A stretch of DNA of 64,000 bases from Agromyces protaetiae (lineage in GTDB: Bacteria > Actinomycetota > Actinomycetes > Actinomycetales > Microbacteriaceae). Below the pieces are notes generated by a model. It was not told the origin of the DNA. It worked only from the letters and a program-made list of their open reading frames with translations, and did no database searches. A program made the translations under genes and the position numbers. Positions 1-64,000 of this stretch are shown here, piece after piece. Location: contig NZ_CP035491.1 in the NCBI RefSeq assembly GCF_004135405.1, positions 1,302,001 through 1,366,000 of the forward strand, read 5' to 3'. Within the stretch, counting starts at the first letter, position 1. Each line of letters begins with the position of its first letter.

Positions 1-852
1 ACCGCCGGCGGCAAGTTCGGCTTCCCCGTCGAGGTCGACGGCGACGTGCTCGTCGTCGACGGCCGCCGCATCAAGGTCCTCGCCGAGCGCGACCCCGCGA
101 AGCTCCCCTGGGGCGAGCTCGACGTCGAGCTCGTGCTCGAGTCGACCGGTCGCTTCACCGACCGCGAGGCCGCAGCCGCGCACCTCGCCGCAGGTGCCAA
201 GAAGGTGCTCGTGAGCGCCCCCGCGAAGGGCGCCGACGTCACCCTCGCCTACGGCGTCAACACCGACGCGTACAACGCCGAGACCGACGTCATCGTCTCG
301 AACGCGTCGTGCACGACGAACGCCCTCGCTCCGCTCGCCAAGGTCCTCGACGACCTCGCCGGCATCGAGCACGGATTCATGACCACCATCCACGCGTACA
401 CGCAGGACCAGAATCTGCAGGATGCGCCGCACAGCGACCCCCGCCGCGCGCGCGCCGCCGCCGAGAACATCATTCCGGCCTCGACGGGTGCCGCCAAGGC
501 CATCGGTCTTGTGCTCCCGGGCCTCGACGGCAAGCTCTCGGGCGACGCCATGCGCGTGCCGATCCCCGTCGGCTCGATCGTCGAACTCAACGCGACCGTC
601 TCGAAAGACGTGACCGTCGAAGAGGTCGTGGCCGCCTATAAGGCCGCCGCCGAGGGTCCGCTCAAGGGCGTGCTCGAGTTCTCCGACGAGCCGCTCGTGT
701 CGAGCGATATCGTCGGGAACCCGCACTCGTCGATCTTCGACTCGACGCTCACGCGCGTCGAGGGCAAGCACGTGAAGGTCGTCGCCTGGTACGACAACGA
801 GTGGGGCTTCTCGAACCGCGTGATCGACACGCTGGGCCTGCTCGCGGCCTGA
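1..852 (+). CDS. gap: Glyceraldehyde-3-phosphate dehydrogenase, 5' truncated by window edge
   Basis: Glycolytic enzyme that oxidises and phosphorylates glyceraldehyde 3-phosphate to 1,3-bisphosphoglycerate with NAD, in the cytoplasm. The frame is open from the first base, so the Rossmann N-terminus (about 60 residues) lies outside the window. The catalytic cysteine sits in [12 protein letters not shown] (fragment residue about 104) and the paired histidine in [12 protein letters not shown] (about 131); the C-terminal signature [11 protein letters not shown] is also present. Length and motifs are ordinary for class I GapA. In most actinobacteria it is followed by pgk and tpi, but here the next gene is an unrelated regulator. 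Identification is secure. Confidence 0.97.
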
Positions 853-935
853 ACGCCGCGAGCCTGACCGACCATCGCGTCGGCGCGAGTGTGGAGCTCG
901 CGCCGACGCGATTGCCGTCTGCGCAGCGTCGCGTT

Positions 936-948
936 CTGCTGTGAGCGG
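936..948. promoter_or_regulatory. Candidate operator for the XRE regulator
   Basis: Imperfect inverted repeat CTGCT-gtg-AGCGG about 42 bases before the regulator start. It resembles the dyad read by ClgR-type activators of clp genes (core CGCYNANRGCG) at most positions but not all. Assignment is inferred from context only. Confidence 0.22.
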
Positions 949-989
949 AGCGGCGACACATCTGGCGGTCTGCTCGGTAGCCTCGCGAC

Positions 990-1421
990 ATGGGTGCGAC
1001 GGCGATTCCTGCAGGCGAGCGGATGTCTCGGGCGCCGCTCTGGCGCGACGCGCTCGGCGCGTTCCTGCGGCGCGAGCGGCTTGCACAGGGCCGCATCCTC
1101 TCGGATGTCGCGGGCGAGGCGGATGTCTCGACGCAATACCTCTCCGAGATCGAACGCGGGCGCAAGGAGCCGTCGAGCGAGATCCTCGGCTCGGTCGCCG
1201 ACGCGCTCGGACTCAGCCTGCTCGACGTCGCCGCGGGCGTCGCGTCGGAGCTCGGCGCCGTGCCGTCGGGTGCGCGATCGGATGCCTCCGCCCACGCCGT
1301 CCGCCGGGCGCCCGTGCTCGACCTCACGGTCGCGCGCTCGCGCGCCGGCGGGTCCCCACAGGGTGCGAGCTCCGGCGCATCCGGGGCGGGGCAGCCTCGA
1401 AGCATCCTGCTCGCCGCGTAG
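990..1421 (+). CDS. XRE-family regulator, ClgR/PopR-like
   Basis: Cytoplasmic DNA-binding protein of 143 residues. A Cro/C1-type helix-turn-helix occupies about residues 20-75 (LRRERLAQGRILSDVAGEAD, then STQYLSEIERGRKEPSSEI), followed by an Ala/Ser-rich tail without a recognisable domain. The YLSEIERGRKEPSSE stretch is characteristic of the actinobacterial ClgR and PopR activators of clp protease genes, and the gene faces the clpP pair, which ends 53 bases past its stop codon, so the two are convergent. Control of these clpP genes is inferred. An in-frame ATG 33 bases downstream, inside a GGATGTCTCG motif, is an alternative start; neither has a strong ribosome binding site. Confidence 0.8.
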   Translation: MGATAIPAGERMSRAPLWRDALGAFLRRERLAQGRILSDVAGEADVSTQYLSEIERGRKEPSSEILGSVADALGLSLLDVAAGVASELGAVPSGARSDASAHAVRRAPVLDLTVARSRAGGSPQGASSGASGAGQPRSILLAA

Positions 1422-1474
1422 CAATCGGCGGAGTGGCCGGGCGGGGAGCAGCGACGCGGCGCCGTCTGCGCCGC

Positions 1475-2071
1475 TCACCCCGTGCGCTGCATCGCGACCA
1501 CGTGGTCGGCGAGCCCGTACTCGACCGCCGCGGCCGCGGGCAGGATGAGCTCGCGGTCGGTGTCGCGCCGCACCTCCGCGAGCGTGCGCCCGGTGTCGTG
1601 CGCGAGCACCTCCTCGAGTTCGGCGCGGACGCGCAGCACCTCTTCGGCTTCGATGATGAGGTCGGGAATCGATCCGCGTCCCTGCGTCGCGGGCTGGTGC
1701 AACACGACGCGGGAGTGCCGCAGGACGCTCCGCATGCCGGGCGCGCCGCCCGCGAGCAGCACGGCGGCGGCGCCCCGCGCCTGCCCGACGACGGTCGTCG
1801 CCACGGGCGGCCGCACATGCTGCATCGTGTCGTACACCGCGAGCGCCGCCTGCGGCGAGCCGCCGGGCGAGTTGATGTAGAGCTGCACGGGCGAGTCGGG
1901 GGCATCCGCCTCGAGGTGCAGGAGCTGGGCGATGAGCACGTTCGCGACGCCGTCGTCGATCTCGGTGCCGAGGGTCACGATGCGCTCGCCGAGGAGACGG
2001 CTGTACACGTCGAGCGTCCGCTCGGTGCCTCCGCGACGTTCGACGACATACGGGATCGAGTAGGTGCTCAT
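1475..2071 (-). CDS. ClpP-family protein lacking the catalytic serine (ClpR-like)
   Basis: 198-residue ClpP homologue, second gene of a two-gene operon. The fold-defining motifs are there: YINSPGG (about 65-71), VEYGLADHVV near the end, the active-site histidine (His125 in VVLHQP) and aspartate (Asp170 in RRDTDR). The nucleophile is not: the usual GQAAS(M/A)G block reads GQARGAAAV, so Gly100 stands where serine should be. Cyanobacterial and plastid ClpR subunits are inactive in the same way and work inside mixed rings with active ClpP. By analogy this would be a non-catalytic ring partner of the upstream ClpP, with which it is translationally coupled (ATGA overlap). The start is fixed by that overlap; the longer open frame upstream is shadow. 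Confidence 0.88.
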   Translation of the reverse strand: MSTYSIPYVVERRGGTERTLDVYSRLLGERIVTLGTEIDDGVANVLIAQLLHLEADAPDSPVQLYINSPGGSPQAALAVYDTMQHVRPPVATTVVGQARGAAAVLLAGGAPGMRSVLRHSRVVLHQPATQGRGSIPDLIIEAEEVLRVRAELEEVLAHDTGRTLAEVRRDTDRELILPAAAAVEYGLADHVVAMQRTG

Positions 2072-2748
2072 GCGAGCGCTCCCGCATGGGCGCCGGTGCC
2101 CGAGAACGCCCGCTCCGAGACATCCGCCGCTCTGAATCCCGGCCCGAGCAGGCGACCGGACGCCCCGGGGTAGATGCCCGAGGCATCCGTCACCACCCGG
2201 TCGATGAAGCCGTACTCCACCGCCTCGTCGGCCGTGATCCACCGGTCCCGCAGCGAATCGGCCGTGATGCGCTCGATGGATTGACCCGTGTGGGCGGCGA
2301 GGAGGCCGAGCACGGTGTCGCGCGTATGCCGCAGGTCTTCTGCCTGCAGCTCGATGTCGACGGCCGTGCCGCCGATGCCCGCCGAGCCCTGGTGCATGAG
2401 GATGCGCGCGTGGGGCAACGCGAGCCGCTTGCCCGGCGTCCCTGCCGACAGCAGGAACTGGCCGGCGCTCGCCGCCATCCCGAGCGCGACCGTCACGACG
2501 TCGTTCGGGATCGCATGCATGACGTCCATGATCGCGAGCATCGCGGGCACGCTGCCGCCGGGGGAGTTGATCCAGAACGCGATGTCGCGCTCTGGGTCGT
2601 CGGCCGACAGCATGAGGAGCTGGCTCGTCAGGCGGTTGCCGAGGTTCTGGTCGAGCTCGTCGCCGAGCACGACGACGCGCTCGCGGAAGAGTCGGGACTG
2701 CAGGTCGACGTCGATGGGATGCAGCGGGGCTGCCGTGTCTTCGCTCAT
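2068..2748 (-). CDS. clpP: ATP-dependent Clp protease proteolytic subunit
   Basis: Serine peptidase that forms a barrel degrading proteins fed by a Clp ATPase. The 226-residue product has an intact triad: Ser94 in GMAASAG, His119 in ILMHQ, Asp164 in ITADSLRDR, plus WINSPGG. The ATG chosen gives a normal ClpP N-terminus (SEDTAAPLHPIDVDLQSRLF) and has GGAGG immediately upstream, rather close to the codon; a longer in-frame ATG 51 bases upstream is possible. The last bases overlap the start of the serine-less homologue, implying coupled synthesis of both subunits. No ClpX or ClpC ATPase gene is in the window. This looks like an additional pair comparable in layout to Streptomyces clpP3-clpP4, which PopR activates. 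Confidence 0.93.
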   Translation of the reverse strand: MSEDTAAPLHPIDVDLQSRLFRERVVVLGDELDQNLGNRLTSQLLMLSADDPERDIAFWINSPGGSVPAMLAIMDVMHAIPNDVVTVALGMAASAGQFLLSAGTPGKRLALPHARILMHQGSAGIGGTAVDIELQAEDLRHTRDTVLGLLAAHTGQSIERITADSLRDRWITADEAVEYGFIDRVVTDASGIYPGASGRLLGPGFRAADVSERAFSGTGAHAGALA

Positions 2749-2830
2749 GCCTCCGAGCGTGCGCCGGGCGGATGCCTCGGGGCGAGCGTTTCCGCGCACG
2801 GCCGATCTGCCCGGGGCGGATCCGCCGACC

Positions 2831-3697
2831 TCACGCGACGGTCAGGCCCGCGCGGCTCGACGCGTAGTATCCGTGGAGCGCGTCGCCCGAGGCATCCGCG
2901 AGCTCTCGGTACTCGAACGGGTTGTGGGCGCAGTACATGGCGATCTCGGGATGATCGGCGTGAAGCGCGCGCAACCGGTCCTGGTTCGCGCGGCGCGCGT
3001 CGTACTCGGTCGTGACGACGAACTGGAAGAGGCCGACGCCGCGGCCGCACTCGCGGTCGGGCTGCTTGACCTCGCGCGCGTCGAAGTAAGCGTCGCCCGC
3101 GGCGAGGAGCGTTCCGGCGTCGGTCTCGACGACGTAGCCGACGTGGCCATGGGTGTGGCCGAAGAGCGGCACCGCGAGGATCTCCGCCGGGAGCCCGGGC
3201 AGCGACCGCACCGCCTCGAAGCCGAGCCACGGCTCGCCCGTCGCGCCGAAGGTCGACCACTTGGGCGTGTGCGCCCACATCTTGGGGCGGTACCGCCCGC
3301 GCGCCCTCACCCCCTTGCGGCGGATCGCCGCGGCGAGCTCGATCTCGTGCACGTGCACGGTCGCCTCGGGGAAGTCGCTCAGCCCGCCGACGTGATCGAG
3401 ATCGAGATGGGTCTGGATGATGTGGCGCACATCGCGTGGGTCGAACCCCAGGCGGCGCACCTGGTGGATTGCCGCGAGCTCGGGGTCGATGCGCGGCCTC
3501 GCGTAGAGGTGGGCGAACTCGAAGCCGAGCCGTGAGGTGATGCGGGCGTAGTCGGCGGTGCCGAGGCCCGTGTCGACGAGGACGAGCCCCGATGCCGGCG
3601 TTTCGATGAGCAGCACGTGGCAGACGAGATGCTGTCCGAGCACCGACAGTCCGCCGATCGACGCGCAGTTGAGGTGGTGGACCTTGAGTCCGTTCAC
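2831..3697 (-). CDS. Metallo-beta-lactamase-fold hydrolase
   Basis: 288-residue hydrolase with the metal-binding signature HLDLDHVGG (an HxDxDH form of the common HxHxDH), a downstream GHTHGHVGY histidine and a GDAYFD aspartate, and a final CAHNP histidine. These are the ligands of a di-zinc site. Members of this family cleave lactones, thioesters or phosphodiesters; the substrate cannot be told from sequence. The GTG start (NGLKVHHLNC) is fixed by a strong GGAGG five bases upstream. The 5' end lies only about 15 bases from the truncated tetR remnant on the other strand, so its promoter must lie within that remnant. Confidence 0.85.
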   Translation of the reverse strand: MNGLKVHHLNCASIGGLSVLGQHLVCHVLLIETPASGLVLVDTGLGTADYARITSRLGFEFAHLYARPRIDPELAAIHQVRRLGFDPRDVRHIIQTHLDLDHVGGLSDFPEATVHVHEIELAAAIRRKGVRARGRYRPKMWAHTPKWSTFGATGEPWLGFEAVRSLPGLPAEILAVPLFGHTHGHVGYVVETDAGTLLAAGDAYFDAREVKQPDRECGRGVGLFQFVVTTEYDARRANQDRLRALHADHPEIAMYCAHNPFEYRELADASGDALHGYYASSRAGLTVA

Positions 3698-3712
3698 GAT
3701 GACCTCCAGTAA

Positions 3713-4201
3713 ACTGAGCCGAAGCTCGAGCAGATCACGGCTGAGGCGGGCACCGCCGCCGGGTCGATCTACCTCTACTTCGCGAGCAAGGACGCGGTGA
3801 TCCGTGCCGCGATCGAGGCGTCGGTCGATCGCATCGGGGCGCTCATCGAGGCGATTCCGGCGGATGGCGCTGCGTCCGACGCTCCGCGCCGCTATCGGCG
3901 CGCCGTGCTCACGACGGTCGCGGCCGCCGAGCGGACGCCCGACGGGGTGAACCTCTTCGCACTCGCCGTGCAGGGATGGTCGCATGCGCAGACCGACGCG
4001 GCGACACAGGCTGCGATCGCCGAGCGCTACGGGAGCATCCTCGCGCACTGGGCGTCGGTCGCGCAGGGCTGGGGCCTGTCGCCCGCGAGGGCAGAGGCCT
4101 ATGCGGCCGCCCTCGGGGCGGTCGTGCTCGGGTACGTCGTCGAGCGGGCGCTGCTCGCAGAGCCAGAGGTCGAGGTCGTGCTCTCGGCGCTCGACGAGTG
4201 A
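3713..4201 (+). pseudogene. TetR-family regulator remnant, 5' end missing
   Basis: The frame reads from a TAA stop straight into the second half of a TetR DNA-binding domain (KLEQITAEAGTAAGSIYLYF, then ASKDAV) and continues through a full-length C-terminal ligand domain to a normal TGA. The first roughly 25 residues, helix 1 and the start codon are absent, and none of the other frames upstream encodes them. The only usable start, GTG at 3797, would drop the helix-turn-helix entirely. It is therefore read as a truncated gene; the breakpoint falls in the short gap before the divergent hydrolase gene. Confidence 0.72.
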
Positions 4202-4308
4202 TCCGAAGACGCATACCGCTCGGGCCAGTGTCGCCGCGAGCGCATCGACCGCTACAGTGACCGCAGGACGCACATGCCGTCCGAGAGGCCAGGGGGAGGT
4301 CGGGGTCG

Positions 4309-7023
4309 TTGATCGTTGGGCTCACCGGGATCGAACAGCGGGTCTCCACGGGGCATCTGCCCGGGTGGGGGCAGGTCGACGAACTCGTCGTCGCCGCGTT
4401 CGAGTACGCCCGCCGGGAGAGCGACGGCACCGTCGCCGACTACATCCCGATCCTCGCCGCAGCCGACCCCGAGCTGTTCGGCGTGAGCGTCGCCGAGGTC
4501 GACGGGGGGCTCCACGCGGCGGGCGACGCCGAGGTCGAGTTCTCGATCCAGTCGATCTCGAAGGCGTTCGTCTACGCGCTCGTGTGCGAAGAGCTCGGGC
4601 ACGAGCCCGTGCGCGAGCGGGTCGGCGTCAACAACACCGGCCTCGCGTTCAACTCGGTCGTGGCGATCGAGCTCAACGACGGGCACCCCATGAACCCCAT
4701 GGTGAACGCGGGCGCCATCGCGACGACGGCGCTCATGCCGGGCGTGACGCCTGCCGAGCAGTGGGAGAACGTGCGGCTCGGCCTCTCGGCGTTCGCGGGC
4801 CGCCCCCTCGAACTCGACGGCGAGGTCTATCGCTCCGAGTCCGGGACGAACTACCGCAACCGCGCGATCGCGAAGCTCCTGCAGAGCTACGGCCGCATCG
4901 ACATCGATCCGCTCGAAGCGGTCGACGTATACACGAAGCAGTGCTCGCTGCGGGTCAACGCGCGCGACCTCGCGGTCATGGGCGCGACCCTCGCCGACGG
5001 TGGAGTCAACCCCGTCACGGGCGAGCGCGTCGTGTCGGCGTCGGTCTGCCGCGACACGCTCGCGGTGCTCGCGTCGACCGGACTCTACGAGCGCTCGGGC
5101 GAGTGGCTCTTCGAGGTCGGGCTGCCCGGCAAGTCGGGTGTCGCGGGCGGCATCGTGACGATCTCGCCCGGCAAGGGCGGCATCGGCGTGTTCTCGCCGC
5201 GGCTCGACTCGGCCGGCAACAGCGTCCGCGGCCAGATCGCGACGCAGTACCTCTCGCGCGCGCTCGGCCTCGACGTCTTCGCCTCCGAGGCGCACCACCG
5301 CGACCCGAGCCGCGGCGCGCCGAAACGACCTCGCACCGAACGCCCCAGTACCGACCCCACAATGAAGGAGACCGCGGTGTCGACTGACTCCAACGTGTCG
5401 AGCACGACGACGCAGCCGACTGAGGAGAGGGCCTCGTGGGCGCCGCTCGCAGCGCTCTTCCTCGGCCAGATGCTCATGTCGTACAACGTCTCGTCGTTGC
5501 CGGTCTCGCTCGGCGGCATCGTCGACGAGTTCGGCGTGCCCGCGACGCTCGCGTCGACGACGATCGTCGCCTACGGCCTCTTCGTCGCGGCGCTCGTCAT
5601 GGTCGGCGCGAAGCTCGGGCAGAAGGTCGGCTGGGCGCGCATCTTCCGCGTCGTCGTCGCGACGTTCGGCATCTCGTCGCTGCTCATGATCTTCGGCCCG
5701 TCGGTGTGGTGGGTGATCGGGGCGCAGGCGCTCGCCGGGGCATCCGCCGCCATCATCGTGCCCTCGCTCGTCGCCCTCATCGCCGAGAACTACCACGGGC
5801 GCCAGCAGGCGACCGCGATCGGTTCGCTCGGCTCGGCGCGCGCGATCTCGGGCTTCCTCGCGTTCTTCATCGGCGGCGCGCTCGGCACCCTCGTCGGAAG
5901 CTGGCGACCGGTCTTCTGGGTCGTCTTCGCGATCGCCGTCGTCGTGCTCATCCTGAGCTTCCGGTTGCGCAAGGACCACGGCAACTCCGACATCAAGATC
6001 GACCTGGTGGCCGCGATCCTCATCGGCCTCGCGATCGTGTCGCTCACGCTCGGCTTCAACAACCTCAACGCGTGGGGCATCCTCGAGGCGAGCGAGTCGG
6101 CGCCGTTCGACATCGCGGGCATCTCGCCCGCCCCCATGCTCATCGTGCTCGGCATCGTGCTCGGCCAGGTCTTCTTCTTCTGGACCCGTCGCCGGACGAG
6201 GCTCGGCAAGGTGCCGCTCGTACAACTGTCGGTGCTCCGGCGCCCGTCGGAGCGCGCCGCGGTGTACGCGATGTTCATCGTCGTCGCCCTCGAGGCGGCC
6301 CTCAACTTCACGGTGCCGCTGTACATCCAGATCGTGCAGGGGCGCACGCCGTTCGACACGGCGCTCGCGATGGTGCCGTTCAACCTCACGGTGTTCTTCG
6401 CGGCGATCCTCGTCGTGCGGCTGTACAGCCGCCTCGGCACGCGCGTGATCGGCGTGTGGGGGTTCATCCTCACGACGGTCGGTCTCGTGTGGCTCTCGAT
6501 CGTCGTCAACAACAACTGGGAGACGTTCCCGACGATCCTCGGCCTCTTCGTCTTCGGCGTCGGCCAGGGCGCGCTCGTGACGCTCGTGTTCAACGTGCTC
6601 GTGACGGCGTCGCCGAAGGACCTCGCGGGCGACGTCGGGTCGATCCGCGGCACGACGCAGAACCTCGCGTCGGCGGTCGGCACGGCCATCGCGGGCGCCC
6701 TGCTCGTGACGATCCTCTCGCTCAGCATCGGGCGCGCGGTCACCGAGAACGCGTACATCCCCGAGGAGCTCGCCGACGAGGTGAGCCTGCAGGACGAGAA
6801 CTTCCTCTCGAACGACCAGTTGCGCGATGCCCTCGAGGGGACGAGTGCGACGCCCGCGCAGGTCGACGAGTTCGTCAACGTCAACACCGACGCGCGCTTG
6901 CACACGCTGCGGCTCGGGCTGCTGATCCTCGCGGGCGTCAGCGCACTCGCGATCCTGCCGGCGAGCCGCCTGCCGAAGTACCGACCCGACGAGATCCCCG
7001 ACCCCGAGCCCGAGGACGCGTAG
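4309..7023 (+). CDS. glsA: Glutaminase reading in frame into an MFS transporter (apparent fusion)
   Basis: One open frame of 904 codons. Residues 1-330 are a serine-dependent glutaminase that hydrolyses glutamine to glutamate and ammonia: [10 protein letters not shown] carries the Ser82/Lys85 pair, with [42 protein letters not shown] and [11 protein letters not shown] following in family order. After [10 protein letters not shown] the sequence turns into a basic, Pro-rich linker, then a 14-helix DHA2-type transporter from about residue 375. Start is TTG, preceded by AGGGGGAGG. There is no stop between the two modules, but the transporter also has its own ribosome binding site and GTG. A lost stop by indel cannot be excluded. 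Glutaminase beside an amino-acid transporter is a known acid-resistance arrangement, so a functional link is plausible. Confidence 0.8.
5377..7023 (+). CDS. MFS transporter, DHA2-like, from internal start
   Basis: Alternative reading of the distal half of the preceding frame. The sequence AAGGAG lies six bases before GTG, giving a protein beginning [20 protein letters not shown] and entering the first membrane helix at about residue 22 ([20 protein letters not shown]). About 14 hydrophobic segments follow, ending before a charged C-terminus ([15 protein letters not shown]). A loop of about 60 residues between the last two helices ([20 protein letters not shown]) is typical of DHA2 drug/solute exporters. 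Substrate unknown; the upstream glutaminase hints at glutamine, glutamate or related amino acids, which is inference only. Confidence 0.8.
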
Positions 7024-7070
7024 TCCTCGAGAGGCGGCAGGATGGTCTGGTGCCAACGTTTCGCCGGACC

Positions 7071-7484
7071 ATGCTCAAGTCGAAGATCCACCGCGCGACC
7101 GTGACCCACGCCGACCTCCACTACGTCGGCTCGATCACGATCGACCACGACCTCCTCGAGGCCGCCGACATCCTGCCGGGCGAGCTCGTCTCCGTCGTGA
7201 ACATCGCGAACGGCGCGCGATTCGACACGTACACGATCGCGGGCGAGCGAGGCTCGGGCGTCATCGGGGTGAACGGCGCCGCGGCGCGGTTGGTCGCGGT
7301 CGGCGACCTCGTGATCGTCATCTCATGGGCGTCGGTCGAATCGGCGGATGCCTCGGAGTTCGCGCCGCGCATCGTGCACGTCGATCGGGCGAACGGCATC
7401 GTGAGCGTCGGCGCCGATCCCGCCGAGGCTCACGCGGCCGTCGCGGGCGAGGTGCTCGCGCCGCCGCACGCCGTCATGAGCTGA
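7071..7484 (+). CDS. panD: Aspartate 1-decarboxylase
   Basis: Pyruvoyl enzyme that converts L-aspartate to beta-alanine for pantothenate and CoA synthesis. Sequence begins [20 protein letters not shown], the standard PanD N-terminus, with the self-cleavage pair Gly20-Ser21 in [22 protein letters not shown] is the other conserved block. An in-frame GTG at 7050 would add seven residues (VPTFRRT), matching the short extension of mycobacterial PanD, and is equally possible. It follows the transporter by under 50 bases and may share its transcript. Its last 11 bases overlap the end of the convergent thiD/tenA gene. Confidence 0.95.
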
Positions 7485-9111
7485 GGAGCACACCCTCCGT
7501 GAGCGGCGCCGCCTCCGCGAGCGGCGCCGCGAAGAACGCGAGCTCGTGCTCCGCCGAACGGCGGAACGCCTGCGCGGCACGCGCGCGCACCTCGGGCGTC
7601 GCCCGGCTCGAGGCATCCGTCGCGATCTCGATCGCCCGCCGTGTCGCGATCGCGAACGCCGGGTCGCGGTAGGTCGCGAGCCACGCCGCGTACGGATGGT
7701 CGGCGCGGAGCGGCGCATCGCCGAACCCGCCGGCTCCGAGGCGCGCACCGAGGTCGGTGTAGATCCAGAAGCACGGCAGCAGGGCGGCGACGAGCACGGA
7801 GTATTCGCCGCGTGCGGCGGTCGCGAGCAGATGGTCGAGGTAGGCGGTCGTCGCGCGGTCGGCTTCCAGGTCGCGGACGCCGGATGTCGCGGGGGAGTCG
7901 GATGCTGCGAGCTCGCCCGTGTGCAGTTCGAGCTCGCCCTCGATCGCCCCGCGGGCCGACTCGGCCCAGAATGCCTGCGCCGAGGCATCCGGTGCGAGGC
8001 GCGAAGCCTCGGCGAGCACGCGCGCGTAGTCGCGAAGGTAGAGCGCGTCTTGCGCGAGGTACCCGAGGAACGCGCCGCGGTCGAGCGTGCCGTCCGCGAG
8101 CGACCTGATGAACGGCAGATCGTCGATGCCTGCACGCACGTCGGCGATTCCGCCCCACCAGTCGGCTTCGACTTCGGCCGCGGTCGGCGCGGTCTCGAGC
8201 CCGCCGCGCGACCACAGGCCTGCGAAGTGGTGGACGGGGCCGTGGCCGGCTCGTCCGGGTCCTGCCCCGAGCCCGCCGACCTCGAGCGACTCGCCGTGTC
8301 GCAGCGCTTCGCGCAGCCACCGGCGCGCTTCACGCACGGCGGGCACCCATTCGCCGCGCGACACCCGCAGGGTCGCGATCGCCGACGAGAGCGAGCAGCC
8401 AGTGCCATGGGTCGCGGTGGTCTCGATGCGGGCACCGCCGAACTCGACGAAGCGAGGGTTTCCTTCGGCCTCCTTGACAACTGCTGCGAAAAGCGCAGCA
8501 GTTGTCAAGCGTCCGCGACCTGAGGCATCCACGAGTGCGTCGGGGGCGAGATCGCCCGCCAGATGCCCGCCCTTCGCGAGCACGAGCGTGCCCGAACCGG
8601 TCGAGAGGGTTTCCGCCTGAGCGAGAACACCGGCCCAGCCGGTTGCCGGCTCTGCGCCCGTGAGCACGGCGAGTTCCGCGACGTTCGGCGTGAGGAGGTC
8701 GGCGAGGGGGAGGAGGTCGCGGAGCGCGGCCTCGGAGTCGGCGTCGAGGAGTCGGTCGCCGCTCGTCGCGACCATGACGGGGTCGAGCACGACGACGGGC
8801 GGCCGCACGCGGCCGAGCCACGCCGCGACCGTGCGGATGACGTCCGCGTTCGCGAGCATCCCGATCTTCACGGCGTCGATCGCGATGTCGTCCGAGATCG
8901 CGTCGAGCTGCTCGGCGAGGAACGCCGCGGGCGGCACGTGCACGCCGTGCACGCCGCGCGTGTTCTGCGCCGTGATCGCCGTGATCGCGGCCATGCCGTA
9001 GCCGCCGTTCGCCGAGATCGACTTGAGGTCGGCCTGGATGCCCGCCCCGCCCGACGGGTCGCTGCCCGCGATGCTGAGGACGCGGGGAACGCGAGGTGCC
9101 GGCGCGCTCAT
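7474..9111 (-). CDS. thiD: Bifunctional HMP/HMP-P kinase ThiD fused to TenA
   Basis: 545-residue fusion for thiamine salvage. Residues 1-285 are hydroxymethylpyrimidine (phosphate) kinase: [28 protein letters not shown], the lysine-glycine loop KGGH and the anion hole [11 protein letters not shown]. From about residue 300 a TenA/thiaminase II domain follows ([43 protein letters not shown]), which recovers the pyrimidine from degraded thiamine. Compared with E. coli ThiD, about 20 extra residues (around 198-218) precede the THGTGC loop and coincide with a perfect DNA palindrome. The gene starts in an ATGA overlap with thiE. ThiD-TenA fusions are known in actinobacteria and yeast. Confidence 0.94.
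8473..8509. repeat. Perfect 16-bp palindrome inserted in frame within thiD
   Basis: Arms CTTGACAACTGCTGCG and its exact complement flank a five-base AAAAG loop. On the coding strand it is read as about twelve residues ([12 protein letters not shown]) inside ThiD. The base composition is lower in GC than the surrounding gene, and the encoded stretch has no counterpart in E. coli ThiD. I saw no second copy in this window. Size, palindromy and in-frame placement recall Rickettsia palindromic elements; a mobile origin is inference. Confidence 0.75.
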
Positions 9112-9800
9112 CGGATGCCTCCCGCCGCAGCGGCCGCCGCCTGCCACGCGCCGACGAACTCGCCTGCCACAGCCCGAGGGTCCGCCGCCGCGCACAGCGC
9201 CGACACGACCGCGACGCCCGCCGCGCCCGCGGCGCGGAGCGCCGCCACGTCGCCGAGGGTCACGCCGCCGATCGCGACGCAGGGCAGCTCGGACTCGCGC
9301 GCGAAGCGCGCGAACCCGTCGATGCCCAGGGCCGGCGGATGGTCGGGCTTCGTCGAGGTGGGGCGGATGACGCCGACGCCGAGGTAGTCGACCGTGCCCC
9401 GGGGCATCCGCGCGACCGCCGCGAGGTGCTCGGCCGAGTTCGCCGTGAGGCCGACGATCGCGTCGGGTCCGAGCGCGTCGCGTGCGCGTTCGGACGCGGC
9501 GTCGGCTTGGCCGACGTGCACGCCGTCGACGGGGAGCCCGCGCTCGCGTGCGGCGAGGGCGACGTCGAGCCGGTCGTTGACGACGAGGAGCGCGCGCCCG
9601 TCGATTGCGGAGGCGAGCGCCTCGAGCGTGTGGAGCTGTTCGTCGGCCGACGCGTGCTTGTCTCGCAGTTGCACGATGCTCACACCGCCCGCGACGGCCG
9701 CCTCGACGACGGCCGCCACCCCGCGCTCGCCGCACAGGGCGGCGTCGGTGACGAGATAGAGGGAGAGGTCGAGGGCAGTGCGCTCGGTCGGGGCGGTCAT
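9108..9800 (-). CDS. thiE: Thiamine-phosphate synthase
   Basis: Joins HMP-pyrophosphate and thiazole phosphate to give thiamine phosphate. 230 residues, TIM barrel: SLYLVTDA at the N-terminus, VQLRDKHAS, the pyrophosphate-binding [21 protein letters not shown], then [15 protein letters not shown] and the C-terminal phosphate loop [18 protein letters not shown]. All expected active-site segments are visible. Four-base overlaps at both ends (ATGA) couple its translation to thiM before it and thiD/tenA after it. Confidence 0.96.
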
Positions 9801-10720
9801 GCGAAGGCTCCGGATGCCTCGGCCTGCATGTTGCTCGCGAGCGGCGCGCCGCTCGAGGCATCCGAAAGCTCGAGCCGTGCGCGAGAGACGATGTCAGCCG
9901 CCGTGACCGAGTCGAGCGCATCGAGGAAACGCACCGCGAACGTGCCGGGGCCGGGCGCGCCTGCCGCCCCGAGCTCGGCGGCAACCGTATAGACGAGTGT
10001 CGCGGCGACCGTTGCTCCGAAGGCATCGATGCCGGTGCCGCGCGTAGCCCCGAGGAACGCCGCGGTCACCGCGCCGAGTGCGCATCCGCCGCCAGTCACG
10101 CGCGTGAGCAGTGAGTCGCCGTTCGCGATGCGCGCTGTGCGCACGCCGTCGGTGATGAGGTCGACCGGCCCTGAGACGGCGACGACCGAGCCGAACGTCG
10201 CCGCGAGGTGCGCGGCCGCGTCAGCCGCGGCATCCGTCGAATCCGCGGCGTCGACGCCGCGACCGCCCGCGCCGGTGCCCGCGAGGGCGAGCACCTCCGA
10301 CGCATTCCCGCGGATCGCCGTCGGGCGGCCCGCGACGAGTTCGTGCGCGAGCGCCGTGCGCACGGGCAGCGCACCGATCGCGACGGGGTCGAGGACCCAC
10401 GGCGTGGCCGCTGCGCTCGCGCCCGCGACGGCCTCGCGCGCGGCCGCCCGCTGCTCGGGCGTCGGCGTGCCGAGGTTCACCAGCAGGCCCGAGGCGACGC
10501 CCGCGAACATCCCCGACTCCTCGGTGATGTCGACCATCGCGGGCGCCGCGCCGATCGCAAGGAGCGCGTTCGCCGTGAAGTTCGTCACGACGCTGTTCGT
10601 GATGCAGTGCACGAGCGGCGGCGCCTCGCGCAACCGTTCGAGCAGGTTCGCCGCGGTCGAGGCGAGCGCCTCGGCTTCGGCCGACAGGTGGGCAGGGTCG
10701 ATGGACAGACGATCGCTCAT
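9797..10720 (-). CDS. thiM: Hydroxyethylthiazole kinase
   Basis: Phosphorylates salvaged hydroxyethylthiazole; first gene of the thiM-thiE-thiD/tenA operon. 307 residues with the ribokinase-like family blocks: [68 protein letters not shown], and the anion hole [17 protein letters not shown]. The start codon lies seven bases after AGGGA, which is itself the last part of the TPP riboswitch, so initiation should be blocked when TPP is bound. No thiG, thiC or other de novo genes are nearby, consistent with a salvage role. Confidence 0.96.
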
Positions 10721-10727
10721 CGCGACA

Positions 10728-10830
10728 TCCCTTCGCTAGTCCGAACTAGATCAGGTTCGACGGGTGTGATCTCAGCCGCGGATGCCTCGCGCCGTCATGC
10801 GGCGGAAGCGGGGCGGCACCCCGTGTCACT
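10728..10830 (-). ncRNA. TPP riboswitch (THI element)
   Basis: On the minus strand the leader of thiM carries the conserved segments in order: ACACGGGGTGC, GGCTGAGATCACACCC, then CGAACCTGATCTAGTTCGGACTAGCG and the closing AAGGGA. These are the P1/P2/P3 pyrimidine sensor and P4/P5 pyrophosphate sensor of the TPP aptamer. The variable P3 arm contains one copy of the window-wide motif CGAGGCATCC. The 3' strand overlaps the thiM ribosome binding site, so control at translation initiation is the likely mode. Confidence 0.95.
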
Positions 10831-11083
10831 GCGGGAGAGCCTAGCCGAACCGCGGCGCAGGCTCGCGACACCGGCGGTCTCCTCTCCCGCCGCGCGCACC
10901 GCTCTCGTAGGATCGGTCTCGCGACCCTGCCCGCGAGCACGTCTGGAGCCCCCCGTGACGACACCCGCCGACGCACCGGTGCCGAGGCACCGTGCGCCGA
11001 CGCCGGCGCCGTCGGGGAGTTCCGAATGGACGAACTTCCGCCGCGCGGCCGACCGGGACGCACGACCTGAGGAGGGCGACGGG

Positions 11084-11737
11084 GTGGCGATCGAATCCGA
11101 TGCGGAGTGGATGTTCGAGCAGTTCGAGGCGGCGGTGGCGACCGCGAACGAGGACGCGGTCGCGACGGTGACGCCGATCGTGCAGGCTGCGCCTGTGGCA
11201 GCGCCCGTCGCGGTGCCGGATGCCTCGCGCGCGGCCTTGCGCGCTGCGGCCGCCGCTCCCGCCGATGCCCGGGCGCACGCCGAGACCGCCGACTTCGACG
11301 CGGCCGCCCAGGTGGGACTCGCCCAGGGCATCGCGTTCGTCGCCCACCGCGGCCAGCGCGACAAGGTCGGCGGCGACTACATCGACCACCCGGCCCGCGT
11401 CGCCGAGCGGTTCGACGCGGAGACCGAGCCCGTCGAGGCCGCGGTCGCGTGGCTGCACGACGTCGTCGAAGACACGGAGCTCGACGCCGAAGACCTGCTG
11501 CTCGCGGGCGTCGCCCCTGCGATCGTCGATGCCGTCGTGCTGCTCACGCGCACCGACGACGTCTCCGCCGCCGACTACTACGCGCGCATCCGCGAGCACG
11601 AGGTCGCGCGCCGCGTGAAGCTCGCGGACATCGCCGACAACACGGCGCCGTGGCGCGCGCGCCGCCTCGACCCCGAGACCCGCGAGCGGTTGGCGGAGAA
11701 GTACGCGAAGGCGCGCGAGGCGCTCGGCGAGGCCTGA
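11084..11737 (+). CDS. HD-domain phosphohydrolase, RelA/SpoT-hydrolase-like
   Basis: Small protein with an HD metal-dependent phosphohydrolase fold: AHRGQRDKVGGDYIDHPARV, AWLHDVVEDT and VKLADIADN supply the His, His-Asp and Asp metal ligands of the kind found in the hydrolase half of RelA/SpoT and in MESH1-type enzymes. There is no synthetase, TGS or ACT domain, so if it acts on (p)ppGpp it can only degrade it; the substrate is unproven. The N-terminal 60 residues are Ala-rich and probably disordered. The GTG chosen follows AGGAGG by eight bases; a second in-frame GTG at 10955 (GGAG upstream) would add 43 disordered residues. A TAGGAT hexamer near 10910 could be its -10 element. Confidence 0.8.
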   Translation: MAIESDAEWMFEQFEAAVATANEDAVATVTPIVQAAPVAAPVAVPDASRAALRAAAAAPADARAHAETADFDAAAQVGLAQGIAFVAHRGQRDKVGGDYIDHPARVAERFDAETEPVEAAVAWLHDVVEDTELDAEDLLLAGVAPAIVDAVVLLTRTDDVSAADYYARIREHEVARRVKLADIADNTAPWRARRLDPETRERLAEKYAKAREALGEA

Positions 11738-11751
11738 GTCGCCGATGCGGC

Positions 11752-11919
11752 TCAGTCGTCCGCGTCGACCGCGTTGATGAGCGATTCGACCGCGGTCAGC
11801 AGGTTGTGGAGCGCCTGCCGTTCGATCGAGTCCTCGCTGAGTTTCTGGATGTCGTAGGCGGCGAGGCTCGCGGCCTCGCGGGCCTTGGCGACGGCGGCCT
11901 GCGTTTCGAGATCGGACAT
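11752..11919 (-). CDS. Hypothetical 55-residue helical protein
   Basis: Short protein beginning MSDLETQAAVAKAREAAS and predicted to be almost entirely helical, with an acidic end (VESLINAVDADD). The ATG is preceded by AAGGGGG seven bases upstream, which selects it over the longer open frame. No known family recognised. It converges on the HD hydrolase gene with 14 bases between the stops. Confidence 0.6.
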   Translation of the reverse strand: MSDLETQAAVAKAREAASLAAYDIQKLSEDSIERQALHNLLTAVESLINAVDADD

Positions 11920-12145
11920 GGGAGCCCCCTTCCGGATGTCGCGGCCGCGCGCTCCCGGATGCGAGCGTTCCTCACCTCGACGGGTGCCACGGTAGCGCGC
12001 GAGCGCGTCGCGGTCGACCCCCGGGCGCGGGGGCGCATCTTCGGCGAGGACGCGCATCTTGCGCTGCACCGCGAGATCGATGAGCGCAGCGGATGTCGCG
12101 GGCGGCAGGTATCGTCACGTGCAACCTCGACCAAGGAGCATCCGG

Positions 12146-13108
12146 ATGCCTCGCACCCCAACGCCTGCACTCGACGCCGCGCAGCTCGATCGCGCGATCG
12201 GCGCCGTCCTCGGCTCGGCGGCAGGCGACTCGCTCGGCGCGCCGTACGAGTTCCAGCCGTCGGTCGCCGACGACATCGCGATCACGATGCACGCGGGCGG
12301 CATGTGGGAACTCGGCGAGTGGACCGACGACACGAGCATGTCGATCCCCGTGCTGCAAGCGCTCGCGCGCGGCGAGTCCCTCGACGACGAGGCCGTGCTC
12401 GGGCGGATCGTCGTCGAGTGGCAGGGGTGGGCGGTCTCCGCGCCGGACGTCGGCATCCAGACCCGCCAGGTGCTCGCCGAGGCGCAGCACGGCGGCGTCG
12501 CGACCGCTGCCGCGGCCGCCCGCGCCGCCGCCCGGGCGGTCCACGAGCGCACCGGGCGCTCGGGCGGCAACGGCTCGCTCATGCGCACCGGACCGGTCGC
12601 GCTCGGGCACCTCGCCGCCGGCGAAGAGGACGCGCTCGAGACATCCGCCCGTCTCGTCTCCGACCTCACGCACTACGAGACGGACGCCGCGGATGCCTCG
12701 GTGATCTGGTCGCTCGCGATCCGGCACGCCGTCCTGACGGGCCGGATCGATATCCGCGGCCCGATAGACCGGCTGCCGGTCGAGCGTCGCGCGCGGTGGC
12801 ATGAACTTGCGGATGTCGCGGAGCGACTGCACCCGCGAGACATCCCCGGGTCGAACGGCTGGGTCGTCGCCGCGCTGCAGGCCGCGTGGGCGGCGATCGT
12901 CGGAGCCGACACGCTGCGGGGCGTGCTCGAACGCGCGGTGCGCTGCGGCAACGACACCGACACGGTCGCCGCGATCGCCGGTTCCCTCGCCGGCGCCGCG
13001 TACGGAGCCTCGGCCGTGCCCGCCGCGTGGAGGCGGGAGCTGCACGGCTGGCCGGGCCTCCGCGCCGCCGACCTCGAGGCGCTCGTGGTCGCCGCCGTCG
13101 CCCCGTAG
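12146..13108 (+). CDS. ADP-ribosylglycohydrolase family protein
   Basis: 320-residue DraG/ARH-type hydrolase that would remove ADP-ribose from proteins or other targets. The di-magnesium site motifs are clear: AAGDSLGAPYEF near residue 25, WTDDTSM near 59, NGSLMRTGPVALG near 143, and the C-terminal GNDTDTVAAIAGSLAGAAYG. AAGGAG stands seven bases before the ATG, and the start codon itself is part of a GGATGCCTCG motif. No ADP-ribosyltransferase gene is close by, so its partner is unknown. Confidence 0.9.
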   Translation: MPRTPTPALDAAQLDRAIGAVLGSAAGDSLGAPYEFQPSVADDIAITMHAGGMWELGEWTDDTSMSIPVLQALARGESLDDEAVLGRIVVEWQGWAVSAPDVGIQTRQVLAEAQHGGVATAAAAARAAARAVHERTGRSGGNGSLMRTGPVALGHLAAGEEDALETSARLVSDLTHYETDAADASVIWSLAIRHAVLTGRIDIRGPIDRLPVERRARWHELADVAERLHPRDIPGSNGWVVAALQAAWAAIVGADTLRGVLERAVRCGNDTDTVAAIAGSLAGAAYGASAVPAAWRRELHGWPGLRAADLEALVVAAVAP

Positions 13109-13334
13109 CCCGCGCCCGCTCTGTCCCGGCGCTCCGCGCCCACGATCTCCGATCGGACCCGCTTCGCTCGACTTCCGCGGCGAGTCATCGGAGTTCGTGT
13201 GCGAGTTCGCGCTGCTGCTCCCTGTGGAGAAGTCCCGACCCGGCGCGACGAGGTGACCTAGTCTGTCCGTCACGTCCCAAGACTCGCCGCGACGAGGTCG
13301 ACCCCCTACGACCCGTGACTCGCGGCGGCCCCCA

Positions 13335-13369
13335 GGGCGGGTTCGCCGGCCGCACCGGCGAACCCGCCC
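13335..13369 (+). terminator. Strong hairpin downstream of the ADP-ribosylglycohydrolase gene
   Basis: A perfect 15-bp stem (GGGCGGGTTCGCCGG and complement) with a five-base loop lies in the 377-base gap before the metalloprotease gene. No U-tract follows, as is common for high-GC actinobacterial terminators. Nothing else recognisable lies in the gap. Confidence 0.5.
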
Positions 13370-13485
13370 CCTTCGGGTTCCAGGGCTCCAGTCGACGAGG
13401 CCTCTTCTGCGAATCCCGACCGTCGGTCGCGTTATGTGGATAACGCGTATGCGGGGTTTGTAAGGATCGTGTACTTTCGGCCCTC

Positions 13486-15399
13486 GTGACCCGTTCGATG
13501 AAGATCTTCGCAGCATGCACGCTGTCCGGCGCCCTCCTCGCCGGCGGCATCGCGTTCGCCGCCCAACCGGGTGCCGACCACGCCGACAGTGCTTCGCCGC
13601 GTGCGGCGCAGGCATCCGCCGACTCCGAGGCGACTTCGCGGCCGACGCCGAGCGTCCGCCCCGAAGGCGCCGACCCCCTGCCCGAGACCCAGGTGCCGAT
13701 CGACGCGAAGTACAGCCTCGCGTCGGCGCTCGAAGGCGCCGACGACGGCGAGCTCGCCCGCGTCGCCGCCGCGAACGACATCACCGTCGAGCACCTCGCC
13801 GAGATCGCTGCCGACGAGACGTCGCGCATCGACGACGAGGACCGCCTGTTCTACGCCGAGCCTTCGGCGCCCGACGAGGTCGCGGGCGACTCCGAGGCAT
13901 CCGTCGAAGCCGGCGACGCGTCCGTCGCGACGCCCGCCGACGAGGCGACGGATGACTCGGCGGCGCCCGTCGCTGCCGGCTCGACCGAGTCCACCGCGGT
14001 CGAGGCCGCGTCCGTGACGTGCACCGTCGCCGAGTGGAGCGCGACCGCGACCTACGTCGGCGGCGACAAGGCCGTCCGCTCGGGGCACCTCTACCTCGCG
14101 AACTGGTGGACCAAAGGCCAAGACCCGCTCACCTACAACGGAGTGATCGGCACGGGCAAGCCGTGGACCGACCAGGGCGAGTGCAGCACCACGACGCCGC
14201 CGACGACGGCCACGCCCCCGACGACGACCACGCCGCCCGCGACCACGAAGCCCCCGACGACGACGCCCCCCACAACGACGACGCCCCCCACGACGACGAC
14301 TCCTCCGACGACCACCGCCCCGCCGTCGACGACCGACGCTTTCAAGCTCCACAGCCGTGCCGGCTCGAACCGCACCCTGTACATCGACTTCACCGGTGCG
14401 ATCGTCACGGGCACGCAATGGAACACGTCGTACTCGACGCCCACGATCACGGCCGACGCGTACAGCGTCGACTCGAACAAGTCGTCCTTCTCGGCCGCTG
14501 AACTGCAGAACATCCGCGACATCTGGGCGCGCGTGGCCGAAGACTACGCGTGGATGGACGTCGACGTCACGACCGAGGAGCCCGCTCGCGCGACCCTTGA
14601 ACGCACGAGCACGAGCGACAACGTCTACGGCACGACCGTCGTCGTGAGCGACACGAACTTCTACAGCATCTCGTGCTCGTGCGGCGGACTCGCGTACGTC
14701 GGAACGATCGACAACGTCAACAACCTCCAGTACCAGCCCGCTTGGGCCTACACGAAGGGCGTCGGCACAGGCGTGAAGAACCTCGCCGAGGTCATCGCGC
14801 ACGAGGCCGGCCACAACTTCGGACTCTCGCACGACGGCACGACGGCGGGCGTGACCTACTTCCCCGGCCACGGCGCGTGGGCGCCCATCATGGGCACGTC
14901 GTACACGCGTCCGATCACGCACTGGAGCGAGGGCGAGTACTCGGGTGCGAACAACACCCAGGACGACTTCGCCGTGATGGGGGCGAACGGCGGCGTCGCT
15001 GTCGCCGACGAGGCCGGCGACACCACGTCCGCTGCGAAGGCGTTCGGTTCGGCGAGCTCCGTCAAGGGGCTCATCACGACCCGCACCGACGTCGACGTGT
15101 ACTCCTTCACGACGACGGGCGGCCAGGTGACGTTCGACGCGGCTCCGGCGGCGCAGTCGCCCGACCTCGACATCAAGCTCGACATCCTGAACGCGAGCGG
15201 CACCGTGGTCGCGACCGCGAACCCGGCGTCGGCTCAGGTCAACTCGAGCGTCGCGAGCGGGCTGGATGCTTCGGTCACGGCCTCGCTCGCCGCGGGCACC
15301 TACTACGTCCGCATCGACGGCGTCGGTCAGGGCAGCGCCGCCTCCGGCGGGTACTCCGACTACGGAAGCGTCGGGCAGTACACCATCACGCGTCGCTGA
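13486..15399 (+). CDS. Secreted zinc metalloprotease with chitin-binding and PPC domains
   Basis: 637-residue exported protein. Order: signal peptide (KIFAACTLSGALLAGGIAFA), acidic pro-region to about 175, a type-3 carbohydrate/chitin-binding module (about 177-231: WSATATYVGGDKAV, YLANWWTKGQDP), a Thr/Pro linker of short repeats (about 232-285), a metzincin catalytic domain with HEAGHNFGLSHD at about 439 and a Met-turn-like IMGTSYTRPITHWS, and a C-terminal PPC-like beta domain (DVDVYSFTTTGG ... GTYYVRIDGVG). It would bind chitin or cell wall and degrade protein outside the cell. GTG at the annotated start or ATG twelve bases later are both possible; neither has a strong ribosome binding site. 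Confidence 0.9.
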   Translation: MTRSMKIFAACTLSGALLAGGIAFAAQPGADHADSASPRAAQASADSEATSRPTPSVRPEGADPLPETQVPIDAKYSLASALEGADDGELARVAAANDITVEHLAEIAADETSRIDDEDRLFYAEPSAPDEVAGDSEASVEAGDASVATPADEATDDSAAPVAAGSTESTAVEAASVTCTVAEWSATATYVGGDKAVRSGHLYLANWWTKGQDPLTYNGVIGTGKPWTDQGECSTTTPPTTATPPTTTTPPATTKPPTTTPPTTTTPPTTTTPPTTTAPPSTTDAFKLHSRAGSNRTLYIDFTGAIVTGTQWNTSYSTPTITADAYSVDSNKSSFSAAELQNIRDIWARVAEDYAWMDVDVTTEEPARATLERTSTSDNVYGTTVVVSDTNFYSISCSCGGLAYVGTIDNVNNLQYQPAWAYTKGVGTGVKNLAEVIAHEAGHNFGLSHDGTTAGVTYFPGHGAWAPIMGTSYTRPITHWSEGEYSGANNTQDDFAVMGANGGVAVADEAGDTTSAAKAFGSASSVKGLITTRTDVDVYSFTTTGGQVTFDAAPAAQSPDLDIKLDILNASGTVVATANPASAQVNSSVASGLDASVTASLAAGTYYVRIDGVGQGSAASGGYSDYGSVGQYTITRR

Positions 15400-15414
15400 C
15401 GCGCGACCCGAACC

Positions 15415-15456
15415 ACGACGGCGGCACGGCTCCGGGAAGGGCCGTGCCGCCGTCGT
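15415..15456. terminator. Bidirectional terminator between convergent genes
   Basis: Sixteen-base stem (ACGACGGCGGCACGGC and complement) with a ten-base loop, followed by TCGTTC. It separates the metalloprotease gene from the opposing DUF4442 gene and could serve both. Confidence 0.8.
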
Positions 15457-15460
15457 TCGT

Positions 15461-15916
15461 TCACCCGCGCTGCTTCTCGCGCACGTACACCTCGCGTCGC
15501 ACGCGAGCGACGACGTCGCCCGAGGCATCCGTGATCTCGGTCTCGAACCATTCGAGCACCTTGGCGCCGTTCTGCGCCCGTGCGCGGAGTTCGTCGGCCT
15601 TCGCCTTGGGAACTTCGAAGTGCGCCGTCAGCACCCCCTTGCCCGGTTTCACGAACTCGATCTCGCCGCGCGTGTCCCAGACGAGGTAGTCGCGCCCGAG
15701 CTGGTGCATGACGAGCATGAAGTAGTACGGGTCGGTCATCGCCTGCATCGACCCGCCGAACGCGGTCTTCACGTAGTTGCGCGTGAAGACGTTGACGTGG
15801 AGCTCGACGGTCGCGCTCGTCCAGTCATCGGCGAAGCGGCGCACGCGGATGCCGCTGAAGAGGTTCGGGATCCACAGGGACATGCCGACGGCGAGCCGGC
15901 GCGGGGTCATGCGCAT
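15461..15916 (-). CDS. DUF4442 hot-dog-fold protein
   Basis: 151-residue cytoplasmic protein resembling PaaI-type thioesterases. The N-terminal half carries NLFSGIRVRRFADDWTSATV and RNYVKTAFGGSMQAMTDPYY, the pattern of DUF4442, where the segment after the long helix sits at the hot-dog active site. Substrate not known; acyl-CoA or acyl-ACP thioester hydrolysis is the family expectation. An in-frame ATG two codons downstream is an alternative start. Confidence 0.8.
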   Translation of the reverse strand: MRMTPRRLAVGMSLWIPNLFSGIRVRRFADDWTSATVELHVNVFTRNYVKTAFGGSMQAMTDPYYFMLVMHQLGRDYLVWDTRGEIEFVKPGKGVLTAHFEVPKAKADELRARAQNGAKVLEWFETEITDASGDVVARVRREVYVREKQRG

Positions 15917-16049
15917 TGCTCGATTCTCGCCGATCCTGCGGATGCGTCATCCACAGCCACGAGCCGTCCTCCGATCCGAAGGTTCGCCTCCGGTAGGCTC
16001 GGGACTTCGCGCGCGCATCGAGGAGCGCGCATCCAAGAGAGGTCGTTTC

Positions 16050-16867
16050 GTGAGTTTCGAGCCGCCGCAGTACTCGCCGCCTCAGCCGGGCGCTGAGTAC
16101 CCGTCGTACGCGTCCTACGCGCCTTCCGCGCAGCTGGGTGGATCGCTCCCGGGTGCGCCGAAGTCGGGCGCGCCCGTCGGCTGGATCGTCGCGGCGATCG
16201 GCGTCATGGTGCTCGCGTTCGGCGGTTGGCTCGTCGCCTTCAGCGCAGGGATCGCGATGTCGGTCGCCCAGGCGCAGGCGCTCTCGACGAGCTTCTCCGG
16301 CCTCGAAGAAGAGTACGACCTCGATTCGGATGCCTCGGGGCTCGACGGGCTCGAGAGTGCATTCCCCTCTACCTGCCGTGGGACGTCTCGGTCGACGGCG
16401 GCGCGAACGTCGCCGCGCTCGCGAGCTTCATGAGTTCGTCCGATTGGTCGCCCAAGTCGGGCACGCCGGGCGGCTGGGAGAACTCCGCGACCGGATGCTG
16501 GGTGCAAGTGACGAACGGATCGCTCACGCCCGACCAGGCCGACCTGACGGCGGGCGACCGTGCGGCGTCGATCTCGTTCATCGAGAAGTCGCTCGGGTCG
16601 CCGATCGATCCCGCATCGTTCGTCGATGTGCCGTTCGCGACCGCCGACCTGACGATGTACACGGAAGACCAGGACATCGCCGATGCGGTGCTCGTCTACA
16701 CGGACTCCGAGGGCCTGAGCGGGTTCTTCCAGGCCCGGGTGTTCGCCGACCTCGCCGAGGGCGCCATGGTCATGGGCTTCTGCCCCGACCAGACGTCGGT
16801 CGACACGCTGATCGCCGAGGACCTGCCCGCGTTCTACCGAATCGGCCTCGTCGCCGGGACCGACTGA
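16050..16867 (+). pseudogene. Membrane-anchored hypothetical protein, single-base frameshift
   Basis: A GTG start after AGAGAGG opens a Pro/Tyr-rich N-terminus, one membrane helix (GWIVAAIGVMVLAFGGWLVA) and a short outer segment, then the frame is lost at a CCCC run (16364-16367). Adding one C restores ESAFPLYLPWDVSVDGG and joins the rest, which runs in the third frame to a TGA after LVAGTD. The outer domain (GCWVQVTNGSL, ARVFADLAEGAMVMGFCP) matches the anchored protein at 23235, so these are paralogues. No known family recognised. It lies 12 bases before the DUF5684 gene and is probably co-transcribed with it. Confidence 0.75.
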
Positions 16868-16879
16868 GAGGGACCGACC

Positions 16880-17731
16880 ATGGACTTCGACCCCACCCCG
16901 TACCTCGTCTGGATCTTCGTCGGCTACGGCGTGATGTTCGCCGGCGCCATCGGCATGTACGTGCTGAGCGGCCTCTCGCTCTCCCGTATCTTCCAGAAGA
17001 CGGGCAACGAAGGCTGGCCCGCGTGGGTGCCCGTCTACAACACCTTCCAGATGCTCAAGATCGTGGGTCTGCCCGGCTGGATCGCGTTCCTCATCTTCGT
17101 GCCGTTCGGCAGCTTCGTGGTGCTCGTCTACACGATCATGGCGATCCACCGCTTCAGCCGCGGCTTCGGCAAGGGCACCGGCTTCACCGTGCTCGGCGCC
17201 CTCCTCGGACTCGTCTGGCAGGTCATCCTCGCCTTCGGCGACACCCCGAAGTGGAACCCCGCCCTCGCGCTGCCGGCCGGTGCCGGTGGCGGGTCCGACT
17301 TCGCCGCTGCCGTGGGCTACGGGGCCGGCGCATACGCGCCCGCCGGTTACCCGGCCGTGCCGCCGGCCGTCGGCGGGTACGCGCCCGCGTACCCTGCGCC
17401 TGCCGCTCCGCAGGCGGTGGTTCCCGACGTGCCTGTCGCGCCTGTCGCGCCTGCGGTGCCTGTGGCACCGGTATTCGCAGCCCCCGCACCCGCAGCCGTC
17501 GCCCCGCAGTTCGCAGCACCGGCGGCCCCGCAGTATGCCGCACCTGCTCCCGCCGCACCTGAGTACGCGGCACCGCCCGCCCCGCCGTACGCGCAGCCCG
17601 CGCCGCAGTATGCAGCGCCCGTCCCGCCGGCCCCGCAACCCGTGCAGGCGCCCGCTGCCGAGCCCTCGCCGTACCCGGGCTACATCCTCGTCGACGGCCG
17701 CTGGGTCGCCGACCCGAACTACCGGGGCTGA
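16880..17731 (+). CDS. DUF5684 membrane protein with Pro/Ala-rich tail
   Basis: 283 residues. The first 120 form a DUF5684-type module with three or four membrane helices (YLVWIFVGYGVMFAGAIGMY, GWIAFLIFVPFGSFVVLVYT, FTVLGALLGLVWQVILAFGD) and the family motif AWVPVYNTFQMLKIVGLPGW. The remaining 150 residues are a low-complexity tail of Pro, Ala, Tyr and Val (repeats such as YAAPAPAAP) ending YPGYILVDGRWVADPNYRG, a short module seen at the end of other actinobacterial membrane proteins. Function unknown; GAGAGGGA precedes the ATG. Confidence 0.82.
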   Translation: MDFDPTPYLVWIFVGYGVMFAGAIGMYVLSGLSLSRIFQKTGNEGWPAWVPVYNTFQMLKIVGLPGWIAFLIFVPFGSFVVLVYTIMAIHRFSRGFGKGTGFTVLGALLGLVWQVILAFGDTPKWNPALALPAGAGGGSDFAAAVGYGAGAYAPAGYPAVPPAVGGYAPAYPAPAAPQAVVPDVPVAPVAPAVPVAPVFAAPAPAAVAPQFAAPAAPQYAAPAPAAPEYAAPPAPPYAQPAPQYAAPVPPAPQPVQAPAAEPSPYPGYILVDGRWVADPNYRG

Positions 17732-17921
17732 CCCCGACCGCACACCATACGGGGCGAGGGGTGTGAGCCTCGGTCCATCAGTGCTTTCGACGACGAGTGC
17801 CATCCAGGATTGCGTGAGTTCTTGCGGCGGGTTTCCCGCACCGGCGTAGCTCGCCTGCAACGCGGCCTACGCCGCGGGGCAACTGCTGTTGGGCTCTAGG
17901 TGCTCCCGCTAGTGTGAGCTC

Positions 17922-18875
17922 GTGACGACTGGAATTCGCCTGAGCCCCGGCGATATCGTCACGCGTTCCGACATCGCCATCCAGTACGGAGGCAGTCCGT
18001 ACTCGGGTGGCATCGTCCCAAGCGAAGCCTCCAGATCGGTGTTCCTCTTCACCGACCCGTCTGAAGGAACCCAGTTCGGTTACGTTTACGACGGATTCTC
18101 GAGTGACACCTCAGTGCTCTACTACACCGGTGCTGGAAGTGATGGCGACCAGAAGGAGTCGGGAAGCAACTCCCCGATTCTTACGCACGCGTCGAAAGGT
18201 CGCACCCTTCACGCGTTCGTGGCCGCGGGAAGGGTTCCGGGCACAGCGACCAAGCGTCAGCGCTACGTCGGAGAGTTCGTCCTCGATCCAGCGTTGCCCT
18301 ACGAGCGGATGCCGGCGCTGGACAAGAAGGGTGCGCTGCGAACGGTGCTTGTCTTTCGCCTGCTGCCGGTTAGCGTGGTCCCGGCGTGGATTGCCGACAT
18401 CGTGGGTCGCGCGCAAATGCCGTCAGATCCGCGCTCACAACAGGTCCCAATCGAGATCAACTCGACGCAGTTCTTTGAGACCGCTGGCTCCAAAGGTGCT
18501 CTCGCGGTTCGCAAGGAGTCTCAGCTTGTCGATGACTTTGTTTCAAGTCAGCCCGACCACGTGTTCTCTCGATGGGCGATCACCTTGCCTTCTGAACACA
18601 CGAGGTTGCTCACCGACATCTATGACGAAGGCGATCGCACGTTGTATGAGGCGAAAGCATTGTCTGGCAGAAGCGACGTTCGGATGGCGGTTGGTCAGCT
18701 GTACGACTACAAACGTCATGTCGCAGTCGACGGACTGCAGTGCTCTGTTCTGCTGCCTGAGCGACCCTCCAACGACCTGCGTGACTTGATACAGAGCGCG
18801 GGACTCGGCGTCGCCTACCGGGAGTCAAGCGGCTTCCGGATTGAGCCATCCACGTTGAGGCACCTTCAGCCATGA
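17922..18875 (+). CDS. Modification-dependent restriction endonuclease, SRA-like plus PD-(D/E)XK
   Basis: 317 residues in two parts. Residues 5-150 match the SRA-like domain of ScoMcrA-type enzymes: GDIVTRSDIAIQYGG, GGIVPSEASRSVFLFTDP, LYYTGAGSDGDQ, then RYVGEFVLDP and VLVFRLLPV. Such domains read modified cytosine or backbone in DNA. Residues 200-317 look like a PD-(D/E)XK nuclease: LLTDIYDEGDRTLYEAKAL supplies the Asp and ExK pair, and AVGQLYDYKRH the helix that follows. It is therefore a likely type IV restriction enzyme cutting modified (phage) DNA. Third codon positions are much less GC-rich than in neighbours and the window-wide motif is absent, both signs of transfer. It overlaps the NUDIX gene by four bases. 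Confidence 0.8.
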   Translation: MTTGIRLSPGDIVTRSDIAIQYGGSPYSGGIVPSEASRSVFLFTDPSEGTQFGYVYDGFSSDTSVLYYTGAGSDGDQKESGSNSPILTHASKGRTLHAFVAAGRVPGTATKRQRYVGEFVLDPALPYERMPALDKKGALRTVLVFRLLPVSVVPAWIADIVGRAQMPSDPRSQQVPIEINSTQFFETAGSKGALAVRKESQLVDDFVSSQPDHVFSRWAITLPSEHTRLLTDIYDEGDRTLYEAKALSGRSDVRMAVGQLYDYKRHVAVDGLQCSVLLPERPSNDLRDLIQSAGLGVAYRESSGFRIEPSTLRHLQP

Positions 18876-19270
18876 CTCTTCGGCAAATCGAGGTTGTCGC
18901 GGCAGTCATCGTTCGTGATGGGCTTGTTCTGGGTGCGCGGCGATCCGCGCGCCAGAGTCTGAGCGGTCTTTGGGAGTTCCCTGGCGGCAAGGTCGAGCCC
19001 GATGAAGTGCACTCGAATGCGCTTGCGCGTGAGATTCGGGAAGAGCTTGCGTGCGAAGTGAAGGTCGGTGAGCTCGTGCTGACCGACGCCCATGAGTACG
19101 AGTTCGGCGAGGTGCAACTCTCGACATACTGGTGCACGCTCAAACATGGCGAACCTTACGCGCTCGAGCATGCGGAGGTGCGATGGTTGCATCCGCGCCG
19201 GCTTCAGCAACTTGAGTGGGCGCCAGCGGATCTTTCGGCCGTGGAGGCAATCGTCAACAAGATGCCGTGA
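18872..19270 (+). CDS. NUDIX hydrolase, (d)NTP pyrophosphohydrolase type
   Basis: 132-residue MutT/NudG-like enzyme. It opens EVVAAVIVRDGLVLGARRS and carries a complete Nudix box, GGKVEPDEVHSNALAREIREEL, with the metal-binding REIREEL. NudG-type relatives hydrolyse oxidised or methylated and hydroxylated (d)CTP. Translation is coupled to the preceding restriction gene through an ATGA overlap and codon use is equally atypical, so the pair moves and works as one unit. Role in the pair is inferred: it may clear modified nucleotides that would mark host DNA for cutting. Confidence 0.85.
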   Translation: MTLRQIEVVAAVIVRDGLVLGARRSARQSLSGLWEFPGGKVEPDEVHSNALAREIREELACEVKVGELVLTDAHEYEFGEVQLSTYWCTLKHGEPYALEHAEVRWLHPRRLQQLEWAPADLSAVEAIVNKMP

Positions 19271-19284
19271 GTCGAACGTGACCC

Positions 19285-19491
19285 ATTCACCCATCTCTCC
19301 GGACTCAGCACCCGACCGCGTGGGGACCGCGAGCAAGTCCTTCGCGACGGCCTTCGCACGCGCGATCGAGTCGCCCGCCGTCCCCGGAGGATCGACGCGA
19401 TGAGCCAGGCCACGCTCACCGTGCCCTCGGCGATGCCGGCGATGACCCGCAATAACTGCACATTGAACGTCCTGAGGCGAAGCGGTCGCAT
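19285..19491 (-). pseudogene. Broken small gene beside the restriction-NUDIX cassette
   Basis: On the minus strand an ATG with GAAGGAAGG seven bases upstream starts [19 protein letters not shown] and continues [18 protein letters not shown]. The frame is then lost at a CCCC run (19382-19385, plus strand); one added base continues [20 protein letters not shown]. Strong GC bias at third positions shows this was host coding sequence. No stop appears before the NUDIX gene, so its 3' end was probably removed when the cassette arrived. Family not recognised. The rest of the 444-base gap shows nothing else. Confidence 0.42.
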
Positions 19492-19714
19492 TGCGCACCT
19501 TCCTTCGGTCGAGACTTCCGGATGCCTCGCCTCGGTGACTCGCCGACCGGCTGACACGCCACAAACTGGGGGCGGCCCTGCGAGGATGTGGCAGCGGCGG
19601 CACCGACGACGGATGCTCCGTGCGGTGCGCCTCTTCATTCGCTCGACCGTGCGGCGGTGCGCCCAGCCGACTAGCCTGGGGCGCACCGATCTGGCCCACC
19701 CCGAGGAGGGCGAC

Positions 19715-19915
19715 ATGAGCGACACCGATCTGCCCGACGACCGCGAGTTCGCCGATGACGACGCTGTGCAGGCGGAGTTGAAGCGCGAGCATGACGAAGA
19801 GCTCGGGGTCGACCCGTTCTTCGAGGGCGCTGACATCACCGACCCGTACGGCGGACCGGATATCGAGGGTGGCGACGATCTCGACACAGGCGGCGGGTTC
19901 CGGACGCCTCGCTAG
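19715..19915 (+). CDS. Small acidic hypothetical protein
   Basis: 66 residues, beginning [20 protein letters not shown] and rich in Asp, Glu and Gly with no hydrophobic stretch. Its ATG has GAGGAGGG six bases upstream. The longer frame upstream lacks codon bias and is dismissed. No family recognised; probably disordered. It ends eight bases from the opposing PKD gene. Confidence 0.6.
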
Positions 19916-19923
19916 GGGCTGCC

Positions 19924-20730
19924 TCAGCAGCCGGGGCCGCCGGGGTATTGGTTGCAGTCGCCTTTGACGAGCACGGTGTCGATGCGTCCGATCAGGATGT
20001 CTCGTGGGGTGCCTCGGAGCGTGAGAGTGCCGGCGATCGGCGCCCAAGATGACCCGTTGAACCGGTATTCGGCGCGGTAGACGACGCTCGGCGTGACGGT
20101 GAAGGTTCCGCGGGAGTCGTACACGTGACTCGTGTCGGTCTCACCGAACTCGGCGACGCCGAGTTGTTCCCACGTTGCGCCCGGGGTGGTGAAGGTGTCG
20201 CTCGTGCCGTCGCCGAAGTCCCAGCCGTACCCGACCGGTGTGAAGCGGACGTCTGCCGGGTGATCGACCAGGCTTCCGGCGATGATCTGGGTCGTCGCGC
20301 CTGACACGAAGTTGACGGGGCGGTTCATCAGCCCCCATGCACCGGGTTCCGTGAGGTCGACCGGAGTCACAGGCCGGAACGAGGCGATGTCGTTGAGCGT
20401 GATGACGATCGGAGTGCCTGGCTCGCAGAGATCGTTCGGGTTGGTCGGGCCGCAGATGTCGGTCCACGGGATCGCCGGTGGCTCGTCTGCGACCGGTTCG
20501 ACGGCAGTGCGTGCGCTTCCGGTGTCGTCGCGGTCGGGAGGCTGCAGGCCGGCGAGTGTGTCGTTGTAGCTGATCACTGCCTCGTCATCGCCGAGGTCGG
20601 CATTGATCGGCGGCTTGCAAGCACCAACGGTCACGCCAAGATCGGCACAGTCCGGCGAGCTGCCGGCCGTCGTGGACAGTGCGTATCCCGCGACGAGTAG
20701 ACCTAGGAGCAGAAGTCGTGTCCCGACCAC
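19924..20730 (-). CDS. Secreted PKD-like domain protein, module copy A
   Basis: 268 residues with a signal peptide (MVGTRLLLLGLLVAGYALST), an unstructured acidic segment, then DIASFRPVTPVDLTEPGAWG, an immunoglobulin-like PKD domain (YGWDFGDGTSDTF, TSHVYDSRGTFTVTPSV) and a fixed end KGDCNQYPGGPGC. PKD domains serve protein-protein or protein-glycan contact outside the cell. The GTG start lies 28 bases inside the upstream lipoprotein gene, in another frame. A close paralogue is at 27528. Molecular role unknown; the pairing suggests an exported complex with the lipoprotein. Confidence 0.8.
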   Translation of the reverse strand: MVGTRLLLLGLLVAGYALSTTAGSSPDCADLGVTVGACKPPINADLGDDEAVISYNDTLAGLQPPDRDDTGSARTAVEPVADEPPAIPWTDICGPTNPNDLCEPGTPIVITLNDIASFRPVTPVDLTEPGAWGLMNRPVNFVSGATTQIIAGSLVDHPADVRFTPVGYGWDFGDGTSDTFTTPGATWEQLGVAEFGETDTSHVYDSRGTFTVTPSVVYRAEYRFNGSSWAPIAGTLTLRGTPRDILIGRIDTVLVKGDCNQYPGGPGC

Positions 20731-21284
20731 CGGTCGCTCCCTGAGAGTTGGAGTGCGTCTGTTCCTTCAAGAGTGATGATGAGTGCAGTGCGGAGTTGGC
20801 GGTCGACAGGAGTGACATCGACCCCGTGCTTGAAGACGCTGGTCGACGAGACGTCGAGACAGAGATAGATCTGGACATCGGCGCGACCCTCGGTGACATC
20901 CCAGTTCGACAAGGTCACCGTGTCGAAAGTGTTCGAACCCTCAGTGGAGACATCGTTTTCCAAGTAGGAGTTGTAACCCTCGATGAGTTTCTCCGCGTAC
21001 TCCGGGGTTGCATGTCCGCGAATACGCTCAGGCTCTCGCCCACCGTCGTTGAGGATCTGATTGCTCACGGCCAGGTACGCGTCATACGCCTCCACCGCAG
21101 CCGCGAGCGCCTCCTCATCTGACGCGAAGATCGGCTCGACTTCAGGCGCCTCGGTCGCGGAGGCAGAAGGTTCGGGGTCGAGCGCCGCAGCTTCGCTGCA
21201 CCCGGCGACACCGCCTGCGACGAGCACGGCGAGCCCGAGCGCCACAAGAACACGGGGGCGACGTGCAGTCGATCGGGAGAGCAT
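20703..21284 (-). CDS. Lipoprotein, module copy A
   Basis: 193 residues with a lipobox (LVAGGVAGCSE) after a hydrophobic signal, so it is lipidated at about Cys30 and held on the outer face of the membrane. The mature part has EPIFASDEEALAAAVEAYDA, a beta-rich domain, TPVDRQLRTALI and an end WSGHDFCS. The same features recur in the lipoprotein at 26977. Its last codons double as the start of the PKD gene in another frame. Family not recognised by name. Confidence 0.8.
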   Translation of the reverse strand: MLSRSTARRPRVLVALGLAVLVAGGVAGCSEAAALDPEPSASATEAPEVEPIFASDEEALAAAVEAYDAYLAVSNQILNDGGREPERIRGHATPEYAEKLIEGYNSYLENDVSTEGSNTFDTVTLSNWDVTEGRADVQIYLCLDVSSTSVFKHGVDVTPVDRQLRTALIITLEGTDALQLSGSDRWSGHDFCS

Positions 21285-21355
21285 GCGTTCACGGTATTGG
21301 AGGCGCGCGGAACACCGGTCGCGGTTGTCCACAGGTGGAGGACGGGATGCGAGCG

Positions 21356-22171
21356 CTACACGGCGAACACCCCGCGCAACCACTCCACCGCGATCGCGTC
21401 GTACTTCCGCGCGATGTCGTTCTGCGGCACGCCGACCTCCTCGGGCCAATCCGCGAGAGCATGCTCGGCCCCTTCGACGTACTGCACGTCCACGCCGGCG
21501 AGACCGAGCTCCTCGACAGCACCGACCGCATCGAGGAACGCCGGCTCATCGGCATCCCCTTCGACGATGAGCACGCGCGCCCCGCCGGCGACGAGCTCGG
21601 GCGCACGCGCGACGAAGTCGAGCCTGTCGGCGATCGCGTCCGACACGGTCGACCACGCATACGGCGCTGGCAGGAATCCCGCCATGGCGTCGATCATCGG
21701 CCGCAATCGCAACATGGGGTTCACGAGCACGGCGGCGCGGATGTCATGCGCGGCGCCGTGCGTCGCGAGCACATCGGCGGCGACGGATGCTCCGGCAGAG
21801 CCGCCGAGCACGATGACGGGCGAAGCATCCGAGACATCCAGCCCGAGCCGCTCCCGCACCTCCGCAAGCGCCGCCGGAAACTCGACCACCGCCTCGTCGT
21901 GCAGCGGCCCGAAGAAGTCGGCGACCATGTCGACACCGCTCTCGAGCAGCGCCTCGAATCCCTCGTACTCGGTCCGCGCGCCGCTCCGCGGCAGACCGAG
22001 ATAGATGAGGTGTGCGTCGAACCCCGCGAGCGGCAGCGCGGTCGCCATTCCCGCGGGCGTCGAAGGCGGGTCGAGCAGATGCCACGCCACGACGACGGGC
22101 GCTTTGGCGCGAGCCGCGCGGCGGGCGACGAACGGCACACCCGCAGCGGTGACATCCGCGATCTCACTCAT
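21356..22171 (-). CDS. Alpha/beta hydrolase family protein
   Basis: 271 residues with an alpha/beta-hydrolase layout: oxyanion region VVVAWHLLDPP, nucleophile elbow GGSAGAS (serine at about 125), a late aspartate in LIVEGDADEP, and a histidine in VEGAEHALADWPEE. The triad order Ser-Asp-His is correct. It resembles dienelactone-hydrolase or esterase-like members, with unknown substrate. It stands alone, divergent from the cyclotransferase-like gene. Confidence 0.75.
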   Translation of the reverse strand: MSEIADVTAAGVPFVARRAARAKAPVVVAWHLLDPPSTPAGMATALPLAGFDAHLIYLGLPRSGARTEYEGFEALLESGVDMVADFFGPLHDEAVVEFPAALAEVRERLGLDVSDASPVIVLGGSAGASVAADVLATHGAAHDIRAAVLVNPMLRLRPMIDAMAGFLPAPYAWSTVSDAIADRLDFVARAPELVAGGARVLIVEGDADEPAFLDAVGAVEELGLAGVDVQYVEGAEHALADWPEEVGVPQNDIARKYDAIAVEWLRGVFAV

Positions 22172-22236
22172 GGTCGCGAGGCTACGCCCGACGGCCGACG
22201 GTGACCATGAGACATCCGGAACAGTAGCCTCGACAC

Positions 22237-22584
22237 ATGCCCGCCACCGAGCGCCTCTTCAGCTACGGCACCCTCCGCCTCGCGCACGTGCAGCGCGAGC
22301 TCTTCGGCGCCGAGATTCCGACGGCGCCCGACGCGCTCGTCGGCTGGCGGCTCGGGATGCTTCGGATCGCCGACCCCGCAGTCGTCGCGCTGAGCGGTGA
22401 AGCCGAGCATCCGATCCTCGAGCACACCGGCGACCGCACCGACCGAGTCGAGGGTGCCGTGCTCCATCTCACGCCGGCGCAGCTTGCGGCCGCCGACGAC
22501 TACGAGGTCGACGACTACGCGCGCGTGCGTGCCGAGCTCGCGTCGGGCGGCGACGTGTGGGTGTACGCGGCGGCCGGCCGCTAG
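22237..22584 (+). CDS. Gamma-glutamylcyclotransferase (AIG2)-like protein
   Basis: 115 residues. RLFSYGTLRLAHVQRELFG is the family's substrate-loop signature, DALVGWRLGML follows at normal spacing, and the glutamates around GEAEHPILEHTG and the DRTDRVEGAVLHLT strand complete the fold. Such proteins turn gamma-glutamyl amines or peptides into 5-oxoproline; the actual substrate is not indicated. Confidence 0.82.
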   Translation: MPATERLFSYGTLRLAHVQRELFGAEIPTAPDALVGWRLGMLRIADPAVVALSGEAEHPILEHTGDRTDRVEGAVLHLTPAQLAAADDYEVDDYARVRAELASGGDVWVYAAAGR

Positions 22585-22594
22585 AGTCCACACC

Positions 22595-22960
22595 ATGCCC
22601 GAACTGATCCTCGCCGGCCCCGACCCGGTGACCGTCCCCGTCGTCATCGCGATCGCGAAGGGTCTCGGCTACGAGGCGACGACGCCCGGGCCCGGTCAGA
22701 TCAAGCTCGAACGAGGCAGCCTGAACAAGACGGTCTGGCTCGGCGCGATGGCGGGCAAGGGGTTCCACATCTCCTTCACCTTCTCGTACGCCGTCGACGG
22801 CTACGGCAACACGTGGTTGCGCTTCGACCAGGACGGCGCGCTCGGCGCGGTCAAGGGCGGCGCGATCGGGTACGCGAAGAGCAAGAACGCGTACGAGGAG
22901 TTCCTCGCTGCGCTCCGCCACGAGACGGCCCAGCGCGGGATGCTCCTCGGCGAGCAGTAG
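22595..22960 (+). CDS. Hypothetical protein, 121 residues
   Basis: Begins MPELILAGPDPVTVPVVIAI and continues through a mixed alpha/beta sequence with YAVDGYGNTWLRFDQDGALG. No membrane segment or motif recognised. It starts ten bases after the cyclotransferase-like gene, so the two probably share a transcript. The following 274 bases contain no supported gene. Confidence 0.6.
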   Translation: MPELILAGPDPVTVPVVIAIAKGLGYEATTPGPGQIKLERGSLNKTVWLGAMAGKGFHISFTFSYAVDGYGNTWLRFDQDGALGAVKGGAIGYAKSKNAYEEFLAALRHETAQRGMLLGEQ

Positions 22961-23234
22961 CGAGCGGTAGTCGCCGCGACGCGAGAGCGGCGGATGTCAC
23001 GGGTCTCATGCGCCCGACCCTAGGCCCACGCCGGCGCCGGGCGTGTGGCGAACGGCGGGTCTGTGGATGGTTCGGCACCCGCTTCGAATGTGGAGGAGAT
23101 GTGCTTCACAAAGAAGAGATGACCAGGTATTTGATCGCGGCCCGGTTATCCACAGGATGCCTCACGCCGACCTGCCTCGATCGCTAATCTCGGGGCTCCG
23201 CGCTGCCGACCACCGCGCGGAGGAGGCGATCGAC

Positions 23235-24041
23235 ATGACCGACCACGAACACCCGCCGCACGCCCGGGCCGTCGAGCCCGCCGCGGATCCTCGGGCTGCG
23301 AAGGCGCGTAGCGGGCACCGCCGCCGGTTCGGATGGATCATCGCCGGTGCTTCCGCTGGCGGGATCGCACTCTCGATCGTCGCCGCCTCGGCGACCCTGA
23401 GTGTGATCACGGCGGTGTCCGCACCGGCGCTCGCCGCAGGTGCCTCTGACCGTTCGGCGCCCACGGCCGCGCCCGAGTCGACTGACCGCTCCGAGCGCGG
23501 GGAGAGGCCCGTGGCACCGGCCGAGCTGCCGGTCACCCTCGACTGGGACGTCGAGATCGGCCGCCCGGCCGACGCGTACACGGTCAAGGTGTTCTCCCCG
23601 CCGGGATGGGCGATCGTCGACGAGGTCGTCCTCGGCGTTCAGGGACAGGAGGAGGCCGAGAGCGGTTGTCGACTGTGGGTGCAGCAGGGCGAACTGCCCG
23701 ACGAGGTCAAGGGCATCGCCGACGACCGCGAGGCGACGCTCGCGTACCTGGGGTGGATCTCGCACAGTGAGGTGCTCCCGGCCGACGTCGAAGAGGATGT
23801 CTTCACGGCATTCCCGGAGGACGCCGAGACCGAGGTGCCCGAGAGCGAGCAGTACGCGAGCGCGTACTGGCTTCGGGTGGCGAGCGGCGAACGCCAAGGG
23901 TTCGTGAAGGCGCGGGTCTTCGCCGAACTCGAACAGGTCGTCGTCGTGTCCGCTCTCTGCCCCGCGGGCATCACCGATCTGGAGCCGATTCGACATCAAG
24001 CGTGGTCGCACGTCGCCGTCATGCTCATGGACAAGCAGTAG
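23235..24041 (+). CDS. Membrane-anchored hypothetical protein, paralogue of the one at 16050
   Basis: 268 residues: polar N-terminus, one membrane helix (GWIIAGASAGGIALSIVAAS), then an extracytoplasmic domain. The outer part has VKVFSPPGWAIVDEVVLGVQ, SGCRLWVQQGELP and VKARVFAELEQVVVVSALCP, matching the corresponding blocks of the frameshifted protein at 16050 in order and spacing. Two conserved cysteines (in SGCRLW and ALCP) could pair. AGGAGG lies eight bases before the ATG. Function unknown. Confidence 0.72.
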   Translation: MTDHEHPPHARAVEPAADPRAAKARSGHRRRFGWIIAGASAGGIALSIVAASATLSVITAVSAPALAAGASDRSAPTAAPESTDRSERGERPVAPAELPVTLDWDVEIGRPADAYTVKVFSPPGWAIVDEVVLGVQGQEEAESGCRLWVQQGELPDEVKGIADDREATLAYLGWISHSEVLPADVEEDVFTAFPEDAETEVPESEQYASAYWLRVASGERQGFVKARVFAELEQVVVVSALCPAGITDLEPIRHQAWSHVAVMLMDKQ

Positions 24042-24114
24042 TCGCAGGCTCGTTGTCGGCGGCTCCTCATAGGGTCGGAATCTTCGGGAGACCGGAGTCA
24101 CCCCAGGAGTCCGC

Positions 24115-24453
24115 ATGGATCCGCAGCCCGCCCCCGCCACTCGCACGATCACGGCGTCGCGCCCTCCCGCCGCGGAGCGGCGCCGCTTCCTCTCCGAGAT
24201 CGGCGAGCTCGAACTGCGTCTGGCCGTCATCGACGATCGGTTCGAGGCGCTCGCGCGGCGTGCCGGCGAGGCATACGGCATCTGGCGCGGCGACACGCTC
24301 GGTCGCGCGCAGCGGCTCGCGTCGCGTGCGGCGCAGCTCGAACGGGCCGGATGCCTCGCGCCCGGCGAGCGGCAGCGGGTCGCGGCGCTCCTCGTGACGC
24401 TGCGCAAGCGCATCGAGGCCCTCGACTTGCGCCACGACGAGTTGCGCGGGTGA
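24115..24453 (+). CDS. Hypothetical coiled-coil protein
   Basis: 112 residues, helical and charged (RRRFLSEIGELELRLAVIDD, RVAALLVTLRKRIEALDLRH). No domain recognised. The frame shows normal host codon bias and ends 70 bases before ogt. Confidence 0.6.
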   Translation: MDPQPAPATRTITASRPPAAERRRFLSEIGELELRLAVIDDRFEALARRAGEAYGIWRGDTLGRAQRLASRAAQLERAGCLAPGERQRVAALLVTLRKRIEALDLRHDELRG

Positions 24454-24522
24454 GGATCAACGAGTCCGATTCCCGCGATCCGATCCGCCCCGACGGCGAA
24501 CGAGACGGGAGAACATGGAAGC

Positions 24523-25053
24523 ATGACCCTCCGCCACACGACGATCGGCACCGCGGTCGGCGACCTTCTCGTCGTCGCCGACGGCGATGCGGTGACGGGC
24601 GTGTACTTCCCCGGGCACTGGTACCCGCCGGCATCCGATCGCATCGGCACGGCGCTTGCGATCGAGAACGCGGGCGCCGAGGCATCCGACCCCGTCTTCA
24701 CTCAGGTGGAGCGCGAACTCGACGAGTACTTCGCCGGTCGGCGCACGCATTTCGAGGTCGTGATCGCGACGAGCGGCGATGCGTTCCAAGAGCAGGTGTG
24801 GCGGATGCTTCGGGCGATCACATTCGGCGCGACGACGACCTACGGCGCGCTCGCCGAAGCGCTCGGCGACCGGGCGCTCGCGCGCCGCGTTGGGCAGGCG
24901 GTCGGGCGGAATCCCGTGAGCATCCTCATCCCGTGCCATCGGGTCGTCGGCGCCGACGGCTCGCTCACGGGATATGCGGGCGGCCTCGAGCGCAAGCGCG
25001 TGCTGCTCGAACTCGAGGGCGCGGAGGTCGTCGCGCAGAGCCGCCTGTTCTGA
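24523..25053 (+). CDS. ogt: Methylated-DNA-protein-cysteine methyltransferase
   Basis: Suicide repair enzyme that takes the methyl group from O6-methylguanine onto its own cysteine. 176 residues: N-terminal domain (GTAVGDLLVVADGDAVTGVY), helix-turn-helix region FQEQVWRMLRAITFGATTTY, VGQAVGRNPVSILIPCHRVV with the acceptor cysteine in PCHRVV, and the closing GYAGGLERKRVLLELE. All catalytic and DNA-binding blocks are intact. Gene stands alone; a second alkylation-related gene (aidB) is at 53349. Confidence 0.96.
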   Translation: MTLRHTTIGTAVGDLLVVADGDAVTGVYFPGHWYPPASDRIGTALAIENAGAEASDPVFTQVERELDEYFAGRRTHFEVVIATSGDAFQEQVWRMLRAITFGATTTYGALAEALGDRALARRVGQAVGRNPVSILIPCHRVVGADGSLTGYAGGLERKRVLLELEGAEVVAQSRLF

Positions 25054-25067
25054 AGAAGGCGCGCGCA

Positions 25068-25085
25068 GAGACATCCGGATGTCTC
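25068..25085. terminator. Head-to-head motif palindrome after ogt
   Basis: GAGACATCCGGATGTCTC is a perfect 18-base palindrome made of two complete copies of the window-wide motif joined tail to tail, 15 bases after the ogt stop. It may act as a small terminator or be a structural form of the repeat. Confidence 0.4.
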
Positions 25086-25203
25086 GTCCGTGTCGAAATC
25101 GGCGAGGCAGCCTCGACATACTGGCAGGAAGCCGACCGGCCTCCTGCTCACCCGGGACGAAAGGCCCGGTGAGGCTAGAACTCCGACGAAGGAGCGCAGT
25201 GCC

Positions 25204-25583
25204 GTGAAGTACCTCATCCTCTTGAAGTCGAATCCCGAGTGGGCGGCCGCGTTCGCGTCGTTCACGCCCGAGCAGCAGGCCGAGGGCATGGCCCTCTACG
25301 AGTCGGTGTTCCGCGAGCTGGGGAGTCGGGCGAGCTCGTCGACGCCGAGCAGCTCGCCGGCCCCGAGACCGTGAAGACGGTGCGCGCGACCGAGTCGGGC
25401 CCGGTCGCGAGCGACGGACCGTACACCGAACTCAAGGAGTTCCTGGGCGGCTATTACCTCGTCGACGTCGAGTCGTTCGACCGCGCGGTCGAGATCGCGG
25501 GGCGCTTCCCCGAAGCGGGCGAGGGGCTCGTCGAGGTCCTGCCGATCCTGCAGAACATGACGATGGCTTCGGGCGACTACTGA
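25204..25583 (+). pseudogene. DGPF/YCII-related protein, single-base frameshift
   Basis: Starts GTG with AAGGAG nine bases upstream: KYLILLKSNPEWAAAFASF, SFTPEQQAEGMALYESVFRE. The frame breaks at a GGGG run (25320-25323); adding one G continues SGELVDAEQLAGPETVKTV and the family signature SDGPYTELKEFLGGYYLVDV, ending with MASGDY. DGPF proteins (YCII fold) are the standard genomic partners of ECF42 sigma factors, and one follows 11 bases downstream. Their own biochemical role is not established. Confidence 0.85.
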
Positions 25584-25593
25584 CGGACCGCTC

Positions 25594-26901
25594 GTGAGCG
25601 CGGAGCGCGGGGCGTCCGACTCGGTCGACGATGAGACCGAACGGATGCTCCGCGCTGCCGCGCCTGCGGCGCTCGCGATCCTCGTGCGGACGACGGGCGA
25701 CTTCGACGGCAGCGAGGACGCGATGCAGGACGCGCTCGTCGCGGCAGCGACGCAGTGGCCGGATGACCCGCCGCAGAACCCGCGCGCGTGGCTCGTCGCC
25801 GTCGCGCGGCGCCGGTACGTCGAGCAGGTGCGGGCCGACGTCGCGCGCCGGAGGCGCGAGGAGCGGGCGTTCGGGTTGGAGCCTCCAGGCGGGCGCGGGC
25901 TCGAGGCATCCGACACGCTCTCCGAAGCATCCGACGTCGACGACTCGCTCGCGCTCCTCGTGCTGTGCGCGCACCCGGCTGTGGCGCGGCCGTCGCAGGT
26001 CGCGCTCACGTTGCGCGCCGTCGGCGGGCTCACGACCGCCGAGATCGCCCGCGCGCTGTTCGTCCCCGAGAAGACCATCGGACAGCGGATCTCACGCGCG
26101 AAGGCGCGCATCCGCGCGGCCGGCGCGACCTTCGATCCGCCCGCCGACCGGGCCGAGCTCGCCGATCGCCTCGCGACCGTGTTCACGGTGCTCGCGGTCA
26201 TCTACACGGAGGGGCACACCGCGAGCTCGGGCGAGTCGCTCGTGCGCGTCGACCTGTCGAGCGAGGCGATCCGGCTGACGAGGATGCTTCGTCAGGCGAC
26301 GCCGGTGGATGCCTCGTGGCGCGCCGAGGTCGACGGACTCCTCGCCCTCATGCTTCTCACCGAAGCCCGGCGGCCCGCGCGCCTTCGCGCCGGCGCCGGC
26401 ACAGGCGCGTTCCCGATGCCCGAACTGGTGCCGCTCGCCGAGCAGGACCGTTCGCTCTGGGACGCCTCGCTCGTCGCCGAGGGAGTCGCACTCGTCGAGG
26501 GCGCGCTCGGCACGGGACATCCGGGGCCGTTCCAGCTTCAGGCCGCGATCGCGGCCGTCCACGACGAGGCGCAGTCGACGGATGCCACGGACTGGCGCGA
26601 GATCCTCGCCCTCTACGACCTGCTCCGCGTGGTCGGGCCCGGTCCGATGGTCGAACTCGGACGCGTGGTCGCCGTCGCCATGGTGCACGGACCCGACGCC
26701 GGCCTGCACGCGCTCGAATCCGTGGCGCTCGAGCCCGCTCTCGCGGGCCACTTCCGCGTGCACGCCGTGCGCGGCCACCTTCTCGAACGCGCCGAACGGC
26801 CCGACGACGCCCGCACCTCGTTCGCGACCGCCGCTTCGCTCGCCCTCAACGCGGCCGAACGCCGCTACCTCGAGGCCAAGGCCGCGGCGCTCTCGCACTG
26901 A
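25594..26901 (+). CDS. ECF42-type RNA polymerase sigma factor
   Basis: 435 residues. The first 180 hold sigma regions 2 and 4 (GDFDGSEDAMQDALVAAATQ, NPRAWLVAVARRRYVEQVRA, and the helix-turn-helix GGLTTAEIARALFVPEKTIG). The remainder is the long helical, TPR-like extension that defines ECF42 (VFTVLAVIYTEGHTASSGES, EILALYDLLRVVGPGPMVEL). ECF42 factors have no anti-sigma factor and are thought to be controlled through this extension; they transcribe neighbouring DGPF genes. The GTG start follows the DGPF stop by 11 bases without a strong ribosome binding site, suggesting coupling. Confidence 0.9.
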   Translation: MSAERGASDSVDDETERMLRAAAPAALAILVRTTGDFDGSEDAMQDALVAAATQWPDDPPQNPRAWLVAVARRRYVEQVRADVARRRREERAFGLEPPGGRGLEASDTLSEASDVDDSLALLVLCAHPAVARPSQVALTLRAVGGLTTAEIARALFVPEKTIGQRISRAKARIRAAGATFDPPADRAELADRLATVFTVLAVIYTEGHTASSGESLVRVDLSSEAIRLTRMLRQATPVDASWRAEVDGLLALMLLTEARRPARLRAGAGTGAFPMPELVPLAEQDRSLWDASLVAEGVALVEGALGTGHPGPFQLQAAIAAVHDEAQSTDATDWREILALYDLLRVVGPGPMVELGRVVAVAMVHGPDAGLHALESVALEPALAGHFRVHAVRGHLLERAERPDDARTSFATAASLALNAAERRYLEAKAAALSH

Positions 26902-26976
26902 CCCGGCGCTCCGCGCCGACCGGGTTGTGGAGAACTCCGGCGGTGCACGGCCGACACTGCCCTAGCGTGTGGTGTC

Positions 26977-27552
26977 ATGCCCAGACCCCGCTTGAACCGT
27001 ACGCTCCCACTCGCGGTCGTCGGCCTCGCGGTTCTCCTCGGCGGCGCCCTGACCGGATGCACCGACTCGCAGGCGCCTGCTCCGACGCCTGCGGCAACGG
27101 AGGCGCCTGCGGCCGAGCCGATCTTCGCCTCGGACGAAGAGGCGCTCGCCGCAGCCGAGGAAGCCTACGAGGCCTACCTGCAGGCTCTGGACCAGGCTGC
27201 ATCAGATGCGGCGGGCAACTCGAGCGGCATAGATGAGTTCGTGACCGACTCGCAGGTGAAAGACTCGCTCGCAACGCTCGCAGCACGCGGGCTGCGCATC
27301 CAAGGAACAACGTCTTACGACTCGATGCGACTTGAGAGCTGGCATGAGTCCGCTGGCGCGGCGAGTCTCACGGTCTACGTTTGTCTGGACTCCAGCGGAA
27401 CGCGAGTTCTCGACGCATCCGGGAACGATGTCACGCCGACAGACCGAGCAGCGCGGACGCCACTCGTGGTCGGTTTGCTCTCTGACCGCACGAATCCACG
27501 TGTGCCTCGACCGAACGAGTCCGAGACATGGCGCGGTCACGATTTCTGCTGA
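26977..27552 (+). CDS. Lipoprotein, module copy B
   Basis: 191 residues. Signal with lipobox (GGALTGCTD, lipidated Cys at about 28), Ala/Pro spacer, EPIFASDEEALAAAEEAYEA, a beta-rich domain, NDVTPTDRAARTPLVV and an end TWRGHDFC. It is the homologue of the lipoprotein at 20703 and, as there, its last 25 bases are also the beginning of a PKD-protein gene in another frame. Confidence 0.8.
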   Translation: MPRPRLNRTLPLAVVGLAVLLGGALTGCTDSQAPAPTPAATEAPAAEPIFASDEEALAAAEEAYEAYLQALDQAASDAAGNSSGIDEFVTDSQVKDSLATLAARGLRIQGTTSYDSMRLESWHESAGAASLTVYVCLDSSGTRVLDASGNDVTPTDRAARTPLVVGLLSDRTNPRVPRPNESETWRGHDFC

Positions 27553-28340
27553 GCGCGGGCGCGCTCGCATGCGTCCTATTGGCTCACCCATTTGGAGTTG
27601 CCCTCGCCAGCGCCGACGAACTGGATAACATCACTGGCTTCCTATCCGCCAATGCTGCTGAGCTTGAGGCTGTTGGCAAGAACGACCGTGCCCCCGATGG
27701 CACCGTCGGGACGGCCCTGACGGACCCGTCGCAGACGGAACCGGACCCGGTCGTGAATCTGCATGAGTCAGTCGATGACTGCTTCCCGAACGATCCGACT
27801 GATCCTTGTAGCGCGGGTGCGGAGGCGGCTCCGCGTGGTGGTCCGGTGGTGACGTTGCGTGATATCGCGTCGTTTCGTCCGGCGGTGCCGGTGGATGTGT
27901 TGGAGCCGGGCGCGTGGGGGTTGATGGGCCGCCCGGTGAACTTCGTGTCGGGGGCGACCGATCAGGTGGTGGCGGGCACGTTGCTGGGCAGGCCGGCGGA
28001 TGTGCGGTTCGTGCCGGTCGGGTTCGAGTGGTCGTTCGGTGATGGCGATGCCGAGATGTTCACAGAGCCGGGTGCGTCGTGGGCGGCGCTCGGGCTTCGC
28101 GAGTTCTCCGAGACGCCGACGAGCCACGTGTACGAGGATCGCGGCACGTATGACGTGGCCCCGAGTGTGACGTATCGGGCGTGGTATCGGTTCGACGGCT
28201 CGGGGTGGGTGCCGATCGCGGGCACGTTGCAGGTTCCGGGTACCCCGCGATCCGTCGTGATCGGGCGGATCGACACGGTATTGGTCAAGGGCGACTGCAA
28301 TCAGTACCCGAACGGCCCCGGCTGCGGCCAGAGGCGTTGA
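27528..28340 (+). CDS. Secreted PKD-like domain protein, module copy B
   Basis: 270 residues: signal peptide (MARSRFLLSAGALACVLLAH), acidic variable segment, DIASFRPAVPVDVLEPGAWG, PKD-like domain (FEWSFGDGDAEMF, TSHVYEDRGTYDVAPSV) and KGDCNQYPNGPGCGQRR. Strongly similar to copy A over the last 170 residues and divergent before. The ATG overlaps the lipoprotein gene, whose codons for WRGHDFC are read here as the first residues. Confidence 0.8.
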   Translation: MARSRFLLSAGALACVLLAHPFGVALASADELDNITGFLSANAAELEAVGKNDRAPDGTVGTALTDPSQTEPDPVVNLHESVDDCFPNDPTDPCSAGAEAAPRGGPVVTLRDIASFRPAVPVDVLEPGAWGLMGRPVNFVSGATDQVVAGTLLGRPADVRFVPVGFEWSFGDGDAEMFTEPGASWAALGLREFSETPTSHVYEDRGTYDVAPSVTYRAWYRFDGSGWVPIAGTLQVPGTPRSVVIGRIDTVLVKGDCNQYPNGPGCGQRR

Positions 28341-28415
28341 TCCGTCTCTTTTGAGGTGTGTTCTGGGGTTTTGTGGTGTGGTGGTGGTGCGACACGCCCG
28401 GGGTGTGGGGTGGGT

Positions 28416-28444
28416 TTGCGTGGTGGTGGGGGTGTGCGTAAAGT
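28416..28444 (+). promoter_or_regulatory. Candidate rRNA operon promoter
   Basis: TTGCGT, a 17-base spacer, then TAAAGT, about 400 bases before the 16S gene. Spacing is ideal for the housekeeping sigma factor and both hexamers match four of six consensus bases. Confidence 0.5.
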
Positions 28445-28845
28445 ATTCATCTGTTGCCCCACAGGGCCGGGAGCGTTGAGAGAGGTTCTTCTCTTCTCCG
28501 TTGCTTGGTTCTCAAGTGGTGATGGTTCCGAACATGTCGAGTGGTGTTTTGCTCGGGTGTTTGAAGCGTCCGGATGCGTCCCTTGGTTGGGATGGCCGGG
28601 TGGTGGAAATGTTTGGTTCCCTGTTGTGAAGCGCTGGTTTTTCTGGTGTGGAGGCGGGGGCGTCCGTTTCTTGAGAACTCAACAGCGTGCACTATGTTCA
28701 ATGCCAATTTTTTGAACCCCGACCCGGTTTTGCCGGGTGGGATTCCTTTGATTGATGGACAATTTTGATTCTTTGGAGTCAGTTGTTTTTTCTGTCAGAG
28801 ATCAAACTCCTCGGCCGGCTTTTTTGGGTTGGTTGGGAATCTTTT
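28445..28845 (+). other. 16S leader region
   Basis: AT-richer stretch without genes between the promoter and the 16S start. It holds TTGAGAACTCAACAGC at 28671, whose first nine bases recur in the 16S-23S spacer at 30680, and runs of T just before the mature 5' end. The shared element is the usual actinobacterial antitermination/processing signal by position; function is inferred. Confidence 0.55.
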
Positions 28846-33942
<5,097 letters not shown>

Positions 33943-34134
33943 CACTACACCCACACAGTTTTCGTAAGGCGTGTGTAGGTGGCCAAGATTTCTCGCGTCC
34001 ACTCTGTGGTTCCCTTCAGACGGAAACACACATACAACTGCACAGCAGAAACCACACACCCCAAAACACAAGAACCGGGGGGTGTGTGCACCGAGACCAC
34101 CAACCCCCACCCTGTGGGACGTGTTGGTTCTAGA

Positions 34135-34253
34135 GTTTCGGCGGCCATAGCGCGAGGGAAACGCCCGGACACATTCCGAACCCGGAAGCTAAGACTCGCA
34201 GCGCCGATGGTACTGCAGGGGCGACCCTGTGGGAGAGTAGGACACCGCCGGAC
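34135..34253 (+). rRNA. rrf: 5S ribosomal RNA
   Basis: 119 bases starting GTTTCGGCGGCCATAGCG and ending in a complementary CCGCCGGAC, with the internal CCGAACCCGGAAGCTAAG and GATGGTACTGCAGGGG segments of actinobacterial 5S. The spacer from 23S (about 190 bases) shows no gene. Confidence 0.96.
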
Positions 34254-34262
34254 ACACATTCC

Positions 34263-34300
34263 AGAAGAGCCGCCCAACCATTGGGCGGCTCTTCTTGGTT
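34263..34300 (+). terminator. rRNA operon terminator
   Basis: Fifteen-base perfect stem AGAAGAGCCGCCCAA with a CCA loop, ending in TTCTTGGTTT. Ten bases after the 5S gene. Confidence 0.9.
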
Positions 34301-34360
34301 TAACCACCACAACCTGCCCGCTCGTGAATCGGTGTGGGCGGTTCATGTGAGGATGGGCGC

Positions 34361-37300
34361 ATGCCCGAAGCCGTCGAACCGTCTGCTGCTGCGGACGATT
34401 GGCGGGCGGCACTCGAGGCGCTGAGCGGCGGCGGAGATCCGCCCGCGATGCGCGATTCCGGCGACGGCGCAAAGGTGCGCGCGCTGGCACTCCAGTTCGA
34501 GTTGCGCCGGAGGCGCAGTCGCCGCGAGCACGACTGGCAGGGTCCGAAAGACGAGCCGGCGCGAGCCGGTGGTGCGGTCGATCGGCTCGGCATCCGCCCG
34601 GTTGCGGCTGGAGCCCGCGGCGCCTGGGTGAAGTCGGGACTCACCTGGCAGAACATCGGGTTCCAGGGCGCATCGCAGGGGTTCGACCCCGAGCAAGCCC
34701 GGTGGTTCGCCCAGCTCGCGCTCATCAAGGGGCGGAGCCCCTCGGTGTATACGAGCTACGGTTCGGAGTGGATCACGTTCGACGAGTACGACGGGCCGCT
34801 CGTCTGGGCGATGCTCGCCGATGCCGAGCGGCTCGGCATCGCGCTCGTCGGCTCGCCTGTCACTCCCGACATCCGGCTCCGCAGCCTTGCCGAGGTCGTG
34901 CTCGACGCGACCGACGATCTCGATGGGTTCCGACTCACCCCGACCGTCGTCTTCGACGGCGATCCTCGCACCGCAGTCGATGTGCGCCCGGTCGGCGTGC
35001 ACGGACTCTACCGTTACGACTTCAGGGCCGGTCGCCTCGAGCTCGCGCCGACGGACGGCGCGCTCACCTCGGGGCAACTGGCAGCGATCGGCTCCCCCGA
35101 ATCGGTGCGCGTGCCGTCGCCCGAGATCCCCGACTTCCTCGCGCGATCGTTCCACTCACTCGCCCGGCGGATACCGGTCACGAGCTTCGACGGCTCGTTC
35201 GAGCCGCCGCCGCTGCCGCCCGCGACCCTCGTCGCTCGGGTGCGGTTCGAGCCGGGCGAGGTCGCCCGACTCGATTGGCGGTGGGAACACGGCGACGGGC
35301 GTTCGACACCGGTCGAGACACCCGATTCACTCGCCTCGTTCGATCCGAACGCCGCAGGGGATCCCGGCGACCTCGACGTGCTGGCGCGTGTGCTCGACGA
35401 GCTCGTCGAGCTGCCAATCGCGCCGATCATCCTGCGCGGCGCGGACGCGCTCTGGCTCGCCGACCGGGTGCTGCCCGGGCTGCGGCGACTCGAGCGGGTG
35501 CGCCTCGACGTCGAGGGCGAGCCGCCGGGGGCCGAGGAGCTCGTCGGCGAGACGACCTTCACGATCCGCACGGTCGAGTCGACGAAGCCCGACTGGTTCG
35601 ACCTCGGGGTCATGATCCGGGTCGCCGGGCGCACGATCCCGTTCATGCCGCTGTTCCGTGCGCTCGCGAAGGGCGAACGGCGGCTGCGGCTCGTCGACCG
35701 CAGCTACCTCGACCTCAGGCATCCGGCATTCGACCCGCTGCGCGACCTCCTCGAGGAAGCGGACGGCATCGAGGAGTGGGAGACCGGCGTGCGGGTGCAT
35801 CGCACGCGTGCGAACGTCATGGCCGCGTTCGAGGACCTCGCCGAGTTCGAGGGGCCTGCGGTGGAGTGGCGCGCGCTCGTCGCAGGTCTCGAGCACGGCG
35901 CGGTCGAGCCGCTCGATGCGCCGGCCGGGCTCGCGCTTCCGCTCCGGCCGTATCAGCTCGACGGGTTCCGATGGCTCGCCTTCCTCCATCGCCACGGACT
36001 CGGCGGTGTACTCGCCGACGACATGGGACTCGGGAAGACGGCGCAGACGCTCGCGCTCGTCGCGCACGCGGTCGAGGCGCGAGGCGGGGCGGATGTCTCC
36101 GGTGCGCCGTTCCTCGTCGTCGCCCCGACCTCGGTCGCATCGAACTGGATCGCGGAAGCCGCCCGGTTCACGCCGGGGCTTCGGGCGGCATCCGTCACAG
36201 CGACGGGTCGCACACGTCGCGAGACGATCGCCGAGACCGCAGCCCGATCCGACATCGTCGTCACGACCTACGCCGTGCTCCGGCTCGAGGCCGCGGCGTT
36301 CGCAGCCGTCGAGTGGGGCGGGCTCGTGCTCGACGAAGCGCAGTTCGTGAAGAATGCCGCGACCAAAGCGCACGCGGCCGCACGAGACATCCGGGCGCCG
36401 TTCCGCCTCGCCGTCACCGGCACGCCCGTCGAGAACGACCTCTCGGAGCTCTGGGCGATCATGCGCCTCGTCGCGCCCGGACTCTTCCCGTCACGTCGAG
36501 CCTTCGATGAACGGTACCGCCGGCCGATCGAGCAGGACGGGAACACCGAGCGGCTCGAACGGCTGCGGACGCGCGTCCGTCCCCTCATGCTCAGACGGAC
36601 GAAAGACCAGGTCGCCCCCGAACTCCCGGCCAAGCAGGAGCAGGTGCTCTCCGTCGAGCTCGCGCCCGCCCACAGACGCCTCTACGACGCGACACTCCAG
36701 CGCGAGCGCCAGAAGCTCCTCGGACTCGTCGACGACCTCGACCGACAACGGTTCATCGTGTACCGCTCGCTCACCCTGCTCAGGATGCTCGCGCTCGACG
36801 CTTCGCTCATCGGCACCGAGACGGGCGAGAACGTGCGTGCGGGTATCCCCTCGGCGAAGCTCGACGTGCTGTTCGAGCACCTCGACGACCTCATCGCCGA
36901 AGGCCACGGGGCGCTCGTGTTCAGCCAGTTCACGAGCTTCCTCGGCAAGGTCGGCGAACGATTGGAGGAACGGGGCATTGCGTTTGCGTGGCTCGACGGC
37001 TCGACGTCGGCCCGAGCGCGAGATGCCGCGATCGCCAGGTTCCGATCGGGCGAGGCATCCGTCTTCTGCATCAGTCTCAAAGCCGGCGGGTTCGGGCTCA
37101 ACCTCACTGAAGCCGACTACGTGTTCCTCCTCGACCCATGGTGGAACCCCGCGAGCGAAGAGCAGGCGGTCGACCGCGCGCACCGCATCGGGCAGGACAA
37201 GCCCGTGAACGTCTACCGACTCGTCGCGAGCGGCACGGTGGAGGAGAAGGTCATGGCGCTCAAGGCGAAGAAGGGAGAACTCGTCGCGAAGCTGATCGCG

Positions 37301-37390
37301 CGCAGCGACGAGACGGATGCTTCGGGCGGTGCGAGCGGCGCGGAGGCCACGCTCCTCCTCGACGACCTGCGGGGGCTGCTCGACGGGTGA
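34361..37390 (+). CDS. SNF2/RapA-type helicase
   Basis: 1009-residue DNA-dependent ATPase that would slide along or remodel protein-DNA complexes. Residues 1-520 are a variable N-terminal region with no zinc finger or SWIM motif visible. The motor starts at about 530: LRPYQLDGFRWLAFLHRHGL, Walker A DDMGLGKTAQTLAL (about 552), VVAPTSVASNW, DEAQ box VLDEAQFVKN (about 657), VTGTPVEND, then lobe 2 with VFSQFTSFLGKV, SLKAGGFGLNLTEADYV and HRIGQ (about 941). All motifs look active. ATG follows GAGGA by eight bases. It stands alone; DNA repair or transcription recycling are family expectations. Confidence 0.9.
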   Translation: MPEAVEPSAAADDWRAALEALSGGGDPPAMRDSGDGAKVRALALQFELRRRRSRREHDWQGPKDEPARAGGAVDRLGIRPVAAGARGAWVKSGLTWQNIGFQGASQGFDPEQARWFAQLALIKGRSPSVYTSYGSEWITFDEYDGPLVWAMLADAERLGIALVGSPVTPDIRLRSLAEVVLDATDDLDGFRLTPTVVFDGDPRTAVDVRPVGVHGLYRYDFRAGRLELAPTDGALTSGQLAAIGSPESVRVPSPEIPDFLARSFHSLARRIPVTSFDGSFEPPPLPPATLVARVRFEPGEVARLDWRWEHGDGRSTPVETPDSLASFDPNAAGDPGDLDVLARVLDELVELPIAPIILRGADALWLADRVLPGLRRLERVRLDVEGEPPGAEELVGETTFTIRTVESTKPDWFDLGVMIRVAGRTIPFMPLFRALAKGERRLRLVDRSYLDLRHPAFDPLRDLLEEADGIEEWETGVRVHRTRANVMAAFEDLAEFEGPAVEWRALVAGLEHGAVEPLDAPAGLALPLRPYQLDGFRWLAFLHRHGLGGVLADDMGLGKTAQTLALVAHAVEARGGADVSGAPFLVVAPTSVASNWIAEAARFTPGLRAASVTATGRTRRETIAETAARSDIVVTTYAVLRLEAAAFAAVEWGGLVLDEAQFVKNAATKAHAAARDIRAPFRLAVTGTPVENDLSELWAIMRLVAPGLFPSRRAFDERYRRPIEQDGNTERLERLRTRVRPLMLRRTKDQVAPELPAKQEQVLSVELAPAHRRLYDATLQRERQKLLGLVDDLDRQRFIVYRSLTLLRMLALDASLIGTETGENVRAGIPSAKLDVLFEHLDDLIAEGHGALVFSQFTSFLGKVGERLEERGIAFAWLDGSTSARARDAAIARFRSGEASVFCISLKAGGFGLNLTEADYVFLLDPWWNPASEEQAVDRAHRIGQDKPVNVYRLVASGTVEEKVMALKAKKGELVAKLIARSDETDASGGASGAEATLLLDDLRGLLDG

Positions 37391-37415
37391 ACATGCGGTG
37401 AGACCTGGGACGAAA

Positions 37416-37453
37416 CGACGGATGCCCCAGGCCGGGGCCTGGGGCATCCGTCG
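37416..37453. terminator. Bidirectional terminator built from motif copies
   Basis: Eighteen-base perfect stem CGACGGATGCCCCAGGCC with a two-base centre, between the convergent helicase and surface-protein genes. Each arm carries the GGATGCC core of the window-wide repeat. Confidence 0.8.
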
Positions 37454-37480
37454 ATAGGCAGTCGGAGGCGGCTCTGAGGC

Positions 37481-38907
37481 TCAGGCGCGGCGACGGCGTG
37501 CGGCGAAGAGCAGTGCTCCGGCAACGGTCAGCATCACCACGGCGCCGACGGCGACACCCGCGTACTCGAAGCCGGTCGAGGCGAGACCGTTGCCCTCACC
37601 CTCGGGAACGGCGGCGACCGCGGCCGCCCCGGTGCCAGCGGGCGTCGTCGTCGACGGCGTCGACGGGTCGGGGACGTTCAGGCCGGTGAGCGGCGGCTCG
37701 GTCGTCTCGGTCGGCGCGGGCTTCTCCTTGTCGTCGGCAGGCGGAGTGGTCGTGACGGGCGGCGTGGTGGTCGCCGGGGGCGTCGTCGTGACGGGCGGTG
37801 TGGTCGTAGGCGGCGTGGTCGGCGTCACCGGCGTGCAGCTGAGCGAGGCGCGCCCGACCCACGGGTAGTTGTGGTGCTCGATGCCGCTGCCTTGCACGGT
37901 GAGGTTGCCGCCCACGTGGAGACGACCGTTCGTCGACGCCGTGACGAGGGTCGTGCTCGCGTCGGGCGCGAGGATCGAGCCGATGAACTGGCTCGATCCG
38001 CCGATGCTCACCGCCGAAGCATCCTGGAAGTTCCAGAGCACGCGCGACGACCAGTTGCCGATCGACGTCCCCGTGGGGCTGTCGACGCGAGCGCCGTTGG
38101 CATCGAACTGGTACGGCGCGAAGCTCACCGCGCCGCCGGTGACGTTGACGAGGATCGCAGCATCGGCAGGGATCGACGCGAACGTGACCTGGCCGACCAG
38201 GGCGAGCGTCGAGGCAGGAACGCTGAAGACCTGGAGCGAGGCGGACGACTTGCCCGTCAACGTCAGGTGGTCGCCCGCACGAGTCGCCTCGCCGTTCGCC
38301 GACTGCGACGCGAGCTCGGCGGAGGTGTCGTCGAGGACGGAGCCGAAGCCCGCGTTCGGCGCGAGTGCGGCAGCCTTGCCGAGCTTCGTGCTCAGCGTGC
38401 CGCCGTTGACGTCGACCGTGCCGGTGCTCGTGCCACCGACCGTGACCTTTGCGGCCGTGCCGAAGCCGACGTCGAGACGCGTGTCGGAAGCCACGACGAG
38501 GTTGCCGCCGACGGCGAGCATCTGCGAGTTCGCGCCCGGAGCGATACCCGACCCGCGGCCGACCGTGCCGACGTTGAACGTGCCGCCGTACTGCTTGTCG
38601 AACGTCGCGTTGCCGACGACGACGAGGAGCCCCTCGGACTCCGCGGACTCGCCGACCGCGGTGTAGTTTCCCTCGGCGAAGACGGCGACGCTGGAATCGG
38701 TGTACTGAGGAGTCGCGACCATGTTCGGCATCGAGCCGGGAGTCGGGCATGTCGCGGCCTGGGCCGCGGCCGCGGGGACATCGGGCCGAGGGCGGCGATG
38801 GCGACGACGCCGGCGGCGGCGATGCCGCTGGCCGCGAACGCCTTGAGGCGCGTGCGAGCGCTCGTGGTAGGGGTACGCACGGTGGGGAACTCCGTTCGGG
38901 TGATCAT
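37481..38907 (-). pseudogene. Choice-of-anchor A surface protein with LASTG sorting signal, frameshifted
   Basis: Cell-wall protein of about 475 residues. A signal peptide (LKAFAASGIAAAGVVAIAAL) in one frame is followed, after a GGG run at 38783-38785, by the mature protein in another; one added base joins them as ALGPDVPAAAAQAATCP. The body is a choice-of-anchor-A beta domain (TFNVGTVGRGSG, ILVNVTGGAVSFAPYQFDAN, FIGSILAPDAST), then Thr/Pro repeats, and a C-terminal sortase signal LASTGFEYAG with a hydrophobic helix and RRRRA tail. LAxTG is the class E sortase form. A GTG at 38880 with CGGAG upstream is an alternative start. No sortase gene is in the window. Confidence 0.82.
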
Positions 38908-39124
38908 TCGGGCGTTGGTGCCGCAGGCCAGGAGGTACCTGCGCGGCGAGTTCGGGCCTCGCCGTCGCGCGATAGGGGCATCGCGTTCGGAGCACCGCGG
39001 CGCTCCGTGAAGGTGCAACCTCGGTGGCGGGTATACGACCTTCACATCAGAGATGGACGAACCCTCGCTTTATGACGCAAGTTGTGAGGGTTCTTTACCT
39101 CAAGTATGTCAGGACTCTTAACTA

Positions 39125-40468
39125 TCACGTTTCGGGGGTGTCTCGCGCCGCTTTTCCCCAGGGCGCGTCCAAACCGATGCGAACCCGTGTCCGATGTCGC
39201 TCGATGACGATCATGAGGCTGCCGATCGCCCAGAGCGGCAGTTGGGTGAGGAACGCGATCCGGAACGCCTCGAGCGAGTACGTCGCGGGAGTGCCGGCGC
39301 CCTGCGCGTCCATCGCGACGCCGATGAGGAAGATCGCGACGAGACCCGCGATGAAGCCACCGCCGTTCACGATGCCCGTCGCCGTGCTCAGCCGGTGGCT
39401 CGGGTTGTGCGCACGCGCGTGGTCGAACGCGATCATCGACGCGGGCCCGCCCGTCGCGAGGGCGAGGGCGAGGGCGAAGAGCAACCACAGCGGCGCCGGG
39501 CCCGGCCACGCGACGACGGCGATCCAGGCGATCGCCTGCAGGCCGATCGTCGGCAGTACGAGCAGACGCGAACGCCGGAACGGATGCCGGCTCGACAAGG
39601 CCCCCATGACCGGGCCGACGAGCATGCCGAACACGACGAACGTGCTCAGCACGAGCGATGCCGTCGGCTTCGACAACCCCTCGCCCGCAGTGAGGAACGG
39701 GAACCCCCACAGCATGACGAACGCCGTGCCCGCGAACGGAGTCGTGAAGTGCGACCAGAACGCGAGCCGCGTGCCCGGGTGCGCCCACGACTCGCGGAAC
39801 CCTTGGCGGAGGTCGGCGGAGGACCGGACGACCTGGATCGCTCCGGTTTCGGTGTTGACCGAAACATCCGCGGAACTCGTCGGAGGGTGATTGCGGATGA
39901 TCGCGACGGTCAGGATCGCGAACAGCACGCCGAGCCCCGCGAGCGAGCCGAACGCGACCGACCAGGAAGTCGCGTGCAGCAGCGCCGCGAGCGGCAGCAG
40001 CGCGAGGAGTTGGCCCGCCTGACCCACGATCCCCGTGAGCTGCACGAGCAGCGGTGCGCGCTGCTGCGGGAACCACGTCGCGACGAGACGGAGGACGCTC
40101 GGAAACACCGCCGCATCGCCCGCCCCGATGAGGACTCGTGCCGCGATCGCCGTGGCGACGTCGGTCGAGAGCGCCATCACCGTCTGCCCCACCGCCATGA
40201 GGACCATGCCCACGGCCATGATCGGGCGGGCGCCGAAGCGGTCGAGCAGGAGGCCGACGGGGATCTGCATCGCGCCGTACACGAACAGCTGGATGACGGC
40301 GAAGAGCGACAGCGTCGAGGCATCCGCGTCGAACCGGATCGCCGCGTCGGCGCCGACCGATGACAGCGACGTGCGGTTCGTCACCGAGACGATGTAGCCC
40401 ACGACCGCGACACTCCACACGAGCCACATGCGCCACGTCGGGGCGGGGGGCAGGGGCGAGACGGTCAC
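39125..40468 (-). CDS. MFS transporter
   Basis: 447 residues with 12 hydrophobic segments. The loop between helices 2 and 3 has the MFS signature GLLLDRFGARPIM, and helix 4-5 the motif VLIGAGDAAVFPSVLRLVATWFP, seen in nitrate/nitrite, sugar-phosphate and organic-acid permeases. A charged central loop (STSADVSVNTETGAIQVVRS region) splits the halves. Substrate unknown. It is followed within 25 bases by the two-component genes on the same strand in the reverse order of transcription, so it lies downstream of them and may be part of that operon. Confidence 0.85.
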   Translation of the reverse strand: MTVSPLPPAPTWRMWLVWSVAVVGYIVSVTNRTSLSSVGADAAIRFDADASTLSLFAVIQLFVYGAMQIPVGLLLDRFGARPIMAVGMVLMAVGQTVMALSTDVATAIAARVLIGAGDAAVFPSVLRLVATWFPQQRAPLLVQLTGIVGQAGQLLALLPLAALLHATSWSVAFGSLAGLGVLFAILTVAIIRNHPPTSSADVSVNTETGAIQVVRSSADLRQGFRESWAHPGTRLAFWSHFTTPFAGTAFVMLWGFPFLTAGEGLSKPTASLVLSTFVVFGMLVGPVMGALSSRHPFRRSRLLVLPTIGLQAIAWIAVVAWPGPAPLWLLFALALALATGGPASMIAFDHARAHNPSHRLSTATGIVNGGGFIAGLVAIFLIGVAMDAQGAGTPATYSLEAFRIAFLTQLPLWAIGSLMIVIERHRTRVRIGLDAPWGKAARDTPET

Positions 40469-40492
40469 AACGAGTTCAAGCCTACGCCTCGA

Positions 40493-41158
40493 TCACTGCA
40501 CCAGTCCGTGGTCGTACGCGTGGGCGATGACCTGGAGCCGTGACGCGAGCCCGAGCTTCGCGAGAATGCTCGAGACGTGCGACTTGACCGTCGACTCGCC
40601 GAGGAAGACCGCCTCGGCGATCTCCGCGTTCGAGAGCCCGCGCGCCGCGAGCAGGTACACCTCGCGCTCGCGACGGCTGAGCGGCTCGATCGCAGACCGG
40701 TCGGGCCGCCCGGTGTGCGGTGCGAGGTCGTGCACGAGTCGGACGGAGGTCGCGGGTGCGAAGACGGAGGTCCCGGCGTGCACCGTGCGGATCGCGGCGA
40801 GCAGCAGTTCCGGCTCGGCGTCCTTCATGATGAAGCCCGCGGCTCCCGCGTCGATCGCCTGGACGACGGCCGAGTCGGAGCGATGCGTCGTGAGGACGAT
40901 GACGCGCGGGGCGGCGGATGTCGCCCCGCGCGCGCTCGCCAGGATGAGGCGCGTCGCGGTGATCCCGTCGGTGCCCGGCATGCGGATGTCCATGAGGATG
41001 ACGTCGGGCGGGTCTGCCGCGGCGAGTTCGACCGCGCGGAGTCCGTCGGTCGCCGACCACGCCACGGCGAGGTCGGGCTGCGACTCGACGATCATGCGGA
41101 TGCCCGCGCAGAAGAGGGCGTGGTCGTCGACGATCGCGACGGCGATCGGCTCGTTCAT
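40493..41158 (-). CDS. NarL-family response regulator
   Basis: 221 residues: receiver domain (VAIVDDHALFCAGIRMIVES, phospho-acceptor Asp in ILMDIRMPGTDG, the switch Thr in VIVLTTHRSD and Lys in GFIMKDAEPE) and a LuxR-type helix-turn-helix (LSRREREVYLLAARGLSNAE, STVKSHVSSILAKLG). It overlaps the kinase gene by ATGA. The MFS transporter just downstream is a likely, unproven, target or operon partner. Confidence 0.93.
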   Translation of the reverse strand: MNEPIAVAIVDDHALFCAGIRMIVESQPDLAVAWSATDGLRAVELAAADPPDVILMDIRMPGTDGITATRLILASARGATSAAPRVIVLTTHRSDSAVVQAIDAGAAGFIMKDAEPELLLAAIRTVHAGTSVFAPATSVRLVHDLAPHTGRPDRSAIEPLSRREREVYLLAARGLSNAEIAEAVFLGESTVKSHVSSILAKLGLASRLQVIAHAYDHGLVQ

Positions 41159-42450
41159 GCGGATGCCTCGACCGCCGCAGGCTCGGAGACCGGGACGAAC
41201 GCCTGCACCACGAACCGGTCGGCTTCGTCGGGGTCGGCCCCGGCTGTGAGCCAGCCGCCTGCGAGTCGGGCTCGCTCCTCCATTCCACGGATGCCGAGGC
41301 CGCGAGTGATCGGCGGTGCGGGCAAGGGCACGCCACCGGATTCGCGGGCGCCAGACGGCGTGGTGGTCTCGACGAGGAGCGCGACGCCCGGCCCCCGCCA
41401 ATCGAGCGAGCAGCGTGTGGAGGCGTCGCTGCCGGCGTGCTTGAGTGCGTTCGTGAGCGACTCCTGCACGATGCGATAGAGCATCGTGTCTTGCGTCGGT
41501 GAGAGCGGGCGCGGCTCGCCGAGTACCGACAGGTCGACTCGGTGTCCGGCACGTCGGATGCGCTCCGCGAGCGCGCCGACGCCTTCGAGACGACTCGTCG
41601 ACGTCTCGAGCCGGTCACCGCCCGATTCGAGGAGCAGCCGCAGTTCGCCGAGCGACGATCGTGCCGTTTCGGCGATCGTCGTGAGTGTGCTCGACGTGCG
41701 CTCGGGCAGGTCGTCGTCGGACAATCGAGCGCCGTCGGCCTGCGCCGCGACGATCGCGAGCGAGTGCGCCATGATGTCGTGCACGTCTCGAGCGAGGCGT
41801 TCGCGCTCGCTCGCGACGGTGAGTTCGGCTTCGGCCACCGACAGTTCGCGTTCGAGCGACGCGAGTTCGCCGCGTGCTCGGGCGGATTCGCGGAGTGCCG
41901 CGAGGCCGGCCCCGGCAGCCCAGGCCGCGGCCGCGAGGAGGGCGGCGGCACCGATGACCGTCAGCATGCTCCGGAGGTCTTCGTTCGGGTCGGCATACGA
42001 GCCGAGCGCGGGGTGCCCGCCCCAGCCGAAGAACGGCACGATGAGCGTCATCGCTGCGCCCGCAGCCGCGACCGCGGCGACCGGCAGCGCGACCAGACGG
42101 ACGCGACGCGTGCCGGACGCGCTGATCGCGCCGACTGCGAGCAGCACGGGGAGGTAGGCGGCCCAGCTCGTGGACTGGAAGCGGAACACCTCGACGCCCA
42201 GTTGGGCTGCGACGGTCACGGCGATCAGGGTGAGCGATGCGGTCGGCACGAGCCGCGAAAGCCCGATCGCGACGCCGAACGCGACGAACGGCACGGCCGC
42301 GACGAGCGCGAGCGCCGTGCCCTGAAGTGCCATGCCCATATGCGGCGCGTTTCCGAGCCGACCCGCCTCGGCGATGAGCCAGAGCACCGTGTAGGCGACG
42401 CCGGTGAGTGGAAGGAGCAGGTGCCCGAGGAGTCGCAGCGGGATCGTCAT
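41155..42450 (-). CDS. Sensor histidine kinase, DesK/NarX type
   Basis: 431 residues. Five or six membrane helices fill the first 190 residues with almost no external loop, so it probably senses the membrane or small molecules within it. A coiled coil (ARARGELASLERELSVAEAE) leads to the HisKA_3 box ERERLARDVHDIMAHSLAIV, with the phosphorylated His in VHDI, and a HATPase_c domain (YRIVQESLTNALKHA, GLGIRGMEERARLAGG). Translation is coupled to its regulator. Signal unknown. Confidence 0.92.
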   Translation of the reverse strand: MTIPLRLLGHLLLPLTGVAYTVLWLIAEAGRLGNAPHMGMALQGTALALVAAVPFVAFGVAIGLSRLVPTASLTLIAVTVAAQLGVEVFRFQSTSWAAYLPVLLAVGAISASGTRRVRLVALPVAAVAAAGAAMTLIVPFFGWGGHPALGSYADPNEDLRSMLTVIGAAALLAAAAWAAGAGLAALRESARARGELASLERELSVAEAELTVASERERLARDVHDIMAHSLAIVAAQADGARLSDDDLPERTSSTLTTIAETARSSLGELRLLLESGGDRLETSTSRLEGVGALAERIRRAGHRVDLSVLGEPRPLSPTQDTMLYRIVQESLTNALKHAGSDASTRCSLDWRGPGVALLVETTTPSGARESGGVPLPAPPITRGLGIRGMEERARLAGGWLTAGADPDEADRFVVQAFVPVSEPAAVEASA

Positions 42451-42558
42451 GGGCTCACGTTAGGCCGTCGGGTGCCGGGTGGGCCCGCGACGCAGGCGCT
42501 TTCCGTCCGGAGGACGACTGGATTCGGCCGACCGGCGGATCGGACGTCTCGGGGGAGA

Positions 42559-42601
42559 CGCAGCGAGCGGATGCCCCGGGGCGGGACATCCGCTCGCTGC
42601 G
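42559..42601 (-). terminator. Terminator of the ABC exporter operon, motif-bearing
   Basis: Fifteen-base stem CGCAGCGAGCGGATG with a 13-base GC-rich loop, twelve bases past the stop of the second ABC gene. The arms include the GGATG/CATCC core of the window-wide repeat. Confidence 0.75.
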
Positions 42602-42613
42602 GCTCGTGAGTCG

Positions 42614-44776
42614 TCAGTCGATCGCGCGCTCGGCCTCTGCCTCGAACGACTCCTCGATCCGTTCGACGGCCGCCGCCGCGTCTTCGGACGCGGTCGTGAG
42701 GGGCGCGCCCTGCGCGAGCGCGAGCTCGGCGTCGAGGTCGGTCGCGGCCTGCTCGAACTGCGAGTTGTAGAGCCGGTAGTACGCGCCCTTCGCAGCGATG
42801 AGCTCGTCGTGACCGCCCTGCTCGACGATGTCGCCGTGCTCCATCACGAGGATGAGGTCGGCGTCGCGGATCGTCGAGAGCCGGTGGGCGATGACGAACG
42901 AGGTGCGCCCCTCGCGGAGCGCCGCCATGGCGTGCTGCAGGAGCAGCTCGGTGCGGGTGTCGACCGAACTCGTCGCCTCGTCGAGGATGAGCACCGACGG
43001 CTGCGACACGAACGCGCGCGCGATCGTGATGAGCTGCCGCTCGCCCGCCGAGACGTTCGCCGCGTCTTCGTCGAGGACCGTGTCGTACCCGTCGGGCAGC
43101 GAGTGCACGAACCGGTCGACGTAGGTCGCCTTGGCGGCCGCCACGATCTCGTCGTCGGTGGCGGACTCACGGCCGTACCGGATGTTCTCGCGGATCGTGC
43201 CGGCGAACAGCCACGGGTCTTGCAGTACCATGCCCGTGCGGGCGCGGACGTCGTGTCGCGTGAGCTCGGCGATGTCTTGTCCGCTCACGAGGATGCGCCC
43301 GCCGTTGAGCTCGTAGAACCGCATGATGAGGTTCACGAGCGTCGTCTTGCCGGCACCGGTCGGCCCGACGATCGCGACGGTCTGCCCGGGTTCGACCCGG
43401 AACGAGAGATCGCGGATGAGCGGACGCTCGGGCGTGTAGGCGAACGAGACCCGGTCGAACACGATCGTGCCGTCGCCGTCGACCGCCGCAGGCGCGTCGG
43501 CGGCGTCGGGCTCCTGCTCGTCTTGGTCGAGGAGTTCGAACACGCGCTCGGCCGACGCCGTGCCCGACTGGACGACCGCGGCCATGCCGCCGAGCTCGGA
43601 CAGCGGCTGCGTGAACTGTTGCGAGTACTGGATGAACGCCTGCACGTCGCCGAGGCGGAGCTGGCCGCCCGCGATCATGAGCCCGCCGAGGACGGCGATG
43701 CCGACGTAGGTCAGGTTTCCGATGAACATCATGCCGGGCATGATGATGTTCGAGAGGAACTGGGCCTTGAACGACGCCTGGTAGAGCTCTTCGTTCTCGG
43801 CCTTGAACGCCTCGAGGCTCGCCTGCTCGCGGCCGAAGACCTTGACGAGCGCGTGGCCCGAGAAGGACTCTTCGACGCGCGCGTTGAGGCGGCCGACCTT
43901 GCGCCACTGGATGCCGAACGCCTGCTGCGACTTGGGCCCGATGACGCCGAAGATCACGCCCATGAGCGGGAGCGCGACGAGTGCGACGAGCGAGAGCTGC
44001 CACGAGATCGAGAACATCATGATGAGGACGCCCGCGACCGTGAGGACGGCCGTGAGGGCGCCCGACAGGGATTGCTGCATCATCTGCGTGATGTTGTCGA
44101 TGTCGTTCGTGACGCGGGAGATGAGTTCCCCGCGCTGGACCTTGTCGAAGTAGCTGAGGGGCAGGCGGTTGATCTTCGCCTCGACCTGCTCGCGCAGGCG
44201 CCACATCGTGCGGACCATGATGACGTTGATGACGTAGCCCTGGATCCACGACAGCAGCGACGCCGCGAAGTACAGCGCGAGCACGAGGATGATGACCTGG
44301 CTGAGGCGCACGAAGTCGATGCCCTCGCCGGCGACGACGCCCGCTTTCTCGACGATGTTCGCGAGCTCGCCCTGGCCCGCGGCGCGGAGCCCTTCGACGG
44401 CCTGCTCGGTCGTCGTGCCCTCGGGGATCTGCTTGCTGATGACGCCCGCGAAGATGAGATTGGTCGCCTCGCCGAGCACTCGCGGCCCGAGCACCGTGAG
44501 GACGACGCCGAGGGCACCGAGCACGGAGACGAACGCGAACGCCCACTTGTGGGGGGCGAGCAGCCCGAGGAGCCGCTTGAAGCTCGGCCAGAAGTTCTGC
44601 GCCTTGCCGGGCGCGAGGCCGCCGCCGCTCCAGTCGTCGGCGGCGATGCGGGCCTTGTCGGCGAGCTCTTGCTCGAGGCGCTCTTCTTCGGTCAGGGGGG
44701 CCTGCTCGACCGGGGCCCTCTTCGCCCCGCGTTTCTTGTCGCCGCCGGCGAGGTCGGTGCGGTTCTGGTCGGTCAT
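42614..44776 (-). CDS. Heterodimeric ABC exporter subunit, consensus Walker B
   Basis: 720 residues: charged N-terminus, six-helix exporter domain (about 80-430, SWIQGYVINVIMVRTMWRLR, QRGELISRVTNDIDNITQMM) and nucleotide-binding domain with Walker A GPTGAGKTTL, Q-loop LQDPWLFAGT, and Walker B LILDEATSSVD with the catalytic glutamate. The ABC signature is degenerate (VSAGERQLITIARA in place of LSGGQ). An acidic tail of 70 residues follows. Coupled by ATGA to the partner subunit. Together they resemble multidrug or lipid exporters of the BmrCD/LmrCD type; substrate unknown. Confidence 0.93.
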   Translation of the reverse strand: MTDQNRTDLAGGDKKRGAKRAPVEQAPLTEEERLEQELADKARIAADDWSGGGLAPGKAQNFWPSFKRLLGLLAPHKWAFAFVSVLGALGVVLTVLGPRVLGEATNLIFAGVISKQIPEGTTTEQAVEGLRAAGQGELANIVEKAGVVAGEGIDFVRLSQVIILVLALYFAASLLSWIQGYVINVIMVRTMWRLREQVEAKINRLPLSYFDKVQRGELISRVTNDIDNITQMMQQSLSGALTAVLTVAGVLIMMFSISWQLSLVALVALPLMGVIFGVIGPKSQQAFGIQWRKVGRLNARVEESFSGHALVKVFGREQASLEAFKAENEELYQASFKAQFLSNIIMPGMMFIGNLTYVGIAVLGGLMIAGGQLRLGDVQAFIQYSQQFTQPLSELGGMAAVVQSGTASAERVFELLDQDEQEPDAADAPAAVDGDGTIVFDRVSFAYTPERPLIRDLSFRVEPGQTVAIVGPTGAGKTTLVNLIMRFYELNGGRILVSGQDIAELTRHDVRARTGMVLQDPWLFAGTIRENIRYGRESATDDEIVAAAKATYVDRFVHSLPDGYDTVLDEDAANVSAGERQLITIARAFVSQPSVLILDEATSSVDTRTELLLQHAMAALREGRTSFVIAHRLSTIRDADLILVMEHGDIVEQGGHDELIAAKGAYYRLYNSQFEQAATDLDAELALAQGAPLTTASEDAAAAVERIEESFEAEAERAID

Positions 44777-46506
44777 CGTGCGGCCTCCGCTCCGAGCTGG
44801 GATTCGACGATCTCGCGGTAGGTCTGGCTCGCCTCGAGCAGTTCTTCGTGGGTGCCGAGCCCGACCATGCCGCCGTCGTCGAGCACGACGATGCGGTCGG
44901 CGTCGGTGATCGTCGAGACGCGCTGGGCGACGACGATCTTGGTCACCTCTGGGAGCTCTCTCCAGAGGGCGTGCCTGAGGTTGGCGTCGGTCGTGAGGTC
45001 GAGCGCCGAGAACGAGTCGTCGAAGACGAGGACGCCGGGGTTGTGCACGATCGCACGCGCGATCGCGAGGCGCTGGCGCTGGCCGCCCGAGACGTTGGTG
45101 CCGCCCTGGGCGATGCGGGCGGAGAGCCCGCCCTCCATCTCGGCGACGAACTCGCGCCCCTGGGCGATCTCGAGCGCGTGCCAGAGCTCTTCGTCGGTCG
45201 CGTCTTCGCGCCCGAACCGGAGGTTGGACGCGACCGTGCCGGCGAACAGGAACGGGCGCTGCGGGACGAGGCCGATCGACTTCCACAGCACGTCGAGGTC
45301 GGCGTGCCGCACGTCGACGCCGCCGACGAGGACCTCGCCCGAGGTGACATCGAAGAGGCGGGGGATGAACGAGACGAGCGTCGTCTTGCCGGCGCCCGTC
45401 GATCCGACGATCGCGACGGTCTCGCCCGGCTCGGCGCGGAACGTGATGCCGGAGAGCACGGGCTGCTCGGCGCCCGGGTAGGTGAACGACGCGTTGCGGA
45501 ACTCCACCGCGCCGGGCGCCGGGAACGAGGCGACCGGGTTCTCGGGGCGGGCGAGCGTCGTCTCGACGTCGAGCACCTCGCCGATGCGGTCGGCGGAGAC
45601 CGCGGCCCTCGGGATCATCATCATCATGAAGCTCGCCATGAGCACGCCGCCGAGGATGAGCCCGATGTACTGCATGAAGGCGAGCAGCGTGCCGATCTGG
45701 ACGGTGCCCTTGTCGACCTCGACCGCGCCGAACCAGATGACGGCGATCGTCGTGACGTTGAGGATGAGCATGAAGAGCGGGAACAGCAGCACGAAGAGCG
45801 ACCCGACCTTGCGGCCGACGACCATGATGTCGGTGTTCGCCGCGCGGAAGCGCTCTTCTTCGATGGGTTCGCGCACGAACGCGCGGACGACCCGGATGCC
45901 CGTGAGCTGCTCGCGCATGATGCGGTTCACGCCGTCGAGCTTCTGCTGGTAGCTGCGGAACAGCGGCACCATCCGGCTGATGATGAGCCCGGCGATGACG
46001 AGGAGGACGGGGACGGAGACGCCGATGATCCAGCTGAGGCCGACGTCTTGCTGCAGCGCCATGATGATGCCGCCGATCGCGAGGAGCGGCGCCGTGATGA
46101 GGAACGTCGCCGCCATCATCGCGAGCATCTGGACCTGCTGCACGTCGTTCGTGTTGCGGGTGATGAGGGAGCCGGGGCCGAACCGTGACACCTCGCGCTC
46201 GGAGAAGCCCGACACGCGCTGGTAGATGTCGTTGCGGAGGTCTCGGCCGAGCTGCATCGCGGCCCGCGCTGCGAAGTACGTGGCGATGATCGACGCGATG
46301 ATCTGGCCGAGCGAGATGGCGAGCATGAACCCGCCGTTCGACCAGATGTAGCCGACGTCGCCCTGCGAGACGCCCTTGTCGATGATGTCGGCGTTGAGGC
46401 GTGGCAGGTAGAGGCTCGCGAGCGCCGACAGGAACTGGAAGACCAGGACCCCGATGAGCAACGGCCAATACGGTTTCAGATAGCGGAAGAGGAGTTTTCC
46501 GAGCAC
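44773..46506 (-). CDS. Heterodimeric ABC exporter subunit, degenerate Walker B
   Basis: 577 residues from a GTG with GGAG six bases upstream (LGKLLFRYLKPYWPLLIGVL). Six-helix exporter domain, then Walker A GSTGAGKTTL, Q-loop VPQRPFLFAGT, and a consensus signature VSGGQRQRLAIARA. The Walker B segment is LVFDDSFSALD: aspartate replaces the catalytic glutamate. This defect pairs in space with the poor signature of the other subunit, giving one weak and one active ATP site, the known hallmark of heterodimeric exporters. A longer open frame to 46563 has no ribosome binding site. Confidence 0.93.
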   Translation of the reverse strand: MLGKLLFRYLKPYWPLLIGVLVFQFLSALASLYLPRLNADIIDKGVSQGDVGYIWSNGGFMLAISLGQIIASIIATYFAARAAMQLGRDLRNDIYQRVSGFSEREVSRFGPGSLITRNTNDVQQVQMLAMMAATFLITAPLLAIGGIIMALQQDVGLSWIIGVSVPVLLVIAGLIISRMVPLFRSYQQKLDGVNRIMREQLTGIRVVRAFVREPIEEERFRAANTDIMVVGRKVGSLFVLLFPLFMLILNVTTIAVIWFGAVEVDKGTVQIGTLLAFMQYIGLILGGVLMASFMMMMIPRAAVSADRIGEVLDVETTLARPENPVASFPAPGAVEFRNASFTYPGAEQPVLSGITFRAEPGETVAIVGSTGAGKTTLVSFIPRLFDVTSGEVLVGGVDVRHADLDVLWKSIGLVPQRPFLFAGTVASNLRFGREDATDEELWHALEIAQGREFVAEMEGGLSARIAQGGTNVSGGQRQRLAIARAIVHNPGVLVFDDSFSALDLTTDANLRHALWRELPEVTKIVVAQRVSTITDADRIVVLDDGGMVGLGTHEELLEASQTYREIVESQLGAEAAR

Positions 46507-46645
46507 GTGCTTCTCCGAACGGTTCGTGGCGCAGGTCGTGCGCGGTTTCCATTCTGGCGGCACCCGCCGACAGCGACCGACCGCGTGCTACGCGGAGGGC
46601 GAACAGCCCGGAAGCGGCAGGAATCGTCCGGAATCGCGCGGCGAC

Positions 46646-46663
46646 GAGACATCCGGATGCCTG
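46646..46663 (-). terminator. Near-palindromic motif pair at the transglycosylase stop
   Basis: GAGACATCCGGATGCCTG: two copies of the window-wide motif tail to tail (seven of nine pairs), directly abutting the stop codon of the transglycosylase gene. Arrangement is the same as that after ogt. Confidence 0.35.
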
Positions 46664-47587
46664 TCAGTACCACCCCGCCGACTGGATCTGCGCCCACGCT
46701 CCGCACGGATTGCCGTAGCGGCCCGCGATGTAGTCGATGCCCCACGAGATCTGCGTCGCGGGGTTCGTCTGCCAATCGGCGCCGTGCGAGGCCATCTTCG
46801 AGCCCGGGAGCGCCTGCGGGATGCCGTAGGCGCCGGTGCTCGGATTCCCGGCGAGGGGATTCCAGTGCGATTCGTAGTTCCACACCGCCACGAGGCATCC
46901 GAACTGGTCGTCGCCCCAGCCGTAGCGCGACGCGATCATGTCGCGAGCGATCGCCTGCGACTCGCTCGGGCTCGCAGGCGGCGCCGGGTTCCCGCCGCCG
47001 CCGCCGCCTCCGCCTCCGCTGTTCGAGCGCTCGGCCTGCTCGGCCGCGGCGCGCTCTGCTGCGGCCTGCTCGGCGGCGATCCGCGCGGCCTCCTCGGCTG
47101 CCTTCCGTTCGGCCTCGAGCCGGTCGAACTCGGCGACGGCCGCGGTGACGTCGGCCGACTGCGCGGCCGCGACGCGCACGAGCGCGTAGAGACGTTCGGG
47201 GGCGATGAGGTCGCGCGCGTCGAGCTGCGCGACGGTCGCGGCGAGCGCCGAGGCATCCGTCTTCCCGGCGGCCGCGTCGACGACCGCGCGCGCGGCTTCG
47301 AGCGCGTCTTCCGCCGCGCCCTCGGCGCGCGATTTCAGGATGTCGGGGCCGACCGAAAGCTGATCGTGCTCGAGGTCCGCGGCCGACGTGAGGGCGGCGG
47401 TCTCGGCGATGCGCTGCTGCTTCTCGGCGAAGCTCGATTGCGCGAGGAACCCGGTGCCGCCCGTCGCGGCGAGGCCGAAGACGGCTGCGGAGGCGATGAG
47501 GGCGCGCACGCTGCCGCGCCATCCTCGTCGTCCGATGAGCTGTTCGGGTTCGGTCAGTCGGGTCGAGTCGGAACGGGTGTGGCTCAT
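46664..47587 (-). CDS. Secreted lytic transglycosylase-like protein
   Basis: 307 residues. N-terminal membrane/signal segment (RALIASAAVFGLAATGGTGF), a long Ala/Glu-rich coiled coil (about 130-190), a poly-Gly linker, and a C-terminal lysozyme-like domain with catalytic glutamate in AVWNYESHWNPLAGNPSTG, then AYGIPQALPG and GIDYIAGRYGNPCGAWAQ. It would cleave peptidoglycan glycan strands at the wall. GGGGGGAT lies before the ATG. The leader holds an imperfect GC-rich hairpin and the palindrome TGACCCGGGTCA (47676-47687), a possible operator. Confidence 0.88.
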   Translation of the reverse strand: MSHTRSDSTRLTEPEQLIGRRGWRGSVRALIASAAVFGLAATGGTGFLAQSSFAEKQQRIAETAALTSAADLEHDQLSVGPDILKSRAEGAAEDALEAARAVVDAAAGKTDASALAATVAQLDARDLIAPERLYALVRVAAAQSADVTAAVAEFDRLEAERKAAEEAARIAAEQAAAERAAAEQAERSNSGGGGGGGGGNPAPPASPSESQAIARDMIASRYGWGDDQFGCLVAVWNYESHWNPLAGNPSTGAYGIPQALPGSKMASHGADWQTNPATQISWGIDYIAGRYGNPCGAWAQIQSAGWY

Positions 47588-47760
47588 GCGGATCCCCCCG
47601 GGCCGCGCGCCGCATACGCATCGGTCCGTTGTGTTCGGCGGTGGCGCCCCGAGGGTAGGAACCCGGGGGCGCTCCTGACCCGGGTCACAGTACGCGAGGC
47701 ATCCTCAGAGCCGCAACCCCCGTTCGAGGTTCGCGGAAGCACGTACTGCGCGGCGGAGGA

Positions 47761-49383
47761 TCACCCGCCCGTGTGCGACACGAGCGACAGGAGGAACACC
47801 CAGACGCACACGTACAGCAGCATCCACAGGCTGTACTTGATGACCCCGCGCAGGATCTCGCCCTCGCGGCCGATGAGCCCCACGGCGCCCGCCGCGATCG
47901 CGATCGACTGCGGAGACACGAGCTTCGCGACCGTGCCGCCCGCCGTGTTCGCGGCCACGAGGAGGGTCGGGTCGACGCCGATCTGGTTCGCCGTGACCGT
48001 CTGCAATCCCGCGAACAGCGTGTTGTTGTTGACGACCGAGCCCGTGATGAACACGCCGAACCATCCGATGATGGGCGCGAACAGCGGGAAGATGATGCCG
48101 ACCGCCGCGAGCGCGTTGCCGATCGACGCCGACCCGCCCGAGAAGTTCGCGATGTTCGCGACGACGAGGATGAGCGCGATGAGGATGATCGGCCGCCACA
48201 GGTCGTGCAGCGTCGCGACGAACTGCTCCCACAGGTCGTGCCGTTTGAGCTTCGGCGTCACGAAGAAGCTGATGAGCACGGCGATGAGGATGGCCGTTCC
48301 CGTCGCGTTGACGGGCGTGAACGCCCATGCGGCCGCCGACGGGGCATCCGCGCCGTACGGCACGACGACCCCGTTGACGCCGGGGATCGGCACGTTGAAG
48401 ACGAGCCCCGACAGCCGGCCGTCGGGAGCGACGAAGAGGTTCTTGAACCACGGGATCGACCACACGAAGATCACCGCGGTCAGGATGTAGAAGGGGCTCC
48501 ACGCGATGAGCACCTCGTTGAACTCGAGCGACTTCGGCTCGGGCACCGCGCCGCCGTCTTCGCGGAAGACGCGCTTCGGCTTCCAGACCCGCCCGAACAT
48601 GAAGACCGCGACCATCGTCGCGAGGCCCGGCAGGATGTCGGCGAGCTCCGGCCCGAGGGTGAGCAGGATCCCCGCCTGCACGATGCTGAACGTGAGCGCG
48701 ACCACGAGGGTCATGGGCCACGTCTCGCGGATGCCCCGCCACCCGTCGAGCATGAGCACGAGGAGGAACGGCGTCGCGAGCGACAAGAGCTGCAGCACGA
48801 GCACCATGAAGAAGCTCAGGTCGAGGACGTCGACCCCGCCGACCTGTGCGCCCACGATGACCGGGATGCCGATCGCGCCATAGGCGCCCGCCGCGACGTT
48901 CGCGACGAGCGAGAGCACCGAGGCCTTCACCGGCCCGAAGCCGAGCTGCACGAGGAGGGCCGCGCAGATAGCGATCGGCACGCCGAAGCCCGCCGCGCCC
49001 TCGAGGAACGCGCCGAAGGCGAACGAGATGAGGAGCACCTGGATGCGCTGGTCGGGCGAGATGCCGGAGATCGATTCGCGGATGGTGTCGAAGTGCCCGC
49101 TCTTCACGGTGAGCTTGTACAGCCAGACCGCCATCACGATGATGTACGCGATCGGCCAGATCGCCGTCAGGATCCCCGCGAGCCCGGCGCCGGCGATCGA
49201 GCCGAGCGGCATCCCGAACGGGAAGATCGCCACGCAGATCTCGAGCACGACGGCGATGACACCGGCGGTGAGGCCCTTCATCTTGAAGACCGTCAGACAG
49301 ATGAGGAAGACGAAGATGGGAATCGCGGCGATGACCGCCGATAGCCACAGCTGACCGAGCGGATCGATCGTCTGTTCCCACAT
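47761..49383 (-). CDS. lldP: L-lactate permease
   Basis: 540 residues, about 13 membrane helices, of the LctP family that imports lactate or glycolate with protons. Typical blocks: AAIPIFVFLICLTVFKMKGL, FGAFLEGAAGFGVPIAICAA, GAYGAIGIPVIVGAQVGG and, near the end, NNNTLFAGLQTVTANQIGVD and AANTAGGTVAKLVSPQSIAI. The ATG (MWEQTIDPLGQLW) follows GGGGGAGGG by five bases. No lactate dehydrogenase genes (lldEFG) are adjacent. Confidence 0.93.
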   Translation of the reverse strand: MWEQTIDPLGQLWLSAVIAAIPIFVFLICLTVFKMKGLTAGVIAVVLEICVAIFPFGMPLGSIAGAGLAGILTAIWPIAYIIVMAVWLYKLTVKSGHFDTIRESISGISPDQRIQVLLISFAFGAFLEGAAGFGVPIAICAALLVQLGFGPVKASVLSLVANVAAGAYGAIGIPVIVGAQVGGVDVLDLSFFMVLVLQLLSLATPFLLVLMLDGWRGIRETWPMTLVVALTFSIVQAGILLTLGPELADILPGLATMVAVFMFGRVWKPKRVFREDGGAVPEPKSLEFNEVLIAWSPFYILTAVIFVWSIPWFKNLFVAPDGRLSGLVFNVPIPGVNGVVVPYGADAPSAAAWAFTPVNATGTAILIAVLISFFVTPKLKRHDLWEQFVATLHDLWRPIILIALILVVANIANFSGGSASIGNALAAVGIIFPLFAPIIGWFGVFITGSVVNNNTLFAGLQTVTANQIGVDPTLLVAANTAGGTVAKLVSPQSIAIAAGAVGLIGREGEILRGVIKYSLWMLLYVCVWVFLLSLVSHTGG

Positions 49384-49547
49384 GGAACCCTCCCCCGAGG
49401 TCGCACCGTGCCCGATGCGGTCAGAGTATCGGCGGAATCGCGCCCGTGGGAAGAGGCGCGTCAGGGCGGGCACGGATGCCGCATCCGCGCGCGAGGCGTA
49501 CGCTGACCGCCGAACGGATGTGGTCGACGGATTCGTCAGGGGGACCG

Positions 49548-49820
49548 ATGCCGTACTTTGTCATCGAGCGCAATTACGCGGAGGAGCTGCTTCCGACGCC
49601 CGAGGCCGCCGCCGGCGTCAACCTCGTCAACGAGGACGTCGACGTGCGCTGGCTCTTCTCGTTCCTCTCCGTCGACGGCAGGCGCACGTACTGCCTGTAC
49701 GAAGCGCCGTCGATCGAGGCGATCCGGATCGCCGCGCACCGTGCGGGCCTGCCCGCCGACGTCATCACCGAGGTCGACCGGCGGATCCTGCCGACGGGAA
49801 CGCTCGAACCGATCGGGTGA
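49548..49820 (+). CDS. DUF4242 protein
   Basis: 90 residues. PYFVIERNYAEEL at the start, VRWLFSFLSVDGRRTYCLYE with the conserved cysteine, and APSIEAIRIAAHRAGLPADVITEV are the DUF4242 pattern; relatives have a ferredoxin-like fold and are often listed as nickel-binding, without firm function. AGGGGGA precedes the ATG. Converges on the large LuxR regulator with 18 bases between. Confidence 0.85.
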   Translation: MPYFVIERNYAEELLPTPEAAAGVNLVNEDVDVRWLFSFLSVDGRRTYCLYEAPSIEAIRIAAHRAGLPADVITEVDRRILPTGTLEPIG

Positions 49821-49838
49821 GCGGCAGCGCGGGCGCGC

Positions 49839-52816
49839 TCACGCGCGATCGCGATCGACGGATGCCTCGCGCTCGCCGGAGCGGTCCGCGAGCCCGCGTT
49901 CGTGTGCGAAGCGCGCGGCCTGCGTGCGGTTGGTCGCACCGGTCTTCGTGAGGATCGCGCGCACGTGGTTCGCCGCCGTGTGCTCGCTGATGACGAGCCG
50001 GGCGGCGATGTCGCGGTTGCTGAGCCCCTCGGCGACGAGGACGATGACTTCGACCTCGCGCGGCGTGAGCGCACCGCCATCCGGATGCCCCTCGCTCGTC
50101 GCCCTCGCGTCGTCGAGCATGCGCAGGACCCGCGCGAGCCCGGCGGGCTCGGCGATCGCGCGGGCCCGCTCCGCGAAGCGGCGCGCATCGGGCGAGCCCG
50201 GAGCGATGCGCTCCAGGTGTCGCGCCGCCGACGCGAGCGCGAGTGCGGCGTCGAGCGAGGCATCCGTGCGTTCTGCCAGACCGAACGCCGCGTCGTAGCG
50301 CCCGAGCGGATCGCCCTCGCCGCAGAGCGACTCGAGGTCGCCGAGGTGCCGGTCGGCCGCGCCGAGCGGCGCGACGAAGAACCCCGACATGAGGTTCAGG
50401 CCCGAGAACTCCTCGAGCCACGGCCGAAGGCGCGCGGCCGTCTCGGCATCGTCCAGGAACACGGCCGCCTCCGCGAGGAACGCGAGCCGAACAGGCCAGT
50501 CGCTCGACTCCTGCTGGTCCAGGCCGTGCGCGAGCATCCAATCGAGGACGCGCCGCGCGGGCTCACGCAGCCCGAGCTGCGTGTACAGCGCGAGCAGTCC
50601 CGGCGCCCAGCGCTCGGTCGGCGACTCGTCGCCCGTCACGAGCCTGCGGATGCGTTCGAGCCCGCCCGTCTCGCGGCGTACGAGATAGTCCTGCAGCGCG
50701 CCGACGCCCGGGTCCGCGTCGTCGCGGAACTGGCGCTCGCCTGATTGCGCCCGCCGGAGCGCCTGCTCCGCCTCGGCGAGGCGACCGCCCGAGAGTGCGC
50801 GCCCGAACCGCACGCACTCGAGCCAGTACGACCAATGCCGACCCCACGCGCGGGCGACGTCGACGAGGTCGCGCTCGGACCGCTCCAACAGCGCCCGGTC
50901 GCCCACGATGTACGCGTTCGCGGTCTGATGCAGCACCGCGGCGCCCCGCCACTCCCCGCGCGGAGACGTGAGCGCCCGGAACTCGGCGAGCCGCTCGAGC
51001 CGCTCGGCGATCCCCTTCGGGCGGAACGTGAGCGAGCACGCCGCGCGGAGCGCGAAGGCCAGCACGATCGGGTCTCCGTGGCGTCGCGCGAGCGCGATCG
51101 CCCGATCGGCGAGCCGCTCGGCCCCGTCCACGTCGCCCGTCATCGCCGTCGCGCGCGCGAGCGAGGCCTGCCCCTCGATGCACAGCGGATCGCCGCCGTC
51201 GGTCGGGATCGACTCGAGTGCGGTCATGAGCAACTCGACGGCCCGATGGCCGAGCAGTCCCGGACGCCACGAGGCGTCCTCGTAGCCGATCGCCGCCCGC
51301 ACCCGAAGCCGGGGACTTCCCGTCGCGGCGACCCGTTCGTAGAGGTCGCGTGCGCGCGGGGTGTTGGAGGCGAGCGTCCAGCGATCGGCCGCGAGTACGA
51401 GGAGCTCGGCGCGCTCGTCGGCGTCGGACGAGATCTCCGCCGCGCGCTCCGAGAGCCGACCGGCGTCCTCGTACGCGAACCCCTCGACGGCGAGCTCCGC
51501 GGCACGCGCGAGGTAGGTGACCGCCCGGTCGCCGTACCCGAGGGCGCGCGCCGCCGAATAGTGGTGGGCGAGCCGTTGCACGAGCCGCGGAGCGGCGGGG
51601 AAGTCGGCCTCGAGGGTCTCGGCGATGCGAGCGTGGATGCGGAGCGCACCGGTCGTCGGCACGAGGTCGAGGATCGCCTGGCGTGCGATCGCGTGCGGGA
51701 AGCGGTACCGGTCGCCGTCCGCGCGCGGCGGCTCGAGGAGGCCGGTCTCGACGATCGCGTCCATCGCCGCCAACGTGACGTCGACGGGGGCCGCGCTGAT
51801 GCCGAGGACCTCGACGAGATCGACCTCCTGGCCGAGGACCGCCGCGAGCTCCAGCACCGGGCGATATGCGGGGTCGAGGCGCACGAGCCGAGCCCGCACG
51901 AGATCGCCCACCGAGTCGGGCAGCTCGACCATGCCCCCGCCCTCGTGGAGGTCGGCGTCGAGCACGGGCCGCCACATCGCCCGCAGGAGGAACGGGTTGC
52001 CGCCCGTGAGCTCGCCGAGGACCGCCGCCGGCAGCCTCGCCTCCGCAGGCGCGATTCCCCGCGGATCGACACGTAGGCCGCGATGTCCTCCGCCGAGAGC
52101 GGCGCGAGGTCGAGGCGGGCGAGCCCGTTCAGCCGGCCGAGGCGGGCGAGGGCGTCCGCGAGCGGACCGGAGCGGTCGGGCGGAGCGTTCCGCAGTGCGC
52201 CCACGACGAGCACCCGTCGCTCGGCGGTCCGCTCGACGAGCCGCACCAGGAGTTGGATCGCGTCGGGCCCCGCCCACTGCAGGTCGTCGAGCACCAGGAC
52301 GAACGGGCGCGCGTCGGCCGCCGCGACGACCAGGTCGACGACGGCGTCGAAGAGCGGCTCGCGACCGGAGTCCGGCGCGGCATTCGCGCCGGCGGTCCTC
52401 GAGTCGGGACCGGCCGACCCCGTGACATCCCGACCCTCCTCGGCGACGCCCGCCAGCAGCCGCCGCGCGGCCTCGACCGTCGCGAGCTCGGCCGGCGACG
52501 AGACATCCGCCCCCTCGATCGCGAGCAGCGACCTGAGCGCCTGATCGAACGGCTCGAACGCCCGCCCGATCTCCTGCACGCACGAGCCGAACAGCACCGC
52601 CCCGCCGTCGCTCGCGATGCGCGCGCACGCCTCGCTCACGAGGCGCGACTTGCCCGAGCCGGGCTCGCCGCCGACGAACACGGCACGGCCGACGCCGCGC
52701 CGGGCGTCGTCCCACGCCTCGTCGAGCGCCGCGACCTCTTCGCGTCGACCGACGAACGGCGGCTGGCCGGAGGCGGTCCAACCCGCCGGGAGCGGCGGTG
52801 CGGGCCATTCCCGCAT
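49839..52816 (-). pseudogene. Large ATP-binding LuxR-family regulator, single-base frameshift
   Basis: About 990 residues when repaired. N-terminal AAA/STAND ATPase: FVGRREEVAALDEAWDDARR, Walker A GGEPGSGKSRL, Walker B FVLVLDDLQWAGPD. The frame breaks in a CCCC run (52057-52060, plus strand); one added base turns SIRG-ESRL into SIRGGIAPAEARLPAA and joins the long middle of helical (TPR-like) repeats. The C-terminal LuxR helix-turn-helix is complete (LTPREVEVIVLVAEGLSNRD, HTAANHVRAILTKTGATNRT). LAL-type regulators of this kind activate nearby metabolic operons on binding a ligand. The start is uncertain: ATG at MREWPAP or GTG three codons earlier. Confidence 0.85.
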
Positions 52817-53003
52817 GAGGCTCACGATACGCCCGGGCGGGCGAGCGGTCGATGACGCGAAATCACTAGACGGCGCGGGTCGGCGGGGCGCCGAAGATGG
52901 GCGGTCCGGGTCATGTCGCGCGGGCGCGGGCTGCCTAGCGTGTCGCCTGGCGACACTCGCCCGAGTGCGCCGAGGCAAGGCAAGCAAGAGAGGAGGTCGG
53001 GAC

Positions 53004-53249
53004 ATGAACGCTCGACTGCTCGCGGCGCTCCCGGCCGTCGTCGCGATCGGCGTCCTCGCCGGATGCGGCCTGACGGAGGGCGGCGACATCGGCAAAGCCG
53101 GCGCCGTGGTCCGCCTCGGGTCGACGTCGGTCTGCAGCGCACCCGACTACATCAAGGAGCGCGCCCCCGAGGGCCTCTGCGACGACGAGATCGACGCGGA
53201 CGACGTCGTCGACGACGACCTGTCGCCGCTGAACCCGGACCCGCGCTGA
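53004..53249 (+). CDS. Small lipoprotein
   Basis: 81 residues with a lipobox LAGCGL (Cys at about 20), so a membrane-anchored exported protein. Mature part has two further cysteines (TSVCSAPDY, EGLCDDEI) that may form a disulfide, and an acidic end. AGGAGG lies ten bases before the ATG. No family recognised. It diverges from the LuxR-type gene. Confidence 0.7.
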   Translation: MNARLLAALPAVVAIGVLAGCGLTEGGDIGKAGAVVRLGSTSVCSAPDYIKERAPEGLCDDEIDADDVVDDDLSPLNPDPR

Positions 53250-53348
53250 GGATCCGGCGAGGCACACCCGGGGGGACCGTGCGGGCGGTCCCCTTCGTCG
53301 TGCCCGAGCCCGGCCCGCTTCGGCGAGAATGGCTCGCGGAGGTCGACG

Positions 53349-55013
53349 ATGATCCGAACGCACGAGGTGTCGAACCAGGTTCCCGCGAGGGAGGGGCTCG
53401 ACGAGTTCGCCGTGAACGCGCCCCTTGTCGAGGCGGTCGCGAAATGGGGCACGGATGCCTCGTCCGCACGCCTCGGGGCGGCGGGTCGTCTCGTCGGCTC
53501 GGCCGCCTTCCAGCGCGACGCCGAGCACGCGAACACCCGCCCGCCAGTGCTGCACTCGCACGACCGGTGGGGCCGACGGATCGACGAGGTCGAGTACGAC
53601 GACTCGTACCACCGCATCATCGGCGCGGCCGTCGCGGCGGGCGCGCACACGTCGGCGTGGGCCGAGCCCGCGCCCGGCGCGAACGTCGACCGGGCCGCGG
53701 CGTTCATGCTGTTCGCCCAGATCGAGCCCGGGCACGCATGCCCGGTCTCGATGACCCACGCCGCCGTGCCGACGCTGCGGCTCGGCGCGCAGGGGCTCGT
53801 CGACGACTGGATGCCCCGGCTGCTCTCGCGCGAGTACGAGCCCGCGCTCGGGACATCCGCGTCTCCCAAGCGCTCCGCGCTCCTCGGCATGGCGATGACC
53901 GAGAAGCAGGGCGGCTCCGACGTGCGCGCCAACACGACGGTCGCCGAGGTCACGGGCGACGACGACCGGTGGGGGCGGCGCGTGTCGATCACGGGTCACA
54001 AGTGGTTCTGCAGCGCGCCCATGAGCGACGCGTTCCTCGTGCTCGCGCAGACGCCCGCGGGGCTCAGCTGCGTGTTCGTGCCACGGGTGCTCCCCGACGG
54101 GACGCGCAACGAGTTCCGCATCCAACGGCTGAAGGACAAGCTCGGCAACCGCTCGAACGCGTCGAGCGAGATCGAACTCGACGGCACGACCGGGTGGATC
54201 GTCGGCGAAGAAGGACGCGGCGTCGCGACGATCGTGCAGATGGTCACGCACACGCGCCTCGACTGCGTGCTGGGGTCGGCGGCAGGGATGCGCCAGGCCG
54301 TCGCCGAGGCCGCGTGGCACGTGCGGCACCGGGCGGCGTTCGGGTCGCTCCTCGTCGACCAGCCCGCGATGCGGGCCGTCGTCGCCGATCTCGCCCTCGA
54401 GTCCGAGGCGGCGACGTGGACGGCGATGCGGCTCGCGCGGGCGTATGACGATGAGGATGCATCGGAGCAGGCGTTCCGGCGGCTCGCGACCGCCGTCGCG
54501 AAGTACTGGGTCTGCAAGCGCGGCCCCCAGCACGCGTATGAAGCCCTCGAATGCCTCGGCGGCAACGGGTACACCGAGGCGTGGCCGCTCGCGCGCCGCT
54601 ACCGCGAGCAGCCGCTCCTCGCGATCTGGGAGGGATCGGGCAACGTCATCGCCCTCGACCTCCTGCGGGTGCTCGGCCGCGAGCCCGAGGCGTACGAGGC
54701 GTTCTTCGCCGTCGTCGGCGCGGCCGAGGGGCGGCACGCCGCGTTCGACGCCGCGCTCGCCGAGGCCAAGGCGCTCGTGCGCGAACTCGCCCGCTCGCTC
54801 GCCGACGACCCGTCCGGGGCCACCGCCGCGCTCCGCGCGCGGGAGCTCGCCGAACGCCTCGGGCTCGTCCTGCAGGCGTCGCTCATGCTCGAGCACGCGC
54901 CGGGCGAGGCATCCGCCGTGTTCTGCGACTCCCGCCTCGGCGGACGCGGCTTCTCGCAGTACGGCGCGCTGCCCGCGGGCGCCGACCTCGGGGCGATCCT
55001 CGCGCGGGCGTGA
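53349..55013 (+). CDS. aidB: AidB-like acyl-CoA dehydrogenase
   Basis: 554 residues, length and order of motifs match E. coli AidB closely: HEVSNQVPAREGLDEF at the start, CPVSMTHAAVPTL, GMAMTEKQGGSDVRANTT, GHKWFCSAPMSDAFLVLAQT, RLKDKLGNRSNASSEIELDG, and the arginine-rich active site LARRYREQPLLAIWEGSGNV. AidB belongs to the adaptive alkylation response, binds FAD and DNA, and is thought to destroy alkylating agents or shield DNA. No ada or alkB lies next to it, though ogt is 28 kb upstream. Confidence 0.93.
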   Translation: MIRTHEVSNQVPAREGLDEFAVNAPLVEAVAKWGTDASSARLGAAGRLVGSAAFQRDAEHANTRPPVLHSHDRWGRRIDEVEYDDSYHRIIGAAVAAGAHTSAWAEPAPGANVDRAAAFMLFAQIEPGHACPVSMTHAAVPTLRLGAQGLVDDWMPRLLSREYEPALGTSASPKRSALLGMAMTEKQGGSDVRANTTVAEVTGDDDRWGRRVSITGHKWFCSAPMSDAFLVLAQTPAGLSCVFVPRVLPDGTRNEFRIQRLKDKLGNRSNASSEIELDGTTGWIVGEEGRGVATIVQMVTHTRLDCVLGSAAGMRQAVAEAAWHVRHRAAFGSLLVDQPAMRAVVADLALESEAATWTAMRLARAYDDEDASEQAFRRLATAVAKYWVCKRGPQHAYEALECLGGNGYTEAWPLARRYREQPLLAIWEGSGNVIALDLLRVLGREPEAYEAFFAVVGAAEGRHAAFDAALAEAKALVRELARSLADDPSGATAALRARELAERLGLVLQASLMLEHAPGEASAVFCDSRLGGRGFSQYGALPAGADLGAILARA

Positions 55014-55031
55014 GGCGTCGGCGTGCGCCGG

Positions 55032-56033
55032 TCAGTCGGCGAGCCAGAGGTACGGGGGACGGTCCCTCGGCAGCGCGCCGGTCGCGAGTCGGCGCGCGAG
55101 ATGCAGGGCGCCGTCGAGCGGCGTGCCGGCGGCCGCCCGCAGGTCGGCGTCGGGGGCGAGGCGCGCGAACTCGCGGCGGAATGCCGCGTCGACGACGGGT
55201 GAGGCGAACACTCCGCCCGTGAACGACGCGACGCGCGGGAGCCCGGGGTCGAGGGCGGCGGCGAGCGTCGCCGCGATGCGCGCCCCCGCTTCGTCGAGGA
55301 TCGCGGTCGCGACGGCGTCGCCGGAGTCGGCGAGGCGTGCGACGTCGGCCGCGAGGCCCGCGAGCACCCCGGCCCGGTCGGCGCGAGGGTAGAGATGGGC
55401 CGGCCATGCGCCGACCGGGCCGAATCGCTCGGTCGCGAGCGCGAGGAGCGCCACGGCGTCCTGCCGGATGCCGTCGTGCGTCTCGATCGCAGCCTGGAGC
55501 GCGCGGATGCCGATCCACGCGCCCGATCCGCGGTCGTCGTAGAGATGCCCCCATCCGCCGACGCGTCGCCACACGCGATCGAGGTCGGTGCCGAGGGCGA
55601 TCGCGCCCGTGCCGACGGCGACGACCGCACCCGGCGCGCCCGCGAGCGCGCCGAGGTTCGCCGTCACGGCGTCGGCCGCGAGGGCCGCGGGGGCGTCCGC
55701 GGCGCGTGCGAGACGTGTCGCGGCGGCATCGGGATCGTCGACGAGCGAGGCCACGCCGGCGGCGCCGACGCCGACCGCGGCGATGCGCGCGTCGGGCCAG
55801 GCTCGGCGCGCGTCGCCGATGAGCGCCTCGGCGACGTCGATGACGGTCGAGCCGCCCGCGGTCACCGAGATGCGCCCGCCGTCGAGGCGGCGCACGGTCG
55901 AGGCCTCGGTGAGCGCGGATGCATCGGGGAGCGTGTGCGCGAACGGCGTGAGCGCGGCGCGACTGCCGGTCCCGCCGAGGTCGATACCGAGGAGATACCG
56001 ATGCTCGGAAATAACTTGCAGTTCATGCTCCAT
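55032..56033 (-). CDS. BadF/BadG-type kinase, probable N-acetylglucosamine kinase
   Basis: 333 residues of the ASKHA fold. LLGIDLGGTGSRAAL forms the phosphate-1 loop, VGVGAAGVASL follows, then VVAVGTGAIALGTD (phosphate 2), GGWGHLYDDRGSGAWIG and the adenosine segment FTGGVFASPVVDAAFR. This pattern is that of eukaryotic-type GlcNAc kinases and the BadF family. Being divergent from an amino-sugar importer and recycling genes, GlcNAc or a related sugar is the likely substrate (inferred). It is separated by 89 bases from the importer, an interval that carries candidate operators. Confidence 0.85.
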   Translation of the reverse strand: MEHELQVISEHRYLLGIDLGGTGSRAALTPFAHTLPDASALTEASTVRRLDGGRISVTAGGSTVIDVAEALIGDARRAWPDARIAAVGVGAAGVASLVDDPDAAATRLARAADAPAALAADAVTANLGALAGAPGAVVAVGTGAIALGTDLDRVWRRVGGWGHLYDDRGSGAWIGIRALQAAIETHDGIRQDAVALLALATERFGPVGAWPAHLYPRADRAGVLAGLAADVARLADSGDAVATAILDEAGARIAATLAAALDPGLPRVASFTGGVFASPVVDAAFRREFARLAPDADLRAAAGTPLDGALHLARRLATGALPRDRPPYLWLAD

Positions 56034-56050
56034 TCGCGAATACTACTTCC
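56007..56050. promoter_or_regulatory. Candidate operator pair in the divergent kinase-importer control region
   Basis: GGAAATAACTTGC (56007-56019) and the oppositely oriented GAATACTACTTCC (56038-56050) share 8 of 13 bases and lie 31 bases apart, three helical turns. Between them is the palindrome ATTCGCGAAT, over the kinase start codon. AT-rich GAAAT...TTTC dyads are typical for MurR/RpiR regulators, one of which is encoded at the end of this cluster. The role is inferred. Confidence 0.35.
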
Positions 56051-56122
56051 AATCACGTTCGCAGCGAGGCGGCTCGGGCCGCATCGCACCATCGAGAATC
56101 CCCAAGAAGGGTCCCTACCATC

Positions 56123-57415
56123 ATGCGCAATCGCATCCTTCCGATTGCGGCGCTCGGCCTCACGGCCGCGCTCGCACTCACGGCGTGCTCCGGCGGCGGC
56201 AACGGCGGCGGCGACGCCGCCTCGGGCGAGGGCAAGACCCTCGACGTCTGGATCATGCAGGGCACGAACCCCGACTCCGAAGCCTTCTTCGACAAGGTCG
56301 GCGACGCCTTCACCGAGGAGACGGGCGCCGAGCTCAACGTCGAGTACGTGCAGTGGGCCGACGCCCACGACCGGTTCGTGACGTCGATCGCGGGCGGCAC
56401 GACTCCCGACGTCGCGGAGACCGGCACGACCTGGACCGCCGAGTTCGCCGACGCCGGCGCGCTCGCCCCCATCGGCGACTACGTCGACGCCGACGGACTC
56501 GGCGACGACCTCGTCGAAGGCCTCGTCGAGTCGGGCACCTACGACGACACGCTCTACGGCATGCCGTGGTACGCGGGCGTCCGCTCGCTCGTCTACCGCT
56601 CCGACCTCTTCGACGAGCTCGGTCTCGCGGCACCCGCCAGCTGGGACGACATCGTCGCGGCGGGCGACGCCATCAAGGCCGCGCACCCCGAGATGCTCGC
56701 GTTCGCCGTGCCCGGCGACGCCGAGTTCGGCGTCTACCCCTGGGTCTGGGGCGCCGGCGGCGAGGTCTCGGTCAAGAAGGGCGACCAGTGGGTCTCGGGA
56801 CTCGCGAGCCCCGAATCGCAGGACGGCATCGGCTTCTACACGGGACTCGCGACCGAGCACGGCTTCTCGTCGGCCGGCGCGACGACCTGGAAGGAGACCG
56901 ACGTGCTCGACAACTTCGTCCAGGGCAACGTCGCCATGGCGCTCATGGGCTCCTGGACTCCCGCCACGATCGTGGAGAAGAACCCCGACCTCGAGGGCAA
57001 GTTCGCCGCGACGCCCATCCCCGGCAAAGACGGCGGCATCGCCCCCTCGGTGCTCGGCGGCTCGCACCTCTCGATGTTCGAGACCGCCGACGACAAGGAT
57101 CTCGCGTGGGCGTTCATCAAGCTCATGACGACCGGTGAGTTCGCCGCCGAATGGGCCGACCAGACCGGCTACTTCCCCGGCCAGGCCTCGCTCCTCGACG
57201 CAACGCTCGAGAACGCCGACCCGCTCGTCGCACCCTTCGCGACGCAGCTCGTCGACGGCGGCGCCTCGGTGCCCGTCACGCCGAAGTTCGGCGCCGTGCA
57301 GGCCAAGAAGACCACGAACACCGCCATCCAGGCGATCCTCTCGGGGCAGAAGTCGGTCCAGCAGGCGACCGAGGACGCCGCCGCCGAGATGGACCAGATC
57401 ATGAACGGCGACTGA
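56123..57415 (+). CDS. ABC importer sugar-binding lipoprotein
   Basis: 430 residues, lipobox LALTACSGG (Cys at about 22), then a class-1 carbohydrate-binding protein: LDVWIMQGTNPDSEAFFDKV, AGGTTPDVAETGTTWTAEFA, YGMPWYAGVRSLVYRSDLFD, FVQGNVAMALMGSWTPATIV and LGGSHLSMFETADDKDLAWA. Aromatic residues in the cleft suggest a sugar ligand. With nagZ, anmK and murQ in the same transcript, a GlcNAc- or MurNAc-containing saccharide is likely. ATG preceded by AAGAAGG. Confidence 0.9.
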   Translation: MRNRILPIAALGLTAALALTACSGGGNGGGDAASGEGKTLDVWIMQGTNPDSEAFFDKVGDAFTEETGAELNVEYVQWADAHDRFVTSIAGGTTPDVAETGTTWTAEFADAGALAPIGDYVDADGLGDDLVEGLVESGTYDDTLYGMPWYAGVRSLVYRSDLFDELGLAAPASWDDIVAAGDAIKAAHPEMLAFAVPGDAEFGVYPWVWGAGGEVSVKKGDQWVSGLASPESQDGIGFYTGLATEHGFSSAGATTWKETDVLDNFVQGNVAMALMGSWTPATIVEKNPDLEGKFAATPIPGKDGGIAPSVLGGSHLSMFETADDKDLAWAFIKLMTTGEFAAEWADQTGYFPGQASLLDATLENADPLVAPFATQLVDGGASVPVTPKFGAVQAKKTTNTAIQAILSGQKSVQQATEDAAAEMDQIMNGD

Positions 57416-57419
57416 TCTC

Positions 57420-58391
57420 GTGACCAGCACCATCCAGGCACCGCCGGTCGCGCCCGGGGCTCCCGCCTCGCGCGCGGCCGGCGGCGCCGGCCGCAGGCCG
57501 AGCCGCATCACGAGGCTCCGGCCGTGGCTCCTGTTCGCCCCCGCCCTCATCGTGCTCGCCGTGCTGCTGCTGTGGCCGCTCGTCCGTGTCGTGCTCTTCT
57601 CGCTGCAGGACTACGGCCTCCGCGAGATCGTCTCGGGCGAGCCGAACTGGATCGGCCTCGACAACTACGCCGAGATCCTCGCCGACCCCTCGCTCTGGGG
57701 CGTCGTGCTGCCGAACACCGTCGTGTTCGCCGTGCTCTCGGTCGCCGGCACCGTCGCGTTCGGCACCGCCGTCGCCGTGCTCATGGCGAGCCTCGGCCCG
57801 TTCTGGCGCACGATCGTCGGCAGCGCGATCATGGTCGCGTGGGCGATGCCCGCCGTCACGGGAACCTACGTGTGGGTGTGGATCTTCGACGCCGACCGCG
57901 GCGTCTTCAACCAGGCCCTGCAGGCGCTCGGCCTGCAGGACGACCCCGTCAACTGGTTCACCAACCGCTACAGCTTCTTCGCGATCGTGCTGCTGAACGT
58001 CATCCACCACGGCTTCCCGTTCGTCGCCGTCACGGTGCTCGCGGGCCTCCTCGGCGTCTCGAAGGAGATGCTCGAGGCCGCCGAGATGGACGGCGCCGGG
58101 CCGTTCCGCCGCTTCTTCCAGGTGATCGTGCCGAACCTCCGCCAGGTCTTCACCGTCGTCATCATCCTGTCGACCATCTGGGACTTCAAGGTCTTCGCAC
58201 AGGTCTACCTCATGCCGGGAGGCTCGGGCTCCAATCGCGAGGTGCTGAACCTCGGCGTCTGGTCGTACGTCGAGTCGTTCGGGCAGAACCGGTACGGCTT
58301 CGGCTCGGCGATCGCCGTGCTCCTGACCCTCGTGCTGCTCGCGATCACGGTCGTCTACGTCCGCACCATGCTGAAAGAGGAAGAGCTGTGA
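57420..58391 (+). CDS. ABC importer permease 1
   Basis: 323 residues, six membrane helices (first LLFAPALIVLAVLLLWPLVR). The cytoplasmic loop that contacts the ATPase is AAEMDGAGPFRRFFQVIVPN (EAA motif). Sugar CUT1 type (MalF/UgpA-like). GTG start four bases after the binding-protein stop. It ends in a GTGA overlap with the second permease. Confidence 0.92.
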   Translation: MTSTIQAPPVAPGAPASRAAGGAGRRPSRITRLRPWLLFAPALIVLAVLLLWPLVRVVLFSLQDYGLREIVSGEPNWIGLDNYAEILADPSLWGVVLPNTVVFAVLSVAGTVAFGTAVAVLMASLGPFWRTIVGSAIMVAWAMPAVTGTYVWVWIFDADRGVFNQALQALGLQDDPVNWFTNRYSFFAIVLLNVIHHGFPFVAVTVLAGLLGVSKEMLEAAEMDGAGPFRRFFQVIVPNLRQVFTVVIILSTIWDFKVFAQVYLMPGGSGSNREVLNLGVWSYVESFGQNRYGFGSAIAVLLTLVLLAITVVYVRTMLKEEEL

Positions 58392-59326
58392 GCGCCACGA
58401 CCGCGGACACCGTCGTCCCCGAGCAGGACGCGCGGCGCGCTCGCGGCGCGTCGCGCGAGCCGCGCGCGGCGAGAGACATCCGCCGCCCCGCTCGACGCAG
58501 CGCTCGCAAGACGCGAGCGGCGGCGCTCAAAGCCGTGCTCGTCGTGCTGCTGCTCGCCTTCACGCTCTTCCCGGTGCTGTGGATGCTCTCGAGCGCGTTC
58601 GACGCGAAGGCCGGCATCGGCGCGGCCTCCATCCTGCCGCGCGAGTGGTCGCTCGAGAACTTCCGCTACGTGCTCACCGAGGGCGGCTTCGACGTCTTCC
58701 TCCGGAACTCGGCGATCGTCGCGCTCGTGACCGTGCTCGCGAGCGCGGTGCTCGCGCTGCTCGCCTCGGTCGCCGTCGCGCGCTTCCGATTCAAGCTCCG
58801 CACGGCGCTCCTGCTCATGGTGCTCGTGGTGCAGATGGTGCCCCTCGAAGCGCTCGTCATCCCGCTCTTCGTGCAGGTGCGCGACCTGGGCCTGCTGAAC
58901 ACCCTCCTCGGCCTCATGGTCGTCTACGTCGCGCTCTCGCTGCCGTTCGGCATCTGGATGCTGCGCGGCTTCGTCGCGGCCGTGCCCGTCGAGCTCGAAG
59001 AGGCCGCCTACATCGACGGCGCGAGCTGGGGGCGGATGTTCCGGAGCGTCCTGCTGCCCCTCGTCATGCCGGGTCTCGTCGCGACGAGCGTGTTCAGCTT
59101 CATCACGGCGTGGAACGAGTTCATCTTCGCGATGACCCTCCTCGGCGGCGCGACCGAGAACTACACGGTCGCGATCGGCCTCAAGCAGTTCTTCGGCGAG
59201 CACTCGAACGAGTGGGGCGCCATCATGGCCGCCTCGACGATCATCACGCTGCCCGTCATGGTCTTCTTCGTCATCGTGCAGCGGCGCCTGTCGAGCGGGC
59301 TCGTCGCGGGCGCGGTCAAGGGGTGA
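58388..59326 (+). CDS. ABC importer permease 2
   Basis: 312 residues with a basic 40-residue cytoplasmic lead and six helices (LVVLLLAFTLFPVLWMLSSA first). EAA loop EEAAYIDGASWGRMFRSVLL. MalG-like member of a CUT1 pair. No ATP-binding subunit follows, so a shared ATPase of MsiK type encoded elsewhere must energise the importer, as is common in actinobacteria. Confidence 0.92.
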   Translation: MSATTADTVVPEQDARRARGASREPRAARDIRRPARRSARKTRAAALKAVLVVLLLAFTLFPVLWMLSSAFDAKAGIGAASILPREWSLENFRYVLTEGGFDVFLRNSAIVALVTVLASAVLALLASVAVARFRFKLRTALLLMVLVVQMVPLEALVIPLFVQVRDLGLLNTLLGLMVVYVALSLPFGIWMLRGFVAAVPVELEEAAYIDGASWGRMFRSVLLPLVMPGLVATSVFSFITAWNEFIFAMTLLGGATENYTVAIGLKQFFGEHSNEWGAIMAASTIITLPVMVFFVIVQRRLSSGLVAGAVKG

Positions 59327-59331
59327 GCCGG

Positions 59332-60905
<1,574 letters not shown>

Positions 60906-60909
<4 letters not shown>

Positions 60910-62138
60910 GAATCGTGTCGCTCCAGTCCGGGACCTCGGCCGACGGCATCGACGTGGCGGTCGTCGACGTCGAGGTCGCGGATGACCCGGGCGGCGCGCC
61001 TGCCGACGTGTCATCGGTGGCGGGCGGTTCGCGCCTCGCGCTCACGCCGGTGCTGACGCGCACGGTCGACTGGGAGCGGGCGCTGCGCGCGCGGATCCTC
61101 GGGGCGGCCCTCGGCGACGTGCTCGACGCCGGCGCATGGTGCCGACTCGACACCGCGCTCGGCCAGGCGTTCGCGGACGCCGCAGCCGACGTCGTCGCCG
61201 AGGCCGGCCCGGCCGACCTCATCGTCTCGCACGGTCAGACCCTGCACCACTGGGTCGAGGGCGGCCGCGCCCGAGGCACCCTCCAGCTCGGAGACCCGTC
61301 ATGGATCGCCGAGCGCGCCGGCGCCCCCGTGCTCTCGCACGTGCGCGCCGCCGACATCGCCGCGGGCGGCGAAGGCGCCCCGCTCATGGCCGTGTTCGAC
61401 CGGCTCTGGCTCGGCGAGGAGGCACGCGCAGCGGGCCGGGCACTCGCCACGGTCAACCTCGGCGGGATCGCGAACGTGCAGATCGTCGCTCCATCCGGCG
61501 AGGTGTGCGCATTCGACAGCGGACCCGCCAATGCGCTCGTCGACGAGGCCGTCTCGGAGGCGACCGCAGGCGCCGAGGCCTTCGATCGCGACGGCCGGCA
61601 CGCCGGCGCCGGGCACGTCCACGACGTGCTTCTCGCGAGGCTCCTCGCCCACCCCTACTTCGCCGCCGCCGCCCCCAAGACGACCGGTCGCGAGACCTTC
61701 CACCTGGGCGTGGTCGGCGAGGCCGCGCGGGCCGTCGGCGCTGACGCGGTCGGCGTCGACGACCTCGCGGCGACGCTCACCGAGCTCACGGCGATCACCG
61801 TCGTGGGCGCGTTCGCGCCCGAAGCCGCGCCGGCCGAGCTCGTCGTGTCGGGCGGCGGCGCGCTCAACCCCGTGCTGCTCGACCGCCTCGCGGCCCACGC
61901 GCGTGCCCGAGGCATCCGCGTCGCCTCGAGCGCCGAACGCGGGCTCGACCCCGCCTTCAAGGAGTCGCTCATGTTCGCGCTCCTCGGCTTCCTGTCGTGG
62001 CACGGCGTGCCCGTCCGCATCGCCGGCCCGGCGATGCGCGTCGCCGGGCGCATCAGCCCCGGCCCCTCACCCCTCAGACTCCCCGAGCCGATCGCCGGCG
62101 CGACGTCCCTCACCATCCACCAGGAGAACCACCGATGA
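60906..62138 (+). CDS. anmK: Anhydro-N-acetylmuramic acid kinase
   Basis: 410 residues. Opens the 1,6-anhydro ring of anhydroMurNAc and phosphorylates it to MurNAc-6-P. LQSGTSADGIDVAVVD is the N-terminal phosphate loop, then IVSHGQTLHHW, LQLGDPSWIAER, RAADIAAGGEGAPL, VNLGGIANVQIV, FDSGPANALVDEAV, and the closing LVVSGGGALNPVLLDRLAA and FKESLMFALLGFLSWHG. Coupled to nagZ by ATGA overlap and to murQ in the same way. Confidence 0.96.
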
Positions 62139-63130
62139 CGACGACGAACCACCCCGCCGCGAGCGAGCCCGCGGCCGAGGACCGCGCACGCCTGCACGAC
62201 GTGCTCGCGGGCCTCGCGACCGAGCAGGTCGCCGACGGCCTCGCCGACTTCGACCTCCGCTCGACCGAGGCGCAGCTCGCGACCATGGTCGACGAGAGCG
62301 CCGTCGCGGTCGAGGCCGTGCGCGACGCGACGCCGCAGATCGCCGCCGCCGTCGACGCGATCGTCGCGCGCCTGCGCGCAGGCGGCCGTCTCGTGTACCT
62401 CGGCGCGGGCACCGCGGGGCGCCTCGGCGTGCTCGACGCGAGCGAGATCCCCCCGACGTTCGGCACCGACCCGTCGCTCGTCGTAGGACTCATCGCGGGC
62501 GGCGAGACGGCCATCAGACACGCCGTCGAGAACGCCGAGGACGACGCCGAGCAGGGCGCCGCCGACGTCGCGGCGATCGGGATCGGCCCGCTCGACGCGC
62601 TCGTCGGCATCTCGGCATCGGGTCGCACGCCGTACGTGCTCGGTGCGCTCGCGCACGCCCGAGCGGCCGGCGCGCTCACCGTCGCCCTCGCGAGCAACCG
62701 GGGTTCCGAGATCGGCGCCGCAGCCGACCTCGCGATCGAGACGGCCGTCGGCCCCGAGGTCGTCGCGGGATCCACGCGACTCAAGGCGGGCACCGCCCAG
62801 AAGCTCGTGCTCAACGCCATCTCGACGCTCGCGATGGTGCATCTCGGCAAGGTCCACGGGAATCTCATGGTCGACGTGCGGGCGACGAACGCGAAACTGC
62901 GGGCGCGGGCGGAGCGGATCGTGATGGCGGCGACGGGCTGCGAGTCGGCCGAGGCCGCCGCCGCGCTCGCCTCGACCGGCGGCGCCGTCAAGCCCGCGAT
63001 CCTCGTCACCCTCACTGGGGTCGATGCCGAGGTCGCAGTGAGGGCGCTCGATCGGGAGGATGGGGTGTTACGCGGTGCGCTCGAGCGGCTCGCGAGCGCC
63101 GACCGACCCGAGGAGTCCCATGTCCCCTGA
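62135..63130 (+). CDS. murQ: N-acetylmuramic acid 6-phosphate etherase
   Basis: 331 residues. Removes the lactyl ether from MurNAc-6-P to give GlcNAc-6-P and D-lactate. Sugar isomerase fold with YLGAGTAGRLGVLDASEIPPTF, which includes the catalytic glutamate, then ISASGRTPYVLGALAHAR (phosphate-binding SIS loop), VGPEVVAGSTRLKAGTAQKL and NLMVDVRATNAKL. Length and motifs are standard. Its start overlaps anmK and its last 11 bases overlap the murR start. Confidence 0.97.
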   Translation: MTTTNHPAASEPAAEDRARLHDVLAGLATEQVADGLADFDLRSTEAQLATMVDESAVAVEAVRDATPQIAAAVDAIVARLRAGGRLVYLGAGTAGRLGVLDASEIPPTFGTDPSLVVGLIAGGETAIRHAVENAEDDAEQGAADVAAIGIGPLDALVGISASGRTPYVLGALAHARAAGALTVALASNRGSEIGAAADLAIETAVGPEVVAGSTRLKAGTAQKLVLNAISTLAMVHLGKVHGNLMVDVRATNAKLRARAERIVMAATGCESAEAAAALASTGGAVKPAILVTLTGVDAEVAVRALDREDGVLRGALERLASADRPEESHVP

Positions 63131-64000
63131 TGTGCTGTCGGCCGTGCGGGAGGCGCTCCCGCGGTTGAGCTCGTCCGAGTCGCGTGTGGCCGTCGCGATC
63201 CTCCAGGATCCGGCGATCGTCGTCGACCTCACGATCACCGAGCTCGCGGGGGCGTGCGGCACGTCGCTCTCGACGGTCGCGCGGTTCTGCCAGACCCTCG
63301 GCTACACGGGCTACCGCGAGTTCCGCATGGCGGTCGCGAGCGCGGTGAGCCGTGAGGAGGCCGAGCGGGCGAGGTTCGGGCTCGCGGCGACCGACATCGA
63401 CCCCGACGACGGCGTCGACGAGGTCGTCGCCAAGATCGCCTTCCAGGAGATCCTCGCGATCGAGCAGACGGCGCACGGGCTGGATGTCGCGGCGCTCGAC
63501 ATCGTCGTCGACCGCCTCGTCGACGCGCGCCAGGTCGACCTGTACGGCTTCGGCGCGTCGGGGCTCACCGCGCAGGACCTCCAGCAGAAGCTCGTCCGCG
63601 TCGGCATGGTCGCGACGTGCTCGGTCGACATCCATCTCGCACTCGTGTCGGCCGCGCTCCGCGGCCCCGGCGACGTGGCCATCGCGATCTCGCACTCCGG
63701 CGAGACGACCGAGACGCTTCACGCGCTCGACGTCGCCGCTTCGGCCGGGGCGTTCACGGTCGCGATCACGAACTCGCCCGCGTCCCCCCTGGCCGAGATC
63801 GCCGACGCCGTCCTCGCGACCCGTGCGCGCGAGTCGAGCTTCCGCCTCGGGGCCATGTCGAGCCGCATCGCGCAGCTCGCGCTCGTCGACATCCTGTTCG
63901 TCCGACTCGCGCAGCGCCGTCACCTCGACGTCGAGGAGCCGCTCCGTCGCACGCGCGAAGTGACGGCGAGCCATCGTGTGCCGCCCAGGCGGCGCGGCGC
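63120..64000 (+). CDS. murR: MurR/RpiR-family regulator, 3' end beyond the window
   Basis: At least 293 residues, still open at the window end. N-terminal RpiR helix-turn-helix (LPRLSSSESRVAVAILQDPA, ITELAGACGTSLSTVARFCQ, LGYTGYREFRM) and a C-terminal SIS sugar-phosphate sensor (DLYGFGASGLTAQDLQQKLV, VAIAISHSGETTETLHALDV, VAITNSPASPLAEIADAVL). It lies at the end of the operon it presumably controls, with MurNAc-6-P or GlcNAc-6-P the expected effector. Coding overlap with murQ suggests coupled translation. Confidence 0.92.
   Translation, partial: MSPDVLSAVREALPRLSSSESRVAVAILQDPAIVVDLTITELAGACGTSLSTVARFCQTLGYTGYREFRMAVASAVSREEAERARFGLAATDIDPDDGVDEVVAKIAFQEILAIEQTAHGLDVAALDIVVDRLVDARQVDLYGFGASGLTAQDLQQKLVRVGMVATCSVDIHLALVSAALRGPGDVAIAISHSGETTETLHALDVAASAGAFTVAITNSPASPLAEIADAVLATRARESSFRLGAMSSRIAQLALVDILFVRLAQRRHLDVEEPLRRTREVTASHRVPPRRRG

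What the first reader, a model, noticed from the sequence alone, without database searches (positions are those of the whole stretch)
1..64000. A 10-base word, GGATGYCTCG, is scattered through the window about once every 1.5 kb
By eye I count roughly 45 exact copies of GGATGCCTCG or GGATGTCTCG, or their complements, where chance predicts less than one. Examples: 1131, 2179, 7347, 9811, 12144, 24350, 37046, 41161, 49860, 59330, 60480. Copies occur on both strands and in all frames, in genes, over start codons, in terminators and in the TPP riboswitch. In genes they force codons that are otherwise rare here (GAT, GCA, TCC), as in Asp-Ala-Ser or Glu-Ala-Ser, so selection or copying acts on DNA and not on protein. 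Copies are absent from the rRNA operon and the restriction-NUDIX cassette. It behaves like an uptake sequence or a highly iterated motif such as HIP1. I know of no name for it in this group.
Basis: partly seen in the sequence, partly recalled or inferred. Interest (0 to 1): 0.85.

Follow-up and report, generated by a model that had tools for sequence, protein, structure and literature searches.

The report
DNA-uptake-like tag in soil actinobacteria
A short DNA word is sprinkled more than two thousand times through this bacterium's chromosome and, with altered endings, through many of its relatives, and it looks like the 'self' tags by which some bacteria recognise DNA of their own kind for uptake, though uptake has not been tested here.

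Summary
In detail: exactly 45 GGATGYCTCG in the window (chance 0.66) and 2,306 on the chromosome (reversed control 4). Synonymous-codon shuffling leaves 8.5 of 227 genic copies, so codon and amino-acid demand do not explain it. The word is one 11-mer, CGGATGYCTCG, with a rigid core (GGATG, ninth C) and softer edges, no conserved flanks, no replichore polarity, twofold higher density between genes, and an excess of inverted pairs there that form hairpins. Sites turn over between species. The core CGGATGCC is abundant in many Microbacteriaceae genera with differing endings (dialects, some mixed), not in 230 genomes of other families. This matches the anatomy of DNA uptake sequences (DUS/USS), which the papers I found place in Gram-negative families. 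The genome encodes ComEA, ComEC and two Tad/Flp loci; Micrococcus luteus needs two such loci for transformation. All 26 most motif-rich genera carry the patchy class-A tad locus, but the link is phylogenetically uncontrolled, absent within genera, and has exceptions both ways. Best reading: an actinobacterial DUS-like self tag (0.6). A Chi/KOPS role and a repeat element are largely excluded; a methylation or protein-binding motif is not.

The parts
1021..1030 (+). motif GGATGTCTCG
   Evidence: exact match
1121..1130 (+). motif GGATGTCTCG
   Evidence: exact match
2116..2125 (-). motif GGATGTCTCG
   Evidence: exact match
2179..2188 (-). motif GGATGCCTCG
   Evidence: exact match
2770..2779 (+). 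motif GGATGCCTCG
   Evidence: exact match
2888..2897 (-). motif GGATGCCTCG
   Evidence: exact match
7346..7355 (+). motif GGATGCCTCG
   Evidence: exact match
7609..7618 (-). motif GGATGCCTCG
   Evidence: exact match
7981..7990 (-). motif GGATGCCTCG
   Evidence: exact match
9812..9821 (+). motif GGATGCCTCG, half of an inverted pair with 9854-9863 (inside a called gene)
9854..9863 (-). motif GGATGCCTCG, half of an inverted pair
10780..10789 (+). motif GGATGCCTCG inside the TPP riboswitch aptamer (10711-10833, - strand)
11218..11227 (+). motif GGATGCCTCG
   Evidence: exact match
12144..12153 (+). motif GGATGCCTCG over a called start codon, back to back with an inverted near-copy at 12135
12637..12646 (-). 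motif GGATGTCTCG
   Evidence: exact match
12691..12700 (+). motif GGATGCCTCG
   Evidence: exact match
12836..12845 (-). motif GGATGTCTCG
   Evidence: exact match
13893..13902 (-). motif GGATGCCTCG
   Evidence: exact match
15521..15530 (-). motif GGATGCCTCG
   Evidence: exact match
16328..16337 (+). motif GGATGCCTCG
   Evidence: exact match
19520..19529 (+). motif GGATGCCTCG
   Evidence: exact match
19995..20004 (+). motif GGATGTCTCG
   Evidence: exact match
21830..21839 (-). motif GGATGTCTCG
   Evidence: exact match
24349..24358 (+). motif GGATGCCTCG
   Evidence: exact match
24678..24687 (-). motif GGATGCCTCG
   Evidence: exact match
25077..25086 (+). motif GGATGTCTCG, back to back with an inverted near-copy at 25068
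25902..25911 (-). motif GGATGCCTCG
   Evidence: exact match
26307..26316 (+). motif GGATGCCTCG
   Evidence: exact match
36383..36392 (-). motif GGATGTCTCG
   Evidence: exact match
37051..37060 (-). motif GGATGCCTCG
   Evidence: exact match
37419..37450 (.). inverted pair of the CGGATGCCCC variant forming a perfect hairpin between convergent called genes
   Evidence: fold -39 kcal/mol, z -7.0
40316..40325 (-). motif GGATGCCTCG
   Evidence: exact match
41161..41170 (+). motif GGATGCCTCG
   Evidence: exact match
42568..42592 (.). inverted pair of motif variants forming a hairpin between two called genes of the same direction
   Evidence: fold -34.5 kcal/mol, z -7.4
46645..46654 (-). motif GGATGTCTCG
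   Evidence: exact match
46891..46900 (-). motif GGATGCCTCG
   Evidence: exact match
47249..47258 (-). motif GGATGCCTCG
   Evidence: exact match
47695..47704 (-). motif GGATGCCTCG
   Evidence: exact match
49860..49869 (+). motif GGATGCCTCG
   Evidence: exact match
50256..50265 (-). motif GGATGCCTCG
   Evidence: exact match
52499..52508 (-). motif GGATGTCTCG
   Evidence: exact match
53453..53462 (+). motif GGATGCCTCG
   Evidence: exact match
54905..54914 (-). motif GGATGCCTCG
   Evidence: exact match
59330..59339 (+). motif GGATGTCTCG
   Evidence: exact match
60481..60490 (+). motif GGATGCCTCG
   Evidence: exact match
60807..60816 (-). motif GGATGCCTCG
   Evidence: exact match
61908..61917 (-). 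motif GGATGCCTCG
   Evidence: exact match

Best explanation
CGGATGYCTCG is a DNA-uptake-sequence-like self tag, the local dialect of a motif (core CGGATGCC) spread through many Microbacteriaceae. SHOWN by sequence: its excess, rigid core, near-random scatter, use in intergenic hairpins, turnover between species, dialects between clades, and lack in one low-GC island. INFERRED: during natural transformation, fragments of lysed relatives that carry the word are bound preferentially by a surface receptor, most likely a pilin of the Tad/Flp pilus together with ComEA, and drawn in through ComEC. Recombination then replaces unmarked alleles by marked ones, so the word accumulates by biased gene transfer wherever a gene tolerates it, and receptor drift creates dialects. 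Inverted pairs double as hairpins at gene ends.
For: 2,306 copies in 3.68 Mb against 4 for the reversed control; 60 of 60 genus genomes hold 115-2,306. Synonymous shuffle 227 against 8.5. One-mismatch forms show little or no excess at G1, G2, A3, T4, G5 and C9 (0-6 copies each against 164 for the full word) but clear excess at C0, Y6, C7, T8 and G10; no flank signal beyond codon periodicity. Sense:antisense 116:110; 1.14 per kb non-coding against 0.56 coding. No replichore bias for any origin position, p 0.57 and 0.61. Close pairs between genes: 25 inverted, 9 direct, with very stable stems in the four folded; 21 inverted to 5 direct in motif-rich relatives, 9 to 3 in named Microbacterium, Agreia and Cryobacterium loci, and 2 to 4 in the Arthrobacter outgroup. 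Over 11 bases, sites are no more alike between species than matched windows (0.742 against 0.772) and some swap endings in place. Endings differ by clade. The core reaches 39 times its control in 398 family genomes and at most about 4 times in 230 genomes of other families. ComEA, ComEC and Tad genes are present. M. luteus needs both its tad loci for transformation (PMC4322843, passages). Class-A tad is in 15 of 15 motif-rich and 7 of 17 motif-poor genomes of a chosen panel; over all 398 genomes the motif ratio has median 5.0 with it and 2.8 without, and by genus 6.8 (62 genera) and 3.1 (23), p 9e-4.
Against: No uptake or transformation experiment is known to me for any Microbacteriaceae. ComEC is present in motif-poor genomes as well (388 of 398). 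Class-A tad is neither necessary (g8, g12 and g44 have median ratios 4.8-8.5 without it) nor sufficient (g51, g17 and g21 have it with ratios about 2; of 69 genomes under 2 Mb, 51 have it with median ratio 2.0). Within genera the contrast is 10 to 6, not significant. G374 keeps ratio 9.0 with no ComEC hit and no TadA-type ATPase above the cut-off. Genus-level statistics ignore shared ancestry. No receptor was identified. Inside genes close pairs are not mainly inverted (14 inverted, 20 direct). The six-base core of sites is kept between species somewhat more often than control hexamers (0.416 against 0.297), so some site conservation is possible. Four host-family phages show a mild excess (CGGATGCC 19 against 12.4; GGATGCC 68 against 39.9), so foreign DNA is not simply free of the core. 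I found no described DUS in a Gram-positive.
Confidence: 0.6

Rival explanations
1. HIP1-like motif: the word is a target of an orphan methyltransferase or of a repair or mutation bias, and accumulates because the modified site is favoured in replication, repair or expression.
For: HIP1 shows that an iterated word can be tied to orphan methyltransferases (PMC4390886, start of the abstract in the listing). The rigid GGATG core could be a methylase target; recalled, from no call: GGATG is also the FokI site.
Against: The word is not palindromic, its 3' half differs between members of one genus, and it is paired into intergenic hairpins. Methyltransferases and methylation were not surveyed.
Confidence: 0.15
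2. Binding site of an abundant chromosome-organising, segregation or recombination protein specific to the family (nucleoid protein, Chi-like or KOPS-like site).
For: A single ungapped word with a rigid core and softer edge looks like one protein's site; spacing is close to random (CV 1.05 without close pairs); the core of sites is kept slightly more often than control hexamers.
Against: Chi and KOPS sites are polar on the replichore (recalled) and this word is not, for any origin. Fast site turnover and dialects within one genus are unexpected for a structural site.
Confidence: 0.15
3. A dispersed repeat element (MITE, REP or other mobile element) that carries the word.
For: High copy number and hairpins in intergenic regions.
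Against: No conserved flank in 297 copies. Most copies are inside called genes in a preferred codon phase, and differences between species look like point changes and small in-frame indels.
Confidence: 0.02
4. Codon-usage or composition artefact.
For: GC-rich genome; the core also has a mild excess in four phages and ratios of 1-2.5, at most about 4, in other families.
Against: 227 against 8.5 after synonymous shuffle, 298 against about 16 at Markov order 4, rare codons used and higher density outside genes.
Confidence: 0.01

Closest known systems
DNA uptake sequence (DUS) of Neisseriaceae and its dialects (PMC3630211, passages read)
   Same: Short word of similar length in thousands of copies; a core kept in all dialects with variable surroundings; clade-specific dialects; dyad pairs in one species; some relatives without it
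   Different: Gram-positive high-GC family; unrelated word; the reported reader is the minor pilin ComP of a type IV pilus, whereas PilB/PilT-type genes do not follow the motif here and all 32 genomes of the panel have at least one Tad-type ATPase; function unproven
Uptake signal sequence (USS) of Pasteurellaceae (abstracts in listings)
   Same: short repeated word in hundreds to thousands of copies, tied to competence
   Different: no second flanking consensus seen here (that USS has one is recalled); different taxon; no uptake data
HIP1 of cyanobacteria (PMC4390886, start of abstract)
   Same: highly iterated word throughout the chromosome
   Different: HIP1 is palindromic and linked to orphan methylases; this word is asymmetric and has dialects
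Flp/Tad-dependent natural transformation of Micrococcus luteus (PMC4322843, passages read)
   Same: two tad loci plus comEA and comEC, as encoded here
   Different: 'uptake sequence' occurs 0 times in its main text

Membership tests
DNA uptake sequence (DUS/USS) | Hundreds to thousands of copies of one short word, far above expectation | tested here: met
DNA uptake sequence (DUS/USS) | Essential core with tolerant flanking positions | tested here: met
   one-mismatch enrichment, (sequence statistics only)
DNA uptake sequence (DUS/USS) | No replichore polarity, both strands | tested here: met
DNA uptake sequence (DUS/USS) | Inverted pairs forming hairpins between genes | tested here: met
   the T-tailed terminator scan does not pick up the two window hairpins; termination not shown
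DNA uptake sequence (DUS/USS) | Clade-specific dialects with a common core | tested here: met
   several genomes have mixed endings
DNA uptake sequence (DUS/USS) | Poor in recently acquired and phage DNA | tested here: inconclusive
   island L016: 0 GGATGYCTCG in 20 kb; 4 phages: CGGATGCC 19 against 12.4 and GGATGCC 68 against 39.9 expected, a mild excess
DNA uptake sequence (DUS/USS) | Competence machinery encoded | tested here: met
   ComEA, ComEC and two Tad loci
DNA uptake sequence (DUS/USS) | Motif abundance tracks competence genes | tested here: inconclusive
   genus level p 9e-4 for all 85 genera and 4e-5 for genera of median size 2 Mb or more; within genera 10 to 6; exceptions; ComEC does not track it
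DNA uptake sequence (DUS/USS) | Motif raises DNA uptake and transformation | not testable with these tools
   needs an experiment
HIP1-like iterated palindrome | Palindromic word | tested here: not met
   CGGATGYCTCG is not its own reverse complement (sequence)
HIP1-like iterated palindrome | Cognate methyltransferase | not tested
   no methyltransferase survey or methylation data
Chi / KOPS | Strand polarity along each replichore | tested here: not met
   298 and 603 sites, maximum over all origins not above permutations
Dispersed repeat (REP/MITE) | Conserved flanks beyond the word | tested here: not met

The most novel reading that the evidence does not exclude
The first DNA uptake sequence system of Gram-positive bacteria: a dialect-forming self tag spread through Microbacteriaceae that is read by a Tad/Flp pilus and not by a type IVa pilus, and that shapes codon choice and gene-end hairpins across a large family.
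Probability: 0.45. Interest if true: 0.92.

Novelty: new variant of a known kind. Interest (0 to 1): 0.82.

Why it matters
In the abstracts that my searches listed, papers that name uptake sequences place them in Neisseriaceae and Pasteurellaceae. A third, unrelated case in actinobacteria would show that uptake specificity evolves repeatedly, would predict natural competence in genera such as Agromyces, Microbacterium and Cryobacterium, and would help genetic work in them. Dialects that change within one genus make coevolution of receptor and motif directly testable.

Tried and rejected
ComEC presence as the predictor of the motif: rejected, 388 of 398 genomes have it. Class-A tad locus as a sufficient or necessary explanation: rejected, see exceptions. 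Chi/KOPS: rejected. Repeat element: rejected. Codon artefact: rejected. Whole-site conservation: not found, though the core hexamer is kept somewhat more often than controls. T-tailed terminator scan of window 36500-43500: 2 sites (1.9 expected), neither at the hairpins, so termination is only inferred from stem stability. Literature for the word itself: 114 papers hold one of its spellings; 20 were listed and none looks like a motif report from title and abstract start. Uptake sequence in Actinobacteria: nothing in the listings (20 of 102, 15 of 343, 7 of 7, 15 of 4,001 and 15 of 776 papers listed); the library lacks most subscription papers and preprints.

Weak points of method. Genes were called by a home-made codon-score caller, so coding/non-coding, sense/antisense and convergent labels depend on it. 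Names such as topA, prfB and the parts of the type IVa pilus were read by eye from translations; ComEA, ComEC, TadA-C, TadE and Tad were checked with Pfam, where two small proteins of the class-A locus had no convincing match. The reversed-word control is not codon-matched; other families score mostly 1-2.5 on it, so that, and not 1, is the baseline. Searches used 40 kb per relative (20 kb for G022); L028, L029 and L123 were fetched and not used, and one requested stretch did not exist. One search left out 69 genomes under 2 Mb; one search repeats the test with all 398 and the contrast weakens. One search kept ortholog families of at least 4 members (12 families, 10,875 columns) and skipped called genes with internal stops. 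One search used the looser pattern CGGATGNN[CT]C (472 sites). The maximum of about 4.0 outside the family (G687, 313 against 79) was read off the rows by eye. That the own genus is Agromyces, and hence the family Microbacteriaceae, is inferred: the genome of L042 (A. mediolanus) and the same-genus handle G034 have identical counts. The panel was chosen before the ATPase result was seen; G384 was filed as poor. G072's class-A assignment rests on a long branch and E 2e-124.
Full report
Observation. The window contains exactly 45 GGATGYCTCG, 20 on the + and 25 on the - strand, against 0.66 expected. The chromosome (3,683,091 bases, one contig) holds 1,180 + 1,126 = 2,306, the reversed word 4. In 464 kb of it (20 spread stretches plus the window) the two spellings occur 202 and 96 times; Markov order 4 predicts 9.9 and 5.8, and order 5 predicts 36 and 21. 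Shuffling synonymous codons within 389 called genes leaves 8.5 (sd 2.5) of the 227 genic copies; 79 of 149 Asp-Ala-Ser tripeptides are spelled with the word.

Anatomy. Aligned on 297 copies, the signal is one 11-mer, CGGATGYCTCG, with no flank conservation beyond codon periodicity. Single-mismatch forms are rare at G1, G2, A3, T4, G5 and C9 (0-6 copies each against 164 for the full word), but enriched at C0, Y6, C7, T8 and G10: a rigid core and a softer edge, as expected of one protein's reading of DNA. Copies are equal in sense and antisense (116:110) and denser in non-coding DNA (1.14 per kb) than in genes (0.56 per kb). For no assumed origin does the word favour a replichore strand (298 sites, p 0.57; 603 looser sites, p 0.61). 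Apart from close pairs the spacing is near random (CV 1.05; 1.21 with them).

Hairpins. With the looser pattern CGGATGNN[CT]C, close pairs (gap at most 60) between genes are 25 inverted and 9 direct; inside genes they are 14 inverted and 20 direct. Several lie between convergent called genes, for example window 37419-37450 and L005:10426; window 42568-42592 lies between genes of one direction. The four that I folded have stems of 17 or more pairs and z-scores of -6.6 to -9.7. With CGGATGCC, samples of motif-rich relatives (several dialects, the own one included) give 21 inverted and 5 direct pairs, named Microbacterium, Agreia and Cryobacterium loci 9 and 3, and the Arthrobacter outgroup 2 and 4 (genic and intergenic together). 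The two window hairpins lack a T tail in the scan, so termination is an inference.

Relatives and dialects. All 60 genus genomes searched carry the word, 115 to 2,306 copies, with the window's genome highest. Across 398 genomes of the family the core CGGATGCC reaches 39 times its reversed control; 196 of 398 exceed 4 times, and several genera, small-genome ones among them, are near 1. In 230 genomes of other families of the order the ratio stays at or below about 4 and mostly 1-2.5 (read by eye). Word counts in small samples give different endings: CGGATGCCT in the window's species and in G001, G016, G023 and G041 of its genus; CGGATGCCG in other members of the same genus (G005, G022), in G060, in G271 and in Microbacterium (164 against 32.5 expected in 438 kb); CGGATGCCC in G070; mixed endings in G116, G369, G065, G112, G138 and Cryobacterium. 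Leucobacter, Rathayibacter, Clavibacter, G075, G104 and G110 show no clear excess; the Arthrobacter group 1.4 times and other actinobacteria 1.1 times. Among nine genus members about 20% apart (66 sites, 344 comparisons), identity over the 11 bases is 0.742 against 0.772 in matched windows, and the first ten bases are identical in 0.192 against 0.173. The six-base core alone is kept more often, 0.416 against 0.297. Sites appear and vanish by what look like point changes and in-frame indels, and some columns hold CTC in one species and CGC in another. Foreign DNA: one 20 kb low-GC stretch (L016) has no exact copy; four Microbacterium phages have a mild excess of the core, 19 against 12.4, and of GGATGCC, 68 against 39.9, so phage DNA is not clean evidence.

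Machinery. The genome encodes ComEA (HHH_3, SLBB), ComEC, a type IVa pilus next to rpoBC, and two Tad/Flp loci. In Micrococcus luteus both tad loci are needed for transformation (PMC4322843, passages). TadA proteins fall into two classes (support 100/99). By BLAST score class B (own L142, next to a gene that looks like topA, with an Flp-like pilin) is in 30 of 32 panel genomes. Class A (own L141, tadA-B-C and pilin genes, followed by a gene that looks like prfB) is patchy: 15 of 15 motif-rich and 7 of 17 motif-poor genomes. In 398 genomes a class-A profile at E 1e-90 finds it in 279. Among the 329 genomes of 2 Mb or more the motif ratio has median 7.0 with it (228) and 3.0 without (101), and by genus 8.7 (51) and 3.1 (20), p 4e-5. 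With all 398 genomes the medians are 5.0 (279) and 2.8 (119), and by genus 6.8 (62) and 3.1 (23), p 9e-4. All 26 genera with median ratio of about 8.7 or more have it, in 112 of their 118 genomes.

Against. The association is not clean. Genera g8, g12 and g44 have median ratios of 4.8-8.5 without class A, and the 12 of their members that I examined have at most one Tad-type ATPase. Many genera have class A and little motif; of 69 genomes under 2 Mb, 51 have it with median ratio 2.0. Within genera that vary, the sign is 10 to 6. Shared ancestry is not controlled. One motif-rich genome (G374) lacks a detectable ComEC and TadA. In the own genus, G040 has only a short Tad-like ATPase match with a stop (34.8 bits, 170-contig assembly) and the lowest ratio of the ten sampled (7.3), which fits, but it is one case. 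ComEC is in 388 of 398.

Interpretation. What it works like: most sequence hallmarks of a DNA uptake sequence that could be tested are met, and the dialect pattern mirrors Neisseriaceae closely (PMC3630211, passages). What it is: membership needs an uptake experiment and is not claimed. I put the uptake reading at 0.6, a methylation-linked iterated motif at 0.15 and a chromosome-protein site at 0.15. No paper in the listings appears to report such a motif in Actinobacteria; the lists are capped and the library is incomplete.

Noticed in passing
L016 (own genome C1:2952001-2972000): 20 kb stretch with GC 0.637 and no exact copy of the word; it may be an acquired island.
   Followed up: no
L008:7860-17867: What looks like a type IVa pilus locus (pilB, pilT, pilC, pilins, prepilin peptidase, by eye) directly downstream of rpoB-rpoC; the PilB-type match is patchy in the family and does not follow the motif.
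   Followed up: partly
L142:6152-6316: Flp-like 54-aa pilin of the class-B tad locus matches Pfam DUF4244 (2.2e-21), which suggests that DUF4244 is an actinobacterial Flp pilin family.
   Followed up: no
window 10711-10833: The TPP riboswitch aptamer carries a motif copy inside it, so the word has entered a structured RNA.
   Followed up: no
   Followed up: no
samples of G001, G065, G116 and window: Separate milder excess of ATCGCGAT, GATCGCGA, CGATCGC or GCGATCGCC words, reminiscent of HIP1-like GATC palindromes.
   Followed up: no
   Followed up: partly
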